Source: Lantana camara
Taxonomy: Eukaryota; Streptophyta; Magnoliopsida; Lamiales; Verbenaceae
Length of the DNA stretch: 64,000 bases
Reading direction: 5' to 3'
NCBI GenBank assembly: GCA_037501455.1
Contig: CM074862.1
Location: forward strand, 83,382,001 to 83,446,000
The position numbers and the translations under genes were made by a program. The notes under the pieces were generated by a model. The model did not search any database, had not been told where the DNA came from, and saw only the letters and a program-made list of their open reading frames with translations. Positions 1 through 64,000 of the stretch are shown here, piece by piece (positions within the stretch are counted from its first letter, which is position 1; each line of letters begins with the position of its first letter).

Positions 1-2
1 TT

Positions 3-3000
3 AACCTTTGCTGACTCCATATTGAATCTCTTCAATACTTTGTCAATGTACATCGACTGTGATAGTCCTATTAACCTTCTAGATCTATCTCTATAGATTT
101 TAATTCCAAGGATATAGGACGCATCACCAAGATCTTTCATCTCGAATTGGTTCGATAACCATAACTTAGTCACTTTCATGTCATCTTTCGAATTCCCAAT
201 AAGAAGGATGTCATCAACATAAAGCACTAAGAATTGCACTGAGGTCTCCAATTCCTTTCTATACACACATGATTCATTCGAAATTTGGATGAAGCCAAAC
301 GCTTTGACTGATTCATCAAATCGAATGTTCCAATTCCTAGAAGCCTGTTTCAATCCATAGATTGATCTTTGGAGTTTGCAAACCTTTTGCTCACTCCCAC
401 TGAATGTGAAACCTATGGGTTGCTCCATATAAATGTCTTTGTCAATGTCACCATTGAGAAAGGCAGTTTTCACATCCATTTGCCATATCTCATAGTCATA
501 ATATGCAGCAATGGCAAGCATGATTCGAATGGACTTTTGCATTGCAACTGGTGAAAAGGTTTCGTCAAAGTCCACGCCGGGTCTTTGAGTGAATCCTTTT
601 GCAACCAATCTTGCTTTGTAGGCTGCAATGCTTCCATCAACTCCAAGCTTTCTCTTAAAGATCCATTTCCAACCTATGGGTTTGACCCCATCAGGCAAAT
701 CTACCAAGGTCCAAACTTGGTTGGAGTTCATGGAATCCATTTCGGATTTCATGGCTTCTATCCACTGTTCAGAGTCAGAATCTGAAAGTGCCTCCTCATA
801 TGTTAAAGGATCATTATCCTTTTGAGAGATTTCATGGAGGAATCCATACCATCTCTCCGGCTGTCTAGGAGTACGTTCAGAACGCCTTAGAGGAGGATTT
901 TCGTGTGTATCGAAATTCGTGATTGGTTGTAGTTGATCAGAGTGGGACGTTTCTTCAGTGGGTGGTGTGGGGTCACTTTGTACTTCTTCTAATTCTATGA
1001 TCTTGCCCTTCTTTTCTTTAAGGAACGGTTCCTCAAGAAAAGTGGCATTTCTAGAAACAAACACCTTTTGTTCAGACTGATCATAGAAGTAGTATCCTAT
1101 GGATTCCTTAGGATAACCTACAAAGTAGCACAAGTTAGAACGAGATTCTAACTTATCTCCCACTATCCTCTTCACGTAAGCAGGACAACCCCAAGTTCTT
1201 AAGTAAGAATAACTAGGGAGTTTACCATGCCACATTTCATAGGGCGTTTTAGGGACTGACTTAGAGGGAACTAGATTCAAAATCTTTGCTGCACTTTCTA
1301 GGGCATAACCCCAGAAAGAAGGTGGTAAGTCAGTGAAACTCATCATGGAATGAACCATATCAAGTAGGGTTCGATTCCTTCTCTCAGAAACTCCATTAAG
1401 CTGAGGAGTTCCCGGAGGAGTCCACTGAGAGATAATCCCATTATCCTTGAGATGATTAAGGAATTCTTCACTAAGATATTCGCCTCCTCGATCAGATCGA
1501 AGTGCTTTGATCTTGTGACCAGTTTGGTTCTCAACCTCCTTTTGAAATTCTAAGAATTTCTCAAAAGCTTCAGATTTATACTTCATTAAGTATACATAAC
1601 CATACCGACTGAAGTCATCAGTAAAGGTTATGAAATACTGATGATTGTTTCTTGTGCTTACACTAAGCGGTCCACAAACATCAGTATGGATCAAATCCAG
1701 AACCTTAGTGGCACGTTCCACGGTTCCTTTAAAAGGAACTTTGGACATTTTTCCTTTGAGACAGGATTCGCAAGAAGTTAACTCTTTGAGATCATTTTCA
1801 GAGAATGATCCTAAAGTGTTTATCTTGCTAATTCTGTTCTTGGAAATGTGTCCTAATCTAGCGTGCCATAAGGGAGCTGAAACTTTGTCATCTCTCTTAC
1901 GCTTTGTTTCTCGTTGTATATTCATAATATTGATATTTTGAGTTAGGTAAAGTCCATTACTTAGAGTACCGATATGAACGGAAGAGTTGTTCCGTTTGAT
2001 AAAGTATTTACCATTCTTAATATAAGTTTCATAACCTTCACAATCTAATATTGGAATTGAAATTATATTACGAATAATGTTCGGTACATAAAGGACTTTG
2101 TTTAATACTAACTCAAAACTACCTAAATCTAATCTAATTGTGCCTAAAGCTCGAGCTTCAACGTTTGAGCCATCGCCGATCTTCAAGACACATTCTCCTT
2201 CTTTGAGTTGTTGGACTTCACTTAGCATCTGTACATCATTACAGATATGAGTTCCACAACCGGTATCAAGTACCCAAGAACTAGAATTAATAGAAAGATT
2301 TACTTCAACGAGAAAGATACCTTTCTTTAGAGTAGCCTTGTACTCTGGGCAGTTTCTCCTCCAATGTCCCGCTTTGCCACAATGGAAGCAAACATCCTCT
2401 TTCTGATCACGCTTCTTCTTTTGGACCTTCCCCTTCGAAATGCCACCAGTGGGCCTAAGGGGTTTCTTCTTCTTCTTTTGGGCTTTCTTGCCCTTACCTT
2501 TAGAAGGCCCAGAAGAGGAAGATGGAGCATTCACCATCAAAACCTTATTGTCCTTCTTGATCGTGCTTTCAGCAGTCACAAGCTGACTAATCAGCTCAGC
2601 TACAGTAGCACCAGCATGATTCATGTTGAAGTTAAGGACAAATGGGTTGAATGATGGTGGGAGCGAAGCTAGCAACAAATCCACTGAAAGCTCATCTTTC
2701 AGTGGCATGTCCATGGAAGCAAGTTTCTCAGTAAGGGCAAGAAACTTGAGTCCATATTCATGGACACTTGTACCTTCCCTCATTCTCAAGTGGAATAATT
2801 CCTTTGAAGTGTTATACCTTGTAACACGTTCATGAGGGCGGTAAAGTTGCTCTAAGTGGTCGTAAATCTCCCAAGCAAATTCCATGGCCTCATGTTGTCT
2901 TTGCAAGTCCGGAGACATGTTAGCCAACATAAGGCAACGGGCTTGGAGATTATCATCCTTCCACTTCTGAATCGCATCCCGCTCGGCCCGAGTGGGAGCC

Positions 3001-3152
3001 TCCCCTTCAGGAGTAGGCTCCCCTTCGAAGAGAACATAAGTTCTCTTCTCAGAATCTAAAATGATTTTTAGATTCCTCAGCCAATCAGAATAGTTGGGAC
3101 CAGTCAACTTGTTTGACTCGAGGATCGATACAAGAGGGTTTTTGGTTGCCAT
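3..3152 (-). CDS. Copia gag-pol polyprotein, partial, frame open to the window edge
   Basis: The ATG at 3152-3150 opens a frame of 1050 codons with no stop seen before the window edge. Order: Gag (about residues 1-250), CCHC zinc knuckle CFHCGKAGHWRRNC (near 2390-2350), aspartic protease with the LDTGCGTHIC motif (near 2275), integrase HHCC and DDE core (about 1860-1380), then reverse transcriptase including YVDDILLVGN (near 215). At 445-440 the codons read Gln-Met where copy 2 has a stop, so this copy lacks that nonsense mutation. Gag packages the RNA; protease, integrase, RT and RNase H process, copy and insert it. RNase H lies off the left edge, so intactness of the whole gene cannot be judged. 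Confidence 0.9.
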   Translation of the reverse strand, partial: MATKNPLVSILESNKLTGPNYSDWLRNLKIILDSEKRTYVLFEGEPTPEGEAPTRAERDAIQKWKDDNLQARCLMLANMSPDLQRQHEAMEFAWEIYDHLEQLYRPHERVTRYNTSKELFHLRMREGTSVHEYGLKFLALTEKLASMDMPLKDELSVDLLLASLPPSFNPFVLNFNMNHAGATVAELISQLVTAESTIKKDNKVLMVNAPSSSSGPSKGKGKKAQKKKKKPLRPTGGISKGKVQKKKRDQKEDVCFHCGKAGHWRRNCPEYKATLKKGIFLVEVNLSINSSSWVLDTGCGTHICNDVQMLSEVQQLKEGECVLKIGDGSNVEARALGTIRLDLGSFELVLNKVLYVPNIIRNIISIPILDCEGYETYIKNGKYFIKRNNSSVHIGTLSNGLYLTQNINIMNIQRETKRKRDDKVSAPLWHARLGHISKNRISKINTLGSFSENDLKELTSCESCLKGKMSKVPFKGTVERATKVLDLIHTDVCGPLSVSTRNNHQYFITFTDDFSRYGYVYLMKYKSEAFEKFLEFQKEVENQTGHKIKALRSDRGGEYLSEEFLNHLKDNGIISQWTPPGTPQLNGVSERRNRTLLDMVHSMMSFTDLPPSFWGYALESAAKILNLVPSKSVPKTPYEMWHGKLPSYSYLRTWGCPAYVKRIVGDKLESRSNLCYFVGYPKESIGYYFYDQSEQKVFVSRNATFLEEPFLKEKKGKIIELEEVQSDPTPPTEETSHSDQLQPITNFDTHENPPLRRSERTPRQPERWYGFLHEISQKDNDPLTYEEALSDSDSEQWIEAMKSEMDSMNSNQVWTLVDLPDGVKPIGWKWIFKRKLGVDGSIAAYKARLVAKGFTQRPGVDFDETFSPVAMQKSIRIMLAIAAYYDYEIWQMDVKTAFLNGDIDKDIYMEQPIGFTFSGSEQKVCKLQRSIYGLKQASRNWNIRFDESVKAFGFIQISNESCVYRKELETSVQFLVLYVDDILLIGNSKDDMKVTKLWLSNQFEMKDLGDASYILGIKIYRDRSRRLIGLSQSMYIDKVLKRFNMESAKV

Positions 3153-3358
3153 TTCAAAACACGTAGAGAATCACAGAATCTACGACCTAAATGGTAAAAC
3201 AGAGAACTAGTGAGCATGCTGAATTATAACGATATACAAAAGATAAGGTCTTTAATCTAATGTAGCTCCCACTGTTTTTCAAAGATCTATAATTCCCAAA
3301 GATCTAAGAGGAACACGTTTCCCAATGGGTACTAAGATCCTAGGCATTTTATCTCGAA

Positions 3359-3678
3359 CCCACGACTCGCGGACATTCTTAGTAAGAACCCTAGGTAGGT
3401 ACAACTTACCAATTCTAACACCTTTAGAACTCTTAGTAATTGTTTTTGCATCACCTATCTTTCAATGTGGACCCACGACTCGTGCGACATCCATATTTAC
3501 TTAGGCGTTAAGCTAGACCCATCAATCATAAGATCATGACCAAAACTTAGTTCGAACGACCCACGACTCGCGGACATCGCCCTTGCTAAAATTGACCACG
3601 AAATATTGATCATTTAAAATGATTAATTAGGTAACTAAGAACTAATAAGCTCCACTAGCTATCCCACGACTCGCGGAC
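3359..3678 (-). repeat. Four dispersed 16-17-bp repeats in the copia leader
   Basis: CCCACGACTCGCGGAC occurs at 3359-3374, 3560-3575 and 3663-3678, with a variant (CGTGCGAC ending) at 3472-3488. The motif reads GTCCGCGAGTCGTGGG in element orientation. The same four, including the variant, occur at matching places in copy 2 (39754-40073), so the array is an old, retained part of this family. Function unknown; protein or RNA binding is possible. Confidence 0.8.
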
Positions 3679-4794
3679 AATAACTAGCTTTACCTACTAA
3701 ACTTAAAACCTATTGATGGAATGCTAGGAATTTAATTCAAAACTTGCATCTCGAATTAAACACCTATTTGTTCGAAATTAGCTTAATATTTAATGGGAAT
3801 TTTCGAATCAACCGGAGAGTTGTCCGGTTCGACCTCACCAACATATATGTTATCCAATTTTATTAGTCTTGATTAATGCAAGTACACTTAAATGCATTTC
3901 AAACAAGCACATAAACAGATAACATGTCCTAGCATGATACTAACATGTAATGATCATGGGTTCTACCTATCTTATGCGTGATATGTGGGAGCCACTCCAC
4001 AATCACAAGTTCTAACATACATGCCACATAATCAGTTCAAATCACATAAGGGAAAGCAGTAACAAAATACGAGCCCTATCTCTATTACATTTAACAATTG
4101 AGATTCCCCTCCCTAACATTTTGAGGGGTCTTCACTTATGGCCTCCTTGTTACTTGAATGTGGTCCATCTTACTCCATGGGTGCATTGTCTCCAAAATGA
4201 AAATAAAACCTCACCACCTATCTCTACTCTCAAATTACAAAAAAAAAGAAAAAGACATAAAGTAATAAGGCTCAATCTTCATATTGGCCTTAGACAATTA
4301 CACGGGGCATACCCCGGCCTCAAAAACAGTAATATGGAAAGCCACATAATAAATCACATAACAGTACGCACATAAGTGAGGCTCCAACCTCAATTGAAAA
4401 AACGCAACTATAGGGCTCCAACCCCAATTTAAACCATTCATGTGCATAAATTAAAACCATACAAAGATCTAAACCCATGATCACCTAACATGCTTTTGCA
4501 AGAATTTAAATTTAACCAATAAATTAAAATTCTCGCTTTAAGCTCTAATAGCTTAAAACACGACTTGATGCGAGTCTTATTTATAAAAGTTTTCAACAAA
4601 TCCCAAATTACCAAAACAAATAAAATTCCAATTAATTTCCGAAAATTAATAATTTTATCAAGATGTACTTTCCCAAAATATAAACCGTTTCAATTTCTCA
4701 AAAAATCCCAATTTTAAGTTTTATTCAAAATTAAAATAAATATTCAAAAAATAGAATTTTAAAATTAAAATAAAATTGGGACTGGATTGCACGA

Positions 4795-5150
4795 AACACG
4801 AAAAGGCCGGATCGCGAAAACGGGACCCGTACGCGGAGAAGACCGCACGCACGTGGCGCGCGCGGGCGCGCGCGGCCAAGGCCGCGCGAGTGCGCGCGCT
4901 GCGGGCGCAAGCTGCGCGCTGCTGGGCGCGGCTCTCCCGCAAGCTTGCGGGCGGGGTGGGCGGCCAGTCTCGGCGCGCCCGGAACGCTCCCGCACAGGCG
5001 TGCGGGAGGAGCTGGGTGGCTGGCCGGTCTGTCCCGGCCAGGCCTGGGCAGTGATGCCTGCGCGCGCCTAGGACAGGCGGGCGGTGCGCGCGAAGCCTGC
5101 GCGCGCGACACCTTCGCGCGCGGGGTTTCGCGTGTTCATCGCGATCCGGG
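4795..5150. repeat. GC-rich, hairpin-prone island in the copia leader (copy 1)
   Basis: About 350 bases of very high GC with many CGCG runs sit inside an AT-rich leader. Short palindromes such as CCCGCAAGCTTGCGGG (4937-4952) and CTCCCGCACAGGCGTGCGGG recur. The flanks match copy 2 but the island itself is not colinear with the one at 38220-38560, so it changes quickly. Confidence 0.7.
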
Positions 5151-5408
5151 CTTTCGTTTCGTGTTTTCGTTCAAAAGCAAAACCAATCCAAGAAATCCAA
5201 AAAAAAACAGTTTATACAGTTTCAAATCTAAAATTGTTTTTCAAAATCAAATTTTATAAAAACCAATTTTCAGAAACTTTCAGGAAAAAAATACAGTTTC
5301 GTAATTCAGGCTTTCTAAAACAATTACAAATACTCAATCGCATCAAGCCTAAGAATTTCTACCAAATTCAGTATAATTGAGACGAATTAGAAACACGATT
5401 AACGAGGT

Positions 5409-5421
5409 GGCTCTGATACCA
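5409..5421 (-). other. Copia copy 1 primer-binding site (initiator tRNA-Met)
   Basis: Minus-strand TGGTATCAGAGCC, two bases inside the LTR end, is the classical complement of the 3' end of plant initiator tRNA-Met, which primes minus-strand DNA synthesis in many copia elements. Confidence 0.9.
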
Positions 5422-5423
5422 CT

Positions 5424-7370
5424 TGTTGGAAAACACGAATCAGAAAGCAGCGGAATTTAAAAAATTTTTCCAACAAAAGGACCTTGAACTCGCAATCGTG
5501 TAACCAAATTCGTAGGGATAGAAAACTTACTTTTCTTTTGTTCTTTCTTGAAGCGTTTCAAGCCACCCAAGAACGCTCTTCTCGCGGCTTGATCCCCTCT
5601 CCTTGGTAAAGCTCGAATCTTCAAACTTCTAACTTGAAGTCTCTAGAGAAAGTCCACCAACTTGATCACAATCTAACTAGTAAGGATGCTAGTTCTCTAG
5701 TTAGTGTTTAGGCTTAACCTAGGGTTTAATATAATCTTGGAGAAAGGAAGGTGTTCAACACATGAACCAAGAATTGTCAATTAGCTCTAAAGGGGAGCAT
5801 GAGCTCCCCTATATATAGGAAAGGGGAGGGACGGCCGAAACTAGTCCATATTGGACTAGGATTTGGTTCCTCTCTCTCCTATTACTTGATCATCAAGTAT
5901 TTTCCAACTTTGACTTTGAATTCTATTTCTAGTCAACTTTTAAGAGAGCTCAAAAATATCCAAACTATTTTTGGATAATTTTATACTTTATTTATTATAA
6001 AATAAATAACTTATTTTTTTTATCTAATTAATTAATTCGTAATTAATTAACTAGATCATTTTCTCCAAAATTAGACTTTCCTTTTAATTCAAAATTAAAC
6101 CAAAGTCTATTAAATAATTAACTAATTAATTATTTAACACATATATATATTATCACACGTGTGTGACACGTGTCACAGTGACACGTGTCACTCACGCGAG
6201 CCACACGTGTGAATTCACACGTGTGGAACCCTCTTGGTCCGATTAACTCGTTTAATCATTTTCAAGCCTCAACTCATGTAACCAAGTTGTTGTGTGTGAC
6301 CCTCTAGGTTCTCAATTCAATTAGCAGTGACCCTAATTAATTAATTCACTAATTAATTAATCAGTCCACAGATTAAACGACCATAGTCTAGCAACAGGTG
6401 TTTAACCCCTAGCTGAATTGGAATGTTCGGATTCGACAGAACCTTTAAGTCATTGATTCATGTGAGATACAATCCTCCTACTTACTATCTCTCAACCAAG
6501 ATCTAGGGCAAGGGAATAATCAGAACCCTAATAATCCGGTCTTAAAGCTAAGTGCATTTCATATCCATTTGATCTCAATCCAAGAAACCCTTTTCTTGAT
6601 GTCTTGATCTACTGCCTTGGCCAAGGACTCCATATGGCATATGAATGACTTACACAATAAGAGATCACCTTGCAAATGCAAGTGTAGGTCCTTTCTTGAT
6701 TCTCATTCACTTTCATGAATCACTTGTGCAGCCCCAGCATAAGCCTTGAATCAGTTGTCTAAGGCGACACCCTTTAAAGCTTATACCTAAGACTACAGAG
6801 TTAACTCATAAAGTAACATGGAACCTCAAGTCTAAGGATCAATTAATCACATCAATGACTCGTGAGATATTTCCTAATCTGGAAGTTTCCATTTCCTGAA
6901 ATAGAAACTTCCTTTCCCATTTAGGAATGTTCTCACACGGGGCACCTCAGTGAACTTACTTATTAAGTAAGCACCCTCATGTATCACGCACGTATCAACT
7001 ATACACTTTACACCTCCATGAAACAAGGTGGTCCTTCTTAAGGGCGTGATCCCATAAGCAAGCCTTAGAGGAGTCAGGTTGACACTCCCACTGTCTGTAG
7101 GACTCATCGGCTTGGAGTATTTTACTAATCATGACTTATGTGATATAGGGCTCGTTTCATGAACCATTTCACCTAAATGGTAGAGTCCTAAAGTCATCAG
7201 GATTAGGGGAGTTCTCATACATGCACAGCTAAAGTAAACGCATACCAAACAAGAGCATATAAAGAAGTGTTGCCTCAATTCGTTATTTTATTCAAAGATT
7301 GTCTGTGATTACAATAAGGAAAAGCACAAAGCGGATATACAATCGGCTTTCTAGGGCACTATTCCTAACA
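5424..7370 (-). repeat. Copia copy 1 5' LTR (1947 bp)
   Basis: It begins TGTTAGGAATAG and ends TTTTCCAACA in element orientation, with TG...CA ends and short terminal inverted repeats. It is homologous to the LTRs at 36002-37932 and 44217-46157. Minus-strand TATATATA at 5817-5810 is the likely core promoter. A cluster of CACGTG motifs at 6156-6223 lies about 0.35 kb upstream of it. No gene inside is supported. Confidence 0.95.
6156..6223. promoter_or_regulatory. CACGTG (G-box) cluster in LTR U3, copy 1
   Basis: Several perfect CACGTG hexamers, most inside ACACGTGT palindromes, are packed in about 70 bp upstream of the LTR TATA box. G-boxes bind plant bZIP and bHLH factors, including those of ABA and light responses; regulation of this LTR by them is inference. 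Confidence 0.6.
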
Positions 7371-7498
7371 AAGTGGTGCGTAGACCACAAGCAAAAAGCA
7401 AGGGCTAAAAGACAACTGGCCCTGACTCAGCAATCACATAACAGCACGCAATAAAGCAAGCCTAAACAATGGCCGACACAACATAAAGTAAAGATACA

Positions 7499-7530
7499 AA
7501 AGTCTTCATGGTAGGACCTACAAAGACTTT
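7499..7530 (-). other. Conserved 32-nt stem-loop behind the stop codon (copy 1)
   Basis: AAAGTCTT...AAGACTTT outer arms of 8 bp enclose GTAGG-T-CCTAC. The same hairpin stands in all seven viral copies, just where component types A, B and C become identical again. Confidence 0.75.
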
Positions 7531-7582
7531 AATGGTGACAATGACCTAAAAGAGATAGGATTCTCTTTAAGTCATTTTCAAG

Positions 7583-8113
7583 CTAGTATTCCCATGGGTT
7601 TTGGCTGTATCCTGCAGGGTATGAGTCTTCTACCTTATCTTTTCCTGGAATTGGTGCTCTTTGAAAGGTTGTTTCTCTGAGACTCTGTATCATAGATCTA
7701 GCATAAGGATCTCCATCAGAGAAGTCTTCTGTTAAAAAGACATTGGAGGTGCAGTAGGACTTCTTATAAAATGGGGAGATATGCCCAAGAGTTGAGACAT
7801 GGTTCTTGGCACAGAGATGGTTGTATAGCTCAGTAGCTTTACCCGGATGTTTGCCGATACCTCCATCGGTAGTGGTAAAATCATAACAATAGGCAAGAGG
7901 AAGAAGTTTTTCTTGTGAAAAGAAATATGGCCTGTGCATGATTATGACAGTTAGAGGTTTTTCCATATACCTATTCTTTTTCTCAATGTCTATCAGATGC
8001 TTGATCCATTCTTTTCTGGTCCAATAACCAAAAAGAAACTTTGTAAGATTGGAATTGTAAGCATTGGTCCTGATAGAGTTGAGTAGAATCTTTGGATCAA
8101 CTTCTAAGGCAAA
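7583..8113 (-). CDS. C-terminal end of type A polyprotein (copy 1)
   Basis: 177 codons including the stop, in the same frame as the preceding fragment and separated from it only by the TAG. It carries the conserved end of module A (for example EKPLTVIIMHRPYFF and a terminal NPWEY). I recognise no known domain. The matching intact stretch is at the 3' end of copy 7. Confidence 0.7.
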   Translation of the reverse strand, partial: FALEVDPKILLNSIRTNAYNSNLTKFLFGYWTRKEWIKHLIDIEKKNRYMEKPLTVIIMHRPYFFSQEKLLPLAYCYDFTTTDGGIGKHPGKATELYNHLCAKNHVSTLGHISPFYKKSYCTSNVFLTEDFSDGDPYARSMIQSLRETTFQRAPIPGKDKVEDSYPAGYSQNPWEY

Positions 8114-9220
8114 CTAATTAGAAATACCCAGGCACCAGAAATACCAGTATCCTTCGGCAGGAAGAGTAACTCTGTCGATCAAGGTGAAAACAGGAAGGAA
8201 AGGATTATCAGGGTAAAACTTTCCTGAATCGAGAGAGAGTCCTAAAGCAAGGAGAAATTTTGCTTGGTAGTAAAAGATATGATTTCTGGCAAAGATTTTG
8301 ATTTCATCAGGATTGGATAATGGGAATGATGTCGGAGGAAATTCGGGGAGAACTGGTTCAGCAGTTATAACAGGAATTTGGGAAGAAGAAGCCATCATGT
8401 ATATCAGGGGAATTGGTTTGGCTGATGAGATGAGATGAATTGGCTTTGGTCTGGATAAGAGATCTGGGATGAGGTTGTGATCTCCTTTTATATGCTTTAC
8501 CGAGAACTGGTATTTTGCAAACCAGTCTTTCAATCTCAACAATTGGGATTCGGGAAGACCCTTATTTTTGAATTCTAGTATCTTTGGAAAAGATGAGTTG
8601 TCCATGACAACTGAGAAATGATGACCAATGAGATGGAATTCAAATTTCTTGATTCCATATTTGACGGCTAGAATTTCTTTGTATACTGTGTGATAATGCT
8701 TTTCAGCTGGACTGAATTGTCCATTTGCATGTCCACAGTAATATTCTTTCCCATTTGCTTTTTCAAGCAGAATTGCTCCCCAGTATTCATCACTGGCATC
8801 TGTCTGAAGGATTCTTTCACCTTTATCTGGAATTTTTAAAGGTGGAGGGGTCTGGCAGATTTGTTTCAAGTGTTTGACAGCTGCCGTCTGTTCCTTACCC
8901 CAAGGGGGGGCTTTCTTTCTGAGCATCTTGGAAAGCTGGCTCGTGTATCTGGAGCATTGTGGAAGGAAGTCTTTGATATAATTGACTATTCCAAGAAACT
9001 GTTGAATTTCTTTTGTAGTCAGATTATCTTCTGGGAAACTGAGGACCTGGCTTGTATTTTCCTTCTGAAAAATCCATTCCAAGAAACTTGATGGAGGATT
9101 GTCCAATGAGACTCTTTCTTTCTGAGAGCATGATTCCATACTTTTGGACAATTCCATGAAACTGAGAGAGGAGTGCCCTGTGAGATTTCTCATTTTCAGA
9201 GAAGAGGAGAATATCGTCAA
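8114..9220 (-). CDS. RT end - RNase H - start of C-terminal domain (copy 1)
   Basis: The first ~59 codons are out of frame; viral sequence begins at FPEDNLTTKEIQQFLG. The RNase H signature follows: TDASDEYWGAILL, an E in KEILAVKYG, VMDNSSF and HIKGDHNLIPDLLSR give the four acidic residues expected. After it comes the type A C-terminal domain starting around MASSSQIP, cut by a premature TAG at 8116-8114. Confidence 0.8.
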   Translation of the reverse strand: MTIFSSSLKMRNLTGHSSLSFMELSKSMESCSQKERVSLDNPPSSFLEWIFQKENTSQVLSFPEDNLTTKEIQQFLGIVNYIKDFLPQCSRYTSQLSKMLRKKAPPWGKEQTAAVKHLKQICQTPPPLKIPDKGERILQTDASDEYWGAILLEKANGKEYYCGHANGQFSPAEKHYHTVYKEILAVKYGIKKFEFHLIGHHFSVVMDNSSFPKILEFKNKGLPESQLLRLKDWFAKYQFSVKHIKGDHNLIPDLLSRPKPIHLISSAKPIPLIYMMASSSQIPVITAEPVLPEFPPTSFPLSNPDEIKIFARNHIFYYQAKFLLALGLSLDSGKFYPDNPFLPVFTLIDRVTLPAEGYWYFWCLGISN

Positions 9221-10160
9221 TGTAGACTAAGGCACTATGCAGGATGGGTTCAAAGATACGGGTCATGGCTTTTTGGAATAGTGATGGAGCGGTCTTGAGA
9301 CCAAAAGGCATGACGGTCCATTGGTATTGGGCATTAGGTATACAGAAAGCTATTTTGTACCTATCTTTTGGATCAATACCGAGTTGCCAAAATCCTGCTT
9401 TGAGATCAAACTTAGAGAAGATTTGGGCTTGGGCCAAATGTGAGAAAAGCATTTGGGCTTGAGGTATTGGGAATTTATCATCTGCAAGGAAGTGATTAAG
9501 TGGCTTATAATCAATTACAAGCCTCTTTTTACCTCTGACTTGTTCAGCCCGTTTGTTGACATAGAATGCCTGGCACGCCCAGTTAGATGTAGTGGATTCA
9601 ATCAATCCGAGTTTCTCCAGTTGAGAACATTCAGCTCTTGCAAGCTTTTCATCATCAGGAGTCATTCCTGGATGTGTAGCTTTCGTAGGGTTTATGTCTT
9701 CATGCTTTTTGAAAGGGAGTTGAATGAAGAATTCAGAATTCTTCCACAAGGGATGTGGATGAGAGAATTCCGAATGAGATTCAGCACAGCATCCTTTGAG
9801 TCTTGAGGCAAGATCATAGAATTCCTTGGATGCTTCTGTGAGTGCATAGATCTTCTGAGTTGTAGTATAAGGTAGGAAGTACCTCTTATACTTAATTCCA
9901 TTGGGGAGAATGGTGAGCTTTTGAGCTCTGTGATAAAGATCAAACCCAATGAGAAGATCTTTTCCATGCAGCTTGCTTCCAATGACCTTCATCCAGATTA
10001 TGCAATCTGGGAAGAATTGTATCCCTATAGGATATTTTGTGATCAGCGATGTTTTGAACTGTTGGCCATCTGCTGCTTGGAAGTACTCGTAGTGAGTTGT
10101 CCATGCTTCCTTAGGTAGGATGTCTGGATTCATCATGGACTTCATGGCTCCTGTATCCAA
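9024..10160 (-). CDS. Aspartic protease - reverse transcriptase fragment (copy 1)
   Basis: 378 codons. The DTGAMKSM protease active-site motif lies at the start (near 10155), so the ATG at 10160 is internal, not a true start. The RT follows with RLVIDYKPLN, FSKFDLKAGFWQ, VMPFGLKTAPSLFQ and the catalytic YIDD (9223-9212). The reading frame leaves the viral sequence at the 20-bp deletion near 9043. Confidence 0.85.
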   Translation of the reverse strand: MDTGAMKSMMNPDILPKEAWTTHYEYFQAADGQQFKTSLITKYPIGIQFFPDCIIWMKVIGSKLHGKDLLIGFDLYHRAQKLTILPNGIKYKRYFLPYTTTQKIYALTEASKEFYDLASRLKGCCAESHSEFSHPHPLWKNSEFFIQLPFKKHEDINPTKATHPGMTPDDEKLARAECSQLEKLGLIESTTSNWACQAFYVNKRAEQVRGKKRLVIDYKPLNHFLADDKFPIPQAQMLFSHLAQAQIFSKFDLKAGFWQLGIDPKDRYKIAFCIPNAQYQWTVMPFGLKTAPSLFQKAMTRIFEPILHSALVYIDDILLFSENEKSHRALLSQFHGIVQKYGIMLSERKSLIGQSSIKFLGMDFSEGKYKPGPQFPRR

Positions 10161-13100
10161 AAATCCGATTGCTTTGATTGGTCTGTCATACTTCGAGGGA
10201 AGTATATGGATCTGGATATGTGGAGACGGGATAATTTCTTGAGTGATGCATTCTGATGGAGGATTGGTAGAACTTGATCATTGTCAGAATCAGAGGAGGT
10301 GGAACCATCATCTTGGACTGCAAAGATGGTTTCTTCTGTTTGCTCATCTTGTTCTGAGAATAAGGATTCAACCTCTGCATCGTTGAGATTGGTGTTTATG
10401 CTTTGTTGGACATGAGAAATCATTCTGGCTGATTTCTCTCGGTTGTGAGGACAATCTTTCGCAAAGTGTCCCTTCTTTTTGCAAGCAAAGCATCGATCAG
10501 TCCGCCTGTTTCTGAAAAGTTTACGTCTGAAGTATCTGAGACGTTTTCTCTTTTTCTCCTTTCTTTCAGCAAGTCCTTTCTTTTGACTCTTTGGATGAGA
10601 ACAATTGCATTCTTCTTTGGATTCGCATTTAATCTCAAGATGAGATTTCTTGCATGCCCTCTTCAGGACTGATTTGTTCTTCATTAAGGACTTGAACATT
10701 GTTTGTTGCTCACAGAGTTTGTCTATTGTTGAAATAGCAATCTGGTGGATTTCTCCAAGAGAAAGCTGTGGAATTTCTCTTCTCGAGGCGGTTACAGATC
10801 TGTGGAGCTCAGGCTGGATCTCTTGAGGAAGAGATGCAATGTACACGTGCTTGAGATTTGGATCATTATACCCATTAAGGGCATAATATAGCTCTGACAT
10901 TCTTTTGAAATGGAAATCCAAATCTGGCTTGTTCAGAGAACAACACTTCATGGCGAAGTAGCTCTGCTGGATCACCTTCTGATAGAGAGTATGGTCACCT
11001 ATGAACTCAAGGTGAAGTGCTAACAATGCCATGGAAGCGGTTCCTTGCACATACTGGATCTGTCTGTATTCTCCCAATGATTGGAACCATTCACGTAATG
11101 TTCCTGTGAATCGTGACACAAACTCCCTTAAGATAGTAGGGAGATGAGGTTCTTTGATTCTTTGGAGATCGATCCATGCCGCAAAGGTTTGTAACCTTTC
11201 TTTCCTTTTTCCCACTGGAACATCATCAAATGTGAACCATGGGCCATTGGTTGGCTTAGATGGTCCAGAATCTGTGGTCTGGAACTCTGGAGGTTCTTCC
11301 AATATTGGTTCATCATATTCTTGAGGAGGTTGATCTTGATGGAATCCAAAGTTTGGATCATCTGCAATAAAGATCTGAGAGATGTCTGCAACTTTATCTT
11401 CACTGGACTGGGAAAAGGATTGTTCTGAAGAGATTTCAGAATCATTGTGTTGGGAACTGGATCTTTCTGAAGAAGCTTCTGATTCAGAGTATTGAGAACT
11501 AGAATCATTTGAAGAGGCATCTTCATTTCTGATAGGCTCTTTTTGGATATTATGATCAGAAGGATTTCTAATCATTAATGTAGAAGAATGTTCCCCAACT
11601 TTTTCTTTGTTTTTCTCCGTTGAAGAAGGAGAGGCTTTTGTTGGCTTAGGCCTTGGAGGAGGTGGCTCAAAAGGAATATCAGATACCATGAAAAATTGGC
11701 TTGATGGATTAGGATAAGATGGTGGGTCGTAGAGAGAAGGTGTAATGGGTGTAGGAAGAAAGGGAAGTGTAGAAGTAGAACTTCTCTTCCTGTCTTGCTC
11801 CATGTAAGCAAGATCCTTCTTGAGTTGTCTGATTTCTCTCTCTTTCTGGTTGAATTCTGGACCCATCCTTCTTAGGGAAATAAGCTGCCTGAGTTCTTTG
11901 TCAAGAAGCTCAATTCTGGCAACTACTCTTTTGTACATCTGATCAAGCTCCCGAGAGATTGTATTCACTTTCTGGTTGGTATCCTGAATATGGGATAAAA
12001 CCTTATCAACCTTAGAATCAAGTTGGATTAAGGCTTTATTCTGAGCTCTGGCATTTGTGGTTTGCCAGTTCAATACTTCTTCTCCTTGGGATAGAGAGGA
12101 AGTTGTTCCTTCATCAGGGTTGACTGTGGTAGTCTGGACATAAGGTCGGATTGCAACCTTATTTTCTGTACTTCTTTCTGCAGGTGGAAAGCTGGTGCCC
12201 AAACTATGTATCATCATGCAAGGTTGGCATGATATGACTGGTGGTGGAAGGCACGGAGGCACTTCTTGCCTACAGCTCTTTGGTATCTGCTGTTGCTGTT
12301 CTGCCTTCTGCTGTTGCTGTTCTGCCTTAAGGATGGCTAACGCCTCATCATAACAAGACAAGGGTTGTGCGACTGTCGGTGGATCTGGATCTGGTTCTTT
12401 GGGTTTATAGGTCCTGCAAGGAAGATCTTTCTTTCTTGCTTTCCTTCGTCTTCTTCTCCGACTAGCTTCACTTTCATCATCGTCGTCGGAGTCGGATTCT
12501 TCATCGCAAGAACATCCAGGGTCACACATGGATGGGTCAGCATCCCATATGAAGTGGCCATCAACTTTGTCTGTGTAAGACTCCTTTCCATCAGGGAAGA
12601 AGGAGTTTACTGGAAGGTACCCTAGGATTGGGTACGTTTCTCTGCTTGTCGGTATCACTGGCTGAATCATCAGCTGTTTGAAGATTGGACTTGAAGAAGA
12701 TGGAGTATCTTCTTGAGGTTGCTTGAAGATGGTTTTGGTTCTACCATCTGACAGTGTCTGGAATTCATAGGTTGTAGATCTGATAGGCTCATGAGTCTGT
12801 TGGAGTGACTCATAGTTTGTGATCCACTCTGTTGGCATTAACCTTTCCAGCTCCTTTCTGGGAATTTGTCTAGGAACCTGGACGATAGTTGGAGTATCGG
12901 ATCCAGAGTTTGCTAGAATCATTAGAGCGTCTGGGGATCCAGATCCTTGAAGATCTAGACCATGGTTCTGTGACCCGTAGACAAGCTGGTGATGTAAAGT
13001 AGCTGTTACTGCTGTAGCTACTTGCTCTGCTCCAGTGATCTGGACTTGAACTTTCAAAGCGTTGGGAAGATTGGCATCTCCCAAGGACATGGCAAAATTG

Positions 13101-13621
13101 GGGAAGTAAGTCAAGACTGCACTTCCGCTGTTGAGAGTGGTTACCACTGTCCCGATAACTGCATCCTCATACTTCAGGTATCTGGTATCCAGCAAGGCCA
13201 GTCTGGCTATTACTGGAAGACCTTTTCTCCCCTGGTAAGAGAGAACGAGACGAATGGCTCTGAAGTGGAGGTGTGTATATCCTTCCTGTCTCCAGGAAGA
13301 TATGAACTCTGAAGGGATGGAGAGAGTAACGTACTGCTCTCGCTTAGAATATTGTAGATCACACTTATCCAGTTTGGAGGACTGGACAAACTCTTTTGTT
13401 TGTGAGGGACGGTTGGAGGAGATCAAAGATCTGATTCCTCTAAGAGAACCTCTTTTTCTGTAGATGTTGTAAGGACTGACTAAGGGTGGAACAGTTTGTT
13501 CTATAATAGCATTTTCAGGGATAGTAGAATATTCTACAAGGTTTTCTATTCTACTGGTTGAGTGACGAGGAAGGGAAAGAGAAGAGGAAACTGAAATCAA
13601 CTGATCAGGTGATGTATCCAT
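10142..13621 (-). CDS. Movement protein - coat protein - zinc knuckle part of polyprotein (copy 1)
   Basis: 1159 codons, of which the first ~1121 follow the viral frame; the tail after the frameshift near 10256 is out of frame. The N-terminal third has the conserved movement-protein block (EGYTHLHF, GLPV, LLDTRYLKYEDA, NFAMSLGDANLPNALKVQVQ). An acidic DEESDSDDDDES run is followed by RRRRRRKARKK, a possible nuclear-import or nucleic-acid-binding tract. CFACKKKGHFAKDC at about 10492-10451 is the coat-protein zinc knuckle. Movement protein serves cell-to-cell transport; coat protein packages the DNA. Confidence 0.85.
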   Translation of the reverse strand: MDTSPDQLISVSSSLSLPRHSTSRIENLVEYSTIPENAIIEQTVPPLVSPYNIYRKRGSLRGIRSLISSNRPSQTKEFVQSSKLDKCDLQYSKREQYVTLSIPSEFISSWRQEGYTHLHFRAIRLVLSYQGRKGLPVIARLALLDTRYLKYEDAVIGTVVTTLNSGSAVLTYFPNFAMSLGDANLPNALKVQVQITGAEQVATAVTATLHHQLVYGSQNHGLDLQGSGSPDALMILANSGSDTPTIVQVPRQIPRKELERLMPTEWITNYESLQQTHEPIRSTTYEFQTLSDGRTKTIFKQPQEDTPSSSSPIFKQLMIQPVIPTSRETYPILGYLPVNSFFPDGKESYTDKVDGHFIWDADPSMCDPGCSCDEESDSDDDDESEASRRRRRRKARKKDLPCRTYKPKEPDPDPPTVAQPLSCYDEALAILKAEQQQQKAEQQQQIPKSCRQEVPPCLPPPVISCQPCMMIHSLGTSFPPAERSTENKVAIRPYVQTTTVNPDEGTTSSLSQGEEVLNWQTTNARAQNKALIQLDSKVDKVLSHIQDTNQKVNTISRELDQMYKRVVARIELLDKELRQLISLRRMGPEFNQKEREIRQLKKDLAYMEQDRKRSSTSTLPFLPTPITPSLYDPPSYPNPSSQFFMVSDIPFEPPPPRPKPTKASPSSTEKNKEKVGEHSSTLMIRNPSDHNIQKEPIRNEDASSNDSSSQYSESEASSERSSSQHNDSEISSEQSFSQSSEDKVADISQIFIADDPNFGFHQDQPPQEYDEPILEEPPEFQTTDSGPSKPTNGPWFTFDDVPVGKRKERLQTFAAWIDLQRIKEPHLPTILREFVSRFTGTLREWFQSLGEYRQIQYVQGTASMALLALHLEFIGDHTLYQKVIQQSYFAMKCCSLNKPDLDFHFKRMSELYYALNGYNDPNLKHVYIASLPQEIQPELHRSVTASRREIPQLSLGEIHQIAISTIDKLCEQQTMFKSLMKNKSVLKRACKKSHLEIKCESKEECNCSHPKSQKKGLAERKEKKRKRLRYFRRKLFRNRRTDRCFACKKKGHFAKDCPHNREKSARMISHVQQSINTNLNDAEVESLFSEQDEQTEETIFAVQDDGSTSSDSDNDQVLPILHQNASLKKLSRLHISRSIYFPRSMTDQSKQSDFWIQEP

Positions 13622-13689
13622 AGCTTGGAAGGTTTTCTAGCTCTTCTTCTACCAACTCGCAGGAATCTATCATGATATACTCACTTGAT

Positions 13690-14536
13690 GTATCGTATAG
13701 TGTAGAGAACTAATCTCAGTTTCGCTTATGAATCTTTTTCTGGGAATATACCTCTTGTAGCATAACTGCCCTAACGGCCTCCTGCCTCGGCGGGACTTAC
13801 AAGCTACTCCAAATATTCCCCATTACAGATTCAACAAGCTAATCAAGATACTCACTTACACAGAGATACTAGGGACCATAGCAGTAGACCATTCCATGGA
13901 AATTATCTAATTTTTGACGTACAGGATCCTCATAAGAGGCAAGTACAGAGCATACTCTTAAGATAATTAGGAGTATATCATAGTAGACCCTTTGAGGGTA
14001 TGGAAGAACTAAAAAAAAGGCTTTAAGCTAGAAAGGAAGACATCAGAGATAAGAAACTTGATTTTATTTCCAAACTCTTTACAAAGGACTCAAACTCTAA
14101 CCAAGTCTCTCACCCCAGTTTGAGTAAAATGAAAACCGAAGCCTCCCTTATATAGGCAAACTTCCGGATTTCAGACGCGGAATTAAAACTCAAATTATAT
14201 GGCGGGTACACTTCTGGGCCCCATCGCCTCATATAATTGAGATTCTTTTCCTCCACTAAGTGCAATAATGCACACTAAAAGCCAAAACATACTAGCCGAC
14301 AAAGGAAAGTGGTGTGCAGACCACTAACAAAAAGCAAGGGCTAAAGACAACTGGCCCTGACTCGGCAATCACAAAGCAGCACGCAATAAAGCAAGCCTAA
14401 ACAATGGCCGACACAACCAAAAGTAAAGATACAAAAGTCTTCATGGTAGGACCTACAAAGACTTTAAGGTATGACAAGGACTAAAGTGGTTAAAGAGATA
14501 GGAATCTCTTTATATCTTTTCATCTTTAAGTCTTTG
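13690..14536 (-). promoter_or_regulatory. Viral promoter, leader and 3' noncoding region (copy 2)
   Basis: Minus-strand TATATAA at 14154-14148 is the likely core promoter of the terminally redundant pregenomic RNA; AATAAA follows about 85 nt later. The leader downstream holds several short upstream ORFs. The 32-nt stem-loop is at 14465-14434. Just upstream of the TATA lie the conserved GGGCCC and TGCATTATTGCA palindromes. All are shared with the A and B copies. Confidence 0.75.
14434..14465 (-). other. Conserved 32-nt stem-loop (copy 2, type C)
   Basis: Identical outer and inner arms to those of the A and B copies; downstream of it all types share sequence, upstream of it they do not. Confidence 0.75.
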
Positions 14537-15247
14537 TCATAAGGTGTTCCCATTATCGTCAGTAAGGTTGAGTCCTGCTGGTGGGAAACTGGTTTGAGGA
14601 TCTCCTATTCCTCCTGAGTAGACTCTGTGGATGTTTCTCATGTACTTGGCTTGGTTATACTCAACCCAGACCCAAGTAGTCTGAGTTTTATCAAATAGAG
14701 CAAGATGATCGGGTGTCTGCTCTTTTATGGAAGTACATTTCTTGATGTCCTCCGTTCGGAAAGAAATGGGATTGAAGTAGGGATCTTCAAGAATGAAATA
14801 CAGAGGACTCCTGTGATGTAGAAGTAGATGCCTTCTACATGGTTGAAATCTACCATGTCTTTGTTGTGGGAAAGCACTGATGATAGAAATAAATATGCCT
14901 TTCCCTCTTCTGAATGCTTGGATAGCAGTCATAACAGTTATACCAAAGAAATCTGGTATGGGGAAGACTGCCTCATTGCAATAAAATGGTAGATAGAAAC
15001 CTTTGACCAATCCATTGTGATAAAGGTCTGCAGCAAAATTCATATCTAGAATTTTATGCAGGTCAATGATAGCCTGGAGAGGTTCAGTAGGAGGTTGGAA
15101 ACATCTTATTCCAGTGTCTGTATGAATGTTGTCCATAAGTTGCTGGAGTATCTCAGCTCTTTTTCTCTGGAAGATATCCTCTTGTAAATCCATGATATGA
15201 TCATAGATTTTCTGATCTGATAAGTTGAGGATATGTTGCCGAAGCTC
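14537..15247 (-). CDS. C-terminal half of module C (copy 2)
   Basis: Continues module C in frame after the TAG at 15250-15248. Contains the blocks shared with module B (ADLYHNGLVKGF, TAIQAFRRGKGIFIS, HLALFDKTQTTWVWVEY). No known domain recognised. Related to but clearly distinct from the B copies. Confidence 0.65.
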   Translation of the reverse strand, partial: ELRQHILNLSDQKIYDHIMDLQEDIFQRKRAEILQQLMDNIHTDTGIRCFQPPTEPLQAIIDLHKILDMNFAADLYHNGLVKGFYLPFYCNEAVFPIPDFFGITVMTAIQAFRRGKGIFISIISAFPQQRHGRFQPCRRHLLLHHRSPLYFILEDPYFNPISFRTEDIKKCTSIKEQTPDHLALFDKTQTTWVWVEYNQAKYMRNIHRVYSGGIGDPQTSFPPAGLNLTDDNGNTL

Positions 15248-15250
15248 CTA

Positions 15251-16222
15251 TGGTAGACCATTGAGAAAGTTATTCTTCTCAGTATTTGAAAAGAATAGTC
15301 TTTCCAATCTTTTCCCGAAAAGAATTGCTTTCTTTTCTGCCTCAAGTCGCTGGACTTTCCTTTGAAGTATCCTGATCTTTATGTTGGCAAGATTAAGATC
15401 TCTGGATAAGATCTCAGCTTTGTGCTTCCAAAACTGAACTGTTGAGGAAGAGAGATTATCGAGCTCAACACTGTGATGAGACTGAATAGGAGTGGATTCC
15501 ATCTTCTTCTTCTTGCTGAACTTTGAATCAGGAAATATGCTGTGGAGATTTCCTGGGAACTTGCCTTTTATAGACACATTCATCTGAAAAAAGTTATCAG
15601 CTTTATCAGGAATCTTTAAAGGTGGAGTGATTTGGCAGATTTGTTTCAAGTGTTTGACAGCTGTCGTCTGTTCCTTACCCCAAGGGGGGGCTTTCTTTCT
15701 GAGCATCTTGGAAAGCTGACTCGTGTATCTGGAGCATTGTGGAAGGAAGTCCTTGATATAATTGACTATTCCAAGAAATTGTTGAATTTCTTTTGTAGTC
15801 AGATTATCATCTGGGAACCTGAGAAGTTCCTGTGCAATGTGAGGACCTGGCTTGTATTTTCCTTCTGAAAATTTCATTCCAAGAAACTCGATGGAAGATT
15901 GTCCAATGAGACTCTTTTTCTCTGAGAGCATGATTCTATACTCTTGGACAATTTCATGGAACTGTGAGAGGAGTGCCCTGTGAGATTTCTCATTTTCAGA
16001 GAAGAGGAGGATATCGTCAATGTAGACTAAGGCACTATGCAGGATGGGTTCAAAGATACGGGTCATGGCTTTTTGGAATAGTGATGGAGCGGTCTTGAGA
16101 CCAAAAGGCATGACGGTCCATTGGTATTGGGCATTAGGTATACAAAATGCTGTTTTGTACCTATCTTTTGGATCAATACCGAGTTGCCAAAATCCTGCTT
16201 TGAGATCAAACTTAGAGAAGAT
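15251..16222 (-). CDS. RT catalytic part and start of module C (copy 2)
   Basis: In frame with the upstream fragment. Contains VMPFGLKTAPSLFQ and YIDD near 16030-16020, then the region shared by all copies up to LKIPDKA. From there module C begins: a short linker, KKKKMES at about 15515-15495 and a leucine-rich coiled coil. It ends at an in-frame TAG. Confidence 0.75.
15574..15582 (-). promoter_or_regulatory. Possible internal TATA box before module C ATG
   Basis: Minus-strand TATAAAAGG about 80 nt before the in-frame ATG at 15502. Module B has TATAAAAG at the homologous place. It could direct a shorter mRNA for the module, as the 19S promoter does in caulimoviruses, but this is inference. 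Confidence 0.4.
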
Positions 16223-19200
16223 TTAGGCTTGGGCCAAATGTGAGAAAAGCATTTGGGCTTGAGGTATTGGGAATTTATCATTTGCAAGGAAGTGATTAAG
16301 TGGCTTATAATCAATTACAAGCCTCTTTTTACCTCTGACTTGTTCAGCCCGTTTGTTGACATAGAATGCCTGGCACGCCCAGTTGGATGTGGTGGATTCA
16401 ATCAATCCGAGTTTCTCCAGTTGAGAACATTCAGCACAGCATCCTTTGAGTCTTGAGGCAAGATCATAGAATTCCTTGGATGCTTCTGTGAGTGCATAGA
16501 TCTTCTGAGTTGTAGTATAAGGTAGGAAGTACCTCTTACACTTGATTCCATTGGGGAGAATGGTGAGCTTTTGAGCTCTGTGATAAAGATCAAACCCAAT
16601 GAGAAGATCTTTTCCATGCAGCTTGCTTCCAATGACCTTCATGCAGATTATACAATCTGGGAAGAATTGTATCCCTATAGGATATCTTGTGATCAGCGAT
16701 GTTTTGAACTGTTGGCCATCTGCTGTTTGGAAGTACTCGTAGTGAGTTGTCCATGCTTCCTTAGGTAGGATGTCTGGATTCATCATGGACTTCATGGCTC
16801 CTGTATCCATAAATCCAATTGCTCTGATTGGTCTGTCATACTTCGAGGGAAGTATATGGATCTGGATATGTGGAGACGGGATAATCTCTTGAGTGATGCA
16901 TTCTGACTGAAGGATTGGTAGTACTTGATCATTGTCAGAATCAGAGGAGGTGGAACCATCATCTTGGACTGCAAAGATGGTTTCTTCTGTTTGCTCATCT
17001 TGTTCTGAGAACAAGGATTCAACCTCTGCATCGTTGAGATTGGTGTTTATGCTTTGTTGAACATGAGAAATCATTCTGGCTGATTTCTCTCGGTTGTGAG
17101 GACAATCTTTCGCAAAGTGTCCCTTCTTTTTGCAAGCAAAGCATCGATCTGTCCGCCTGTTTCTGAAAGGTTTACGTTTGAAGTATCTGAGACGTTTTCT
17201 CTTTTTCACCTTTCTTTCAGCAAGTCCTTTCTTTTGGCTCTTTGGATGAGAACAGTTGCATTCTTCTTTGGATTTGCATTTAATCTCAAGATGAGATTTC
17301 TTGCATGCCTTCTTTAGGACTGATTTGTTCTTCATTAAGGACTTGAACATTGTTTGCTGCTCACAGAGTTTGTCGATTGTGGTAATAGCAATCTGGTGGA
17401 TTTCTCCAAGAGAAAGCTGTGGAATTTCTCTTCTCGAGGCGGTTATGGCTCTGTGGAGTTCAGGCTGGATCTCTTGAGGAAGAGATGCAATGTACACGTG
17501 CTTGAGATTTGGATCATTATACCCATTAAGGGCATAATATAGCTCTGACATTCTTTTGAAATGGAAATCCAAAGCTGGCTTGTTCAGAGAACAACACTTC
17601 ATGGTGAAGTAGCTCTGCTGGATCATCTTCTGATAGAGAGTATGGTCACCTATGAACTCAAGGTGAAGTGCTAACAATGCCATGGGAGCGGTTGCTTGCA
17701 CATACTGGATCTGTCTGTATTCTCCCAATGATTGGAACCATTCACGTAATGTTCCTGTGAATCGTGACACAAACTCCCTTAAGACAGTAGGGAGATGAGG
17801 TTCTTTGATTCTTTGGAGATCGATCCATGCCGCAAAGGTTTGTAACCTTTCTTTCCTTTTTCCCACTGGAACATCATCAAATGTGAACCATGGGCCATTG
17901 GTTGGCTTAGATGGTCCAGAATCTGTGGTCTGGAACTCTGGAGGTTCTTCCATTATTGGTTCATCATATTCTTGAGGAGGTTGATCTTGATGGAATCCAA
18001 AGTTTGGATCATCTGCAATAAAGATCTGAGAGATGTCTGCAACTTTATCTTCACTGGCCTGGGAAAAGGATTGTTCTGAAGAGATTTCAGAATCATTGTG
18101 TTGGGAACTGGATCTTTCTGAAGAAGCTTCTGATTCAGAGTATTGAGAACTAGAATCATTTGAAGAGGCATCTTCATTTCTGATAGGCTCTTTTTGGATA
18201 TTATGATCAGAAGGATTTCTAATCATCAATGTAGAAGAATGTTCCCCAACTTTTTCTTTGTTTTTCTCCGTTGAAGAAGGAGAGGCTTTTGTTGGCTTAG
18301 GCCTTGGAGGAGGTGGCTCAAAAGGAATATAAGATACCATGAAAAATTGGCTTGATGGATCAGGATAAGATGGTGGGTCGTAGAGAGAAGGTGTAATGGG
18401 TGTAGGAAGAAAGGGAAGTGTAGAAGTAGAACTTCTCTTCCTGTCTTGCTCCATGTAAGCAAGATCCTTCTTGAGTTGTCTGATTTCTCTCTCTTTTTGG
18501 TCGAATTCTGGACCCATCCTTCTTAAGGAAATAAGCTGCCTGAGTTCTTTGTCAAGAAGCTCAATTCTGGCAACTACTCTTTTGTACATCTGATCAAGCT
18601 CCCGAGAGATTGTATTCACTTTCTGGTTGGTATCCTGAACATGGGATAAAACCTTATCAACCTTAGAGTCAAGTTGAATTAAGGCTTTATTCTGAGCTCT
18701 GGCATTTGTGGTTTGCCAGTTCAATACTTCTTCTCCTTGTGACAGAGAGGAAATTGTTCCTCCATCAGGGTTGACTGTGGTAGTCTGGACATAAGGTCGG
18801 ATTGCAACCTTATTTTCTGTACTTCTTTCTGCAGGTGGAATGCTAGTGCCCAAACTGTGTATCATCATGCAAGGTTGACATGGTATGGATGGCGGCGGAT
18901 TGTACTGTGGCAATTCCTGTCTGCAGCTCTTTGGCTTCTGCTGTTGCTGTTCTGCCTTAAGGATGGCTAACGCCTCATCATAACAAGACAAGGGTTGTGC
19001 GACTGTCGGTGGATCTGGATCTGGTTCTTTTGGTTTATAGGTCCTGCAAGGAAGACCTTTCTTTCTTGCTTTCCTTCGTCTTCTTCTCCGACTAGCCTCA
19101 CTTTCATCATCGTCGTCGGAGTCGGATTCTTCATCGCAAGAACATCCAGGGTCACACATAGATGGGTCAGCATCCCATACGAAGTGGCCATCCACTTTGT

Positions 19201-20251
19201 CTGTGTAAGACTCCTTTCCATCGGGGAAGAAGGAGTTTACTGGAAGGTACCCTAGGATTGGGTACTTTTCTCTGCTTGTCGGTATCACTGGCTGAATCAT
19301 CAGCTGTTTGAAGATTGGACTTGAAGAAGATGGAGTATCTTCTTGAGGTTGCTTGAAGATGGTTTTGGTTCTACCATCTGACAGTGTCTGGAATTCGTAG
19401 GTTGTAGATCTGACAGGCTCATGAGTCTGTTGGAGTGACTCATAGTTTGTGATCCACTCTATTGGCATTAACCTTTCCAGCTCCTTTCTGGGAATTTGTC
19501 TAGGAACCTGGACGATAGTTGGAGTATCGGATCCAGAGTTTGCTAGAATCATTAGAGCGTCTGGGGATCCAGATCCTTGAAGATCTAGACCATGGTTCTG
19601 CAACCTATAGACAAGCTGGTGATGTAAAGTAGCTGTTACTGCTGTAGCTACTTGCTCTGCTCCAGTGATCTGGACTTGAACTTTCAAAGCGTTGGGAAGA
19701 TTGGCATCTCCCAAGGACATGGCGAAATTGGGGAAGTAAGTCAAGACTGCACTTCCGCTGTTGAGAGTGGTTACCACTGTCCCGATAACTGCATCCTCAT
19801 ACTTCAGGTATCTGGTATCCAGCAAGGCCAGTCTGGCTGTTACTGGAAGACCTTTTCTCCCCTGGTAAGAGAGAACGAGACGAACGGCTCCGAAGTGGAG
19901 GTGTGTATATCCTTCCTGTCTCCAGGAAGATATGAACTCTGAAGGGATGGAGAGAGTAGCGTACTGCTCTCGCTTGGAATATTGTAGATCACACTTATCC
20001 AGTTTGGAGGACTGGACAAACTCTTTTGTTTGTGAGGGACGGTTGGAGGAGACCAAAGATCTGATTCCTCTAAGAGAACCTCTTTTTCTGTAGATATTGT
20101 AAGGACTGACTAAGGGTGGAACAGTTTGTTCTATAATAGCATTTTCAGGGATGGTGGAATATTCTACAAGGTTTTCTATTCTACTGGTTGAGTGACAAGG
20201 AAGGGAAAGAGAAGAGGAAACTGAAATCAACTGATCAGGTGATGTATCCAT
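16223..20251 (-). CDS. Movement protein to early RT, open frame (copy 2)
   Basis: 1342 codons without interruption: 30K-like movement protein, acidic/basic tract, one KAEQQQQ unit (copies 1, 3, 5 and 7 have two), coiled coil, coat protein core, CFACKKKGHFAKDC zinc knuckle, DTGAMKSM protease site and the beginning of the RT up to SHLAQA. The premature TAA lies inside the RT before the catalytic YIDD. Confidence 0.85.
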   Translation of the reverse strand: MDTSPDQLISVSSSLSLPCHSTSRIENLVEYSTIPENAIIEQTVPPLVSPYNIYRKRGSLRGIRSLVSSNRPSQTKEFVQSSKLDKCDLQYSKREQYATLSIPSEFISSWRQEGYTHLHFGAVRLVLSYQGRKGLPVTARLALLDTRYLKYEDAVIGTVVTTLNSGSAVLTYFPNFAMSLGDANLPNALKVQVQITGAEQVATAVTATLHHQLVYRLQNHGLDLQGSGSPDALMILANSGSDTPTIVQVPRQIPRKELERLMPIEWITNYESLQQTHEPVRSTTYEFQTLSDGRTKTIFKQPQEDTPSSSSPIFKQLMIQPVIPTSREKYPILGYLPVNSFFPDGKESYTDKVDGHFVWDADPSMCDPGCSCDEESDSDDDDESEASRRRRRRKARKKGLPCRTYKPKEPDPDPPTVAQPLSCYDEALAILKAEQQQQKPKSCRQELPQYNPPPSIPCQPCMMIHSLGTSIPPAERSTENKVAIRPYVQTTTVNPDGGTISSLSQGEEVLNWQTTNARAQNKALIQLDSKVDKVLSHVQDTNQKVNTISRELDQMYKRVVARIELLDKELRQLISLRRMGPEFDQKEREIRQLKKDLAYMEQDRKRSSTSTLPFLPTPITPSLYDPPSYPDPSSQFFMVSYIPFEPPPPRPKPTKASPSSTEKNKEKVGEHSSTLMIRNPSDHNIQKEPIRNEDASSNDSSSQYSESEASSERSSSQHNDSEISSEQSFSQASEDKVADISQIFIADDPNFGFHQDQPPQEYDEPIMEEPPEFQTTDSGPSKPTNGPWFTFDDVPVGKRKERLQTFAAWIDLQRIKEPHLPTVLREFVSRFTGTLREWFQSLGEYRQIQYVQATAPMALLALHLEFIGDHTLYQKMIQQSYFTMKCCSLNKPALDFHFKRMSELYYALNGYNDPNLKHVYIASLPQEIQPELHRAITASRREIPQLSLGEIHQIAITTIDKLCEQQTMFKSLMKNKSVLKKACKKSHLEIKCKSKEECNCSHPKSQKKGLAERKVKKRKRLRYFKRKPFRNRRTDRCFACKKKGHFAKDCPHNREKSARMISHVQQSINTNLNDAEVESLFSEQDEQTEETIFAVQDDGSTSSDSDNDQVLPILQSECITQEIIPSPHIQIHILPSKYDRPIRAIGFMDTGAMKSMMNPDILPKEAWTTHYEYFQTADGQQFKTSLITRYPIGIQFFPDCIICMKVIGSKLHGKDLLIGFDLYHRAQKLTILPNGIKCKRYFLPYTTTQKIYALTEASKEFYDLASRLKGCCAECSQLEKLGLIESTTSNWACQAFYVNKRAEQVRGKKRLVIDYKPLNHFLANDKFPIPQAQMLFSHLAQA

Positions 20252-20315
20252 AGCTTGGAAGGTTTTCTAGCTCTTCTTCTACCAACTCGCAGGAATCTAT
20301 CACGATATACTCACT

Positions 20316-20323
20316 TGATACCA
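20316..20323 (-). other. Viral primer-binding site (tRNA-iMet-like)
   Basis: Minus-strand TGGTATCA followed by AGTGAG. Only eight bases agree with the usual caulimovirid TGGTATCAGAGC. It defines position 1 of the viral map. It is present at the copy 2/3 junction, partly deleted at copy 1/2, and the outer ends of copies 4 and 7 fall at or within about 15 nt of it. Confidence 0.7.
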
Positions 20324-21253
20324 TAGCACGCCGGGAGCCCAGGTATCTCATGTATCGTATAGTGTAGAGAACTAATCTCAGTTTCGCTTATGAATCTTTT
20401 TCTGGGAATATACCTCTTATAGCATAACTGCCCTAACGGCCTCCTGCCTCGGCGGGACTTACAAGCTACTCCAAATATTCCCCATTACAGATTCAACAAG
20501 CTACTCAAGATACTCACTTACACAGAGATACTAGGGACCGTAGCAATAGACCATTCCATGGAAATTATCTAATTTCTGATGTACAGGATCCTCATAAGAG
20601 GCAAGTACAGAGCATACTCTTAAGATAATTAGGAGTATATCATAGTAGACCCTTTGAGGGTATGGAAGAACTAAAAAAGGCTTTAAGCTAGAAAGGAAGA
20701 CATCAGAGATAAGAAACTTGATTTTATTTCCAAACTCTTTACAAAGGACTCAAACTCTAACCAAGTCTCCAACCCAGTCTGTAACCCAGTCTGAGTAAAA
20801 TGAAAACCGAAGCCTCCCTTATATAGGCAAACTTCCGGATTTCAGACGCGGAATTAAAACTCAAATTATATGGCGGGTACACTTCTGGGCCCCATCGCCT
20901 CATATAATTGAGATTCTTTTCCTCCACTAAGTGCAATAATGCACACTAAAAGCCAAAACATACTGGCCGACAAAGGAAAGTGGTGCGCAGACCACTAACA
21001 AAAAGCAAGGGCTAAAGACAACTGGCCCTGACTCGGCAATCACATAACAGCACGCAATAAAGCAAGCCTAAACAATGGCCGACACAACATAAAGTAAAGA
21101 TACAAAAGTCTTCATGGTAGGACCTACAAAGACTTTTAAGGCTGAGGATGACCTAAATGGCTGACAAAGACATTAGAGAGATAAGATTCTCTTTATGTCA
21201 TTTTCTTCTTTAGTCATCTTCATTATTTGCAGCAAGCTTCCTCAATACTCTTT
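20324..21253 (-). promoter_or_regulatory. Viral promoter, leader and 3' noncoding region (copy 3)
   Basis: TATATAA at 20825-20819 on the minus strand, AATAAA about 85 nt further, stem-loop at 21136-21105. Complete up to the primer site, so it could in principle drive copy 2. Between TATA and poly(A) signal a CAGACTGGGTT-like unit is present twice (once in copies 2, 6 and 7). Confidence 0.75.
21105..21136 (-). other. Conserved 32-nt stem-loop (copy 3, type B)
   Basis: Same AAAGTCTT / AAGACTTT outer and GTAGG / CCTAC inner arms as the other copies, about 120 nt behind the stop codon. Confidence 0.75.
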
Positions 21254-24200
21254 TCAGAGTGAATTCCATTCTTCATCAGGAAGATAACTAGCTCTTGGAT
21301 CCCCGATCTCATTGGCAAAGATATGATGGATGCTTCGCATATACATATCTTGGCAGTGCTCGACCCAAACATAAGTAGTCTGAGTTTTGTCGAACAAGGC
21401 AAGATGTTCAGGGGTTTGTTCTCTGATAGATGTGCATTTCTGGATATTGTTTATCCCAAAAGAGAAGGGATTTATGTTGGAACTTTCAAAATCGAAATAC
21501 ACTGGTTTCTTATGACTCAAGAGCAAGTGTCTTTGACATGGTTGGTGATCCCCATTATGCTGCTGAGGGAAGTTGCTTAGGACTGAAATGAATACAGGCA
21601 ATCCTCTTCGGAAGGATTGGATTGCTGCAATAGTAGTCGGACCCAAGAACTCTGGTATTGGGAAGACTACTTTGTTCTGGTAGAACGGAAGGGAGAATCC
21701 CTTGACTAACCCATTGTGGTATAGATCTGCAATGAAATCCAAGTCTTGAACCATATGGAGGTCAATGATAACCCTTAACGGTTCATTCTGTGGTTGGAAA
21801 CACTTAAACCCTGTGGGAGTATGGATATTATCCATAATTTGATTGAGTGTTTCAACTTTCTTTCTGTGGAAGATATACTCCTGTAATTCCATGATATTAT
21901 CATAGAATCTTTGGTCAGAAATATTGAGAATTTTCTGTTGGAGCTCAGGAGGGAGACCTGTAAGGAAATTCTTTTTCTCATAGTAGAGAAATAGTTTTTC
22001 CAAACGGTAACCAAGAAGAATTAATCTTCTTTCTTCTTCCAGCTTCTGAACCTTCTTCTGGAGAAGCTCGATCTTTAGATGTGAGAGGTCAAGATTTTGG
22101 CTCATAAGATCAATCTGCTGCTGCAGGAGATGAACAGTAGAGGAGGTGATGGCTTTGAGCTTTTCACCAAAAAAGATGGTGGAGGAGGACTCCATTTTCT
22201 TTTTCTTGCTGGAATGTTTGCTATAATGTTTATCATAGCAAGTGACTTTTATAGGCGCCTTTGTCTGGAGAAAGTAATCACCTCTGTCTGGAATCTTTAA
22301 AGGTGAAGGAGTCTGGCAGATTTGTTTCAAGTGTTTGACAGCTGCCGTCTGTTTCTTACCCCAAGGGGGGGCTTTCTTTCTGAGCATCTTGGAAAGCTGA
22401 CTCGTGTATCTGGAGCATTGTGGAAGGAAGTCCTTGATATAATTGACTATTCCAAGAAACTGTTGAATTTCTTTTGTAGTCAGATTATCTTCTGGGAACC
22501 TGAGAAGTTCCTGTGCAATGTGAGGACCTGGCTTGTATTTTCCTTCTGAAAATTCCATTCCAAGAAACTTGATGGAAGATTGTCCAATGAGACTCTTTTT
22601 CTCTGAGAGCATGATTCCATACTCTTGGACAATTTCATGAAACTGAGAGAGGAGTGCCCTGTGAGATTTCTCATTTTCAGAGAAGAGGAGGATATCGTCA
22701 ATGTAGACTAAGGCACTATGCAGGATGGGTTCAAAGATACGGGTCATGGCTTTTTGGAATAGTGATGGAGCGGTCTTGAGACCAAAAGGCATGACGGTCC
22801 ATTGGTATTGGGCATTAGGTATACAAAATGCTGTTTTGTACCTATCTTTTGGATCAATACCGAGTTGCCAAAATCCTGCTTTGAGATCAAACTTAGAGAA
22901 GATTTGGGCTTGGGCCAAATGTGAGAAAAGCATTTGGGCTTGAGGTATTGGGAATTTATCATTTGCAAGGAAGTGATTAAGTGGCTTATAATCAATTACA
23001 AGCCTCTTTTTACCTCTGACTTGTTCAGCCCGTTTGTTGACATAGAATGCCTGGCACGCCCAGTTGGATGTGGTGGATTCAATCAATCCGAGTTTCTCCA
23101 GTTGAGAACATTCAGCACAACATCCTTTGAGTCTTGAGGCAAGATCATAGAATTCCTTGGATGCTTCTGTGAGTGCATAGATCTTCTGAGTTGTAGTATA
23201 AGGTAGGAAGTACCTCTTACACTTGATTCCATTGGGGAGAATGGTGAGCTTTTGAGCTCTGTGATAAAGATCAAACCCAATGAGAAGATCTTTTCCATGC
23301 AGCTTGCTTCCAATGACCTTCATCCAGATTATACAATCTGGGAAGAATTGTATCCCTATAGGATATCTTGTGATCATCGATGTTTTGAACTGTTGGCCAT
23401 CTGCTGCTTGGAAGTACTCGTAGTGAGTTGTCCATGCTTCCTTAGGTAGGATGTCTGGATTCATCATGGACTTCATGGCTCCTGTATCCAAAAATCCGAT
23501 TGCTTTGATTGGTCTGTCATACTTCGAGGGAAGTATATGGATCTGGATATGTGGAGACGGGATAATCTCTTGAGTGATGCATTCTGACTGAAGGATTGGT
23601 AGTACTTGATCATTGTCAGAATCAGAGGAGGTGGAACCATCATCTTGGACTGTAAAGATGGTTTCTTCTGTTTGCTCATCTTGTTCTGAGAACAAGGATT
23701 CAACCTCTGCATCGTTGAGATTGGTGTTTATGCTTTGTTGAACATGAGAAATCATTCTGGCTGATTTCTCTCGGTTGTGAGGACAATCTTTAGCAAAGTG
23801 TCCCTTCTTTTTGCAAGCAAAGCATCGACCAGTCCGCCTGTTTCTGAAAGGTTTACGCCTGAAGTATCTGAGACGTTTTCTTCTTTTCTCCTTTCTTTCA
23901 GCAAGTCCTTTCTTTTGGCTCTTTGGATGAGAACAATTGCATTCTTCTTTGGTTTTGCATTTAATCTCAAGATGAGATTTCTTGCATGCCTTCTTTAGGA
24001 CTGATTTGTTCTTCATTAAGGACTTGAACATTGTTTGCTGCTCACAGAGTTTGTCGATTGTGGTAATAGCAATCTGGTGGATTTTTCCAAGAGAAAGCTG
24101 TGGAATTTCTCTTCTCGAGGCGGTTATGGCTCTGTGGAGTTCAGGCTGGATCTCTTGAGGAAGAGATGCAATGTACACGTGCTTGAGATTTGGATCATTA

Positions 24201-26182
24201 TACCCATTAAGGGCATAATATAGCTCTGACATTCTTTTGAAATGGAAATCCAAATCTGGCTTGTTCAGAGAACAACACTTCATGGCGAAGTAGCTCTGCT
24301 GGATCATCTTCTGATAGAGAGTATGGTCACCTATGAACTCAAGGTGAAGTGCTAACAATGCCATGGGAGCGGTTGCTTGCACATACTGGATCTGTCTGTA
24401 TTCTCCCAATGATTGGAACCATTCACGTAATGTTCCTGTGAATCGTGACACAAACTCCCTTAAGACAGTAGGGAGATGAAGTTCTTTGATTCTTTGGAGA
24501 TCGATCCATGCCGCAAAGGTTTGTAACCTTTCTTTCCTTTTTCCCACTGGAACATCATCAAATGTGAACCATGGGCCATTGGTTGGCTTAGATGGTCCAG
24601 AATCTGTGGTCTGGAACTCTGGAGGTTCTTCCATTATTGGTTCATCATATTCTTGAGGAGGTTGATCTTGATGGAATCCAAAGTTTGGATCATCTGCCAT
24701 AAAGATCTGAGAGATGTCTGCAACTTTATCTTCACTTGACTGGGAAAAGGATTGTTCTGAAGAGATTTCAGAATCATTGTGTTGGGAACTGGATCTTTCT
24801 GAAGAAGCTCCTGATTCAGAGTATAGAGAACTAGAATCATTTGAAGAGGCATCTTCATTTCTTGTAGGCTCTTTTTGGACATTAAGATTAGAAAGATCTC
24901 TAATCATCAATGTAGAAGAATGTTCCCCAACTTTTTCTTTGTTTTTCTCCTTTGAAGAAGGAGAGGCTTTTGTTGGCTTAGGCCTTGGAGGAGGTGGCTC
25001 AAAAGGAATATCAGATACCATGAAAAATTGGCTTGATGTATCAGGATAAGATGGTGGGTCATAGAGAGAAGGTGTAATGGGTGTAGGAAGAAAGGGAAGT
25101 GTAGAAATGGAACTTCTCTTCCTGTCTTGCTCCATGTAAGCAAGATCCTTCTTGAGTTGTCTGATTTCTCTCTCTTTTTGGTCGAATTCTGGACCCATCC
25201 TTCTTAAGGAAATAAGCTGCCTGAGTTCTTTGTCAAGAAGCTCAATTCTGGCAACTACTCTTTTGTACATCTGATCAAGCTCTCGAGAGATTGTATTCAC
25301 TTTCTGGTTGGTATCCTGAACATGGGATAAAACCTTATCAACCTTAGAGTCAAGTTGAATTAAGGCTTTATTCTGAGCTCTGGCATTTGTGGTTTGCCAG
25401 TTCAATACTTCTTCTCCTTGTGACAGAGAGGAAGTTGTTCCTCCATCAGGGTTGACTGTGGTAGTCTGGACATAAGGTCGGATTGCAACTTTATTTTCTG
25501 TACTTCTTTCTGCAGGTGGAAAGCTGGTGCCCAAACTATGTATCATCATGCAAGGTTGGCATGGTATCACCGGTGGTGGAAGGCATGGAGGCACTTCTTG
25601 CCTACAGCTCTTTGGTATCTGCTGTTGCTGTTCTGCCTTCTGCTGTTGCTGTTCTGCCTTAAGGATGGCTAACGCCTCATCATAACAAGACAAGGGTTGT
25701 GCGACTGTTGGTGGATCTGGATCTGGTTCTTTTGGTTTATAGGTCCTGCAAGGAAGATCTTTCTTTCTTGCTTTCCTTTTTCTTCTTCTCCGACTAGCCT
25801 CACTTTCATCATCGTCGTCGGAGTCGGATTCTTCATCGCAAGAACATCCAGGGTCACACATGGATGGGTCAGCATCCCATATGAAGTGGCCATCAACTTT
25901 GTCTGTGTAAGACTCCTTTCCATCGGGGAAGAAGGAGTTTACTGGAAGGTACCCTAGGATTAGGTACGTTTCTCTGCTTGTCGGTATCACTGGCTGAATC
26001 ATCAGCTGTTTGAAGATTGGACTTGAAAAAGATGGAGTATCTTCTTGAGGTTGCTTGAAGATGGTTTTGGTTCTACCATCTGACAGTGTCTGAAATTCGT
26101 AGGTTGTAGATCTGACAGGCTCATGAGTCTGTTGGAGTGACTCATAGTTTGTGATCCACTCTGTTGGCATTAACCTTTCCAT
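21254..26182 (-). CDS. Type B polyprotein, 5'-truncated but otherwise open (copy 3)
   Basis: 1642 codons without a stop, the longest uninterrupted frame in the window. The apparent ATG at 26182-26180 is made by the junction with copy 4 and is not viral. Contents: tail of the movement-protein region, acidic/basic tract, two KAEQQQQ units, coiled coil, coat protein, zinc knuckle CFACKKKGHFAKDC, protease DTGAMKSM, RT with YIDD, then module B instead of RNase H. The 150-bp segment before the RT (near 23116) is missing in frame. With no movement-protein start, leader or promoter of its own, expression is unlikely. Confidence 0.85.
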   Translation of the reverse strand: MERLMPTEWITNYESLQQTHEPVRSTTYEFQTLSDGRTKTIFKQPQEDTPSFSSPIFKQLMIQPVIPTSRETYLILGYLPVNSFFPDGKESYTDKVDGHFIWDADPSMCDPGCSCDEESDSDDDDESEASRRRRKRKARKKDLPCRTYKPKEPDPDPPTVAQPLSCYDEALAILKAEQQQQKAEQQQQIPKSCRQEVPPCLPPPVIPCQPCMMIHSLGTSFPPAERSTENKVAIRPYVQTTTVNPDGGTTSSLSQGEEVLNWQTTNARAQNKALIQLDSKVDKVLSHVQDTNQKVNTISRELDQMYKRVVARIELLDKELRQLISLRRMGPEFDQKEREIRQLKKDLAYMEQDRKRSSISTLPFLPTPITPSLYDPPSYPDTSSQFFMVSDIPFEPPPPRPKPTKASPSSKEKNKEKVGEHSSTLMIRDLSNLNVQKEPTRNEDASSNDSSSLYSESGASSERSSSQHNDSEISSEQSFSQSSEDKVADISQIFMADDPNFGFHQDQPPQEYDEPIMEEPPEFQTTDSGPSKPTNGPWFTFDDVPVGKRKERLQTFAAWIDLQRIKELHLPTVLREFVSRFTGTLREWFQSLGEYRQIQYVQATAPMALLALHLEFIGDHTLYQKMIQQSYFAMKCCSLNKPDLDFHFKRMSELYYALNGYNDPNLKHVYIASLPQEIQPELHRAITASRREIPQLSLGKIHQIAITTIDKLCEQQTMFKSLMKNKSVLKKACKKSHLEIKCKTKEECNCSHPKSQKKGLAERKEKRRKRLRYFRRKPFRNRRTGRCFACKKKGHFAKDCPHNREKSARMISHVQQSINTNLNDAEVESLFSEQDEQTEETIFTVQDDGSTSSDSDNDQVLPILQSECITQEIIPSPHIQIHILPSKYDRPIKAIGFLDTGAMKSMMNPDILPKEAWTTHYEYFQAADGQQFKTSMITRYPIGIQFFPDCIIWMKVIGSKLHGKDLLIGFDLYHRAQKLTILPNGIKCKRYFLPYTTTQKIYALTEASKEFYDLASRLKGCCAECSQLEKLGLIESTTSNWACQAFYVNKRAEQVRGKKRLVIDYKPLNHFLANDKFPIPQAQMLFSHLAQAQIFSKFDLKAGFWQLGIDPKDRYKTAFCIPNAQYQWTVMPFGLKTAPSLFQKAMTRIFEPILHSALVYIDDILLFSENEKSHRALLSQFHEIVQEYGIMLSEKKSLIGQSSIKFLGMEFSEGKYKPGPHIAQELLRFPEDNLTTKEIQQFLGIVNYIKDFLPQCSRYTSQLSKMLRKKAPPWGKKQTAAVKHLKQICQTPSPLKIPDRGDYFLQTKAPIKVTCYDKHYSKHSSKKKKMESSSTIFFGEKLKAITSSTVHLLQQQIDLMSQNLDLSHLKIELLQKKVQKLEEERRLILLGYRLEKLFLYYEKKNFLTGLPPELQQKILNISDQRFYDNIMELQEYIFHRKKVETLNQIMDNIHTPTGFKCFQPQNEPLRVIIDLHMVQDLDFIADLYHNGLVKGFSLPFYQNKVVFPIPEFLGPTTIAAIQSFRRGLPVFISVLSNFPQQHNGDHQPCQRHLLLSHKKPVYFDFESSNINPFSFGINNIQKCTSIREQTPEHLALFDKTQTTYVWVEHCQDMYMRSIHHIFANEIGDPRASYLPDEEWNSL

Positions 26183-26235
26183 CGTGATAGATTCCTGCGA
26201 GTTGGTAGAAGAAGAGCTAGAAAACCTTCCAAGCT

Positions 26236-28434
26236 ATGGATACATCACCTGATCAGTTGATTTCAGTTTCCTCTTCTCTTTCCCTTCCTCGTCACTCAAC
26301 CAGTAGAATAGAAAACCTTGTAGAATATTCCACCATCCCTGAAAATGCTATTATAGAACAAACTGTTCCACCCTTAGTCAGTCCTTACAACATCTACAGA
26401 AAAAGAGGTTCTCTTAGAGGAATCAGATCTTTGATCTCCTCCAACAGTCCCTCACAAACAAAAGAGTTTGTCCAGTCCTCCAAACTGGATAAGTGTGATC
26501 TACAATATTCCAAGCGAGAGCAGTACGTTACTCTCTCCATCCCTTCAGAGTTCATATCTTCCTGGAGACAGGAAGGATATACACACCTCCACTTCGGAGC
26601 CGTTCGTCTCGTTCTCTCTTACCAGGGGAGAAAAGGTCTTCCAGTAACAGCCAGACTGGCCTTGCTGGATACCAGATACCTGAAGTATGAGGATGCAGTT
26701 ATCGGGACAGTGGTAACCACTCTCAACAGCGGAAGTGCAGTCTTGACTTACTTCCCCAATTTCGCCATGTCCTTGGGAGATGCCAATCTTCCCAACGCTT
26801 TGAAAGTTCAAGTCCAGATCACTGGAGCAGAGCAAGTAGCTACAGCAGTAACAGCTACTTTACATCACCAGCTTGTCTACAGGTTGCAGAACCATGGTCT
26901 AGATCTTCAAGGATCTGGATCCCCAGACGCTCTAATGATTCTAGCAAACTCTGGATCCGATACTCCAACTATCGTCCAGGTTCCTAGACAAATTCCCAGA
27001 AAGGAGCTGGAAAGGTTAATGCCAACAGAGTGGATCACAAACTATGAGTCACTCCAACAGACTCATGAGCCTGTCAGATCTACAACCTACGAATTCCAGA
27101 CACTGTCAGATGGTAGAACCAAAACCATCTTCAAGCAACCTCAAGAAGATACTCCATCTTCTTCAAGTCCTATATTCAAACAGCTGATGATTCAGCCAGA
27201 TCCACCGACAGTCGCACAACCCTTGTCTTGTTATGATGAGGCGTTAGCCATCCTTAAGGCAGAACAACAACAACAGAAGCCAAAGAGCTGCAGACAGGAA
27301 TTGCCACAGTACAATCCGCCGCCATCCATACCATGCCAACCTTGCATGATGATACACAGTTTGGGCACTAGCTTTCCACCTGCAGAAAGAAGTACAGAAA
27401 ATAAGGTTGCAATCCGACCTTATGTCCAGACTACCACAGTCAACCCTGATGGAGGAACAACTTCCTCTCTGTCACAAGGAGAAGAAGTATTGAACTGGCA
27501 AACCACAAATGACAGAGCTCAGAATAAAGCCTTAATTCAACTTGACTCTAAGGTTGATAAGGTTTTATCCCATGTTCAGGATACCAACCAGAAAGTGAAT
27601 ACAATCTCTCGGGAGCTTGATCAGATGTACAAAAGAGTAGTTGCCAGAATTGAGCTTCTTGACAAAGAACTCAGGCAGCTTATTTCCTTAAGAAGGATGG
27701 GTCCAGAATTCGACCAAAAAGAGAGAGAAATCAGACAACTCAAGAAGGATCTTGCTTACATGGAGCAAGACAGGAAGAGAAGTTCTACTTCTACACTTCC
27801 CTTACTTCCTACACCCATTACACCTTCTCTCTACGACCCACCATCTTATCCTAATCCATCAAGCCAATTTTTCATGGTATCTGATATTCCTTTTGAGCCA
27901 CCTCCTCCAAGGCCTAAGCCAACAAAAGCCTCTCCTTCTTCAACGGAGAAAAACAAAGAAAAAGTTGGGGAACATTCTTCTACATTGATGATTAGAAATC
28001 CTTCTGATCATAATATCCAAAAAGAGCCTATCAGAAATGAAGATGCCTCTTCAAATGATTCTAGTTCTCAATACTCTGAATCAGAAGCTTCTTCAGAAAG
28101 ATCCAGTTCCCAACACAATGATTCTGAAATCTCTTCAGAACAATCCTTTTCCCAGTCCAGTGAAGATAAAGTTGCAGACATCTCTCAGATCTTTATGGCA
28201 GATGATCCAAAATTTGGATTCCATCAAGATCAACCTCCTCAAGAATATGATGAACCAATAATGGAAGAACCTCCAGAGTTCCAGACCACAGATTCTGGAC
28301 CATCTAAGCCAACCAATGGCCCATGGTTCACATTTGATGATGTTCCAGTGGGAAAAGGAAAGAAAGGTTACAAACCTTTGCAGCATGGATCGATCTCCAA
28401 AGAATCAAAGAACCTCATCTCCCTACTGTCTTAA
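26236..28434 (+). CDS. Movement protein and coiled-coil part (copy 4)
   Basis: 732 codons; viral until the A-run frameshift near 28355. Complete movement protein (about residues 60-265), then the 91-residue deletion, one KAEQQQQ unit, coiled coil and a Ser/Glu-rich stretch leading into the coat protein (WFTFDDVPVGK). Haplotype around PKSCRQELPQYNPPPS matches copy 2, not the other B copies. Confidence 0.85.
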   Translation: MDTSPDQLISVSSSLSLPRHSTSRIENLVEYSTIPENAIIEQTVPPLVSPYNIYRKRGSLRGIRSLISSNSPSQTKEFVQSSKLDKCDLQYSKREQYVTLSIPSEFISSWRQEGYTHLHFGAVRLVLSYQGRKGLPVTARLALLDTRYLKYEDAVIGTVVTTLNSGSAVLTYFPNFAMSLGDANLPNALKVQVQITGAEQVATAVTATLHHQLVYRLQNHGLDLQGSGSPDALMILANSGSDTPTIVQVPRQIPRKELERLMPTEWITNYESLQQTHEPVRSTTYEFQTLSDGRTKTIFKQPQEDTPSSSSPIFKQLMIQPDPPTVAQPLSCYDEALAILKAEQQQQKPKSCRQELPQYNPPPSIPCQPCMMIHSLGTSFPPAERSTENKVAIRPYVQTTTVNPDGGTTSSLSQGEEVLNWQTTNDRAQNKALIQLDSKVDKVLSHVQDTNQKVNTISRELDQMYKRVVARIELLDKELRQLISLRRMGPEFDQKEREIRQLKKDLAYMEQDRKRSSTSTLPLLPTPITPSLYDPPSYPNPSSQFFMVSDIPFEPPPPRPKPTKASPSSTEKNKEKVGEHSSTLMIRNPSDHNIQKEPIRNEDASSNDSSSQYSESEASSERSSSQHNDSEISSEQSFSQSSEDKVADISQIFMADDPKFGFHQDQPPQEYDEPIMEEPPEFQTTDSGPSKPTNGPWFTFDDVPVGKGKKGYKPLQHGSISKESKNLISLLS

Positions 28435-31400
28435 GGGAGTTTGTGTCACGATTCACAGGAACATTACGTGAATGGTTCCAATCATTGGGAGAATACAGAC
28501 AGATCCAGTATGTGCAAGCAACCGCTCCCATGGCATTGTTAGCACTTCACCTTGAGTTCATAGGTGACCATACTCTCTATCAGAAGATGATCCAGCAGAG
28601 CTACTTCGCCATGAAGTGTTGTTCTCTGAACAAGCCAGATTTGGATTTCCATTTCAAAAGAATGTCAGAGCTATATTATGCCCTTAATGGGTATAATGAT
28701 CCAAATCTCAAGCACGTGTACATTGCATCTCTTCCTCAAGAGATCCAGCCTGAGCTCCACAGATCTATAACCGCCTCGAGAAGAGAAATTCCACAGCTTT
28801 CTCTTGGAGAAATCCACCAGATTGCTATTTCCACAATAGACAAACTCTGTGAGCAACAAACAATGTTCAAGTCCTTAATGAAGAACAAATCAGTCCTGAA
28901 GATGGCATGCAAGAAATCTCATCTTGAGATTAAATGCGAATCCAAAGAAGAATGCAATTGTTCTCATCCAAAGAGTCAAAAGAAAGGACTTGCTGAAAGA
29001 AAGGAGAAAAAGAGAAAACGTCTCAGATACTTCAGACGTAAACCTTTCAGAAATAGGCGGACTGATCGATGCTTTGCTTGCAAAAAGAAGGGACACTTTG
29101 CTAAAGATTGTCCTCACAACCGAGAGAAATCAGCCAGAATGATTTCTCATGTCCAACAAAGCATAAACACCAATCTCAATGATGCAGAGGTTGAATCCTT
29201 GTTCTCAGAACAAGATGAGCAAACAGAAGAAACCATCTTTGCAGTCCAAGATGATGGTTCCACCTCCTCTGATTCTGACAATGATCAAGTACTACCAATC
29301 CTTCAGTCAGAATGCATCACTCAAGAGATTATCCCGTCTCCACATATCCAGATCCATATACTTCCCTCGAAGTATGACAGACCAATCAAAGCAATCGGAT
29401 TTTTGGATACAGGAGCCATGAAGTCCATGATGAATCCAGACATCCTACCTAAGGAAGCATGGACAACTCACTACGAGTACTTCCAAGCAGCAGATGGCCA
29501 ACAGTTCAAAACATCGCTGATCACAAGATATCCTATAGGGATACAATTCTTCCCAGATTGTATAATCTGGATGAAGGTCATTGGAAGCAAGCTGCATGGA
29601 AAAGATCTTCTCATTGGGTTTGATCTTTATCACAGAGCTCAGAAGCTCACCATTCTCCCCAATGGAATTAAGTATAAGAGGTACTTCCTACCTTATACTA
29701 CAACTCAGAAGATCTATGCACTCACAGAAGCATCCAAGGAATTCTATGATCTTGCCTCAAGACTCAAAGGATGCTGTGCTGAATCTCATTCAGAATTCTC
29801 TCATCCACATCCCTTGTGGAAGAATTCTGAATTCTTCATTCAACTTCCTTTCAAAAAGAATGAAGATATAAATCCTACGAAAGCTACACATCCAGGAATG
29901 ACTCCTGATGATGAAAAGCTTGCAAGAGCTGAATGTTCTCAACTGGAGAAACTCGGATTGATTGAATCCACCACATCCAACTGGGCGTGCCAAGCATTCT
30001 ATGTCAACAAACGGGCTGAACAAGTCAGAGGTAAAAAGAGGCTTGTAATTGATTATAAGCCACTTAATCACTTCCTTGCAAATGATAAATTCCCAATACC
30101 TCAAGCCCAAATGCTTTTCTCACATTTGGCCCAAGCCCAAATCTTCTCTAAGTTTGATCTCAAAGCAGGATTTTGGCAACTTGGTATTGATCCAAAAGAT
30201 AGGTACAAAACTGCTTTCTGTATACCTAATGCCCAATACCAATGGACCGTCATGCCTTTTGGTCTCAAGACCGCTCCATCACTATTCCAAAAAGCCATGA
30301 CCCGTATCTTTGAACCCATCCTGCATAGTGCCTTAGTCTACATTGACGATATCCTCCTCTTCTCTGAAAATGAGAAATCTCACAGGGCACTCCTCTCACA
30401 GTTCCATGAAATTGTCCAAGAGTATGGAATCATGCTCTCAGAGAAAAAGAGTCTCATTGGACAATCTTCCATCGAGTTTCTTGGAATGAAATTTTCAGAA
30501 GGAAAATACAAGCCAGGTCCTCACATTGCACAGGAACTTCTCAGGTTCCTAGAAGATAATCTGACTACAAAAGAAATTCAACAGTTTTTTGGAATAGTCA
30601 ATCATATCAAGGACTTCCTTCCACAATGCTCCAGATACACGAGTCAGCTTTCCAAGATGCTCAGAAAGAAAGCCCCCCCTTGGGGTAAGAAACAGACGGC
30701 AGCTGTCAAACACTTGAAACAAATCTGCCAGACTCCTTCACCTTTAAAGATTCCAGACAGAGGTGATTACTTTCTCCAGACAAAGGCGCCTATAAAAGTC
30801 ACTTGCTATGATAAACATTATAGCAAACATTCCAGCAAGAAAAAGAAAATGGAGTCCTCCTCCACCATCTTTTTTGGTGAAAAGCTCAAAGCCATCACCT
30901 CCTCTACTGTTCATCTCCTGCAGCAGCAGATTGATCTTATGAGCCAAAATCTTGACCTCTCACATCTAAAGATCGAGCTTCTCCAGAAGAAGGTTCAGAA
31001 GCTGGAAGAAGAAAGAAGATTAATTCTTCTTGGTTACCGTTTGGAAAAACTATTTCTCTACTATGAGAAAAAGAATTTCCTTACAGGTCTCCCTCCTGAG
31101 CTCCAACACAAAATTCTCAGTATTTCTGACCAAAGATTCTATGATAATATCATGGAATTACAGGAGTATATCTTCCACAGAAAGAAAGTTGAAACACTCA
31201 ATCAAATTATGGATAATATCCATACTCCCACAGGGTTTAAGTGTTTCCAACCACAGAATGAACCGTTAAGGGTTATCATTGACCTCCATATGGTTCAAGA
31301 CTTGGATTTCATTGCAGATCTATACCACAATGGGTTAGTCAAGGGATTCTCCCTTCCGTTCTACCAGAACAAAGTAGTCTTCCCAATACCAGAGTTCTTG

Positions 31401-31790
31401 GGTCCGACTACTATTGCAGCAATCCAATCCTTCCGAAGAGGATTGCCTGTATTCATTTCAGTCCTAAGCAACTTCCCTCAGCAGCATAATGGGGATCACC
31501 AACCATGTCAAAGACACTTGCTCTTGAGTCATAAGAAACCAGTGTATTTCGATTTTGAAAGTTCCAACATAAATCCCTTCTCTTTTGGGATAAACAATAT
31601 CCAGAAATGCACATCTATCAGAGAACAAACCCCTGAACATCTTGCCTTGTTCGACAAAACTCAGACTACTTATGTTTGGGTCGAGCATTGCCAAGATATG
31701 TATATGCGAAGCATCCATCATATCTTTGCCAATGAGATCGGGGATCCAAGAGCTAGTTATCTTCCTGATGAAGAATGGAATTCACTCTGA
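28357..31790 (+). CDS. Coat protein - zinc knuckle - protease - RT - module B (copy 4)
   Basis: Open from just after the frameshift to the stop. Coat core (FTGTLREWFQSLGEY and following), CFACKKKGHFAKDC near 29075-29115, DTGAMKSM near 29405, RT with YIDD near 30340, then from 30757 module B. No natural start codon: the first ATG is internal. This is the most complete B-type catalytic part in the window. Confidence 0.85.
30757..31790 (+). other. Module B: uncharacterised C-terminal domain replacing RNase H
   Basis: Joined in frame to the RT after LKIPDRG. A 30-residue linker with KHSSKKKKM is followed by ATG MES at 30849; 313 residues remain. First a leucine-rich coiled coil (about the first 30-80 residues after Met: LLQQQIDLM, LKIELLQKKVQKLEEE), then a probable globular part with FIADLYHNGLVKGF, AAIQSFRRGLPVFIS, CTSIREQTPEHLALFDKTQ. 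No RNase H residues. Shared by copies 3, 4, 5 and 6, and related to module C of copy 2. It could correspond to the separate ORF2 of some florendoviruses, fused here; that is inference. Confidence 0.7.
30791..30798 (+). promoter_or_regulatory. Possible internal TATA box before module B ATG
   Basis: TATAAAAG, 58 nt before the in-frame ATG at 30849. Conserved in all four B copies and at the matching place in module C. Could allow module B to be made from its own short mRNA. Confidence 0.4.
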
Positions 31791-32709
31791 AAAGAGTATT
31801 GAGGAAGCTTGCTGCAAATAATGAAGATGACTAAAGAAGAAAATGACATAAAGAGAATCTTATCTCTCTAATGTCTTTGTCAGCCATTTAGGTCATCCTC
31901 AGCCTTAAAAGTCTTTGTAGGTCCTACCATGAAGACTTTTGTATCTTTACTTTATGTTGTGTCGGCCATTGTTTAGGCTTGCTTTATTGCGTGCTGTTAT
32001 GTGATTACCGAGTCAGGGCCAGTTGTCTTTAGCCCTTGCTTTTTGTTAGTGGTCTGCGCACCACTTTCCTTTGTCGGCCAGTATGTTTTGGCTTTTAGTG
32101 TGCATTATTGCACTTAGTGGAGGAAAAGAATCTCAATTATATGAGGCGATGGGGCCCAGAAGTGTACCCGCCATATAATTTGAGTTTTAATTCCGCGTCT
32201 GAAATCCGGAAGTTTGCCTATATAAGGGAGGCTTCGGTTTTCATTTTACTCAGACTGGGTTACAGACTGGGTTGGAGACTTGGTTAGAGTTTGAGTCCTT
32301 TGTAAAGAGTTTGGAAATAAAATCAAGTTTCTTATCTCTGATGTCTTCCTTTCTAGCTTAAAGCCTTTTTTCTAGTTCTTCCATACCCTCAAAGGGTCTA
32401 CTATGATATACTCCTAATTATCTTAAGAGTATGCTCTGTACTTGCCTCTTATGAGGATCCTGTACATCAGAAATTAGATAATTTCCATGGAATGGTCTAT
32501 TGCTACGGTCCCTAGTATCTCTGTGTAAGTGAGTATCTTGAGTAGCTTGTTGAATCTGTAATGGGGAATATTTGGAGTAGCTTGTAAGTCCCGCCGAGGC
32601 AGGAGGCCGTTAGGGCAGTTATGCTACAAGAGGTATATTCCCAGAAAAAGATTCATAAGCGAAACTGAGATTAGTTCTCTACACTATACGATACATGAGA
32701 TACCTGGGC
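31791..32709 (+). promoter_or_regulatory. Viral 3' noncoding, promoter and leader region (copy 4)
   Basis: Stem-loop at 31908-31939, AGTGGT...ACCACT hairpin near 32049-32064, TATATAA at 32219-32225, AATAAA at 32316-32321, then a leader with short uORFs. The promoter points into copy 5, which lies in the opposite orientation, so a read-through transcript would be antisense to copy 5. Confidence 0.75.
31908..31939 (+). other. Conserved 32-nt stem-loop (copy 4)
   Basis: Same hairpin as in the other copies, about 118 nt behind the stop. Confidence 0.75.
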
Positions 32710-33349
32710 ACTCTTAAGATAATTAGGAGTATATCATAGTAGACCCTTTGAGGGTATGGAAGAACTAGAAAAAAGGCTTTAAGCTAGAAAGGAAGACATC
32801 AGAGATAAGAAACTTGATTTTATTTCCAAACTCTTTACAAAGGACTCAAACTCTAACCAAGTCTCCAACCCAGTCTCCAACCCAGTCTGAGTAAAATGAA
32901 AACCGAAGCCTCCCTTATATAGGCAAACTTTTGGATTTCAGACGCGGAATTAAAACTCAAATTATATGGCGGGTACACTTCTGGGCCCCATCGCCTCATA
33001 TAATTGAGATTCTTTTCCTCCACTAAGTGCAATAATGCACACTAAAGGCCAAAACATACTGGCCGACAAAGGAAAATGGTGCGCAGACCACTAACAAAAA
33101 GCAAGGGCTAAAGACAACTGGCCCTGACTCAGCAATCACATAACAACACGCAATAAAGCAAGCCTAAACAATGGCCGACACAACATAAAGTAAAGATACA
33201 AAAGTCTTCATGGTAGGACCTACAAAGACTTTTAAGGCTGAGGATGACCTAAATGGCTGACAAAGACATTAGAGAGATAAGATTCTCTTTATGTCATTTT
33301 CTTCTTTAGTCATCTTCATTATTTGCAGCAAGCTTCCTCAATACTCTTT
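32710..33349 (-). promoter_or_regulatory. Viral promoter and 3' noncoding region (copy 5, shortened leader)
   Basis: Minus-strand TATATAA at 32921-32915 and stem-loop at 33232-33201. Transcription would run left into copy 4 as antisense; this promoter and the one at 32219 face each other about 0.7 kb apart. A CTCCAACCCAGT unit is present twice. Confidence 0.7.
33201..33232 (-). other. Conserved 32-nt stem-loop (copy 5)
   Basis: Same outer and inner arms as in the other copies. Confidence 0.75.
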
Positions 33350-36001
33350 TTAGAGTGAATTCCATTCTTCATCAGGAAGATAACTAGCTCTTGGATCCCC
33401 GATCTCATTGGCAAAGATATGATGAATGATTCGCATATACATATCTTGGCAGTGCTCGACCCAAACATAAGTAGTCTGAGTTTTGTCGAACAAGGCAAGA
33501 TGTTCAGGGGTTTGTTCTCTGATAGATGTGCATTTCTGGATATTGTTTATCCCAAAAGAGAAGGGATTTATGTTGGAACTTTCAAAATCGAAATACACTG
33601 GTTTCTTATGACTCAAGAGCAAGTGTCTTTGACATGGTTGGTGATCCCCATTATGCTGCTGAGGGAAGTTGCTTAGGACTGAAATGAATACAGGCAATCC
33701 TCTTCGGAAGGATTGGATTGCTGCAATAGTAGTCGGACCCAAGAACTCTGGTATTGGGAAGACTACTTTGTTCTAGTAGAACGGAAGAGAGAATCCCTTG
33801 ACTAACCCATTGTGGTATAGATCTGCAATGAAATCCAAGTCTTGAACCATATGGAGGTCAATGATAACCCTTAACGGTTCATTCTGTGGTTGGAAACACT
33901 TAAACCCTGTGGGAGTATGGATATTATCCATAATTTGATTGAGTGTTTCAACTTTCTTTCTGTGGAAGATATACTCCTGTAATTCCATGATATTATCATA
34001 GAATCTTTGGTCAGAAATACTGAGAATTTTCTGTTGGAGCTCAGGAGGGAGACCTGTAAGGAAATTCTTTTTCTCATAGTAGAGAAATAGTTTTTCCAAA
34101 CGGTAACCAAGAAGAATTAATCTTCTTTCTTCTTCCAGCTTCTGAACCTTCTTCTGGAGAAGCTCAATCTTTAGATGTGAGAGGTCAAGATTTTGGCTCA
34201 TAAGATCAATCTGCTGCTGCAGGAGATGAACAGTAGAGTAGGTGATGGCTTTGAGCTTTTCACCAAAAAAGATGGTGGAGGAGGACTCCATTTTCTTTTT
34301 CTTGCTGGAATGTTTGCTATAATGTTTATCATAGCAAGTGACTTTTATAGGCGCCTTTGTCTGGAGAAAGTAATCACCTCTGTCTGGAATCTTTAAAGGT
34401 GAAGGAGTCTGGCAGATTTGTTTCAAGTGTTTGACAGCTGCCGTCTGTTTCTTACCCCAAGGGGGGGCTTTCTTTCTGAGCATCTTGGAAAGCTGACTCG
34501 TGTATCTGGAGCATTGTGGAAGGAAGTCCTTGATATGATTGACTATTCCAAAAAACTGTTGAATTTCTTTTGTAGTCAGATTATCTTCTGGGAACCTGAG
34601 AAGTTCCTGTGCAATGTGAGGACCTGGCTTGTATTTTCCTTCTGAAATTTCCATTCCAAGAAACTCGATGGAAGATTGTCCAATGAGACTCTTTTTCTCT
34701 GAGAGCATGATTCCATACTCTTGGACAATTTCATGGAACTGTGAGAGGAGTGCCCTGTGAGATTTCTCATTTTCAGAGAAGAGGAGGATATCGTCAATGT
34801 AGACTAAGGCACTATGCAGGATGGGTTCAAAGATACGGGTCATGGCTTTTTGGAATAGTGATGGAGCGGTCTTGAGACCAAAAGGCATGACGGTCCATTG
34901 GTATTGGGCATTAGGTATACAAAATGCTGTTTTGTACCTATCTTTTGGATCAATACCGAGTTGCCAAAATCCTGCTTTGAGATCAAACTTAGAGAAGATT
35001 TGGGCTTGGGCCAAATGTGAGAAAAGCATTTGGGCTTGAGGTATTGGGAATTTATCATCTGCAAGGAAGTGATTAAGTGGCTTATAATCAATTACAAGCC
35101 TCTTTTTACCTCTGACTTGTTCAGCCCGTTTGTTGACATAGAATGCCTGGCACGCCCAGTTGGATGTGGTGGATTCAATCAATCCGAGTTTCTCCAGTTG
35201 AGAACATTCAGCTCTTGCAAGCTTTTCATCATCAGGAGTCATTCCTGGATGTGTAGCTTTCGTAGGGTTTATGTCTTCATTCTTTTTGAAAGGGAGTTGA
35301 ATGAAGAATTCAGAATTCTTCCACAAGGGATGTGGATGAGAGAATTCCGAATGAGATTCAGCACAGCATCCTTTGAGTCTTGAGGCAAGATCATAGAATT
35401 CCTTGGATGCTTCTGTGAGTGCATAGATCTTCTGAGTTGTAGTATAAGGTAGGAAGTACCTCTTATATTTAATTCCATTGGGGAGAATGGTGAGCTTTTG
35501 AGCTCTGTGATAAAGATCAAACCCAATGAGAAGATCTTTTCCATGCAGCTTGCTTCCAATGACCTTCATCCAGATTATGCAATCTGGGAAGAATTGTATC
35601 CCTATAGGATATTTTGTGATCAGCGATGTTTTGAACTGTTGGCCATCTGCTGCTTGGAAGTACTCGTAGTGAGTTGTCCATGCTTCCTTAGGTATGATGT
35701 CTGGATTCATCATGGACTTCATGGCTCCTGTATCCAAAAATCTGATTGCTTTGATTGGTCTGTCATACTTCGAGGGAAGTATATGGATCTGGATATGTGG
35801 AGACGGGATAATTTCTTGAGTGATGCATTCTGACTGGAGGATTGGTAGAACTTGATCATTGTCAGAATCAGAGGAGGTGGAACCATCATCTTGGACTGCA
35901 AAGATGGTTTCTTCTCTTTGCTCATCTTGTTCTGAGAACAAGGATTCAACCTCTGCATCGTTGAGATTGGTGTTTATGCTTTGTTGGACATGAGAAATCA
36001 T
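33350..36001 (-). pseudogene. Type B polyprotein, protease-RT-module B part (copy 5)
   Basis: Viral frame from 36001 (the copia junction, behind the zinc knuckle) to the stop at 33350, with one premature TAG at 33775-33773 where sister copies have CAG in module B. Protease DTGAMKSM, the 150-bp pre-RT segment and RT YIDD (near 34795) are present. An open frame appears to start inside the copia LTR at 36073; that start is chimeric. Confidence 0.85.
33773..36001 (-). CDS. Protease - RT - most of module B, open stretch (copy 5)
   Basis: Over 740 viral codons without interruption. Holds the protease DTG motif near 35730, the pre-RT block PTKATHPGMTPDDEK, RT, the module junction LKIPDRG and the module B coiled coil, up to PFY before the TAG. 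Confidence 0.8.
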   Translation of the reverse strand: MISHVQQSINTNLNDAEVESLFSEQDEQREETIFAVQDDGSTSSDSDNDQVLPILQSECITQEIIPSPHIQIHILPSKYDRPIKAIRFLDTGAMKSMMNPDIIPKEAWTTHYEYFQAADGQQFKTSLITKYPIGIQFFPDCIIWMKVIGSKLHGKDLLIGFDLYHRAQKLTILPNGIKYKRYFLPYTTTQKIYALTEASKEFYDLASRLKGCCAESHSEFSHPHPLWKNSEFFIQLPFKKNEDINPTKATHPGMTPDDEKLARAECSQLEKLGLIESTTSNWACQAFYVNKRAEQVRGKKRLVIDYKPLNHFLADDKFPIPQAQMLFSHLAQAQIFSKFDLKAGFWQLGIDPKDRYKTAFCIPNAQYQWTVMPFGLKTAPSLFQKAMTRIFEPILHSALVYIDDILLFSENEKSHRALLSQFHEIVQEYGIMLSEKKSLIGQSSIEFLGMEISEGKYKPGPHIAQELLRFPEDNLTTKEIQQFFGIVNHIKDFLPQCSRYTSQLSKMLRKKAPPWGKKQTAAVKHLKQICQTPSPLKIPDRGDYFLQTKAPIKVTCYDKHYSKHSSKKKKMESSSTIFFGEKLKAITYSTVHLLQQQIDLMSQNLDLSHLKIELLQKKVQKLEEERRLILLGYRLEKLFLYYEKKNFLTGLPPELQQKILSISDQRFYDNIMELQEYIFHRKKVETLNQIMDNIHTPTGFKCFQPQNEPLRVIIDLHMVQDLDFIADLYHNGLVKGFSLPFY

Positions 36002-37932
36002 TGTTAGGAATAGTGCCCTAGAAAGCCGATTGAATATCCGCTTTGTGCTTTTCCTTATTGTAATCACAGACAATCTTTGAATAAAATAACGGATTGAGGC
36101 AACACTTCTTTATATGCTCTTGTTTGGTATGCGTTTACTTTAGCTGTGCATGTATGAGAACTCCCCTAATCCTGATGACTTTAGGACTCTACCATTTAGG
36201 TGAAATGGTTCATGAAACGAGCCCTATATCACATAAGTCATGATTAGTAAAATACTCCAAGCCGATGAGTCCTACAGACAGTGGGAGTGTCAACCTGACT
36301 CCTCTAAGGCTTGCTTGTGGGATCACGCCCTTAAGAAGGACCACCTTGTTTCATGGAGGTGCAAAGTGTATAGTTGATACGTGCGTGATACATGAGGGTG
36401 CTTACTTTAATAAGTAAGTTCACTGAGGTGCCCCGTGTGAGAACATTCCTGAATGGGAAAGGAAGTTTCTATTTCAGGAAATGGAAACTTCCAGATTAGG
36501 AAATATCTCACGAGTCATTGATGTGATTAATTGATCCTTAGACTTGAGGTTCCTTGTCACTTTATGAGTTAACTCTGTAGTCTTAGGTATAAGCTTTAAA
36601 GGGTGTCGCCTTAGACAACTGATTCAAGGCTTATGCTGGGGCTGCACAAGTGATTCATGAAAGTGAATGAGAATCAAGAAAGGACCTACACTTGCATATG
36701 CAAGGTGATCTCTTATTGTGTGAGTCATTCATATGCCATATGGAGTCCTTGGCCAAGGCAGTAGATCAAGACATCAAGAAAAGGGTTTCTTGGATTGAGA
36801 TCAAATGGATATGAATTGCACTTAGCTTTAAGACCGGATTATTAGGGTTCTGATTATTCCCTTGCCCTAGATCTTGGTTGAGAGATAGTAAGTAGGAGGA
36901 TTGTATCTCACATGAATCAATGACTTAAAGGTTCTGTCGAATCCGAACATTCCAATTCAGCTAGGGGTTAAACACCTGTTGCTAGACTATGGTCGTTTAA
37001 TCTGTGGACTGATTAATTAATTAGTGAATTAATTAATTGGGGTCACTGCTAATTGAATTGAGAACCTAGAGGGTCACACACAACAACTTGGTTACATGAG
37101 TTGAGGCTTGAAAATGATTAAACGAGTTAATCGAGCCTAGAGGGTTCCACACGTGTGAAGCCACACGTGTGGGTCACGTGAGTGACACGTGTCCTTGTGA
37201 CACGTGTCACACACGTGAATATATATGTATATGTTAAATAATTAATGTGTTAATTATTTAATAGACTTTGGTTTAATTTTGAATTAAAAAGAAAGTCTAA
37301 TTTTGGAGAAAATAATCTAGTTAATTAATTATGAATTAATTAATTAGATAAAAATAAGTTATTTATTTTATAATAAATAAAGTATAAAATTATCCAAAAA
37401 TAGTTTGGATATTTTTAAGCTCTCTTAGAAGTTGACTAGAATTAGAATTCAAAGTCAAAGTTGGAAAATACTTGATAATCAAGTAATAGGAGAGAGAGGA
37501 ACCAACAAGGATTTGGATCGGCAACTCCTTCCTATATATAGGGGAGCTCGAGCTCCCCTTTAGAGCTAATTGACAATTCTTGGTTCATGTGTTGAACACC
37601 TTCCTTTCTCCAAGATTAAATTAAACCCTAGGTTAAGCCTAAACACTAACTAGAGAACTAGCATCCTTACTAGTTAGATTGTGATCAAGTTGGTGGACTT
37701 TCTCTAGAGACTTCAAGTTAGAAGTTTGAAGATTCGAGCTTTACCAAGGAGAGGGGATCAAGCCGCGAGAAGAGCGTTCTTGGGTGGCTTGAAACGCTTC
37801 AAGAAAGAATTAAAAGAAAAGTAAGTTTTCTATCTTTACGAATTTGGTTACACGATTGCGAGTTCAAGGTCCTTTGTTGGGAAATTTTTTTTTTTTTAAA
37901 TTCCGCTGCTTTCTGATTCGTGTTTTCCAACA
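36002..37932 (+). repeat. Copia copy 2 5' LTR (1931 bp)
   Basis: TGTTAGGAATAG to TTTTCCAACA. G-box cluster at 37150-37217, TATATATA at 37543-37550 followed at once by the palindrome GGGGAGCTCGAGCTCCCC (37551-37568), which may form a hairpin near the RNA start. No gene inside. Confidence 0.96.
37150..37217. promoter_or_regulatory. Six CACGTG motifs in 68 bp of LTR U3 (copy 2)
   Basis: CACGTG at 37150, 37164, 37175, 37186, 37201 and 37212, several within GACACGTGTC or ACACGTGT palindromes. The cluster is kept, with small indels, in all three LTRs of the window. Confidence 0.65.
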
Positions 37933-37934
37933 AG

Positions 37935-37947
37935 TGGTATCAGAGCC
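37935..37947 (+). other. Copia copy 2 primer-binding site (initiator tRNA-Met)
   Basis: TGGTATCAGAGCC two bases behind the 5' LTR. Confidence 0.92.
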
Positions 37948-38219
37948 ACCTCGTTAATCGTGTTTCTGATTCGTCTCAATTATTCTGAATTTGGTAGAAA
38001 TTTTTAGGCTTAGATGCGAATTAGGTATTCATGAGTTCTTTTAGAAAGCCTGAAATACGAAACTGTAATTTTTCTTGAATTTCTGAAAACTGTTTCTTAA
38101 ATCTGTTTTTGAAAAGCTGTTTTAGTTGAAATTCGTTTAAGTCGTAATTTTAATTTTTGGATTGAATTGGTTCTGAGAAACTTGAGATACGAAACACGAA
38201 ATCGCGTTACGAACGAAAA

Positions 38220-38560
38220 AGGCCAGGCTCGCGCATGCTAAGGCGTAGCACGCGAGGCCTAGCCAATCGTCGCCGCTCACCAGTCCCGCGACCGTGCGGG
38301 ACTGCCCGCACGAGGCTCCCGCAACCGTGCGGGAGTCACCGCCCACACGTCCCGCAACCGCGCGGGACGTCCAGCCTAGCACCTCCCGCAACCGCACGGG
38401 AGCCTGGCCGAGACTGCCCGCACACGCGGGGCACTGCTGCGCGCAACACGCGCGCGGCGTGCACACCCAGCGCGCGCACTCGGGCGGCAACTGCCGCACG
38501 CTGTGCGCGCTGCTGGCGCGCGCGCGCGCGCATGCTGCCGCGCGGCGGTGCCCTCATGAA
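38220..38560. repeat. GC-rich hairpin array in the copia leader (copy 2)
   Basis: Imperfect repeats of CCCGCAACCGTGCGGGA type: near 38284-38301, 38319-38336, 38360-38376 and 38385-38401, each able to fold on itself, followed by CGCG-rich sequence ending about 38535. The array differs from the island of copy 1 in sequence and order. Confidence 0.7.
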
Positions 38561-39753
38561 CCGGTGGTTTCGGGCATGTTTTCGTGTTTTCGTGTTTCGT
38601 GGTTTCGGTCCTTAAAAATCCCGATTTAATTTTATTTTAATTTTATCTTTTGAAATCAGTTTTATTAAAATAAAATTAATTTTAAAATTTTGATTAAATT
38701 GGGATTTTGAGAAATTAAAATCGATTTAAATTTTGGGAAAATTACGATCTTTATTTTATGAAAGTATTGAAAGAATAAAATTATTAATTTTCAGAAATTA
38801 ATTAGAATTTTATTAGTTTATAGTTTTTCGGGTTTTATTGAAAAGGCTCTTGAACAAGAATTGCATCTAAGTCGTGTTTTAAGCTATTAGAGCTTAAAGC
38901 GAGAATTTTAATTTATTGGTTAAATTTAAATTCTTGCTAAAGCATGTTAGGTGATCATGGGTTTAGATCTATGTATGGTTTTAATTTATGCACATGGATG
39001 GTTTAAATTGGGGTTGGAGCCCTATAGTTGCGTTTTTCAATTGAGGTTGGAGCCTCAGTTATGTGCGTACTGTTATGTGATTTATTATGTGGCTTTCCAT
39101 ATTACTGGTTTTGAGGCCGGGGTATGCCCCGTGTAATTGTCTGAGGCCAATATGAAGATTGAGCCTTATTACTTTATGTTTTTTTCTTTTATTGTAATTT
39201 GAGAGTAGAGATAGGTGGTGAGGTTTTATTTTCATTTTGGAGACAATGCACCCATGGAGTAAGATGGACCACATTCAAGTAACAAGGAGACCGTAAGTGA
39301 AGACCCCTCAAAATGTTAGGGAGGGGAATCTCAATTGTTAAATGTAATAGAGATAGGGCTCGTATTTTGTTACTGCTTTCCCTTATGTGATTTGAACTGT
39401 TTATGTGGCATGTATGTTAGAACTAGTGATTATGGAGTGGCTCCCACATATCACGCATAAGATAGGTAGAACCCATGATCATTACATGTTAGTATCATGC
39501 TAGGACATGTTATCTGTTTATGTGCTTGTTTGAAATGCATTTAAGTGTACTTGCATTAATCAAGACTAATAAAATTGGATAACATATATGTTGGTGAGGT
39601 CGAACCGGACAACTCTCCGGTTGATTCGAAAATTCCCATTAAATATTAAGCTAATTTCGAACAAATAGGTGTTTAATTCGAGATGCAAATTTTGAATTAA
39701 ATTCCTAGCATTCCATCAATCGGTTTTAAGTTTAGTAAGTAAAGCTAGTTATT

Positions 39754-40073
39754 GTCCGCGAGTCGTGGGATAGCTAGTGGAGCTTATTAGTTCTTAGTTA
39801 CCTAATTAATCATTTTAAATGATCAATATTTCGTGGTCAATTTTAGCAAGGGCGATGTCCGCGAGTCGTGGGTCGTTCGAACTAAGTTTTGGTCATGATC
39901 TTATGATTGATGGGTCTAGCTTAACGCCTAAGTAAATATGGATGTCGCACGAGTCGTGGGTCCATATTGAAAGATAGGTGATGCAAAAACAATTACTAAG
40001 AGTTCTAAAGGTGTTAGAATTGGTAGGTTGTACCTACCTAGGGTTCTTACTTAGAATGTCCGCGAGTCGTGGG
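39754..40073 (+). repeat. Four dispersed 16-17-bp repeats in the copia leader (copy 2)
   Basis: GTCCGCGAGTCGTGGG at 39754-39769, 39857-39872 and 40058-40073, with the GTCGCACGAG variant at 39944-39960. Spacing and variant match copy 1. Confidence 0.8.
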
Positions 40074-40279
40074 TTCGAGGTAAAATGCCTAGGATCTTAG
40101 TACCCATTGGGAAACGTGTTCCTCTTAGATCTTTGGGAATTCTAGATCTTTGAAAAACAGTGGGAGCTACAATAGATTAAAGACCTTATCTTTTGTATAT
40201 CGTTATAATTCAGCATGCTCACTAGTTCTCTGTTTTACCATTTAGGTCGTAGATTCTGTGATTCTCTACGTGTTTTGAA

Positions 40280-42952
40280 ATGGCAACCAAAAACCCTCTT
40301 GTATCGATCCTCGAGTCAAACAAGTTGACTGGTCCCAACTATTCTGATTGGCTGAGGAATCTAAAAATTATTTTAGATTCTGAGAAGAGAACTTATGTTC
40401 TCTTCGAAGGGGAGCCTAGTCCTGAAGGGGAGGCTCCCACTCGGGCCGAGCGGGATGCGATTCAGAAGTGGAAGGATGATAATCTCCAAGCCCGTTGCCT
40501 TATGTTGGCTAACATGTCTCCGGACTTGCAAAGGCAACATGAGGCCATGGAATTTGCTTGGGAGATTTACGACCACTTAGAGCAACTTTACCGCCCTCAT
40601 GAACGTGTTACAAGGTATAACACTTCAAAGGAATTATTCCACTTGAGAATGAGGGAAGGTTCAAGTGTCCATGAATATGGACTCAAGTTTCTTGCCCTTA
40701 CTGAGAAACTTGCTTCCATGGACATGCCACTGAAAGATGAGCTTTCAGTGGATTTGTTGCTAGCTTCGCTCCCACCATCATTCAACCCATTTGTCCTTAA
40801 CTTCAACATGAATCATGCTGGTGCTACTGTAGCTGAGCTGATTAGTCAGCTTGTGACTGCTGAAAGCACGATCAAGAAGGACAATAAGGTTTTGATGGTG
40901 AATGCTCCATCTTCCTCTTCTAGGCCTTCTAAAGGTAAGGGCAAGAAAGCCCAAAAGAAGAAGAAGAAACCCCTTAGGCCCACTGGTGGCATTTCTAAGG
41001 GGAAGGCCCAAAAGAAGAAGCGTGATCAGAAAGAGGATGTTTGCTTCCATTGTGGCAAAGCGGGACATTGGAGGAGAAACTGCCCAGAGTACAAGGCTAC
41101 TCTGAAGAAAGGTATCTTTCTCGTTGAAGTAAATCTTTCTATTAATTCTAGTTCTTGGGTACTTGATACCGGTTGTGGAACTCACATCTGTAATGATGTA
41201 CAGATGCTAAGTGAAGTCCAACAACTCAAAGAAGGAGAATGTGTCTTGAAGATCGGCGATGGCTCAAACGTTGAAGCTCGAGCTTTAGGCACAATTAGAT
41301 TAGATTTAGGTAGTTTTGAGTTAGTATTAAATAAAGTCCTTTATGTACCGAATATTATTCGTAATATAATTTCAGTTCCAATATTAGATTGTGAAGGTTA
41401 TGAAACTTATATTAAGAATGGTAAATACTTTATCAAACGGAACAACTCTTCCGTTCATATCGGTACTCTAAGTAATGGACTTTACCTAACTCAAAATATC
41501 AATATTATGAATATACAACGAGAAACAAAGCGTAAGAGAGATGACAAAGTTTCAGCTCCCTTATGGCACGCTAGATTAGGACACATTTCCAAGAACAGAA
41601 TTAGCAAGATAAACACTTTAGGATCATTCTCTGAAAATGATCTCAAAGAGTTAACTTCTTGCGAATCCTGTCTCAAAGGAAAAATGTCCAAAGTCCCCTT
41701 TAAGGGAACTGTGGAACGTGCCACTAAGGTTTTGGATTTGATCCATACTGATGTTTGTGGACCGCTTAGTGTAAGCACTAGAAGCAATCATCAGTATTTC
41801 ATAACCTTTACTGATGACTTTAGTCGGTATGGTTATGTATACTTAATGAAGTATAAATCTGAAGCTTTTGAGAAATTCTTAGAATTTCAAAAGGAGGTTG
41901 AGAACCAAACTGGTCACAAGATCAAAGCACTTCGATCTGATCGAGGAGGCGAATATCTTAGTGAAGAATTCCTTAATCATCTCAAAGATAATGGGATTAT
42001 CTCTCAGTGGACTCCTCCGGGAACTCCTCAGCTTAATGGAGTTTCTGAGAGAAGGAATCGAACCCTACTTGATATGGTTCATTCCATGATGAGTTTTACT
42101 GACTTACCACCTTCTTTCTGGGGTTATGCCCTAGAAAGTGCAGCAAAGATTCTGAATCTAGTTCCCTCTAAGTCAGTCCCCAAGACGCCCTATGAAATGT
42201 GGCATGGTAAAATCCCTAGTTATTCTTACTTAAGAATTTGGGGTTGTCCTGCTTACGTGAAGAGGACAGTGGGAGATAAGTTAGAATCTCGTTCTAACTT
42301 ATGCTACTTTGTAGGTTATCCTAAGGAATCCATAGGATACTACTTCTATGATCAATCTGAACAAAAGGTGTTTGTTTCCAGAAATGCCACTTTTCTTGAG
42401 GAACCGTTCCTTAAAGAAAAGAAAGGCAAGATCATAGAATTAGAAGAAGTACAAAGTGACCCCACACCACCCACTGAAGAAACGTCCCACTCTGATCAAC
42501 CACAACCAATCACGAATTTCGATACACATGTAAATCCTCCTCTAAGGCGTTCTGAACGCACTCCTAGACAGCCGGAGAGATGGTATGGATTCTTCCATGA
42601 AATCTCTCAAAAGGATAATGATCCTTCAACATATGAGGAGGCACTTTCAGATTCTGACTCTGAACAGTGGATAGAAGCCATGAAATCCGAAATGGATTCC
42701 ATGAACTCCAACCAAGTTTGGACCTTGGCAGATTTGCCTGATGGGGTCAAACCCATAGGTTGCAAATGGATCTTTAAGAGAAAGCTTGGAGTTGATGGAA
42801 GCATTGCAGCCTACAAAGCAAGACTGGTTGCAAAAGGATTCACTCCGAGACCCGGCGTGGACTTTGACGAAACCTTTTCACCAGTTGCAATGCAAAAGTC
42901 CATTCGAATCATGCTTGCCATTGCTGCATATTATGACTATGAGATATGGTAA
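40280..42952 (+). CDS. Copia Gag - protease - integrase - RT start, open fragment
   Basis: 890 codons up to the TAA at the point where the RT passes from YEIW to MDVKTAFLNG. All residues expected for knuckle, protease and integrase are visible. Confidence 0.9.
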   Translation: MATKNPLVSILESNKLTGPNYSDWLRNLKIILDSEKRTYVLFEGEPSPEGEAPTRAERDAIQKWKDDNLQARCLMLANMSPDLQRQHEAMEFAWEIYDHLEQLYRPHERVTRYNTSKELFHLRMREGSSVHEYGLKFLALTEKLASMDMPLKDELSVDLLLASLPPSFNPFVLNFNMNHAGATVAELISQLVTAESTIKKDNKVLMVNAPSSSSRPSKGKGKKAQKKKKKPLRPTGGISKGKAQKKKRDQKEDVCFHCGKAGHWRRNCPEYKATLKKGIFLVEVNLSINSSSWVLDTGCGTHICNDVQMLSEVQQLKEGECVLKIGDGSNVEARALGTIRLDLGSFELVLNKVLYVPNIIRNIISVPILDCEGYETYIKNGKYFIKRNNSSVHIGTLSNGLYLTQNINIMNIQRETKRKRDDKVSAPLWHARLGHISKNRISKINTLGSFSENDLKELTSCESCLKGKMSKVPFKGTVERATKVLDLIHTDVCGPLSVSTRSNHQYFITFTDDFSRYGYVYLMKYKSEAFEKFLEFQKEVENQTGHKIKALRSDRGGEYLSEEFLNHLKDNGIISQWTPPGTPQLNGVSERRNRTLLDMVHSMMSFTDLPPSFWGYALESAAKILNLVPSKSVPKTPYEMWHGKIPSYSYLRIWGCPAYVKRTVGDKLESRSNLCYFVGYPKESIGYYFYDQSEQKVFVSRNATFLEEPFLKEKKGKIIELEEVQSDPTPPTEETSHSDQPQPITNFDTHVNPPLRRSERTPRQPERWYGFFHEISQKDNDPSTYEEALSDSDSEQWIEAMKSEMDSMNSNQVWTLADLPDGVKPIGCKWIFKRKLGVDGSIAAYKARLVAKGFTPRPGVDFDETFSPVAMQKSIRIMLAIAAYYDYEIW

Positions 42953-43645
42953 ATGGATGTGAAAACTGCCTTTCTCAATGGTGACATTGACAAAGACATT
43001 TATATGGAGCAACCCATAGGTTTCACATTCAGTGGGAGTGAGCAAAAGGTTTGCAAACTCCAAAGATCAATCTATGGATTGAAACAAGCTTCTAGGAATT
43101 GGAACATTCGATTTGATGAATCGGTCAAAGCGTTTGGCTTCATCCAAATTTCGAATGAATCATGTGTGTATAGAAAGGAATTGGAGACCTCAGTGCAATT
43201 CTTAGTACTTTATGTTGATGACATCCTTCTTGTTGGGAATTCGAAGGATGACATGAAAGTGACTAAGTTATGGTTATCGAACCAATTCGAGATGAAAGAT
43301 CTTGGTGATGCGTCCTATATCCTTGGAATTAAAATCTATAGAGATAGATCTAGAAGGTTAATAGGACTATCACAGTCGATGTACATTGACAAAGTATTGA
43401 AGAGATTCAATATGGAGTCTGCAAAGGTTAAGAACCTTCCTATGAGTGTAGGAACATGTCTTTCAAAGAAGATGTGTCCTAAGACTAACCTTGAGAAGGA
43501 AAGAATGACTCATACACCTTATGCATCAGCAATAGGTAGCATAATGTATGCAATGTTATGTACTCGACCGGATGTGGCTTATGCACTTAGTGTAACGAGT
43601 CGTTTCCAATCTGACCCTGGAGATGGTCACTGGGCTGCCGTGTAG
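42953..43645 (+). CDS. Copia RT core fragment
   Basis: 230 codons in the same frame, starting MDVKTAFLNG and including YGLKQASRNW and the catalytic YVDD; ends at TAG before the RNase H connection. Confidence 0.85.
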   Translation: MDVKTAFLNGDIDKDIYMEQPIGFTFSGSEQKVCKLQRSIYGLKQASRNWNIRFDESVKAFGFIQISNESCVYRKELETSVQFLVLYVDDILLVGNSKDDMKVTKLWLSNQFEMKDLGDASYILGIKIYRDRSRRLIGLSQSMYIDKVLKRFNMESAKVKNLPMSVGTCLSKKMCPKTNLEKERMTHTPYASAIGSIMYAMLCTRPDVAYALSVTSRFQSDPGDGHWAAV

Positions 43646-44200
43646 AATATTCTTAAGTACTTGAAAAGTACTAAAGATTTATTCTTAGTTTACGGAGGTC
43701 AGAAAGATCTTACTATCGAAGGATACTGCGATGCAAGCTTTGCATCTGACTTAGATGATTTTAAGTCAATGTCAGGATACATTTTCTGCCTAAACGGCGG
43801 AGCAGTGAGTTGGAAGAGTTCCAAGCAAACAACCACTGCAGATTCGACCACTGAGGCCGAATACTTAGCTACAAATGATGCAGCTAAGGAAGGTGTTTGG
43901 ATTAGAAACTTCATTCAAGAGTTGAATGTTGTTCCTAGCATGAAAGACCCCATTACTGTGTTTTGTGACAACACTGGGGCGGTTGCTCAAGCAAGAGAAC
44001 CAAGATCTCACCAACGGACCAAGCACATTATGAGGAAGTATCACCTAATCCGTGATATTATCAAAAGAGGAGATGTGCGAATTGAGAGGGTCACATCAGC
44101 AGAGAACGTGGCAGATCCACTTACTAAACCCCTTAGTCGAGAAGCTTTCCAAGGTCATCTTCAGAAGATGGGACTTAGAATAGCTTTAGAATGGCTTTGA
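43646..44200 (+). CDS. Copia RNase H fragment
   Basis: Same frame after the TAG. RNase H residues in YCDASFASD, TEAEYLA and VFCDNTGA; ends at the true stop 16 nt before the 3' LTR. Confidence 0.85.
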   Translation, partial: NILKYLKSTKDLFLVYGGQKDLTIEGYCDASFASDLDDFKSMSGYIFCLNGGAVSWKSSKQTTTADSTTEAEYLATNDAAKEGVWIRNFIQELNVVPSMKDPITVFCDNTGAVAQAREPRSHQRTKHIMRKYHLIRDIIKRGDVRIERVTSAENVADPLTKPLSREAFQGHLQKMGLRIALEWL

Positions 44201-44204
44201 CGGG

Positions 44205-44216
44205 CAAGTGGGAGAT
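44205..44216 (+). other. Copia polypurine tract
   Basis: AAGTGGGAGA directly before the 3' LTR; primer site for plus-strand synthesis. Confidence 0.8.
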
Positions 44217-46157
44217 TGTTAGGAATAGTGCCCTAGAAAGCCGATTGAATATCCGCTTTGTGCTTTTCCTTATTGTAATCACAGACAATCTTTGAATAAA
44301 ATAACGGATTGAGGCAACACTTCTTTATATGCTCTTGTTTGGTATGCGTTTACTTTAGCTGTGCATGTATGAGAACTCCCCTAATCCTGATGACTTTAGG
44401 ACTCTACCATTTAGGTGAAATGGTTCATGAAACGAGCCCTATATCACATAAGTCATGATTAGTAAAATACTCCAAGCAGATGAGTCCTACAGACAGTGGG
44501 AGTGTCAACCTGACTCCTCTAAGGCTTGCTTGTGGGATCACGCCCTTAAGAAGGACCACCTTGTTTCATGGAGGTGCAAAGTGTATAGTTGATACGTGCG
44601 TGATACATGAGGGTGCTTACTTTAATAAGTAAGTTCACTGAGGTGCCCCGTGTGAGAACATTCCTGAATGGGAAAGGAAGTTTCTATTTCAGGAAATGGA
44701 AACTTCCAGATTAGGAAATATCTCACGAGTCATTGATGTGATTAATTGATCCTTAGACTTGAGGTTCCTTGTCACTTTATGAGTTAACTCTGTAGTCTTA
44801 GGTATAAGCTTTAAAGGGTGTCGCCTTAGACAACTGATTCAAGGCTTATGCTGGGGCTGCACAAGTGATTCATGAAAGTGAATGAGAATCAAGAAAGGAC
44901 CTACACTTGCATATGCAAGGTGATCTCTTATTGTGTGAGTCATTCATATGCCATATGGAGTCCTTGGCCAAGGCAGTAGATCAAGACATCAAGAAAAGGG
45001 TTTCTTGGATTGAGATCAAATGGATATGAAATGCACTTAGCTTTAAGACCGGATTATTAGGGTTCTGATTATTCCCTTGCCCTAGATCTTGGTTGAGAGA
45101 TAGTAAGTAGGAGGATTGTATCTCACATGAATCAATGACTTAAAGGTTCTGTCGAATCCGAACATTCCAATTCAGCTAGGGGTTAAACACCTGTTGCTAG
45201 ACTATGGTCGTTTAATCTGTGGACTGATTAATTAATTAGTGAATTAATTAATTGGGGTCACTGCTAATTGAATTGAGAACCTAGAGGGTCACACACAACA
45301 ACTTGGTTACATGAGTTGAGGCTTGAAAATGATTAAACGAGTTAATCGAGCCTAGAGGGTTCCACACGTGTGAAGCCACACGTGTGGGTCACGTGAGTGA
45401 CACGTGTCAAGGACACGTGTCACACACGTGAATATATATGTATATGTTAAATAATTAATGTGTTAATTATTTAATAGACTTTGGTTTAATTTTGAATTAA
45501 AAAGAAAGTCTAATTTTGGAGAAAATAATCTAGTTAATTAATTATGAATTAATTAATTAGATAAAAATAAGTTATTTATTTTATAATAAATAAAGTATAA
45601 AATTATCCAAAAATAGTTTGGATATTTTTAAGCTCTCTTAGAAGTTGACTAGAATTAGAATTCAAAGTCAAAGTTGGAAAATACTTGATAATCAAGTAAT
45701 AGGAGAGAGAGGAACCAAATCCTTGTTCAACAAGGATTTGGATCGGCAACTCCCTCCTATATATAGGGGAGCTCGAGCTCCCCTTTAGAGCTAATTGACA
45801 ATTCTTGGTTCATGTGTTGAACACCTTCCTTTCTCCAAGATTAAATTAAACCCTAGGTTAAGCCTAAACACTAACTAGAGAACTAGCATCCTTACTAGTT
45901 AGATTGTGATCAAGTTGGTGGACTTTCTCTAGAGACTTCAAGTTAGAAGTTTGAAGATTCGAGCTTTACCAAGGAGAGGGGATCAAGCCGCGAGAAGAGC
46001 GTTCTTGGGTGGCTTGAAACGCTTCAAGAAAGAATTAAAAGAAAAGTAAGTTTTCTATCTTTATGAATTTGGTTACACGATTGCGAGTTCAAGGTCCTTT
46101 GTTGGGAAATTTTTTTTTTTTTAAATTCCGCTGCTTTCTGATTCGTGTTTTCCAACA
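44217..46157 (+). repeat. Copia copy 2 3' LTR (1941 bp)
   Basis: Matches the 5' LTR except for a 12-bp length difference near 45716-45730, a 2-bp difference in the G-box cluster (45365-45430) and a few substitutions. TATATATA at 45758-45765. It could drive transcription rightward, antisense to copy 5. Confidence 0.96.
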
Positions 46158-48464
46158 ATCATTCTGGCTAATTTCTCTCGGTTGTGAGGACAATCTTTCG
46201 CAAAGTGTCCCTTCTTTTTGCAAGCAAAGCATCGACCAGTCCGCCTGTTTCTGAAAGGTTTACGTCTGAAGTATCTGAGACGTTTTCTCTTTTTCTCCTT
46301 TCTTTCGGCAAGTCCTTTCTTTTGACTCTTTGGATGAGAACAATTGCATTCTTCTTTGGATTCGCATTTAATCTCAAGATGAGATTTCTTGCATGCCCTC
46401 TTTAGGACTGATTTGTTCTTCATTAAGGACTTGAACATTGTTTGTTGCTCACAGAGTTTGTCGATTGTGGTAATAGCAATCTGGTGGATTTCTCCAAGAG
46501 AAAGCTGTGGAATTTCTCTTCTCGAGGCGGTTATGGCTCTGTGGAGTTCAGGCTGGATCTCTTGAGGAAGAGATGCAATGTACACGTGCTTGAGATTTGG
46601 ATCATTATACCCATTAAGGGCATAATATAGCTCTGACATTCTTTTGAAATGGAAATCCAAATCTGGCTTGTTCAGAGAACAACACTTCATGGCGAAGTAG
46701 CTCTGCTGGATCATCTTCTGATAGAGAGTATGGTCACCTATGAACTCAAGGTGAAGTGCTAACAATGCCATGGGAGCGGTTGCTTGCACATACTGGATCT
46801 GTCTGTATTCTCCCAATGATTGGAACCATTCACGTAATGTTCCTGTGAATCGTGACACAAACTCCCTTAAGACAGTAGGGAGATGAGGTTCTTTGATTCT
46901 TTGGAGATCGATCCATGCCGCAAAGGTTTGTAACCTTTCTTTCCTTTTTCCCACTGGAACATCATCAAATGTGAACCATGGGCCATTGGTTGGCTTAGAT
47001 GGTCCAGAATCTGTGGTCTGGAACTCTGGAGGTTCTTCCATTATTGGTTCATCATATTCTTGAGGAGGTTGATCTTGATGGAATCCAAAGTTTGGATCAT
47101 CTGCCATAAAGATCTGAGAGATGTCTGCAACTTTATCTTCACTGGACTGGGAAAAGGATTGTTCTGAAGAGATTTCAGAATCATTGTGTTGGGAACTGGA
47201 TCTTTCTGAAGAAGCTTCTGATTCAGAGTATTGAGAACTAGAATCATTTGAAGAGGCATCTTCATTTCTGATAGGCTCTTTTTGGATATTATGATCAGAA
47301 GGATTTCTAATCATCAATGTAGAAGAATGTTCCCCAACTTTTTCTTTGTTTTTCTCCGTTGAAGAAGGAGAGGCTTTTGTTGGCTTAGGCCTTGGAGGAG
47401 GTGGCTTAAAAGGAATATCAGATACCATGAAAAATTGGCTTGATGGATTAGGATAAGATGGTGGGTCGTAGAGAGAAAGTGTAATGGGTGTAGGAAGAAA
47501 GGGAAGTGTAGAAGTAGAACTTCTCTTCCTGTCTTGCTCCATGTAAGCAAGATCCTTCTTGAGTTGTCTGATTTCTCTCTCTTTCTGGTCGAATTCTGGA
47601 CCCATCCTTCTTAGGGAAAGAAGCTGTCTGAGTTCTTTGTCAAGAAGCTCAATTCTGGCAACTACTCTTTTGTACATCTGATCAAGCTCCCGAGAGATTG
47701 TATTCACTTTCTGGTTGGTATCCTGAATATGGGATAAAACCTTATCAACCTTAGAATCAAGTTGGATTAAGGCTTTATTCTGAGCTCTGGCATTTGTGGT
47801 TTGCCCGTTCAATACTTCTTCTCCTTGGGACAGAGAGGAAGTTGTTCCTCCATCAGGGTTGACTGTGGTAGTCTGGACATAAGGTCGGATTGCAACCTTA
47901 TTTTCTGTACTTCTTTCTGCAGGTGGAAAACTGGTGCCCAAACTATGTATCATCATGCAAGGTTGGCATGGTATCACCGGTGGTGGAAGGCATGGAGGCA
48001 CTTCTTGCCTACAGTTCTTTGGTTTCTGCTGTTGCTGTTCTGCCTTCTGCTGTTGCTGTTCTGCCTTAAGGATGGCTAACGCCTCATCATAACAAGACAA
48101 GGGTTGTGCGACTGTCGGTGGATCTGGATTTGGTTCTTTGGGTTTATAGGTCCTGCAAGGAAGATCTTTCTTTCTTGCTTTCCTTCGTCTTCTTCTCCGA
48201 CTAGCTTCACTTTCATCATCGTCGTCGGAGTCGGATTCTTCATCGCAAGAACATCCAGGGTCACACATGGATGGGTCAGCATCCCATATGAAGTGGCCAT
48301 CAACTTTGTCTGTGTAAGACTCCTTTCCATCGGGGAAGAAGGAGTTTACTGGAAGGTACCCTAGGATTAGGTACGTTTCTCTGCTTGTCGGTATCACTGG
48401 CTGAATCATCAGCTGTTTGAAGATTGGACTTGAAAAAGATGGAGTATCTTCTTGAGGTTGCTTT
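46158..48464 (-). CDS. Post-movement-protein to zinc knuckle part of type B polyprotein (copy 5)
   Basis: Open from the truncation near 48464 down to the copia junction. Acidic/basic tract, two KAEQQQQ units, coiled coil, coat protein and CFACKKKGHFAKDC near 46240-46200. The movement protein itself is missing. Continues, beyond copia, into the fragment ending at 33350. Confidence 0.85.
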
Positions 48465-49214
48465 CAACAAGCTACTCAAGATACTCACTTACACAGAGAT
48501 ACTAGGGACCGTAGCAATAGACCATTCCATGGAAATTATCTAATTTCTGATGTACAGGATCCTCATAAGAGGCAAGTACAGAGCATACTCTTAAGATAAT
48601 TAGGAGTATATCATAGTAGACCCTTTGAGGGTATGGAAGAACTAGAAAGAAGGCTTTAAGCTAGAAAGGAAAACATCAGAGATAAGAAACTTGATTTTAT
48701 TTCCAAACTCTTTACAAAGGACTCAAACTCTAACCAAGTCTCTAACCCAGTCTGAGTAAAATGAAAACCGAAGCCTCCCTTATATAGGCAAACTTCCGGA
48801 TTTCAGACGCGGAATTAAAACTCAAATTATATGGCGGGTACACTTCTGGGCCCCATCGCCTCATATAATTGAGATTCTTTTCCTCCACTAAGTGCAATAA
48901 TGCACACTAAAGGCCAAAACATACTGGCCGACAAAGGAAAATGGTGCGCAGACCACTAACAAAAAGCAAGGGCTAAAGACAACTGGCCCTGACTCAGCAA
49001 TCACATAACAGCACGCAATAAAGCAAGCCTAAACAATGGCCGACACAACATAAAGTAAAGATACAAAAGTCTTCATGGTAGGACCTACAAAGACTTTTAA
49101 GGCTGAGGATGACCTAAATGGCTGACAAAGACATTAGAGAGATAAGATTCTCTTTATGTCATTTTCTTCTTTAGTCATCTTCATTATTTGCAGCAAGCTT
49201 CCTCAATACTCTTT
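48465..49214 (-). promoter_or_regulatory. Viral promoter and 3' noncoding region (copy 6)
   Basis: Minus-strand TATATAA at 48786-48780, stem-loop 49097-49066. Leader is cut at TTCAACAAGC, so primer site and gene start are missing downstream. Confidence 0.7.
49066..49097 (-). other. Conserved 32-nt stem-loop (copy 6)
   Basis: Same hairpin as in the other copies, about 118 nt behind the stop at 49215. Confidence 0.75.
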
Positions 49215-49465
49215 TCAGAGTGAATTCCATTCTTCATCAGGAAGATAACTAGCTCTTGGATCCCCGATCTCATTGGCAAAGATATGATGGATGCTTCGCA
49301 TATACATATCTTGGCAGTGCTCGACCCAAACATAAGTAGTCTGAGTTTTGTCGAACAAGGCAAGATGTTCAGGGGTTTGTTCTCTGATAGATGTGCATTT
49401 CTGGATATTGTTTATCCCAAAAGAGAAGGGATTTATGTTGGAACTTTCAAAATCGAAATGCACTG

Positions 49466-51296
49466 GTTATGACTCAAGAGCAAGTGTCTTTGACATGGTT
49501 GGTGATCCCCATTATGCTGCTGAGGGAAGTTGCTTAGGACTGAAATGAATACAGGCAATCCTCTTCGGAAGGATTGGATTGCTGCAATAGTAGTCGGACC
49601 CAAGAACTCTGGTATTGGGAAGACTACTTTGTTCTGGTAGAACGGAAGGGAGAATCCCTTGACTAACCCATTGTGGTATAGATCTGCAATGAAATCCAAG
49701 TCTTGAACCATATGGAGGTCAATGATAACCCTTAACGGTTCATTCTGTGGTTGGAAACACTTAAACCCTGTGGGAGTATGGATATTATCCATAATTTGAT
49801 TGAGTGTTTCAACTTTCTTTCTGTGGAAGATATACTCCTGTAATTCCATGATATTATCATAGAATCTTTGGTCAGAAATACTGAGAATTTTCTGTTGGAG
49901 CTCAGGAGGGAGACCTGTAAGGAAATTCTTTTTCTCATAGTAGAGAAATAGTTTTTCCAAACGGTAACCAAGAAGAATTAATCTTCTTTCTTCTTCCAGC
50001 TTCTGAACCTTCTTCTGGAGAAGCTCGATCTTTAGATGTGAGAGGTCAAGATTTTGGCTCATAAGATCAATCTGCTGCTGCAGGAGATGAACAGTAGAGG
50101 AGGTGATGGCTTTAAGCTTTTCACCAAAAAAGATGGTGGAGGAGGACTCCATTTTCTTTTTCTTGCTGGAATGTTTGCTATAATGTTTATCATAGCAAGT
50201 GACTTTTATAGGCGCCTTTGTCTGGAGAAAGTAATCACCTCTGTCTGGAATCTTTAAAGGTGAAGGAGTCTGGTAGATTTGTTTCAAGTGTTTGACAGCT
50301 GCCGTCTGTTTCTTACCCCAAGGGGGGGCTTTCTTTCTGAGCATCTTGGAAAGCTGACTCGTGTATCTGGAGCATTGTGGAAGGAAGTCCTTGATATGAT
50401 TGACTATTCCAAGAAACTGTTGAATTTCTTTTGTAGTCAGATTATCTTCTGGGAACCTGAGAAGTTCCTGTGCAATGTGAGGACCTGGCTTGTATTTTCC
50501 TTCTGAAATTTCCATTCCAAGAAACTCGATGGAAGATTGTCCAATGAGACTCTTTTTCTCTGAGAGCATGATTCCATACTCTTGGACAATTTCATGGAAC
50601 TGTGAGAGGAGTGCCCTGTGAGATTTCTCATTTTCAGAGAAGAGGAGGATATCGTCAATGTAGACTAAGGCACTATGCAGGATGGGTTCAAAGATACGGG
50701 TCATGGCTTTTTGGAATAGTGATGGAGCGGTCTTGAGACCAAAAGGCATGACGGTCCATTGGTATTGGGCATTAGGTATACAGAAAGCAGTTTTGTACCT
50801 ATCTTTTGGATCAATACCAAGTTGCCAAAATCCTGCCTTGAGATCCAACTTAGAGAAGATTTGGGCTTGGGCCAAATGTGAGAAACGCATTTGGGCTTGA
50901 GGTATTGGGAATTTATCATCTGCAAGGAAGTGATTAAGTGGCTTATAATCAATTACAAGCCTCTTTTTACCTCTGACTTGTTCAGCCCGTTTGTTGACAT
51001 AGAATGCCTGGCACGCCCAGTTGGATGTGGTGGATTCAATCAATCCGAGTTTCTCCAGTTGAGAACATTCAGCATAGCATCCTTTGAGTCTTGAGGCAAG
51101 ATCATAGAATTCCTTGGATGCTTCTGTGAGTGCATAGATCTTCTGAGTTGTAGTATAAGGTAGGAAGTACCTCTTATACTTAATTCCATTGGGGAGAATG
51201 GTGAGCTTTTGAGCTCTGTGATAAAGATCAAACCCAATGAGAAGATCTTTTCCATGCAGCTTGCTTCCAATGACCTTCATCCAGATTATACAATCT
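49466..51296 (-). CDS. RT - module B fragment (copy 6)
   Basis: RT with YIDD near 50660 and most of module B; the pre-RT 150 bp are missing. Ends at a 4-bp deletion within module B. Confidence 0.8.
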
Positions 51297-51990
51297 GGAA
51301 GAATTGTATCCCTATAGGATATCTTGTGATCAGCGATGTTTTGAACTGTTGGCCATCTGCTGCTTGGAAGTACTCGTAGTGAGTTGTCCATGTTGCCTTA
51401 GGTAGGATGTCTGGATTCATCATGGACTTCATGGCTCCTGTATCCAAAAATCCGATTGCTTTGATTGGTCTGTCATACTTCGAGGGAAGTATATGGATCT
51501 GGATATGTGGAGACGGGAAAATCTCTTGAGTGATGCATTCTGACTGGAGGATCGGTAGTACTTGATCATTGTCAGAATCAGAGGAGGTGGAACCATCATC
51601 TTGGACTGCAAAGATGGTTTCTTCTGTTTGCCCATCTTGTTCTGAGAACAAGGATTCAACCTCTGCATCATTGAGATTGGTGTTTATGCTTTGTTGGACA
51701 TGAGAAATCATTCTGGCTGATTTCTCTCGGTTGTGAGGACAATCTTTCGCAAAGTGTCCCTTCTTTTTGCAAGCAAAGCATCGATCTGTCCGCCTGTTTC
51801 TGAAAGGTTTACGTTTGAAGTATCTGAGACGTTTTCTCTTTTTCACCTTTCTTTCAGCAAGTCCTTTCTTTTGGCTCTTTGGATGAGAACAGTTGCATTC
51901 TTCTTTGGATTTGCATTTAATCTCAAGATGAGATTTCTTGCATGCCTTCTTTAGGACTGATTTGTTCTTCATTAAGGACTTGAACATTGT
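51297..51990 (-). CDS. Zinc knuckle - protease fragment (copy 6)
   Basis: CFACKKKGHFAKDC near 51785-51745 and DTGAMKSM near 51440; ends at a one-base deletion before the RT. Confidence 0.8.
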
Positions 51991-51993
51991 TTA

Positions 51994-53682
51994 CTGCTCA
52001 CAGAGTTTGTCGATTGTGGTAATAGCAATCTGGTGGATTTCTCCAAGAGAAAGCTGTGGAATTTCTCTTCTTGAGGCCGTTATGGCTCTGTGGAGTTCAG
52101 GCTGGATCTCTTGAGGAAGAGATGCAATGTACACGTGCTTGAGATTTGGATCATTATACCCATTAAGGGCATAATATAGCTCTGACATTCTTTTGAAATG
52201 GAAATCCAAATCTGGCTTGTTCAGAGAACAACACTTCATGGCGAAGTAGCTCTGCTGGATCATCTTCTGATAGAGAGTATGGTCACCTATGAACTCAAGG
52301 TGAAGTGCTAACAATGCCATGGGAGCGGTTGCTTGCACATACTGGATCTGTCTGTATTCTCCCAATGATTGGAACCATTCACGTAATGTTCCTGTGAATC
52401 GTGACACAAACTCCCTTAAGACAGTAGGGAGATGAGGCTCTTTGATTCTTTGGAGATCGATCCATGCTGCAAAGGTTTGTAACCTTTCTTTCCTTTTTCC
52501 CACTGGAACATCATCAAATGTGAACCATGGGCTATTGGTTGGCTTAGATGGTCCAGAATCTGTGCTCTGGAACTCTGGAGGTTCTTCCATTAATGGTTCA
52601 TCATATTCTTGAGGAGGTTGATCTTGATGGAATCCAAAGTTTGGATCATCTGCCATAAAGATCTGAGAGATGTCTGCAACCTTATCTTCACTGGACTGGG
52701 AAAATGATTGTTCTGAAGAGATTTCAGAATCACTGTGTTGGGAACTGCATCTTTCTGAAGAAGCTTCTGATTCAGAGTATTGAGAACTAGAATCATTTGA
52801 AGAGGCATCTTCATTTCTCATAGGCTCTTGTTGGATATTATGATCAGAAAGGTTTCTAATCATCAATGTAGAAGAATGTTCCCCAACTTTTTCTTTGTTT
52901 TTCTCCTTTGAAGAAGGAGAGGCTTTTATTGGCTTAGGCCTTGGAGGAGGTGGCTCAAAAGGAATATCAGATACCATGAAAAATTGGCTTGATGTATCAG
53001 GATAAGATGGTGGGTCGTAGAGAGAAGGTGTAATGGGTGTAGGAAGAAAGGGAAGTGTAGAAGTAGAACTTCTCTTCCTGTCTTGCTCCATGTAAGCAAG
53101 ATCCTTCTTGAGTTGTCTGATTTCTCTCTCTTTTTGGTCGAATTCTGGACCCATCCTTCTTAAGGAAATAAGCTGCCTGAGTTCTTTGTCAAGAAGCTCA
53201 ATTCTGGCAACTACTCTTTTGTACATCTGATCAAGCTCTCGAGAGATTGTATTCACTTTCTGGTTGGTATCCTGAACATGGGATAAAACCTTATCAACCT
53301 TAGAGTCAAGTTGAATTAAGGCTTTATTCTGAGCTCTGGCATTTGTGGTTTGCCAGTTCAATACTTCTTCTCCTTGTGACAGAGAGGAAGTTGTTCCTCC
53401 ATCAGGGTTGACTGTGGTAGTCCGGACATAAGGTCGGATTGCAACCTTATTTTCTGTACTTCTTTCTGCAGGTGGAAAACTGGTGCCCAAACTATGTATC
53501 ATCATGCAAGGTTGGCATGGTATCACCGATGGTGGAAGGCACTGAGGCACTTCTTGCCTACAGCTCTTTGGTTTCTGCTGTTGTTGTTCTGCCTTTAGGA
53601 TGGCTAACGCCTCATCATAACAAGACAAGGGTTGTGCGACTGTCGGTGGATCTGGATCTGGTTCTTTGGGTTTATAGGTCCT
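51994..53682 (-). CDS. Coiled coil - coat protein fragment (copy 6)
   Basis: Open between two nonsense codons. One KAEQQQQ unit, coiled coil, Ser-rich tract with the private variants QQEPM, ERCSSQHSDSE and EFQSTDSG that only copy 7 shares, then the coat core. Confidence 0.8.
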
Positions 53683-53685
53683 TCA

Positions 53686-54668
53686 AGGAAGATCTTTCTT
53701 TCTTGCTTTCCTTCGTCTTCTTCTCCGACTAGCTTCACTTTCATCATCGTCGTCGGAGTCGGATTCTTCATCGCAAGAACATCCAGGGTCACACATGGAT
53801 GGGTCAGCATCCCATATGAAGTGGCCATAAACTTTGTCTGTGTAAGACTCCTTTCCATCGGGGAAGAAGGAGTTTATTGGAAGGTACCCTAGGATTGGGT
53901 ACGTTTCTCTGCTTGTCGGTATCACTGGCTGAATCATCAGCTGTTTGAATATAGGACTTGAAGAAGATGGAGTATCTTCTTGTGGTTGCTTGAAGATGGT
54001 TTTGGTTCTACCATCTGACAGTGTCTGGAATTCGTAGGTTGTAGATCTGCCAGGCTCATGAGTCTGTTGGAGTGACTCATAGTTTGTGATCCACTCTGTT
54101 GGCATTAACCTTTCCAGCTCCTTTCTGGGAATTAGTCTAGGAACCTGGACGATAGTTGGAGTATCGGATCCAGAGTTTGCTAGAATCATTAGAGCGTCTG
54201 GGGATCCAGATCCTTGAAGATCTAGACCATGGTTCTGCAACCTGTAGACAAGCTGGTGATGTAAAGTAGTTGTTACTGCTGTAGCTACTTGCTCTGCTCC
54301 AGTGATCTGGACTTGAACTTTCGAAGCGTTGGGAAGATTGGCATCTCCCAAGGACATGGCGAAATTGGGGAAGTAAGTCAAGACTGCACTTCCGCTGTTG
54401 AGAGTGGTTACCACTGTCCCGATAACTGCATCCTCATACTTCAGGTATCTGGTATCCAGCAAGGCCAGTCTGGCTGTTACTGGAAGACCTTTTCTCCCCT
54501 GGTAAGAGAGAACGAGACGAACGGCTCCGAAGTAGAGGTGTGTATATCCTTCCTGTCTCCAGGAAGATATGAACTCTGAAGGGATGGAGAGAGTAACGTA
54601 CTGCTCTCGCTTAGAATATTGTAGATCACACTTATCCAGTTTGGAGGACTGGACAAACTCTTTTGTTT
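53686..54668 (-). CDS. Movement protein fragment (copy 6)
   Basis: Movement-protein core and the acidic/basic tract. The frame continues across the palindrome centre into antisense of copy 7 and thereby gains an artificial start at 54786. Confidence 0.75.
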
Positions 54669-56263
54669 CCTCCAACCGTCCCTCACAAACAAAAGAGTTT
54701 GTCCAGTCCTCCAAACTGGATAAGTGTGATCTACAATATTCCAAGCGAGAGCAGTACGTTACTCTCTCCATCCCTTCAGAGTTCATATCTTCCTGGAGAC
54801 AGGAAGGATATACACACCTCCACTTCGGAGCCGTTCGTCTCGTTCTCTCTTACCAGGGGAGAAAAGGTCTTCCAGTAACAGCCAGACTGGCCTTGCTGGA
54901 TACCAGATACCTGAAGTATGAGGATGCAGTTATCGGGACAGTGGTAACCACTCTCAACAGCGGAAGTGCAGTCTTGACTTACTTCCCCAATTTCGCCATG
55001 TCCTTGGGAGATGCCAATCTTCCCAACGCTTTGAAAGTTCAAGTCCAGATCACTGGAGCAGAGCAAGTAGCTACAACAGTAACAGCTACTTTACATCACC
55101 AGCTTGTCTACAGGTTGCAGAACCATGGTCTAGATCTTCAAGGATCTGGATCCCCAGACGCTCTAATGATTCTAGCAAACTCTGGATCCGATACTCCAAC
55201 TATCGTCCAGGTTCCTAGACAAATTCCCAGAAAGGAGCTGGAAAGGTTAATGCCAACAGAGTGGATCACAAACTATGAGTCACTCCAACAGACTCATGAG
55301 CCTATCAGATCTACAACCTATGAATTCCAGACACTGTCAGATGGTAGAACCAAAACCATCTTCAAGCAACCTCAAGAAGATACTCCATCTTCTTCAAGTC
55401 CAATCTTCAAACAGCTGATGATTCAGCCAGTGATACCGACAAGCAGAGAAACGTACCCAATCCTAGGGTACCTTCCAGTAAACTCCTTCTTCCCCGATGG
55501 AAAGGAGTCTTACACAGACAAAGTTGATGGCCACTTCATATGGGATGCTGACCCATCCATGTGTGACCCTGGATGTTCTTGCAATGAAGAATCCGACTCC
55601 GACGACGATGATGAAAGTGAAGCTAGTCGGAGAAGAAGACGAAGGAAAGCAAGAAAGAAAGATCTTCCTTGCAGGACCTATAAACCCAAAGAACCAGATC
55701 CAGATCCACCGACAGTCGCACAACCCTTGTCTTGTTATGATGAGGCGTTAGCCATCCTTAAGGCAGAACAGCAACAGCAGAAGGCAGAACAGCAACAGCA
55801 AAAACCAAAGAGCTGTAGGCAAGAAGTGCCTCCATGCCTTCCACCACCGGTGATACCATGCCAACCTTGCATGATGATACATAGTTTGGGCACCAGTTTT
55901 CCACCTGCAGAAAGAAGTACAGAAAATAAGGTTGCAATCCGACCTTATGTCCAGACTACCACAGTCAACCCTGATGGAGGAACAACTTCCTCTCTGTCAC
56001 AAGGAGAAGAAGTATTGAACTGGCAAACCACAAATGCCAGAGCTCAGAATAAAGCCTTAATTCAACTTGACTCTAAGGTTGATAAGGTTTTATCCCATGT
56101 TCAGGATACCAACCAGAAAGTGAATACAATCTCTCGAGAGCTTGAACAGATGTACAAAAGAGTAGTTGCCAGAATTGAGCTTCTTGACAAAGAACTCAGG
56201 CAGCTTATTTCCTTAAGAAGGATGGGTCCAGAATTCGACCAGAAAGAGAGAGAAATCAGATAA
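54669..56263 (+). CDS. Movement protein to coiled coil, 5'-truncated (copy 7)
   Basis: Viral from SSNRPSQTKEF; an open frame reaching back to 54569 runs through antisense of copy 6 and is chimeric. Contains movement-protein core, acidic tract with CSCNEESDSDDDD (others CSCDEE), basic tract, two KAEQQQQ units and coiled coil. Confidence 0.85.
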
Positions 56264-59200
56264 CTCAAGAAGGATCTTGCTTACATGGAGCAAGACAGGA
56301 AGAGAAGTTCTACTTCTACACTTCCCTTTCTTCCTACACCCATTACACCTTCTCTCTACGACCCACCATCTTATCCTAATCCATCAAGCCAATTTTTCAT
56401 GGTATCTGATATTCCTTTTGAGCCACCTCCTCCAAGGCCTAAGCCAATAAAAGCCTCTCCTTCTTCAAAGGAGAAAAACAAAGAAAAAGTTGGGGAACAT
56501 TCTTCTACATTGATGATTAGAAACCTTTCTGATCATAATATCCAACAAGAGCCTATGAGAAATGAAGATGCCTCTTCAAATGATTCTAGTTCTCAATACT
56601 CTGAATCAGAAGCTTCTTCAGAAAGATGCAGTTCCCAACACAGTGATTCTGAAATCTCTTCAGAACAATCCTTTTCCCAGTCCAGTGAAGATAAGGTTGC
56701 AGACATCTCTCAGATCTTTATGGCAGATGATCCAAACTTTGGATTCCATCAAGATCAACCTCCTCAAGAATATGATGAACCATTAATGGAAGAACCTCCA
56801 GAGTTCCAGAGCACAGATTCTGGACCATCTAAGCCAACCAATGGCCCATGGTTCACATTTGATGATGTTCCAGTGGGAAAAAGGAAAGAAAGGTTACAAA
56901 CCTTTGCCGCATGGATCGATCTCCAAAGAATCAAAGAGCCTCATCTCCCTACTGTCTTAAGGGAGTTTGTGTCACGATTCACAGGAACATTACGTGAATG
57001 GTTCCAATCATTGGGAGAATACAGACAGATCCAGTATGTGCAAGCAAGCGCTCCCATGGCATTGTTAGCACTTCACCTTGAGTTCATAGGTGACCATACT
57101 CTCTATCAGAAGATGATCCAGCAGAGCTACTTCGCCATGAAGTGTTGTTCTCTGAACAAGCCAGATTTGGATTTCCATTTCAAAAGAATGTCAGAGCTAT
57201 ATTATGCCCTTAATGGGTATAATGATCCAAATCTCAAGCACGTGTACATTGCATCTCTTCCTCAAGAGATCCAGCCTGAGCTCCACAGATCTATAACCGC
57301 CTCGAGAAGAGAAATTCCACAGCTTTCTCTTGGAGAAATCCACCAGATTGCTATTTCCACAATAGACAAACTCTGTGAGCAACAAACAATGTTCAAGTCC
57401 TTAATGAAGAACAAATCAGTCCTGAAGAGGGCATGCAAGAAATCTCATCTTGAGATTAAATGCGAATCCAAAGAAGAATGCAATTGTTCTCATCCAAAGA
57501 GTCAAAAGAAAGGACTTGCTGAAAGAAAGGAGAAAAAGAGAAAACGTCTCAGATACTTCAGACGTAAACCTTTCAGAAACAGGCGGACTGATCGATGCTT
57601 TGCTTGCAAAAAGAAGGGACACTTTGCGAAAGATTATCCTCACAACCGAGAGAAATCAGCCAGAATGATTTCTCATGTCCAACAAAGCATAAACACCAAT
57701 CTCAACGATGCAGAGGTTGAATCCTTGTTCTCAGAACAAGATGAGCAAACAGAAGAAACCATCTTTGCAGTCCAAGATGATGGTTCCACCTCCTCTGATT
57801 CTGACAATGATCAAGTTCTACCAATCCTCCAGTCAGAATGCATCACTCAAGAAATTATCCCGTCTCCACATATCCAGATCCATATACTTCCCTCGAAGTA
57901 TGACAGACCAATCAAAGCAATCGGATTTTTGGATACAGGAGCCATGAAGTCCATGATGAATCCAGACATCCTACCTAAGGAAGCATGGACAACTCACTAC
58001 GAGTACTTCCAAGCAGCAGATGGCCAACAGTTCAAAACATCGCTGATCACAAAATATCCTATAGGGATACAATTCTTCCCAGATTGCATAATCTGGATGA
58101 AGGTCATTGGAAGCAAGCTGCATGGAAAAGATCTTCTCATTGGGTTTGATCTTTATCACAGAGCTCAAAAGCTCACCATTCTCCCCAATGGAATTAAGTA
58201 TAAGAGGTACTTCCTACCTTATACTACAACTCAGAAGATCTATGCACTCACAGAAGCATCCAAGGAATTCTATGATCTTGCCTCAAGACTCAAAGGATGT
58301 TGTGCTAAATCTCATTCGGAATTCTCTCATCCACATCCCTTGTGGAAGAATTCTGAATTCTTCATTCAACTCCCTTTCAAAAAGAATGAAGACATAAACC
58401 CTACGAAAGCTACACATCCAGGAATGACTCCTGATGATGAAAAGCTTGCAAGAGCTGAATGTTCTCAACTGGAGAAACTCGGATTGATTGAATCCACCAC
58501 ATCCAACTGGGCGTGCCAGGCATTCTATGTCAACAAACGGACTGAACAAGTCAGAGGTAAAAAGAGGCTTGTAATTGATTATAAGCCACTTAATCACTTC
58601 CTTGCAGATGATAAATTCCCAATACCTCAAGCCCAAATGCTTTTCTCACATTTGGCCCAAGCCCAAATCTTCTCTAAGTTTGATCTCAAAGCAGGATTTT
58701 GGCAACTCGGTATTGATCCAAAAGATAGGTACAAAACAGCATTTTGTATACCTAATGCCCAATACCAATGGACCGTCATGCCTTTTGGTCTCAAGACCGC
58801 TCCATCACTATTCCAAAAAGCCATGACCCGTATCTTTGAACCCATCCTGCATAGTGCCTTAGTCTACATTGACGATATTCTCCTCTTCTCTGAAAATGAG
58901 AAATCTCACAGGGCACTCCTCTCTCAGTTTCATGGAATTGTCCAAAAGTATGGAATCATGCTCTCAGAAAGAAAGAGTCTCATTGGACAATCCTCCATCA
59001 AGTTTCTTGGAATGGATTTTTCAGAAGGAAAATACAAGCCAGGTCCTCACATTGCACAGGAACTTCTTAGGTTCCCAGAAGATAATCTGACTACAAAAGA
59101 AATTCAACAGTTTCTTGGAATAGTCAATTATATCAAAGACTTCCTTCCACAATGCTCCAGATACACGAGTCAGCTTTCCAAGATGCTCAGAAAGAAAGCC

Positions 59201-60526
59201 CCCCCTTGGGGTAAGGAACAGACGGCAGCTGTCAAACATTTGAAACAAATCTGCCAGACCCCTCCACCTTTAAAAATTCCAGATAAAGGTGAAAGAATCC
59301 TTCAGACAGATGCCAGTGATGAATACTGGGGAGCAATTCTGCTTGAAAAAGCAAATGGGAAAGAATATTACTGTGGACATGCAAATGGACAATTCAGTCC
59401 AGCTGAAAAGCATTATCACACAGTATACAAAGAAATTCTAGCCGTCAAATATGGAATCAAGAAATTTGAATTCCATCTCATTGGTCATCATTTCTCAGTT
59501 GTCATGGACAACTCATCTTTTCCAAAGATACTAGAATTCAAAAATAAGGGTCTTCCCGAATCCCAATTGTTGAGATTGAAAGACTGGTTTGCAAAATACC
59601 AGTTCTCGGTAAAGCATATAAAAGGAGATCACAACCTCATCCCAGATCTCTTATCCAGACCAAAGCCAATTCATCTCATCTCATCAGCCAAACCAATTCC
59701 CCTGATATACATGATGGCTTCTTCTTCCCAAATTCCTGTTATAACTGCTGAACCAGTTCTCCCCGAATTTCCTCCGACATCATTCCCATTATCCAATCCT
59801 GATGAAATCAAAATCTTTGCCAGAAATCATATCTTTTACTACCAGGCAAAATTTCTCCTTGCTTTAGGACTCTTTCTCGATTCAGGAAAGTTTTACCCTG
59901 ATAATCCTTTCCTTCCTGTTTTCACCTTGATCGACAGAGTTACTCTTCCTGCCGAAGGATACTGGTATTTCTGGTGCCTGGGTATTTCTAATTGGTTTGC
60001 CTTAGAAGTTGATCCAAAGATTCTACTCAACTCTATCAGGACCAATGCTTACAATTCCAATCTTACAAAGTTTCTTTTTGGTTATTGGACCAGAAAAGAA
60101 TGGATCAAGCAACTGATAGACATTGAGAAAAAGAATAGGTATATGGAAAAACCTCTAACTGTCATAATCATGCATAGGCCATATTTCTTTTCACAAGAAA
60201 AACTTCTTCCTCTTGCCTATTGTTATGATTTTACCACTACCGATGGAGGTGTCGGCAAACATCCGGGTAAAGCTACTGAGCTATACAACCATCTCTGTGC
60301 CAAGAACCATGTCTCAACTCTTGGGCATATCTCCCCATTTCATAAGAAGTCCTACTGCACCTCCAATGTCTTTTTAACAGAAGACTTCTCTGATGGAGAT
60401 CCTTATGCCAGATCTATGATACAGAGTCTCAGAGAAACAACCTTTCAAAGAGCACCAATTCCAGGAAAAGATAAGGTAGAAGACTCATACCCTGCAGGAT
60501 ACAGCCAAAACCCATGGGAATACTAG
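56264..60526 (+). CDS. Coat protein - protease - RT - RNase H - module A (copy 7)
   Basis: Open for about 1420 codons; first ATG at 56285 is internal. Coat core, altered zinc knuckle, protease, complete pre-RT segment, RT with YIDD, RNase H (TDASDEYWGA, E in YKEILAVKYG, VMDNSSF, HIKGDHNLIPDLLS), then about 270 residues of unknown function starting MASSSQIP at 59714. The A-linked variants GIVQKYG, SERKSLIG and GMDFSEG in the RT are shared with copy 1 only. Confidence 0.88.
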   Translation, partial: LKKDLAYMEQDRKRSSTSTLPFLPTPITPSLYDPPSYPNPSSQFFMVSDIPFEPPPPRPKPIKASPSSKEKNKEKVGEHSSTLMIRNLSDHNIQQEPMRNEDASSNDSSSQYSESEASSERCSSQHSDSEISSEQSFSQSSEDKVADISQIFMADDPNFGFHQDQPPQEYDEPLMEEPPEFQSTDSGPSKPTNGPWFTFDDVPVGKRKERLQTFAAWIDLQRIKEPHLPTVLREFVSRFTGTLREWFQSLGEYRQIQYVQASAPMALLALHLEFIGDHTLYQKMIQQSYFAMKCCSLNKPDLDFHFKRMSELYYALNGYNDPNLKHVYIASLPQEIQPELHRSITASRREIPQLSLGEIHQIAISTIDKLCEQQTMFKSLMKNKSVLKRACKKSHLEIKCESKEECNCSHPKSQKKGLAERKEKKRKRLRYFRRKPFRNRRTDRCFACKKKGHFAKDYPHNREKSARMISHVQQSINTNLNDAEVESLFSEQDEQTEETIFAVQDDGSTSSDSDNDQVLPILQSECITQEIIPSPHIQIHILPSKYDRPIKAIGFLDTGAMKSMMNPDILPKEAWTTHYEYFQAADGQQFKTSLITKYPIGIQFFPDCIIWMKVIGSKLHGKDLLIGFDLYHRAQKLTILPNGIKYKRYFLPYTTTQKIYALTEASKEFYDLASRLKGCCAKSHSEFSHPHPLWKNSEFFIQLPFKKNEDINPTKATHPGMTPDDEKLARAECSQLEKLGLIESTTSNWACQAFYVNKRTEQVRGKKRLVIDYKPLNHFLADDKFPIPQAQMLFSHLAQAQIFSKFDLKAGFWQLGIDPKDRYKTAFCIPNAQYQWTVMPFGLKTAPSLFQKAMTRIFEPILHSALVYIDDILLFSENEKSHRALLSQFHGIVQKYGIMLSERKSLIGQSSIKFLGMDFSEGKYKPGPHIAQELLRFPEDNLTTKEIQQFLGIVNYIKDFLPQCSRYTSQLSKMLRKKAPPWGKEQTAAVKHLKQICQTPPPLKIPDKGERILQTDASDEYWGAILLEKANGKEYYCGHANGQFSPAEKHYHTVYKEILAVKYGIKKFEFHLIGHHFSVVMDNSSFPKILEFKNKGLPESQLLRLKDWFAKYQFSVKHIKGDHNLIPDLLSRPKPIHLISSAKPIPLIYMMASSSQIPVITAEPVLPEFPPTSFPLSNPDEIKIFARNHIFYYQAKFLLALGLFLDSGKFYPDNPFLPVFTLIDRVTLPAEGYWYFWCLGISNWFALEVDPKILLNSIRTNAYNSNLTKFLFGYWTRKEWIKQLIDIEKKNRYMEKPLTVIIMHRPYFFSQEKLLPLAYCYDFTTTDGGVGKHPGKATELYNHLCAKNHVSTLGHISPFHKKSYCTSNVFLTEDFSDGDPYARSMIQSLRETTFQRAPIPGKDKVEDSYPAGYSQNPWEY
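59617..59625 (+). promoter_or_regulatory. Possible internal TATA box before module A C-terminal domain
   Basis: TATAAAAGG 97 nt before ATG at 59714 (ATGATGGCTTC context). It lies within conserved RNase H codons (HIKGD), so chance is quite possible; of interest only because B and C carry the same motif before their module ATG. Confidence 0.3.
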
Positions 60527-61383
60527 CTTGAAAATGACTTAAAGAGAATCCTATCTCTTTTAGGTCATTGTCACCATTAAAGTCTTTGTAGGTCCTACCA
60601 TGAAGACTTTTGTATCTTTACTTTTGGTTGTGTCGGCCATTGTTTAGGCTTGCTTTATTGCGTGCTGCTTTGTGATTGCCGAGTCAGGGCCAGTTGTCTT
60701 TAGCCCTTGCTTTTTGTTAGTGGTCTGCGCACCACTTTCCTTTGTCGGCCAGTATGTTTTGGCTTTTAGTGTGCATTATTGCACTTAGTGGAGGAAAAGA
60801 ATCTCAATTATATGAGGCGATGGGGCCCAGAAGTGTACCCGCCATATAATTTGAGTTTTAATTCCGCGTCTGAAATCCGGAAGTTTGCCTATATAAGGGA
60901 GGCTTCGGTTTTCATTTTACTCAGACTGGGTTGGAGACTTGGTTAGAGTTTGAGTCCTTTGTAAAGAGTTTGGAAATAAAATCAAGTTTCTTATCTCTGA
61001 TGTCTTCCTTTCTAGCTTAAAGCCTTTTTTCTAGTTCTTCCATACCCTCAAAGGGTCTACTATGATATACTCCTAATTATTTTAAGAGTATGCTCTGTAC
61101 TTGCCTCTTATGAGGATCCTGTACATCAGAAATTAGATAATTTCCATGGAATGGTCTATTGCTACGGTCCCTAGTATCTCTGTGTAAGTGAGTATCTTGA
61201 GTAGCTTGTTGAATCTGTAATGGGGAATATTTGGAGTAGCTTGTAAGTCCCGCCGAGGCAGGAGGCCGTTAGGGCAGTTATGCTACAAGAGGTATATTCC
61301 CAGAAAAAGATTCATAAGCGAAACTGAGATTAGTTCTCTACACTATACGATACATGAGATACCTGGGCTCCCGGCGTGCTATG
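60527..61383 (+). promoter_or_regulatory. Viral 3' noncoding, promoter and uORF-rich leader (copy 7)
   Basis: Stem-loop 60579-60610; TATATAA 60890-60896; AATAAA 60975-60980. Behind the presumed RNA start the leader holds about eight short ORFs of 4 to 16 codons (for example ATG at 61001, 61063, 61090, 61148), as in other Caulimoviridae that use ribosome shunting. No gene follows; copy and cluster end at the primer-site position. Confidence 0.75.
60579..60610 (+). other. Conserved 32-nt stem-loop (copy 7, type A)
   Basis: AAAGTCTT/AAGACTTT outer arms, GTAGG/CCTAC inner arms with a one-base loop; 52 nt behind the type A stop. Confidence 0.75.
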
Positions 61384-61504
61384 TCCAATACAGGACAAGT
61401 AAGATCTTCCGGTTTGTGTGCATGGAGCAGTTCGAACAAAGAAGAGTCTGTCTCGATTTGAATTCAGGCACCACCCGCTCCGTCTGAATTCGGACATAAA
61501 TTAT

Positions 61505-61663
61505 AAAATTTTAGAACTTACATGACTTAATTGTATATTTTGAAACGGATAGGACTAAAATTGTCAAAATTTTAAACTTATAGGACTTAATTGCAAATTT
61601 TGAAACGAAGAAGATTATATTGCCAAAATTACAAACTTACCTGACCAAATTTACATTTTTGCC
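61505..61663. repeat. ~60-bp tandem repeat, about 2.6 units
   Basis: Units of the kind AAAATTTTAAACTTATAGGACTT...TTTTGAAACG repeat with a 60-bp period and moderate divergence. Such motifs are common in plant intergenic DNA. Confidence 0.7.
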
Positions 61664-61777
61664 AATAATAATATAATACATATCATTTTGTCCAAAATCA
61701 AATCATTATTAATGAACATACGAAAATTAAAGAAAAAAGTTATTAAAAAGATTAAGAAAGTTCATATCTGGTTAGTA

Positions 61778-61932
61778 GGGAAAATTCTTGGCTGAGCCGG
61801 GTGTGGGCCCCAATTCCTACATCCGGCTCTAATACATGAATATAAAAAATAAAAAAAATATATTTTTTTATTTATGTATTAGAGCCGGGTGTAGGAATTG
61901 GGGCCCACACCCGGCTCAGCCAAGAATTTCCC
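61778..61932. mobile_element. 155-bp foldback MITE with 9-bp target duplication
   Basis: GGGAAAATTCTTGGCTGAGCC at the left and its near-perfect reverse complement at the right; the arms pair over almost the full length around an A/T-rich centre. TGGTTAGTA flanks both sides (61769-61777 and 61933-61941). A 9-bp duplication points to a Mutator-like origin (8 bp would indicate hAT; the ends allow little ambiguity). Confidence 0.8.
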
Positions 61933-63303
61933 TGGTTAGTAGTAGGAAAGGTGAAAACGATGAAAAAGACGGCTCAAAAAATGGGCTGGACACGCAAAAA
62001 TGTGAGGAAAACCAAAAAGAAATGAGATTTTATTTTATTAGATTTGATCAGGATAATTTTATCAAAATAAAATATAATTTATTTTAAATAAATTAGGAAT
62101 AGGTCAAGCTATCATTGACAAGACAAATAACACCTCATCCAAAGGAATGAAAATTTCTAATAGAATGAGAATTTCTAATTTTAGAATATACCAAACATAC
62201 GTTTAGAAATGAAATTAGTAATGGACAATGATCATACTATTACTGTGATACTGTCTCATTTTACCATACCAATAATGTTATAAATACAAAAAGAAAGAAT
62301 GATGAAAAAAACAGTTTAGTGTTTTATGTGCATAAATAAATTACAATCCCCGTAACAAGGATTTTGCTATAAATTTTTTTATAACCTATAAAATTCATCA
62401 TTAAATCACTAATTAGTGATTAGTCCTAATTAAATTAATAAATGATTTGTTCACATTTTAATAAATGAGAGAGTAAATCAAGAAACTAAATAGCGCTTTA
62501 TATCCACAGCTTTTGATTCCTTTCTGAAGTCTAAATATGCACATAAAGTTTATATTATAATAAGGAAAAAAGTACATTTGAGGAGAAACCCCTTAATTAA
62601 CTATACGTCTTATAATTTGACTCCTCTTAAGAGTCCAAGACCACAAGCTACAATTTCTAAATTTGATGCAGACTATCTTATGATATTTTTCCATGCAACA
62701 ATGCCCAAATTATATAATAAATAATATATAATTAAATGCTTAGCATATAACAACTATCCCGTATCAAAAATATTATCCACGTAACGTCATAACCAGATAT
62801 GGAACTAAAGTTTTAATAAAGGGGGAAGAGGGGAAAATTAAAATACAAAAAACAAGGGGGATAAAATTTATAATAAAGGTGGGCAAAAATATAAATAACT
62901 CAAAATGCATATAAAAAAATAAATAATTTTCAAAATTTAAGGGGGTTGGACGCCACCTGAAGCCCCCTGCTTCCGTTCCACATAACTATGATGTACAATT
63001 ATAACCACGATAATACGAATACAATATGATACGAATATAGTGATACAAATTTTTTTAAAATTTTTTTTATGTAAAAAATATTAGATATAACCCCATAATA
63101 TCCATATGTTCACTGGTAAATATTAATGCAACCAAAATACAAGACTTTAGTCGCAAAATGTCTAATCACCACTTATACAAAATCTTATCAAATCGGTATG
63201 ATTATATTTTCCATATATAAATTTACTCAAAATCCAAACAAATTATAGTCTGAAAAATTTTAGGGCCCATAAGTTACTTAATTTAGAACCAAATATTCAT
63301 TAG

Positions 63304-63594
63304 AAGGGACAATTTTTTAAAACTCCCCATGGGTTTGAAAAATTCCTTTTAGCTCCCCATTTTCAAATACATCATTTGAGGTTTTAGATACACGATTCTG
63401 GGATTTAGATACGCAATTCTGGGATTTAGATACGCGATTCTGGGATTTAGATACATGATTTTTTCCTTGTATTTCAAATACATCATTTGGGGTTTTAGAT
63501 ACGCGATTCTTGAGTTTTAATACATCATTTTTTAAAATGGGGAGCTAAAAGGAATTGGACTTATCATTTGGGGAGTTTTCGGGAATTCCCCGTT
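63304..63594. mobile_element. MITE-like element with imperfect terminal inverted repeats
   Basis: Left part AACTCCCC...CCTTTTAGCTCCCCATTTT and right part with its reverse complement, ending GGGAATTCCCCGTT. The centre holds three 21-bp units GATTCTGGGATTTAGATACGC (63394-63456). Left border not certain. Confidence 0.55.
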
Positions 63595-63880
63595 AATAGA
63601 ATCCAAACTAAAAGAATTCAATTTTTCCTTATTTCCCCCCTCATATTATTACTAAAACAGCTCAATGCCTAAAGGTAAAGGACGTATTATCCCCACTACT
63701 CAACTACGCCACCTTAATTTAGGTACATTAATATTAATAATAAAATTTCAAAAATTAAACAGTGATATCGTATCATTCCCATTAGATTTTCTATTATACA
63801 CTTTTGACATTAGGGATATCAAATATTAGCATTAATTGGACCGCACCACTTTAATTTAGGTAAATCAAAATAAAAAACAG

Positions 63881-64000
63881 AACGGGGAATTCCCGAAAAC
63901 TCCTCAAATGATAAGTCAAATTGCTTTTAGCTTCCCATTTTAAAAAATGATGTATTAAAACTCAAGAATCGCGTATCTAAAACCCCAAATGATGTATTTG
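63881..64000. mobile_element. Second MITE-like copy, inverted, cut by the window edge
   Basis: AACGGGGAATTCCCGAAAACTCC and the following 100 bases are the reverse complement of 63475-63594 with few differences. The two lie 286 bp apart as an inverted pair. Confidence 0.65.

What the first reader, a model, noticed from the sequence alone, without database searches (positions are those of the whole stretch)
13690..61383. Three component types of one pararetrovirus, differing only in the 3' module
Seven copies share promoter, leader, movement protein, coat, protease and RT at very high similarity, but after LKIPD they carry one of three modules: A (RNase H + unknown domain; copies 1, 7), B (unknown coiled-coil domain; copies 3-6) or C (divergent relative of B; copy 2). 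All rejoin at the same stem-loop. Type-linked variants extend into the RT (GIVQKYG/SERKSLIG/GMDFSEG in both A copies, EIVQEYG or close forms in B and C), so these are lineages, not random deletions. B and C lack RNase H and would need A in trans. This suggests a segmented or helper-dependent pararetrovirus; a bipartite layout has been proposed for florendoviruses (from memory), a third component may be new.
Basis: partly seen in the sequence, partly recalled or inferred. Interest (0 to 1): 0.88.

Follow-up and report, generated by a model that had tools for sequence, protein, structure and literature searches.

The report
Mixed-component fossil plant pararetrovirus array
A plant chromosome carries a fossil array of one DNA virus that came in at least two kinds of genome, one with the RNase H enzyme and one that swapped it for an unknown protein in two old versions, and the evidence suggests that these genomes replicated side by side.

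Summary
Seven endogenous pararetrovirus units in the window share movement protein, CCHC protein, RT and intergenic region at mostly 96-99%, but after LKIPD carry module A (RNase H + C-terminal domain) or module B/C (an orphan coiled-coil protein, "X"), and rejoin at one point. Correction: B and C are one protein family (65% nt, 56% aa) in two old clades. In the 1.27-Gb host genome A, B and C occur on several chromosomes. X is under purifying selection (between-lineage dN/dS 0.09-0.25) and had no detectable homologue. A and X modules share 15 of 75 clusters (about 0.1 expected). The 5' RT tree follows strain rather than component (one A clade rejected, p-AU 5e-5). Copy ends pile up at the tRNA-Met primer site (12 of 26), and the B-to-C and C-to-A joins are two different microhomology joins there: reverse-transcribed molecules of different types were ligated together. 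Best reading: a multi-component caulimovirid in which RNase H-less X genomes used RNase H supplied in trans. Related to bipartite florendoviruses and rice non-autonomous pararetroviruses, but a different partition. Whether X helps A or parasitises it, and whether B and C are both needed, is open.

The parts
7370..13686 (-). copy 1, type A; cut at 7370 by a copia element, its tail resumes in the left flank (L009:6839-7266)
7580..8816 (-). module A of copy 1: RNase H + C-terminal domain, one in-frame stop
13690..20306 (-). copy 2, type C
14523..15596 (-). module C (X protein, C form), one in-frame stop
13677..13690 (-). join copy 2 (C) to copy 1 (A): microhomology deletion across the primer-binding site
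20307..20330 (-). join copy 3 (B) to copy 2 (C): a different deletion that starts inside the primer-binding site
20322..26181 (-). copy 3, type B
21206..22277 (-). module B of copy 3 (X protein, open frame fused to RT)
26181..32709 (+). copy 4, type B, with a ~270-nt deletion near 27200
30767..31838 (+). module B of copy 4
32710..36002 (-). copy 5, type B, 3' part
33302..34373 (-). module B of copy 5, one in-frame stop
36003..46156 (+). Ty1/copia element inserted in copy 5 (LTRs 98.9% identical)
46157..48463 (-). copy 5, 5' part
48463..54668 (-). copy 6, type B
49167..50234 (-). module B of copy 6, four bases shorter than in copy 3, frame broken
54660..61383 (+). copy 7, type A; 3' end at the edge of the primer-binding site
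58879..59286 (+). end of RT: the only stretch upstream of the module rich in A-versus-B fixed differences (14 sites)
59293..60529 (+). module A of copy 7: RNase H + C-terminal domain
60530..61383 (+). shared intergenic region, 94.2-99.8% identical in 15 pairs of 6 window copies

Best explanation
The window is part of an integrated array of a multi-component caulimovirid (plant pararetrovirus). Component A encodes MP, CCHC protein, a weakly recognised protease, RT, RNase H and a C-terminal domain and looks self-sufficient. Component X encodes the same proteins up to the end of RT, but RNase H and the C-terminal domain are replaced by a coiled-coil protein fused to RT; X exists in two old forms, B and C. 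Proposed cycle: all types are transcribed from the same intergenic promoter; their RNAs carry the same tRNA-iMet primer site; X genomes are reverse-transcribed with RNase H from A in trans; template switching or recombination between co-replicating genomes keeps promoter, MP, CP, protease and most of RT uniform within a strain, while the non-homologous modules stay apart; molecules of different types, with ends at the primer site, are ligated and integrated as mixed arrays. Shown here: modules and junction, selection on X and RT, mixing of backbones, co-location, ends at the primer site, distinct joins. Inferred: trans supply of RNase H, co-packaging, any benefit of X.
For: X is a real, long-maintained gene: where the ratio could be computed, dN/dS is 0.09-0.23 against B (20 of 29 modules; the other 9 saturated) and 0.10-0.25 against C for other lineages, 0.16-0.37 within C (28 of 29). 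RT of X types is constrained too, 0.09-0.38 in 12 X pairs. One origin: in 13 of 13 X junctions read by eye the module begins at the same point after RT, and in 11 of 13 the first codons resemble RNase H strand 1 (A ILQTDAS; B FLQTKAP; C FFQMNVS); the two C' do not. X genomes proliferated: first-look candidates 119 (C query), 130 (B) and 118 (A), the best 40 scored in each. Co-existence: 15 of 75 clusters hold A plus X, 0.05-0.18 expected under uniform placement. Backbone follows strain: of four A-X pairs sampled from one locus outside the window, three are sister rows in the 5' RT tree (100/99, 100/99, 93/84) and one lies in an unresolved five-row fork; the window's A, B and C form one clade (91/93); one A clade is rejected (lnL difference 218, p-AU 4.9e-5); labels A, B and C are no more clustered than shuffles. 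X genomes were reverse-transcribed: primer site present in B, C and C' loci; 12 of 26 copy ends lie in 16 nt at the primer site against 0.6 expected, among them 2 A, 1 B, 2 C, 4 C' and 3 deeper X (assignment). Distinct microhomology joins B-C and C-A at that site argue against tandem duplication. Variants shared by two or more copies favour third codon positions (35 of 62 against 30 of 81 for singletons, Fisher p 0.028).
Against: No episome, virion, RNA or protein was examined. A looks autonomous, so X may be a mere dependent. 60 of 75 clusters show no A-plus-X pair (only the best 40 matches per query were scored, so absences are weak). The 5' RT tree has 425 columns, and 15 of 35 inner branches are open; all five labels taken together are clustered (17 changes, shuffled mean 22.7, 0 of 200 as low), which comes from the deep X lineages (3 changes against 7.4). 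C' copies do not clearly join a strain (C'-C' identity 92.8%, no higher than to A' or B'). Intra-array gene conversion could add to the uniformity of the backbone. The codon-position test is marginal. Uniform insertion is too simple a null for co-location. The 16-nt interval for copy ends was chosen after seeing the ends, and some ends at about 82% identity could be alignment drop-off beside the primer site. A of L009 against copy 7 shows no constraint (dN/dS 1.08), on very few changes.
Confidence: 0.74

Rival explanations
1. X genomes are satellites or parasites of an autonomous A virus: they use its RNase H (and C-terminal domain) and give nothing back; X serves their own spread.
For: A carries the recognised caulimovirid domains, the protease only weakly; 21 of 36 A clusters have no scored X neighbour. 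Rice eRTBVL2 was read as a possible commensal of an autonomous partner (PMC5491270, parts of Results and Discussion read).
Against: X is conserved over saturated synonymous divergence and is about as common as A among first-look candidates (119-130 against 118), and RT in X genomes is kept although A could supply it. None of this excludes a satellite.
Confidence: 0.4
2. Only two components exist per virus: C is the X component of another virus lineage that entered this one by recombination, so B and C are alleles, not separate parts.
For: B and C are homologous; the C clade includes C' with more diverged backbones; B-like and C-like modules share only 3 of 75 clusters.
Against: B and C stand in one array joined end to end, and two 5' RT clades each hold A, B and C (91/93 and 84/96). 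C has 95-97% copies at four further places in the genome (five matches), so it is established in this virus.
Confidence: 0.5
3. Uniform backbones arose after integration, by gene conversion and unequal exchange inside arrays; one chimeric founder was amplified in the host.
For: Same-array copies are closest to each other; arrays are dense repeats.
Against: Two different microhomology joins at the primer site; ends at the primer site at many loci; one strain clade spans three chromosomes (C2, C5, C10); dN/dS well below 1 for modules and RT across loci.
Confidence: 0.12
4. The types are assembly artefacts or random decay products.
For: The array is repetitive, and several copies carry stops, frameshifts and deletions.
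Against: The same module classes recur on several chromosomes with long open RT-X frames (up to 842 aa) and constrained codons.
Confidence: 0.02

Closest known systems
Bipartite florendoviruses (VvinBV, VvinDV, OsatBV, Sorghum bicolor virus; Geering et al. 2014, PMC4241990, passages read)
   Same: Two kinds of endogenous genome with near-identical intergenic region and MP, unequal coding parts, mixed ('compound') insertions, tRNA-Met start site, many copies.
   Different: There component A lacks CP wholly or partly (and sometimes more) and component B lacks RT and the start of RH1, with a C-terminal extension homologous to ORF2. Here A looks complete, X keeps RT and loses RNase H and what follows, X is not detectably related to the A C-terminal domain, X has two ancient forms, and the uniform part reaches through MP, CP, protease and most of RT.
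Non-autonomous rice pararetroviruses eRTBVL2, ePVCVL and ePVCVL2 (Chen et al. 2017, PMC5491270; abstract, two of three parts of Results and the first part of the Discussion read)
   Same: An essential enzyme part is replaced by a protein of unknown function (SFKTE domain); partners share intergenic regions kept alike by recombination; a microhomology at one breakpoint.
   Different: There the whole RT/RH is absent or CP is missing, and uniformity is in the intergenic region and, for one pair, MP. SFKTE itself is in none of 16 X sequences; one window C sequence has SFRTE, its close relatives do not, so kinship of X with that domain is unresolved.
Sugar beet florendovirus-like bipartite elements (mentioned in the review PMC10377300, passages read; original not seen)
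   Same: Reported further case of a bipartite endogenous florendovirus.
   Different: Layout not seen; no comparison made.
Petuvirus/florendovirus-like endogenous proteins of Citrus, Hibiscus, Taraxacum and others (120 best of 1466 hits listed; the virus label is mine)
   Same: Component A: RT, RNase H and a C-terminal domain in one protein, 90-98% of the 708-aa query covered in the best cases.
   Different: No X match among the 120 listed proteins (best E 0.78) nor in the two X searches.

Membership tests
Caulimoviridae | 30K-type movement protein at the start of the polyprotein | tested here: met
   PF01107 E 9e-16 to 2e-15 in copies 7, 2, 4
Caulimoviridae | CCHC zinc knuckle in the coat region | tested here: met
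   PF00098 E 3e-5 in copy 3; below cut-off in copy 7 (E 0.008)
Caulimoviridae | aspartic protease | tested here: inconclusive
   PF00077 E 0.018 (copy 3) and 0.065 (copy 7), under the cut-off
Caulimoviridae | RT closest to a caulimovirid RT | tested here: met
   best PDB sequence match of the A piece is 8r0s, E 8e-86, then Ty3 2e-60; 8r0s is named cauliflower mosaic virus RT. Only solved structures were compared
Caulimoviridae | RNase H1 downstream of RT | tested here: met
   met in A; not met in the B and C copies scanned
Caulimoviridae | no integrase in the unit | tested here: met
   none in the Pfam scans of pieces of copies 1, 2, 3, 4 and 7; not every copy was scanned over its whole length
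Caulimoviridae | tRNA-iMet primer-binding site in the intergenic region | tested here: met
   L012:6961-6976 exact; further B, C, C' loci; lost at the two window tandem joins read
Caulimoviridae | circular DNA genome in virions | not testable with these tools
   only integrated DNA seen
Florendovirus | place in the florendovirus clade | not testable with these tools
   no reference florendovirus sequences were at hand
Florendovirus | ORF2 protein (separate frame in most, homologous domain within ORF1 in AtrichBV; PMC4241990) | tested here: inconclusive
   A carries a C-terminal domain in frame with RNase H; its homology to ORF2 could not be tested
Bipartite florendovirus pair | intergenic region over 90% identical between components | tested here: met
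   94.2-99.8% in 15 pairs of 6 window copies
Bipartite florendovirus pair | component B without RT, component A without CP | tested here: not met
   B and C keep RT; 27 of 31 X rows and 9 of 9 A rows show YIDD; copy 7 keeps the zinc-knuckle region, below Pfam cut-off
Non-autonomous pararetrovirus (Chen et al.) | lacks an essential replication domain yet has many copies and shares regulatory sequence with a partner by recombination | tested here: met
   recombination shown for RT, only similarity for the intergenic region
Non-autonomous pararetrovirus (Chen et al.) | SFKTE domain | tested here: inconclusive
   motif in 0 of 16 X sequences, SFRTE in 1; domain sequence not available for comparison

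The most novel reading that the evidence does not exclude
A three-part pararetrovirus conserved across at least two virus lineages: A (with RNase H), B and C are separate, jointly needed genome parts. The RNase H-less RT-X proteins of B and C might act as partner subunits of the RNase H-bearing RT of A, as the p51 subunit does beside p66 in HIV RT (analogy recalled), so that the division of labour lies inside the polymerase itself.
Probability: 0.15. Interest if true: 0.92.

Novelty: new variant of a known kind. Interest (0 to 1): 0.74.

Why it matters
Multi-part genomes are known in many plant viruses, but the review PMC10377300 (passages read) says that there are no examples among members of Ortervirales apart from the endogenous florendoviruses it describes. 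Here one host genome holds many copies of both kinds, with a different partition from the known cases (RNase H and what follows is given up, RT is kept), a conserved protein family for which no relative was found, and physical joins between reverse-transcribed molecules of different kinds. It makes the origin and upkeep of a divided retroelement genome testable by comparison. In nine library searches I saw no listing that describes this layout; subscription journals are mostly not held, and most listed papers were not opened.

Tried and rejected
Origin of X: no protein hit for P0003 at E <= 0.001 or for the X part of the PR-RT-X frame at E <= 10; no Pfam match over cut-off (best Rtt106_N, E 0.0024 over a short stretch, in 4 of 16 members at E <= 1) and no PDB match below E 0.26; no viral contig (one search likewise for the A piece); no homology to the A C-terminal domain (hhalign probability 0.1%). 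The protein searches need shared 5-residue words and bounded lengths, and plant annotations often mask viral repeats (recalled), so absence elsewhere is weak.

Structure: X with four window rows gave mean pLDDT 39, not used; A RNase H + C-terminal domain gave 52, and its best Foldseek hits were RT-RNase H structures, so the C-terminal domain stays unidentified.

Window search for the primer site with up to 3 mismatches gave only chance-level numbers (44 against 52 expected); the site was found later in the left flank. Type trees from the backbone were rejected. A search for the C' module did not complete.

Rows dropped before counts: the C list keeps 15 of the 44 matches (27 under 80% identity are left to the B lists, which hold most but not all of them; 2 are pieces beside kept ones); matches already and one short piece were left out. 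In the RT tree ten loci without a near-complete RT stretch (L034, L035, L037, L038, L041, L042, L045, L046, L050, L052) were left out and L030 and L054 were too short for the 5' part. In one search copies that run through the primer site were not counted as ends, and L037/L038, one copy, was counted once.
Full report
WHAT IS THERE. The window is C8:83382001-83446000 of an unnamed 1.27-Gb genome, a plant's by its viral and copia content (inference). It holds seven units of an endogenous caulimovirid in both orientations. Outside one module they are mostly 96-99% identical. Recognised domains: movement protein, zinc knuckle and RT, weak protease. Copies 1 and 7 continue with RNase H and a C-terminal domain (module A, 1237 nt); copies 3-6 with module B (1068-1072 nt) and copy 2 with module C (1074 nt); B and C match no Pfam family over its cut-off. 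The array goes on to the left: with three further B and one A module the locus counts 3 A, 7 B and 1 C. Two Ty1/copia elements interrupt it; their LTR pairs are 98.9% and 99.7% identical, and the array is older than they are.

B AND C ARE ONE PROTEIN FAMILY. The B and C proteins align over their whole length at 56% identity (64.6% nt), nonsynonymous distance 0.31, synonymous saturated, differences by codon position 104/76/182. I call the protein X: a long N-terminal helix (coiled-coil by inspection; low-confidence model) and a strongly conserved C-terminal part of about 180 residues (16 sequences). RT and X share one open frame in several lineages, the longest 842 aa.

ORIGIN OF THE SWAP. I read 21 junctions by eye, 8 A and 13 X. 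The switch from RT to module lies at the same place in A, B, C, the C-like lineage C' and deeper X lineages. The first codons of 11 of the 13 X modules still resemble RNase H strand 1 (A ILQTDAS, B FLQTKAP, C FFQMNVS), with the first catalytic Asp (recalled) gone; the two C' do not show it. A plausible reading (inference) is one ancestral replacement just before that Asp.

GENOME-WIDE. Each module DNA was searched in the whole genome; the best 40 of 119 (C), 130 (B) and 118 (A) candidates were scored, so counts are lower bounds. C-type copies at 95-97% lie at four further places (five matches), B-type copies at 89-100% and A-type copies at 92-100% on several chromosomes. A tree of X modules has two deep clades, C plus C' and B plus its relatives, support 1.0 and 0.95. 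Between-lineage dN/dS of X is 0.09-0.25 where it can be computed, of RT in X genomes 0.09-0.25, with 0.24 and 0.38 in two close C pairs, of part of the A C-terminal domain 0.07. So X genomes were replicated and selected for a long time. Linking matches within 30 or 60 kb gives 75 clusters: 36 with A, 46 with B-like, 11 with C-like, 15 with A plus X (12 A+B, 4 A+C, one of them both), 3 with B plus C; uniform placement would give about 0.1-0.2. The list joins matches; dropped rows are in Tried and rejected.

BACKBONES MIX BETWEEN TYPES. Inside the window, 14 of the 24 fixed A-versus-B differences outside the module sit in the last ~0.4 kb of RT, 8 just behind the module and 2 elsewhere; other informative sites group the copies in conflicting ways across types. 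Across loci I compared 5' RT (425 columns, 38 rows). The tree follows strains: the window array (7 B, 3 A, 1 C; 91/93), C1:18.7 Mb (A+B, 100/99), C5:39.9 Mb (A+B, 100/99), and a clade with A, B and C from C2, C5 and C10 (84/96); the A and B from C10:70.0 Mb lie in an unresolved fork of that clade. One A clade is rejected (p-AU 4.9e-5), and A needs 8 changes, as many as shuffled labels (mean 7.5). Against this, all five labels together are clustered (17 changes, 22.7 in shuffles, 0 of 200 as low), through the deep X lineages. Mean identities of 5' RT in the window's lineage: A-B 96.8, A-A 96.1, B-B 97.0, C-C 96.5.

JOINS AND ENDS. The left flank holds an exact tRNA-iMet primer site (L012:6961). 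In the window, B to C and C to A are joined by two different microhomology deletions at this site; copy 7 ends at its edge. Of 26 copy ends that fall in a 721-nt reference stretch, 12 lie in a 16-nt interval at the site (expected 0.6, interval chosen afterwards): 2 A, 1 B, 2 C, 4 C', 3 deeper X. In pararetroviruses minus-strand synthesis starts there (established knowledge, recalled), so these look like ends of reverse-transcribed DNA. X genomes without RNase H thus went through reverse transcription, which needs RNase H from elsewhere: A is the obvious source (inference).

SELECTION BEFORE INTEGRATION. In the window backbone dN/dS is 0.13-0.73 in 27 pairs of rows, 22 of them 0.2-0.5; variants shared by two or more copies favour third positions (14/13/35) more than singletons do (28/23/30), p 0.028. 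So part of the diversity predates integration.

AGAINST. Lineage C' has no clear strain partner in the RT tree, so 'A, B and C in two virus lineages' is only suggested: A' and B' pair at C3:78.9 Mb (93/84), and A' and C' stand side by side at C1:126.7 Mb. Gene conversion inside arrays may add to uniformity. Nothing here shows what X does or that A needs it.

COMPARISON. See Closest known systems. Bipartite florendoviruses and non-autonomous rice pararetroviruses are precedents for the principle. The partition, the X family, its two ancient forms and the reach of the uniform backbone were not in the passages I saw (PMC4241990, PMC9719215, PMC10377300, PMC5766536: passages; PMC5491270: abstract and parts of Results and Discussion). 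Verdict: real, old, a new variant of a known kind.

Noticed in passing
L053 (C7:7754800-7759300, minus strand): One unit carries RT, a nearly whole B module (90%) and directly behind it module A from its nt 23 on (97%), so RNase H has lost its first strand: a recombinant B+A copy.
   Followed up: partly
window 36003-46156 and 1-7371 continuing to L009:9216: Two young Ty1/copia elements (LTRs 98.9% and 99.7% identical) with exact tRNA-Met primer sites, inserted into copies 5 and 1.
   Followed up: partly
window 26181, 32709/32710, 54660-54668: Head-to-head and tail-to-tail joins between copies besides the tandem ones; only printed in part and not analysed.
   Followed up: no
window about 61777-61934: An inverted repeat just right of the array, perhaps a small inverted-repeat element (seen by eye).
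   Followed up: no
copies 1, 4, 5, 7 versus 2, 3, 6 (near 9636-9778 in copy 1): An in-frame 150-nt indel with a 7-nt overlap at its ends segregates across component types.
   Followed up: partly
L035 and L042 (C5:13.42-13.43 Mb): C' modules and deep B-like modules a few kb apart, another mixed locus.
   Followed up: no
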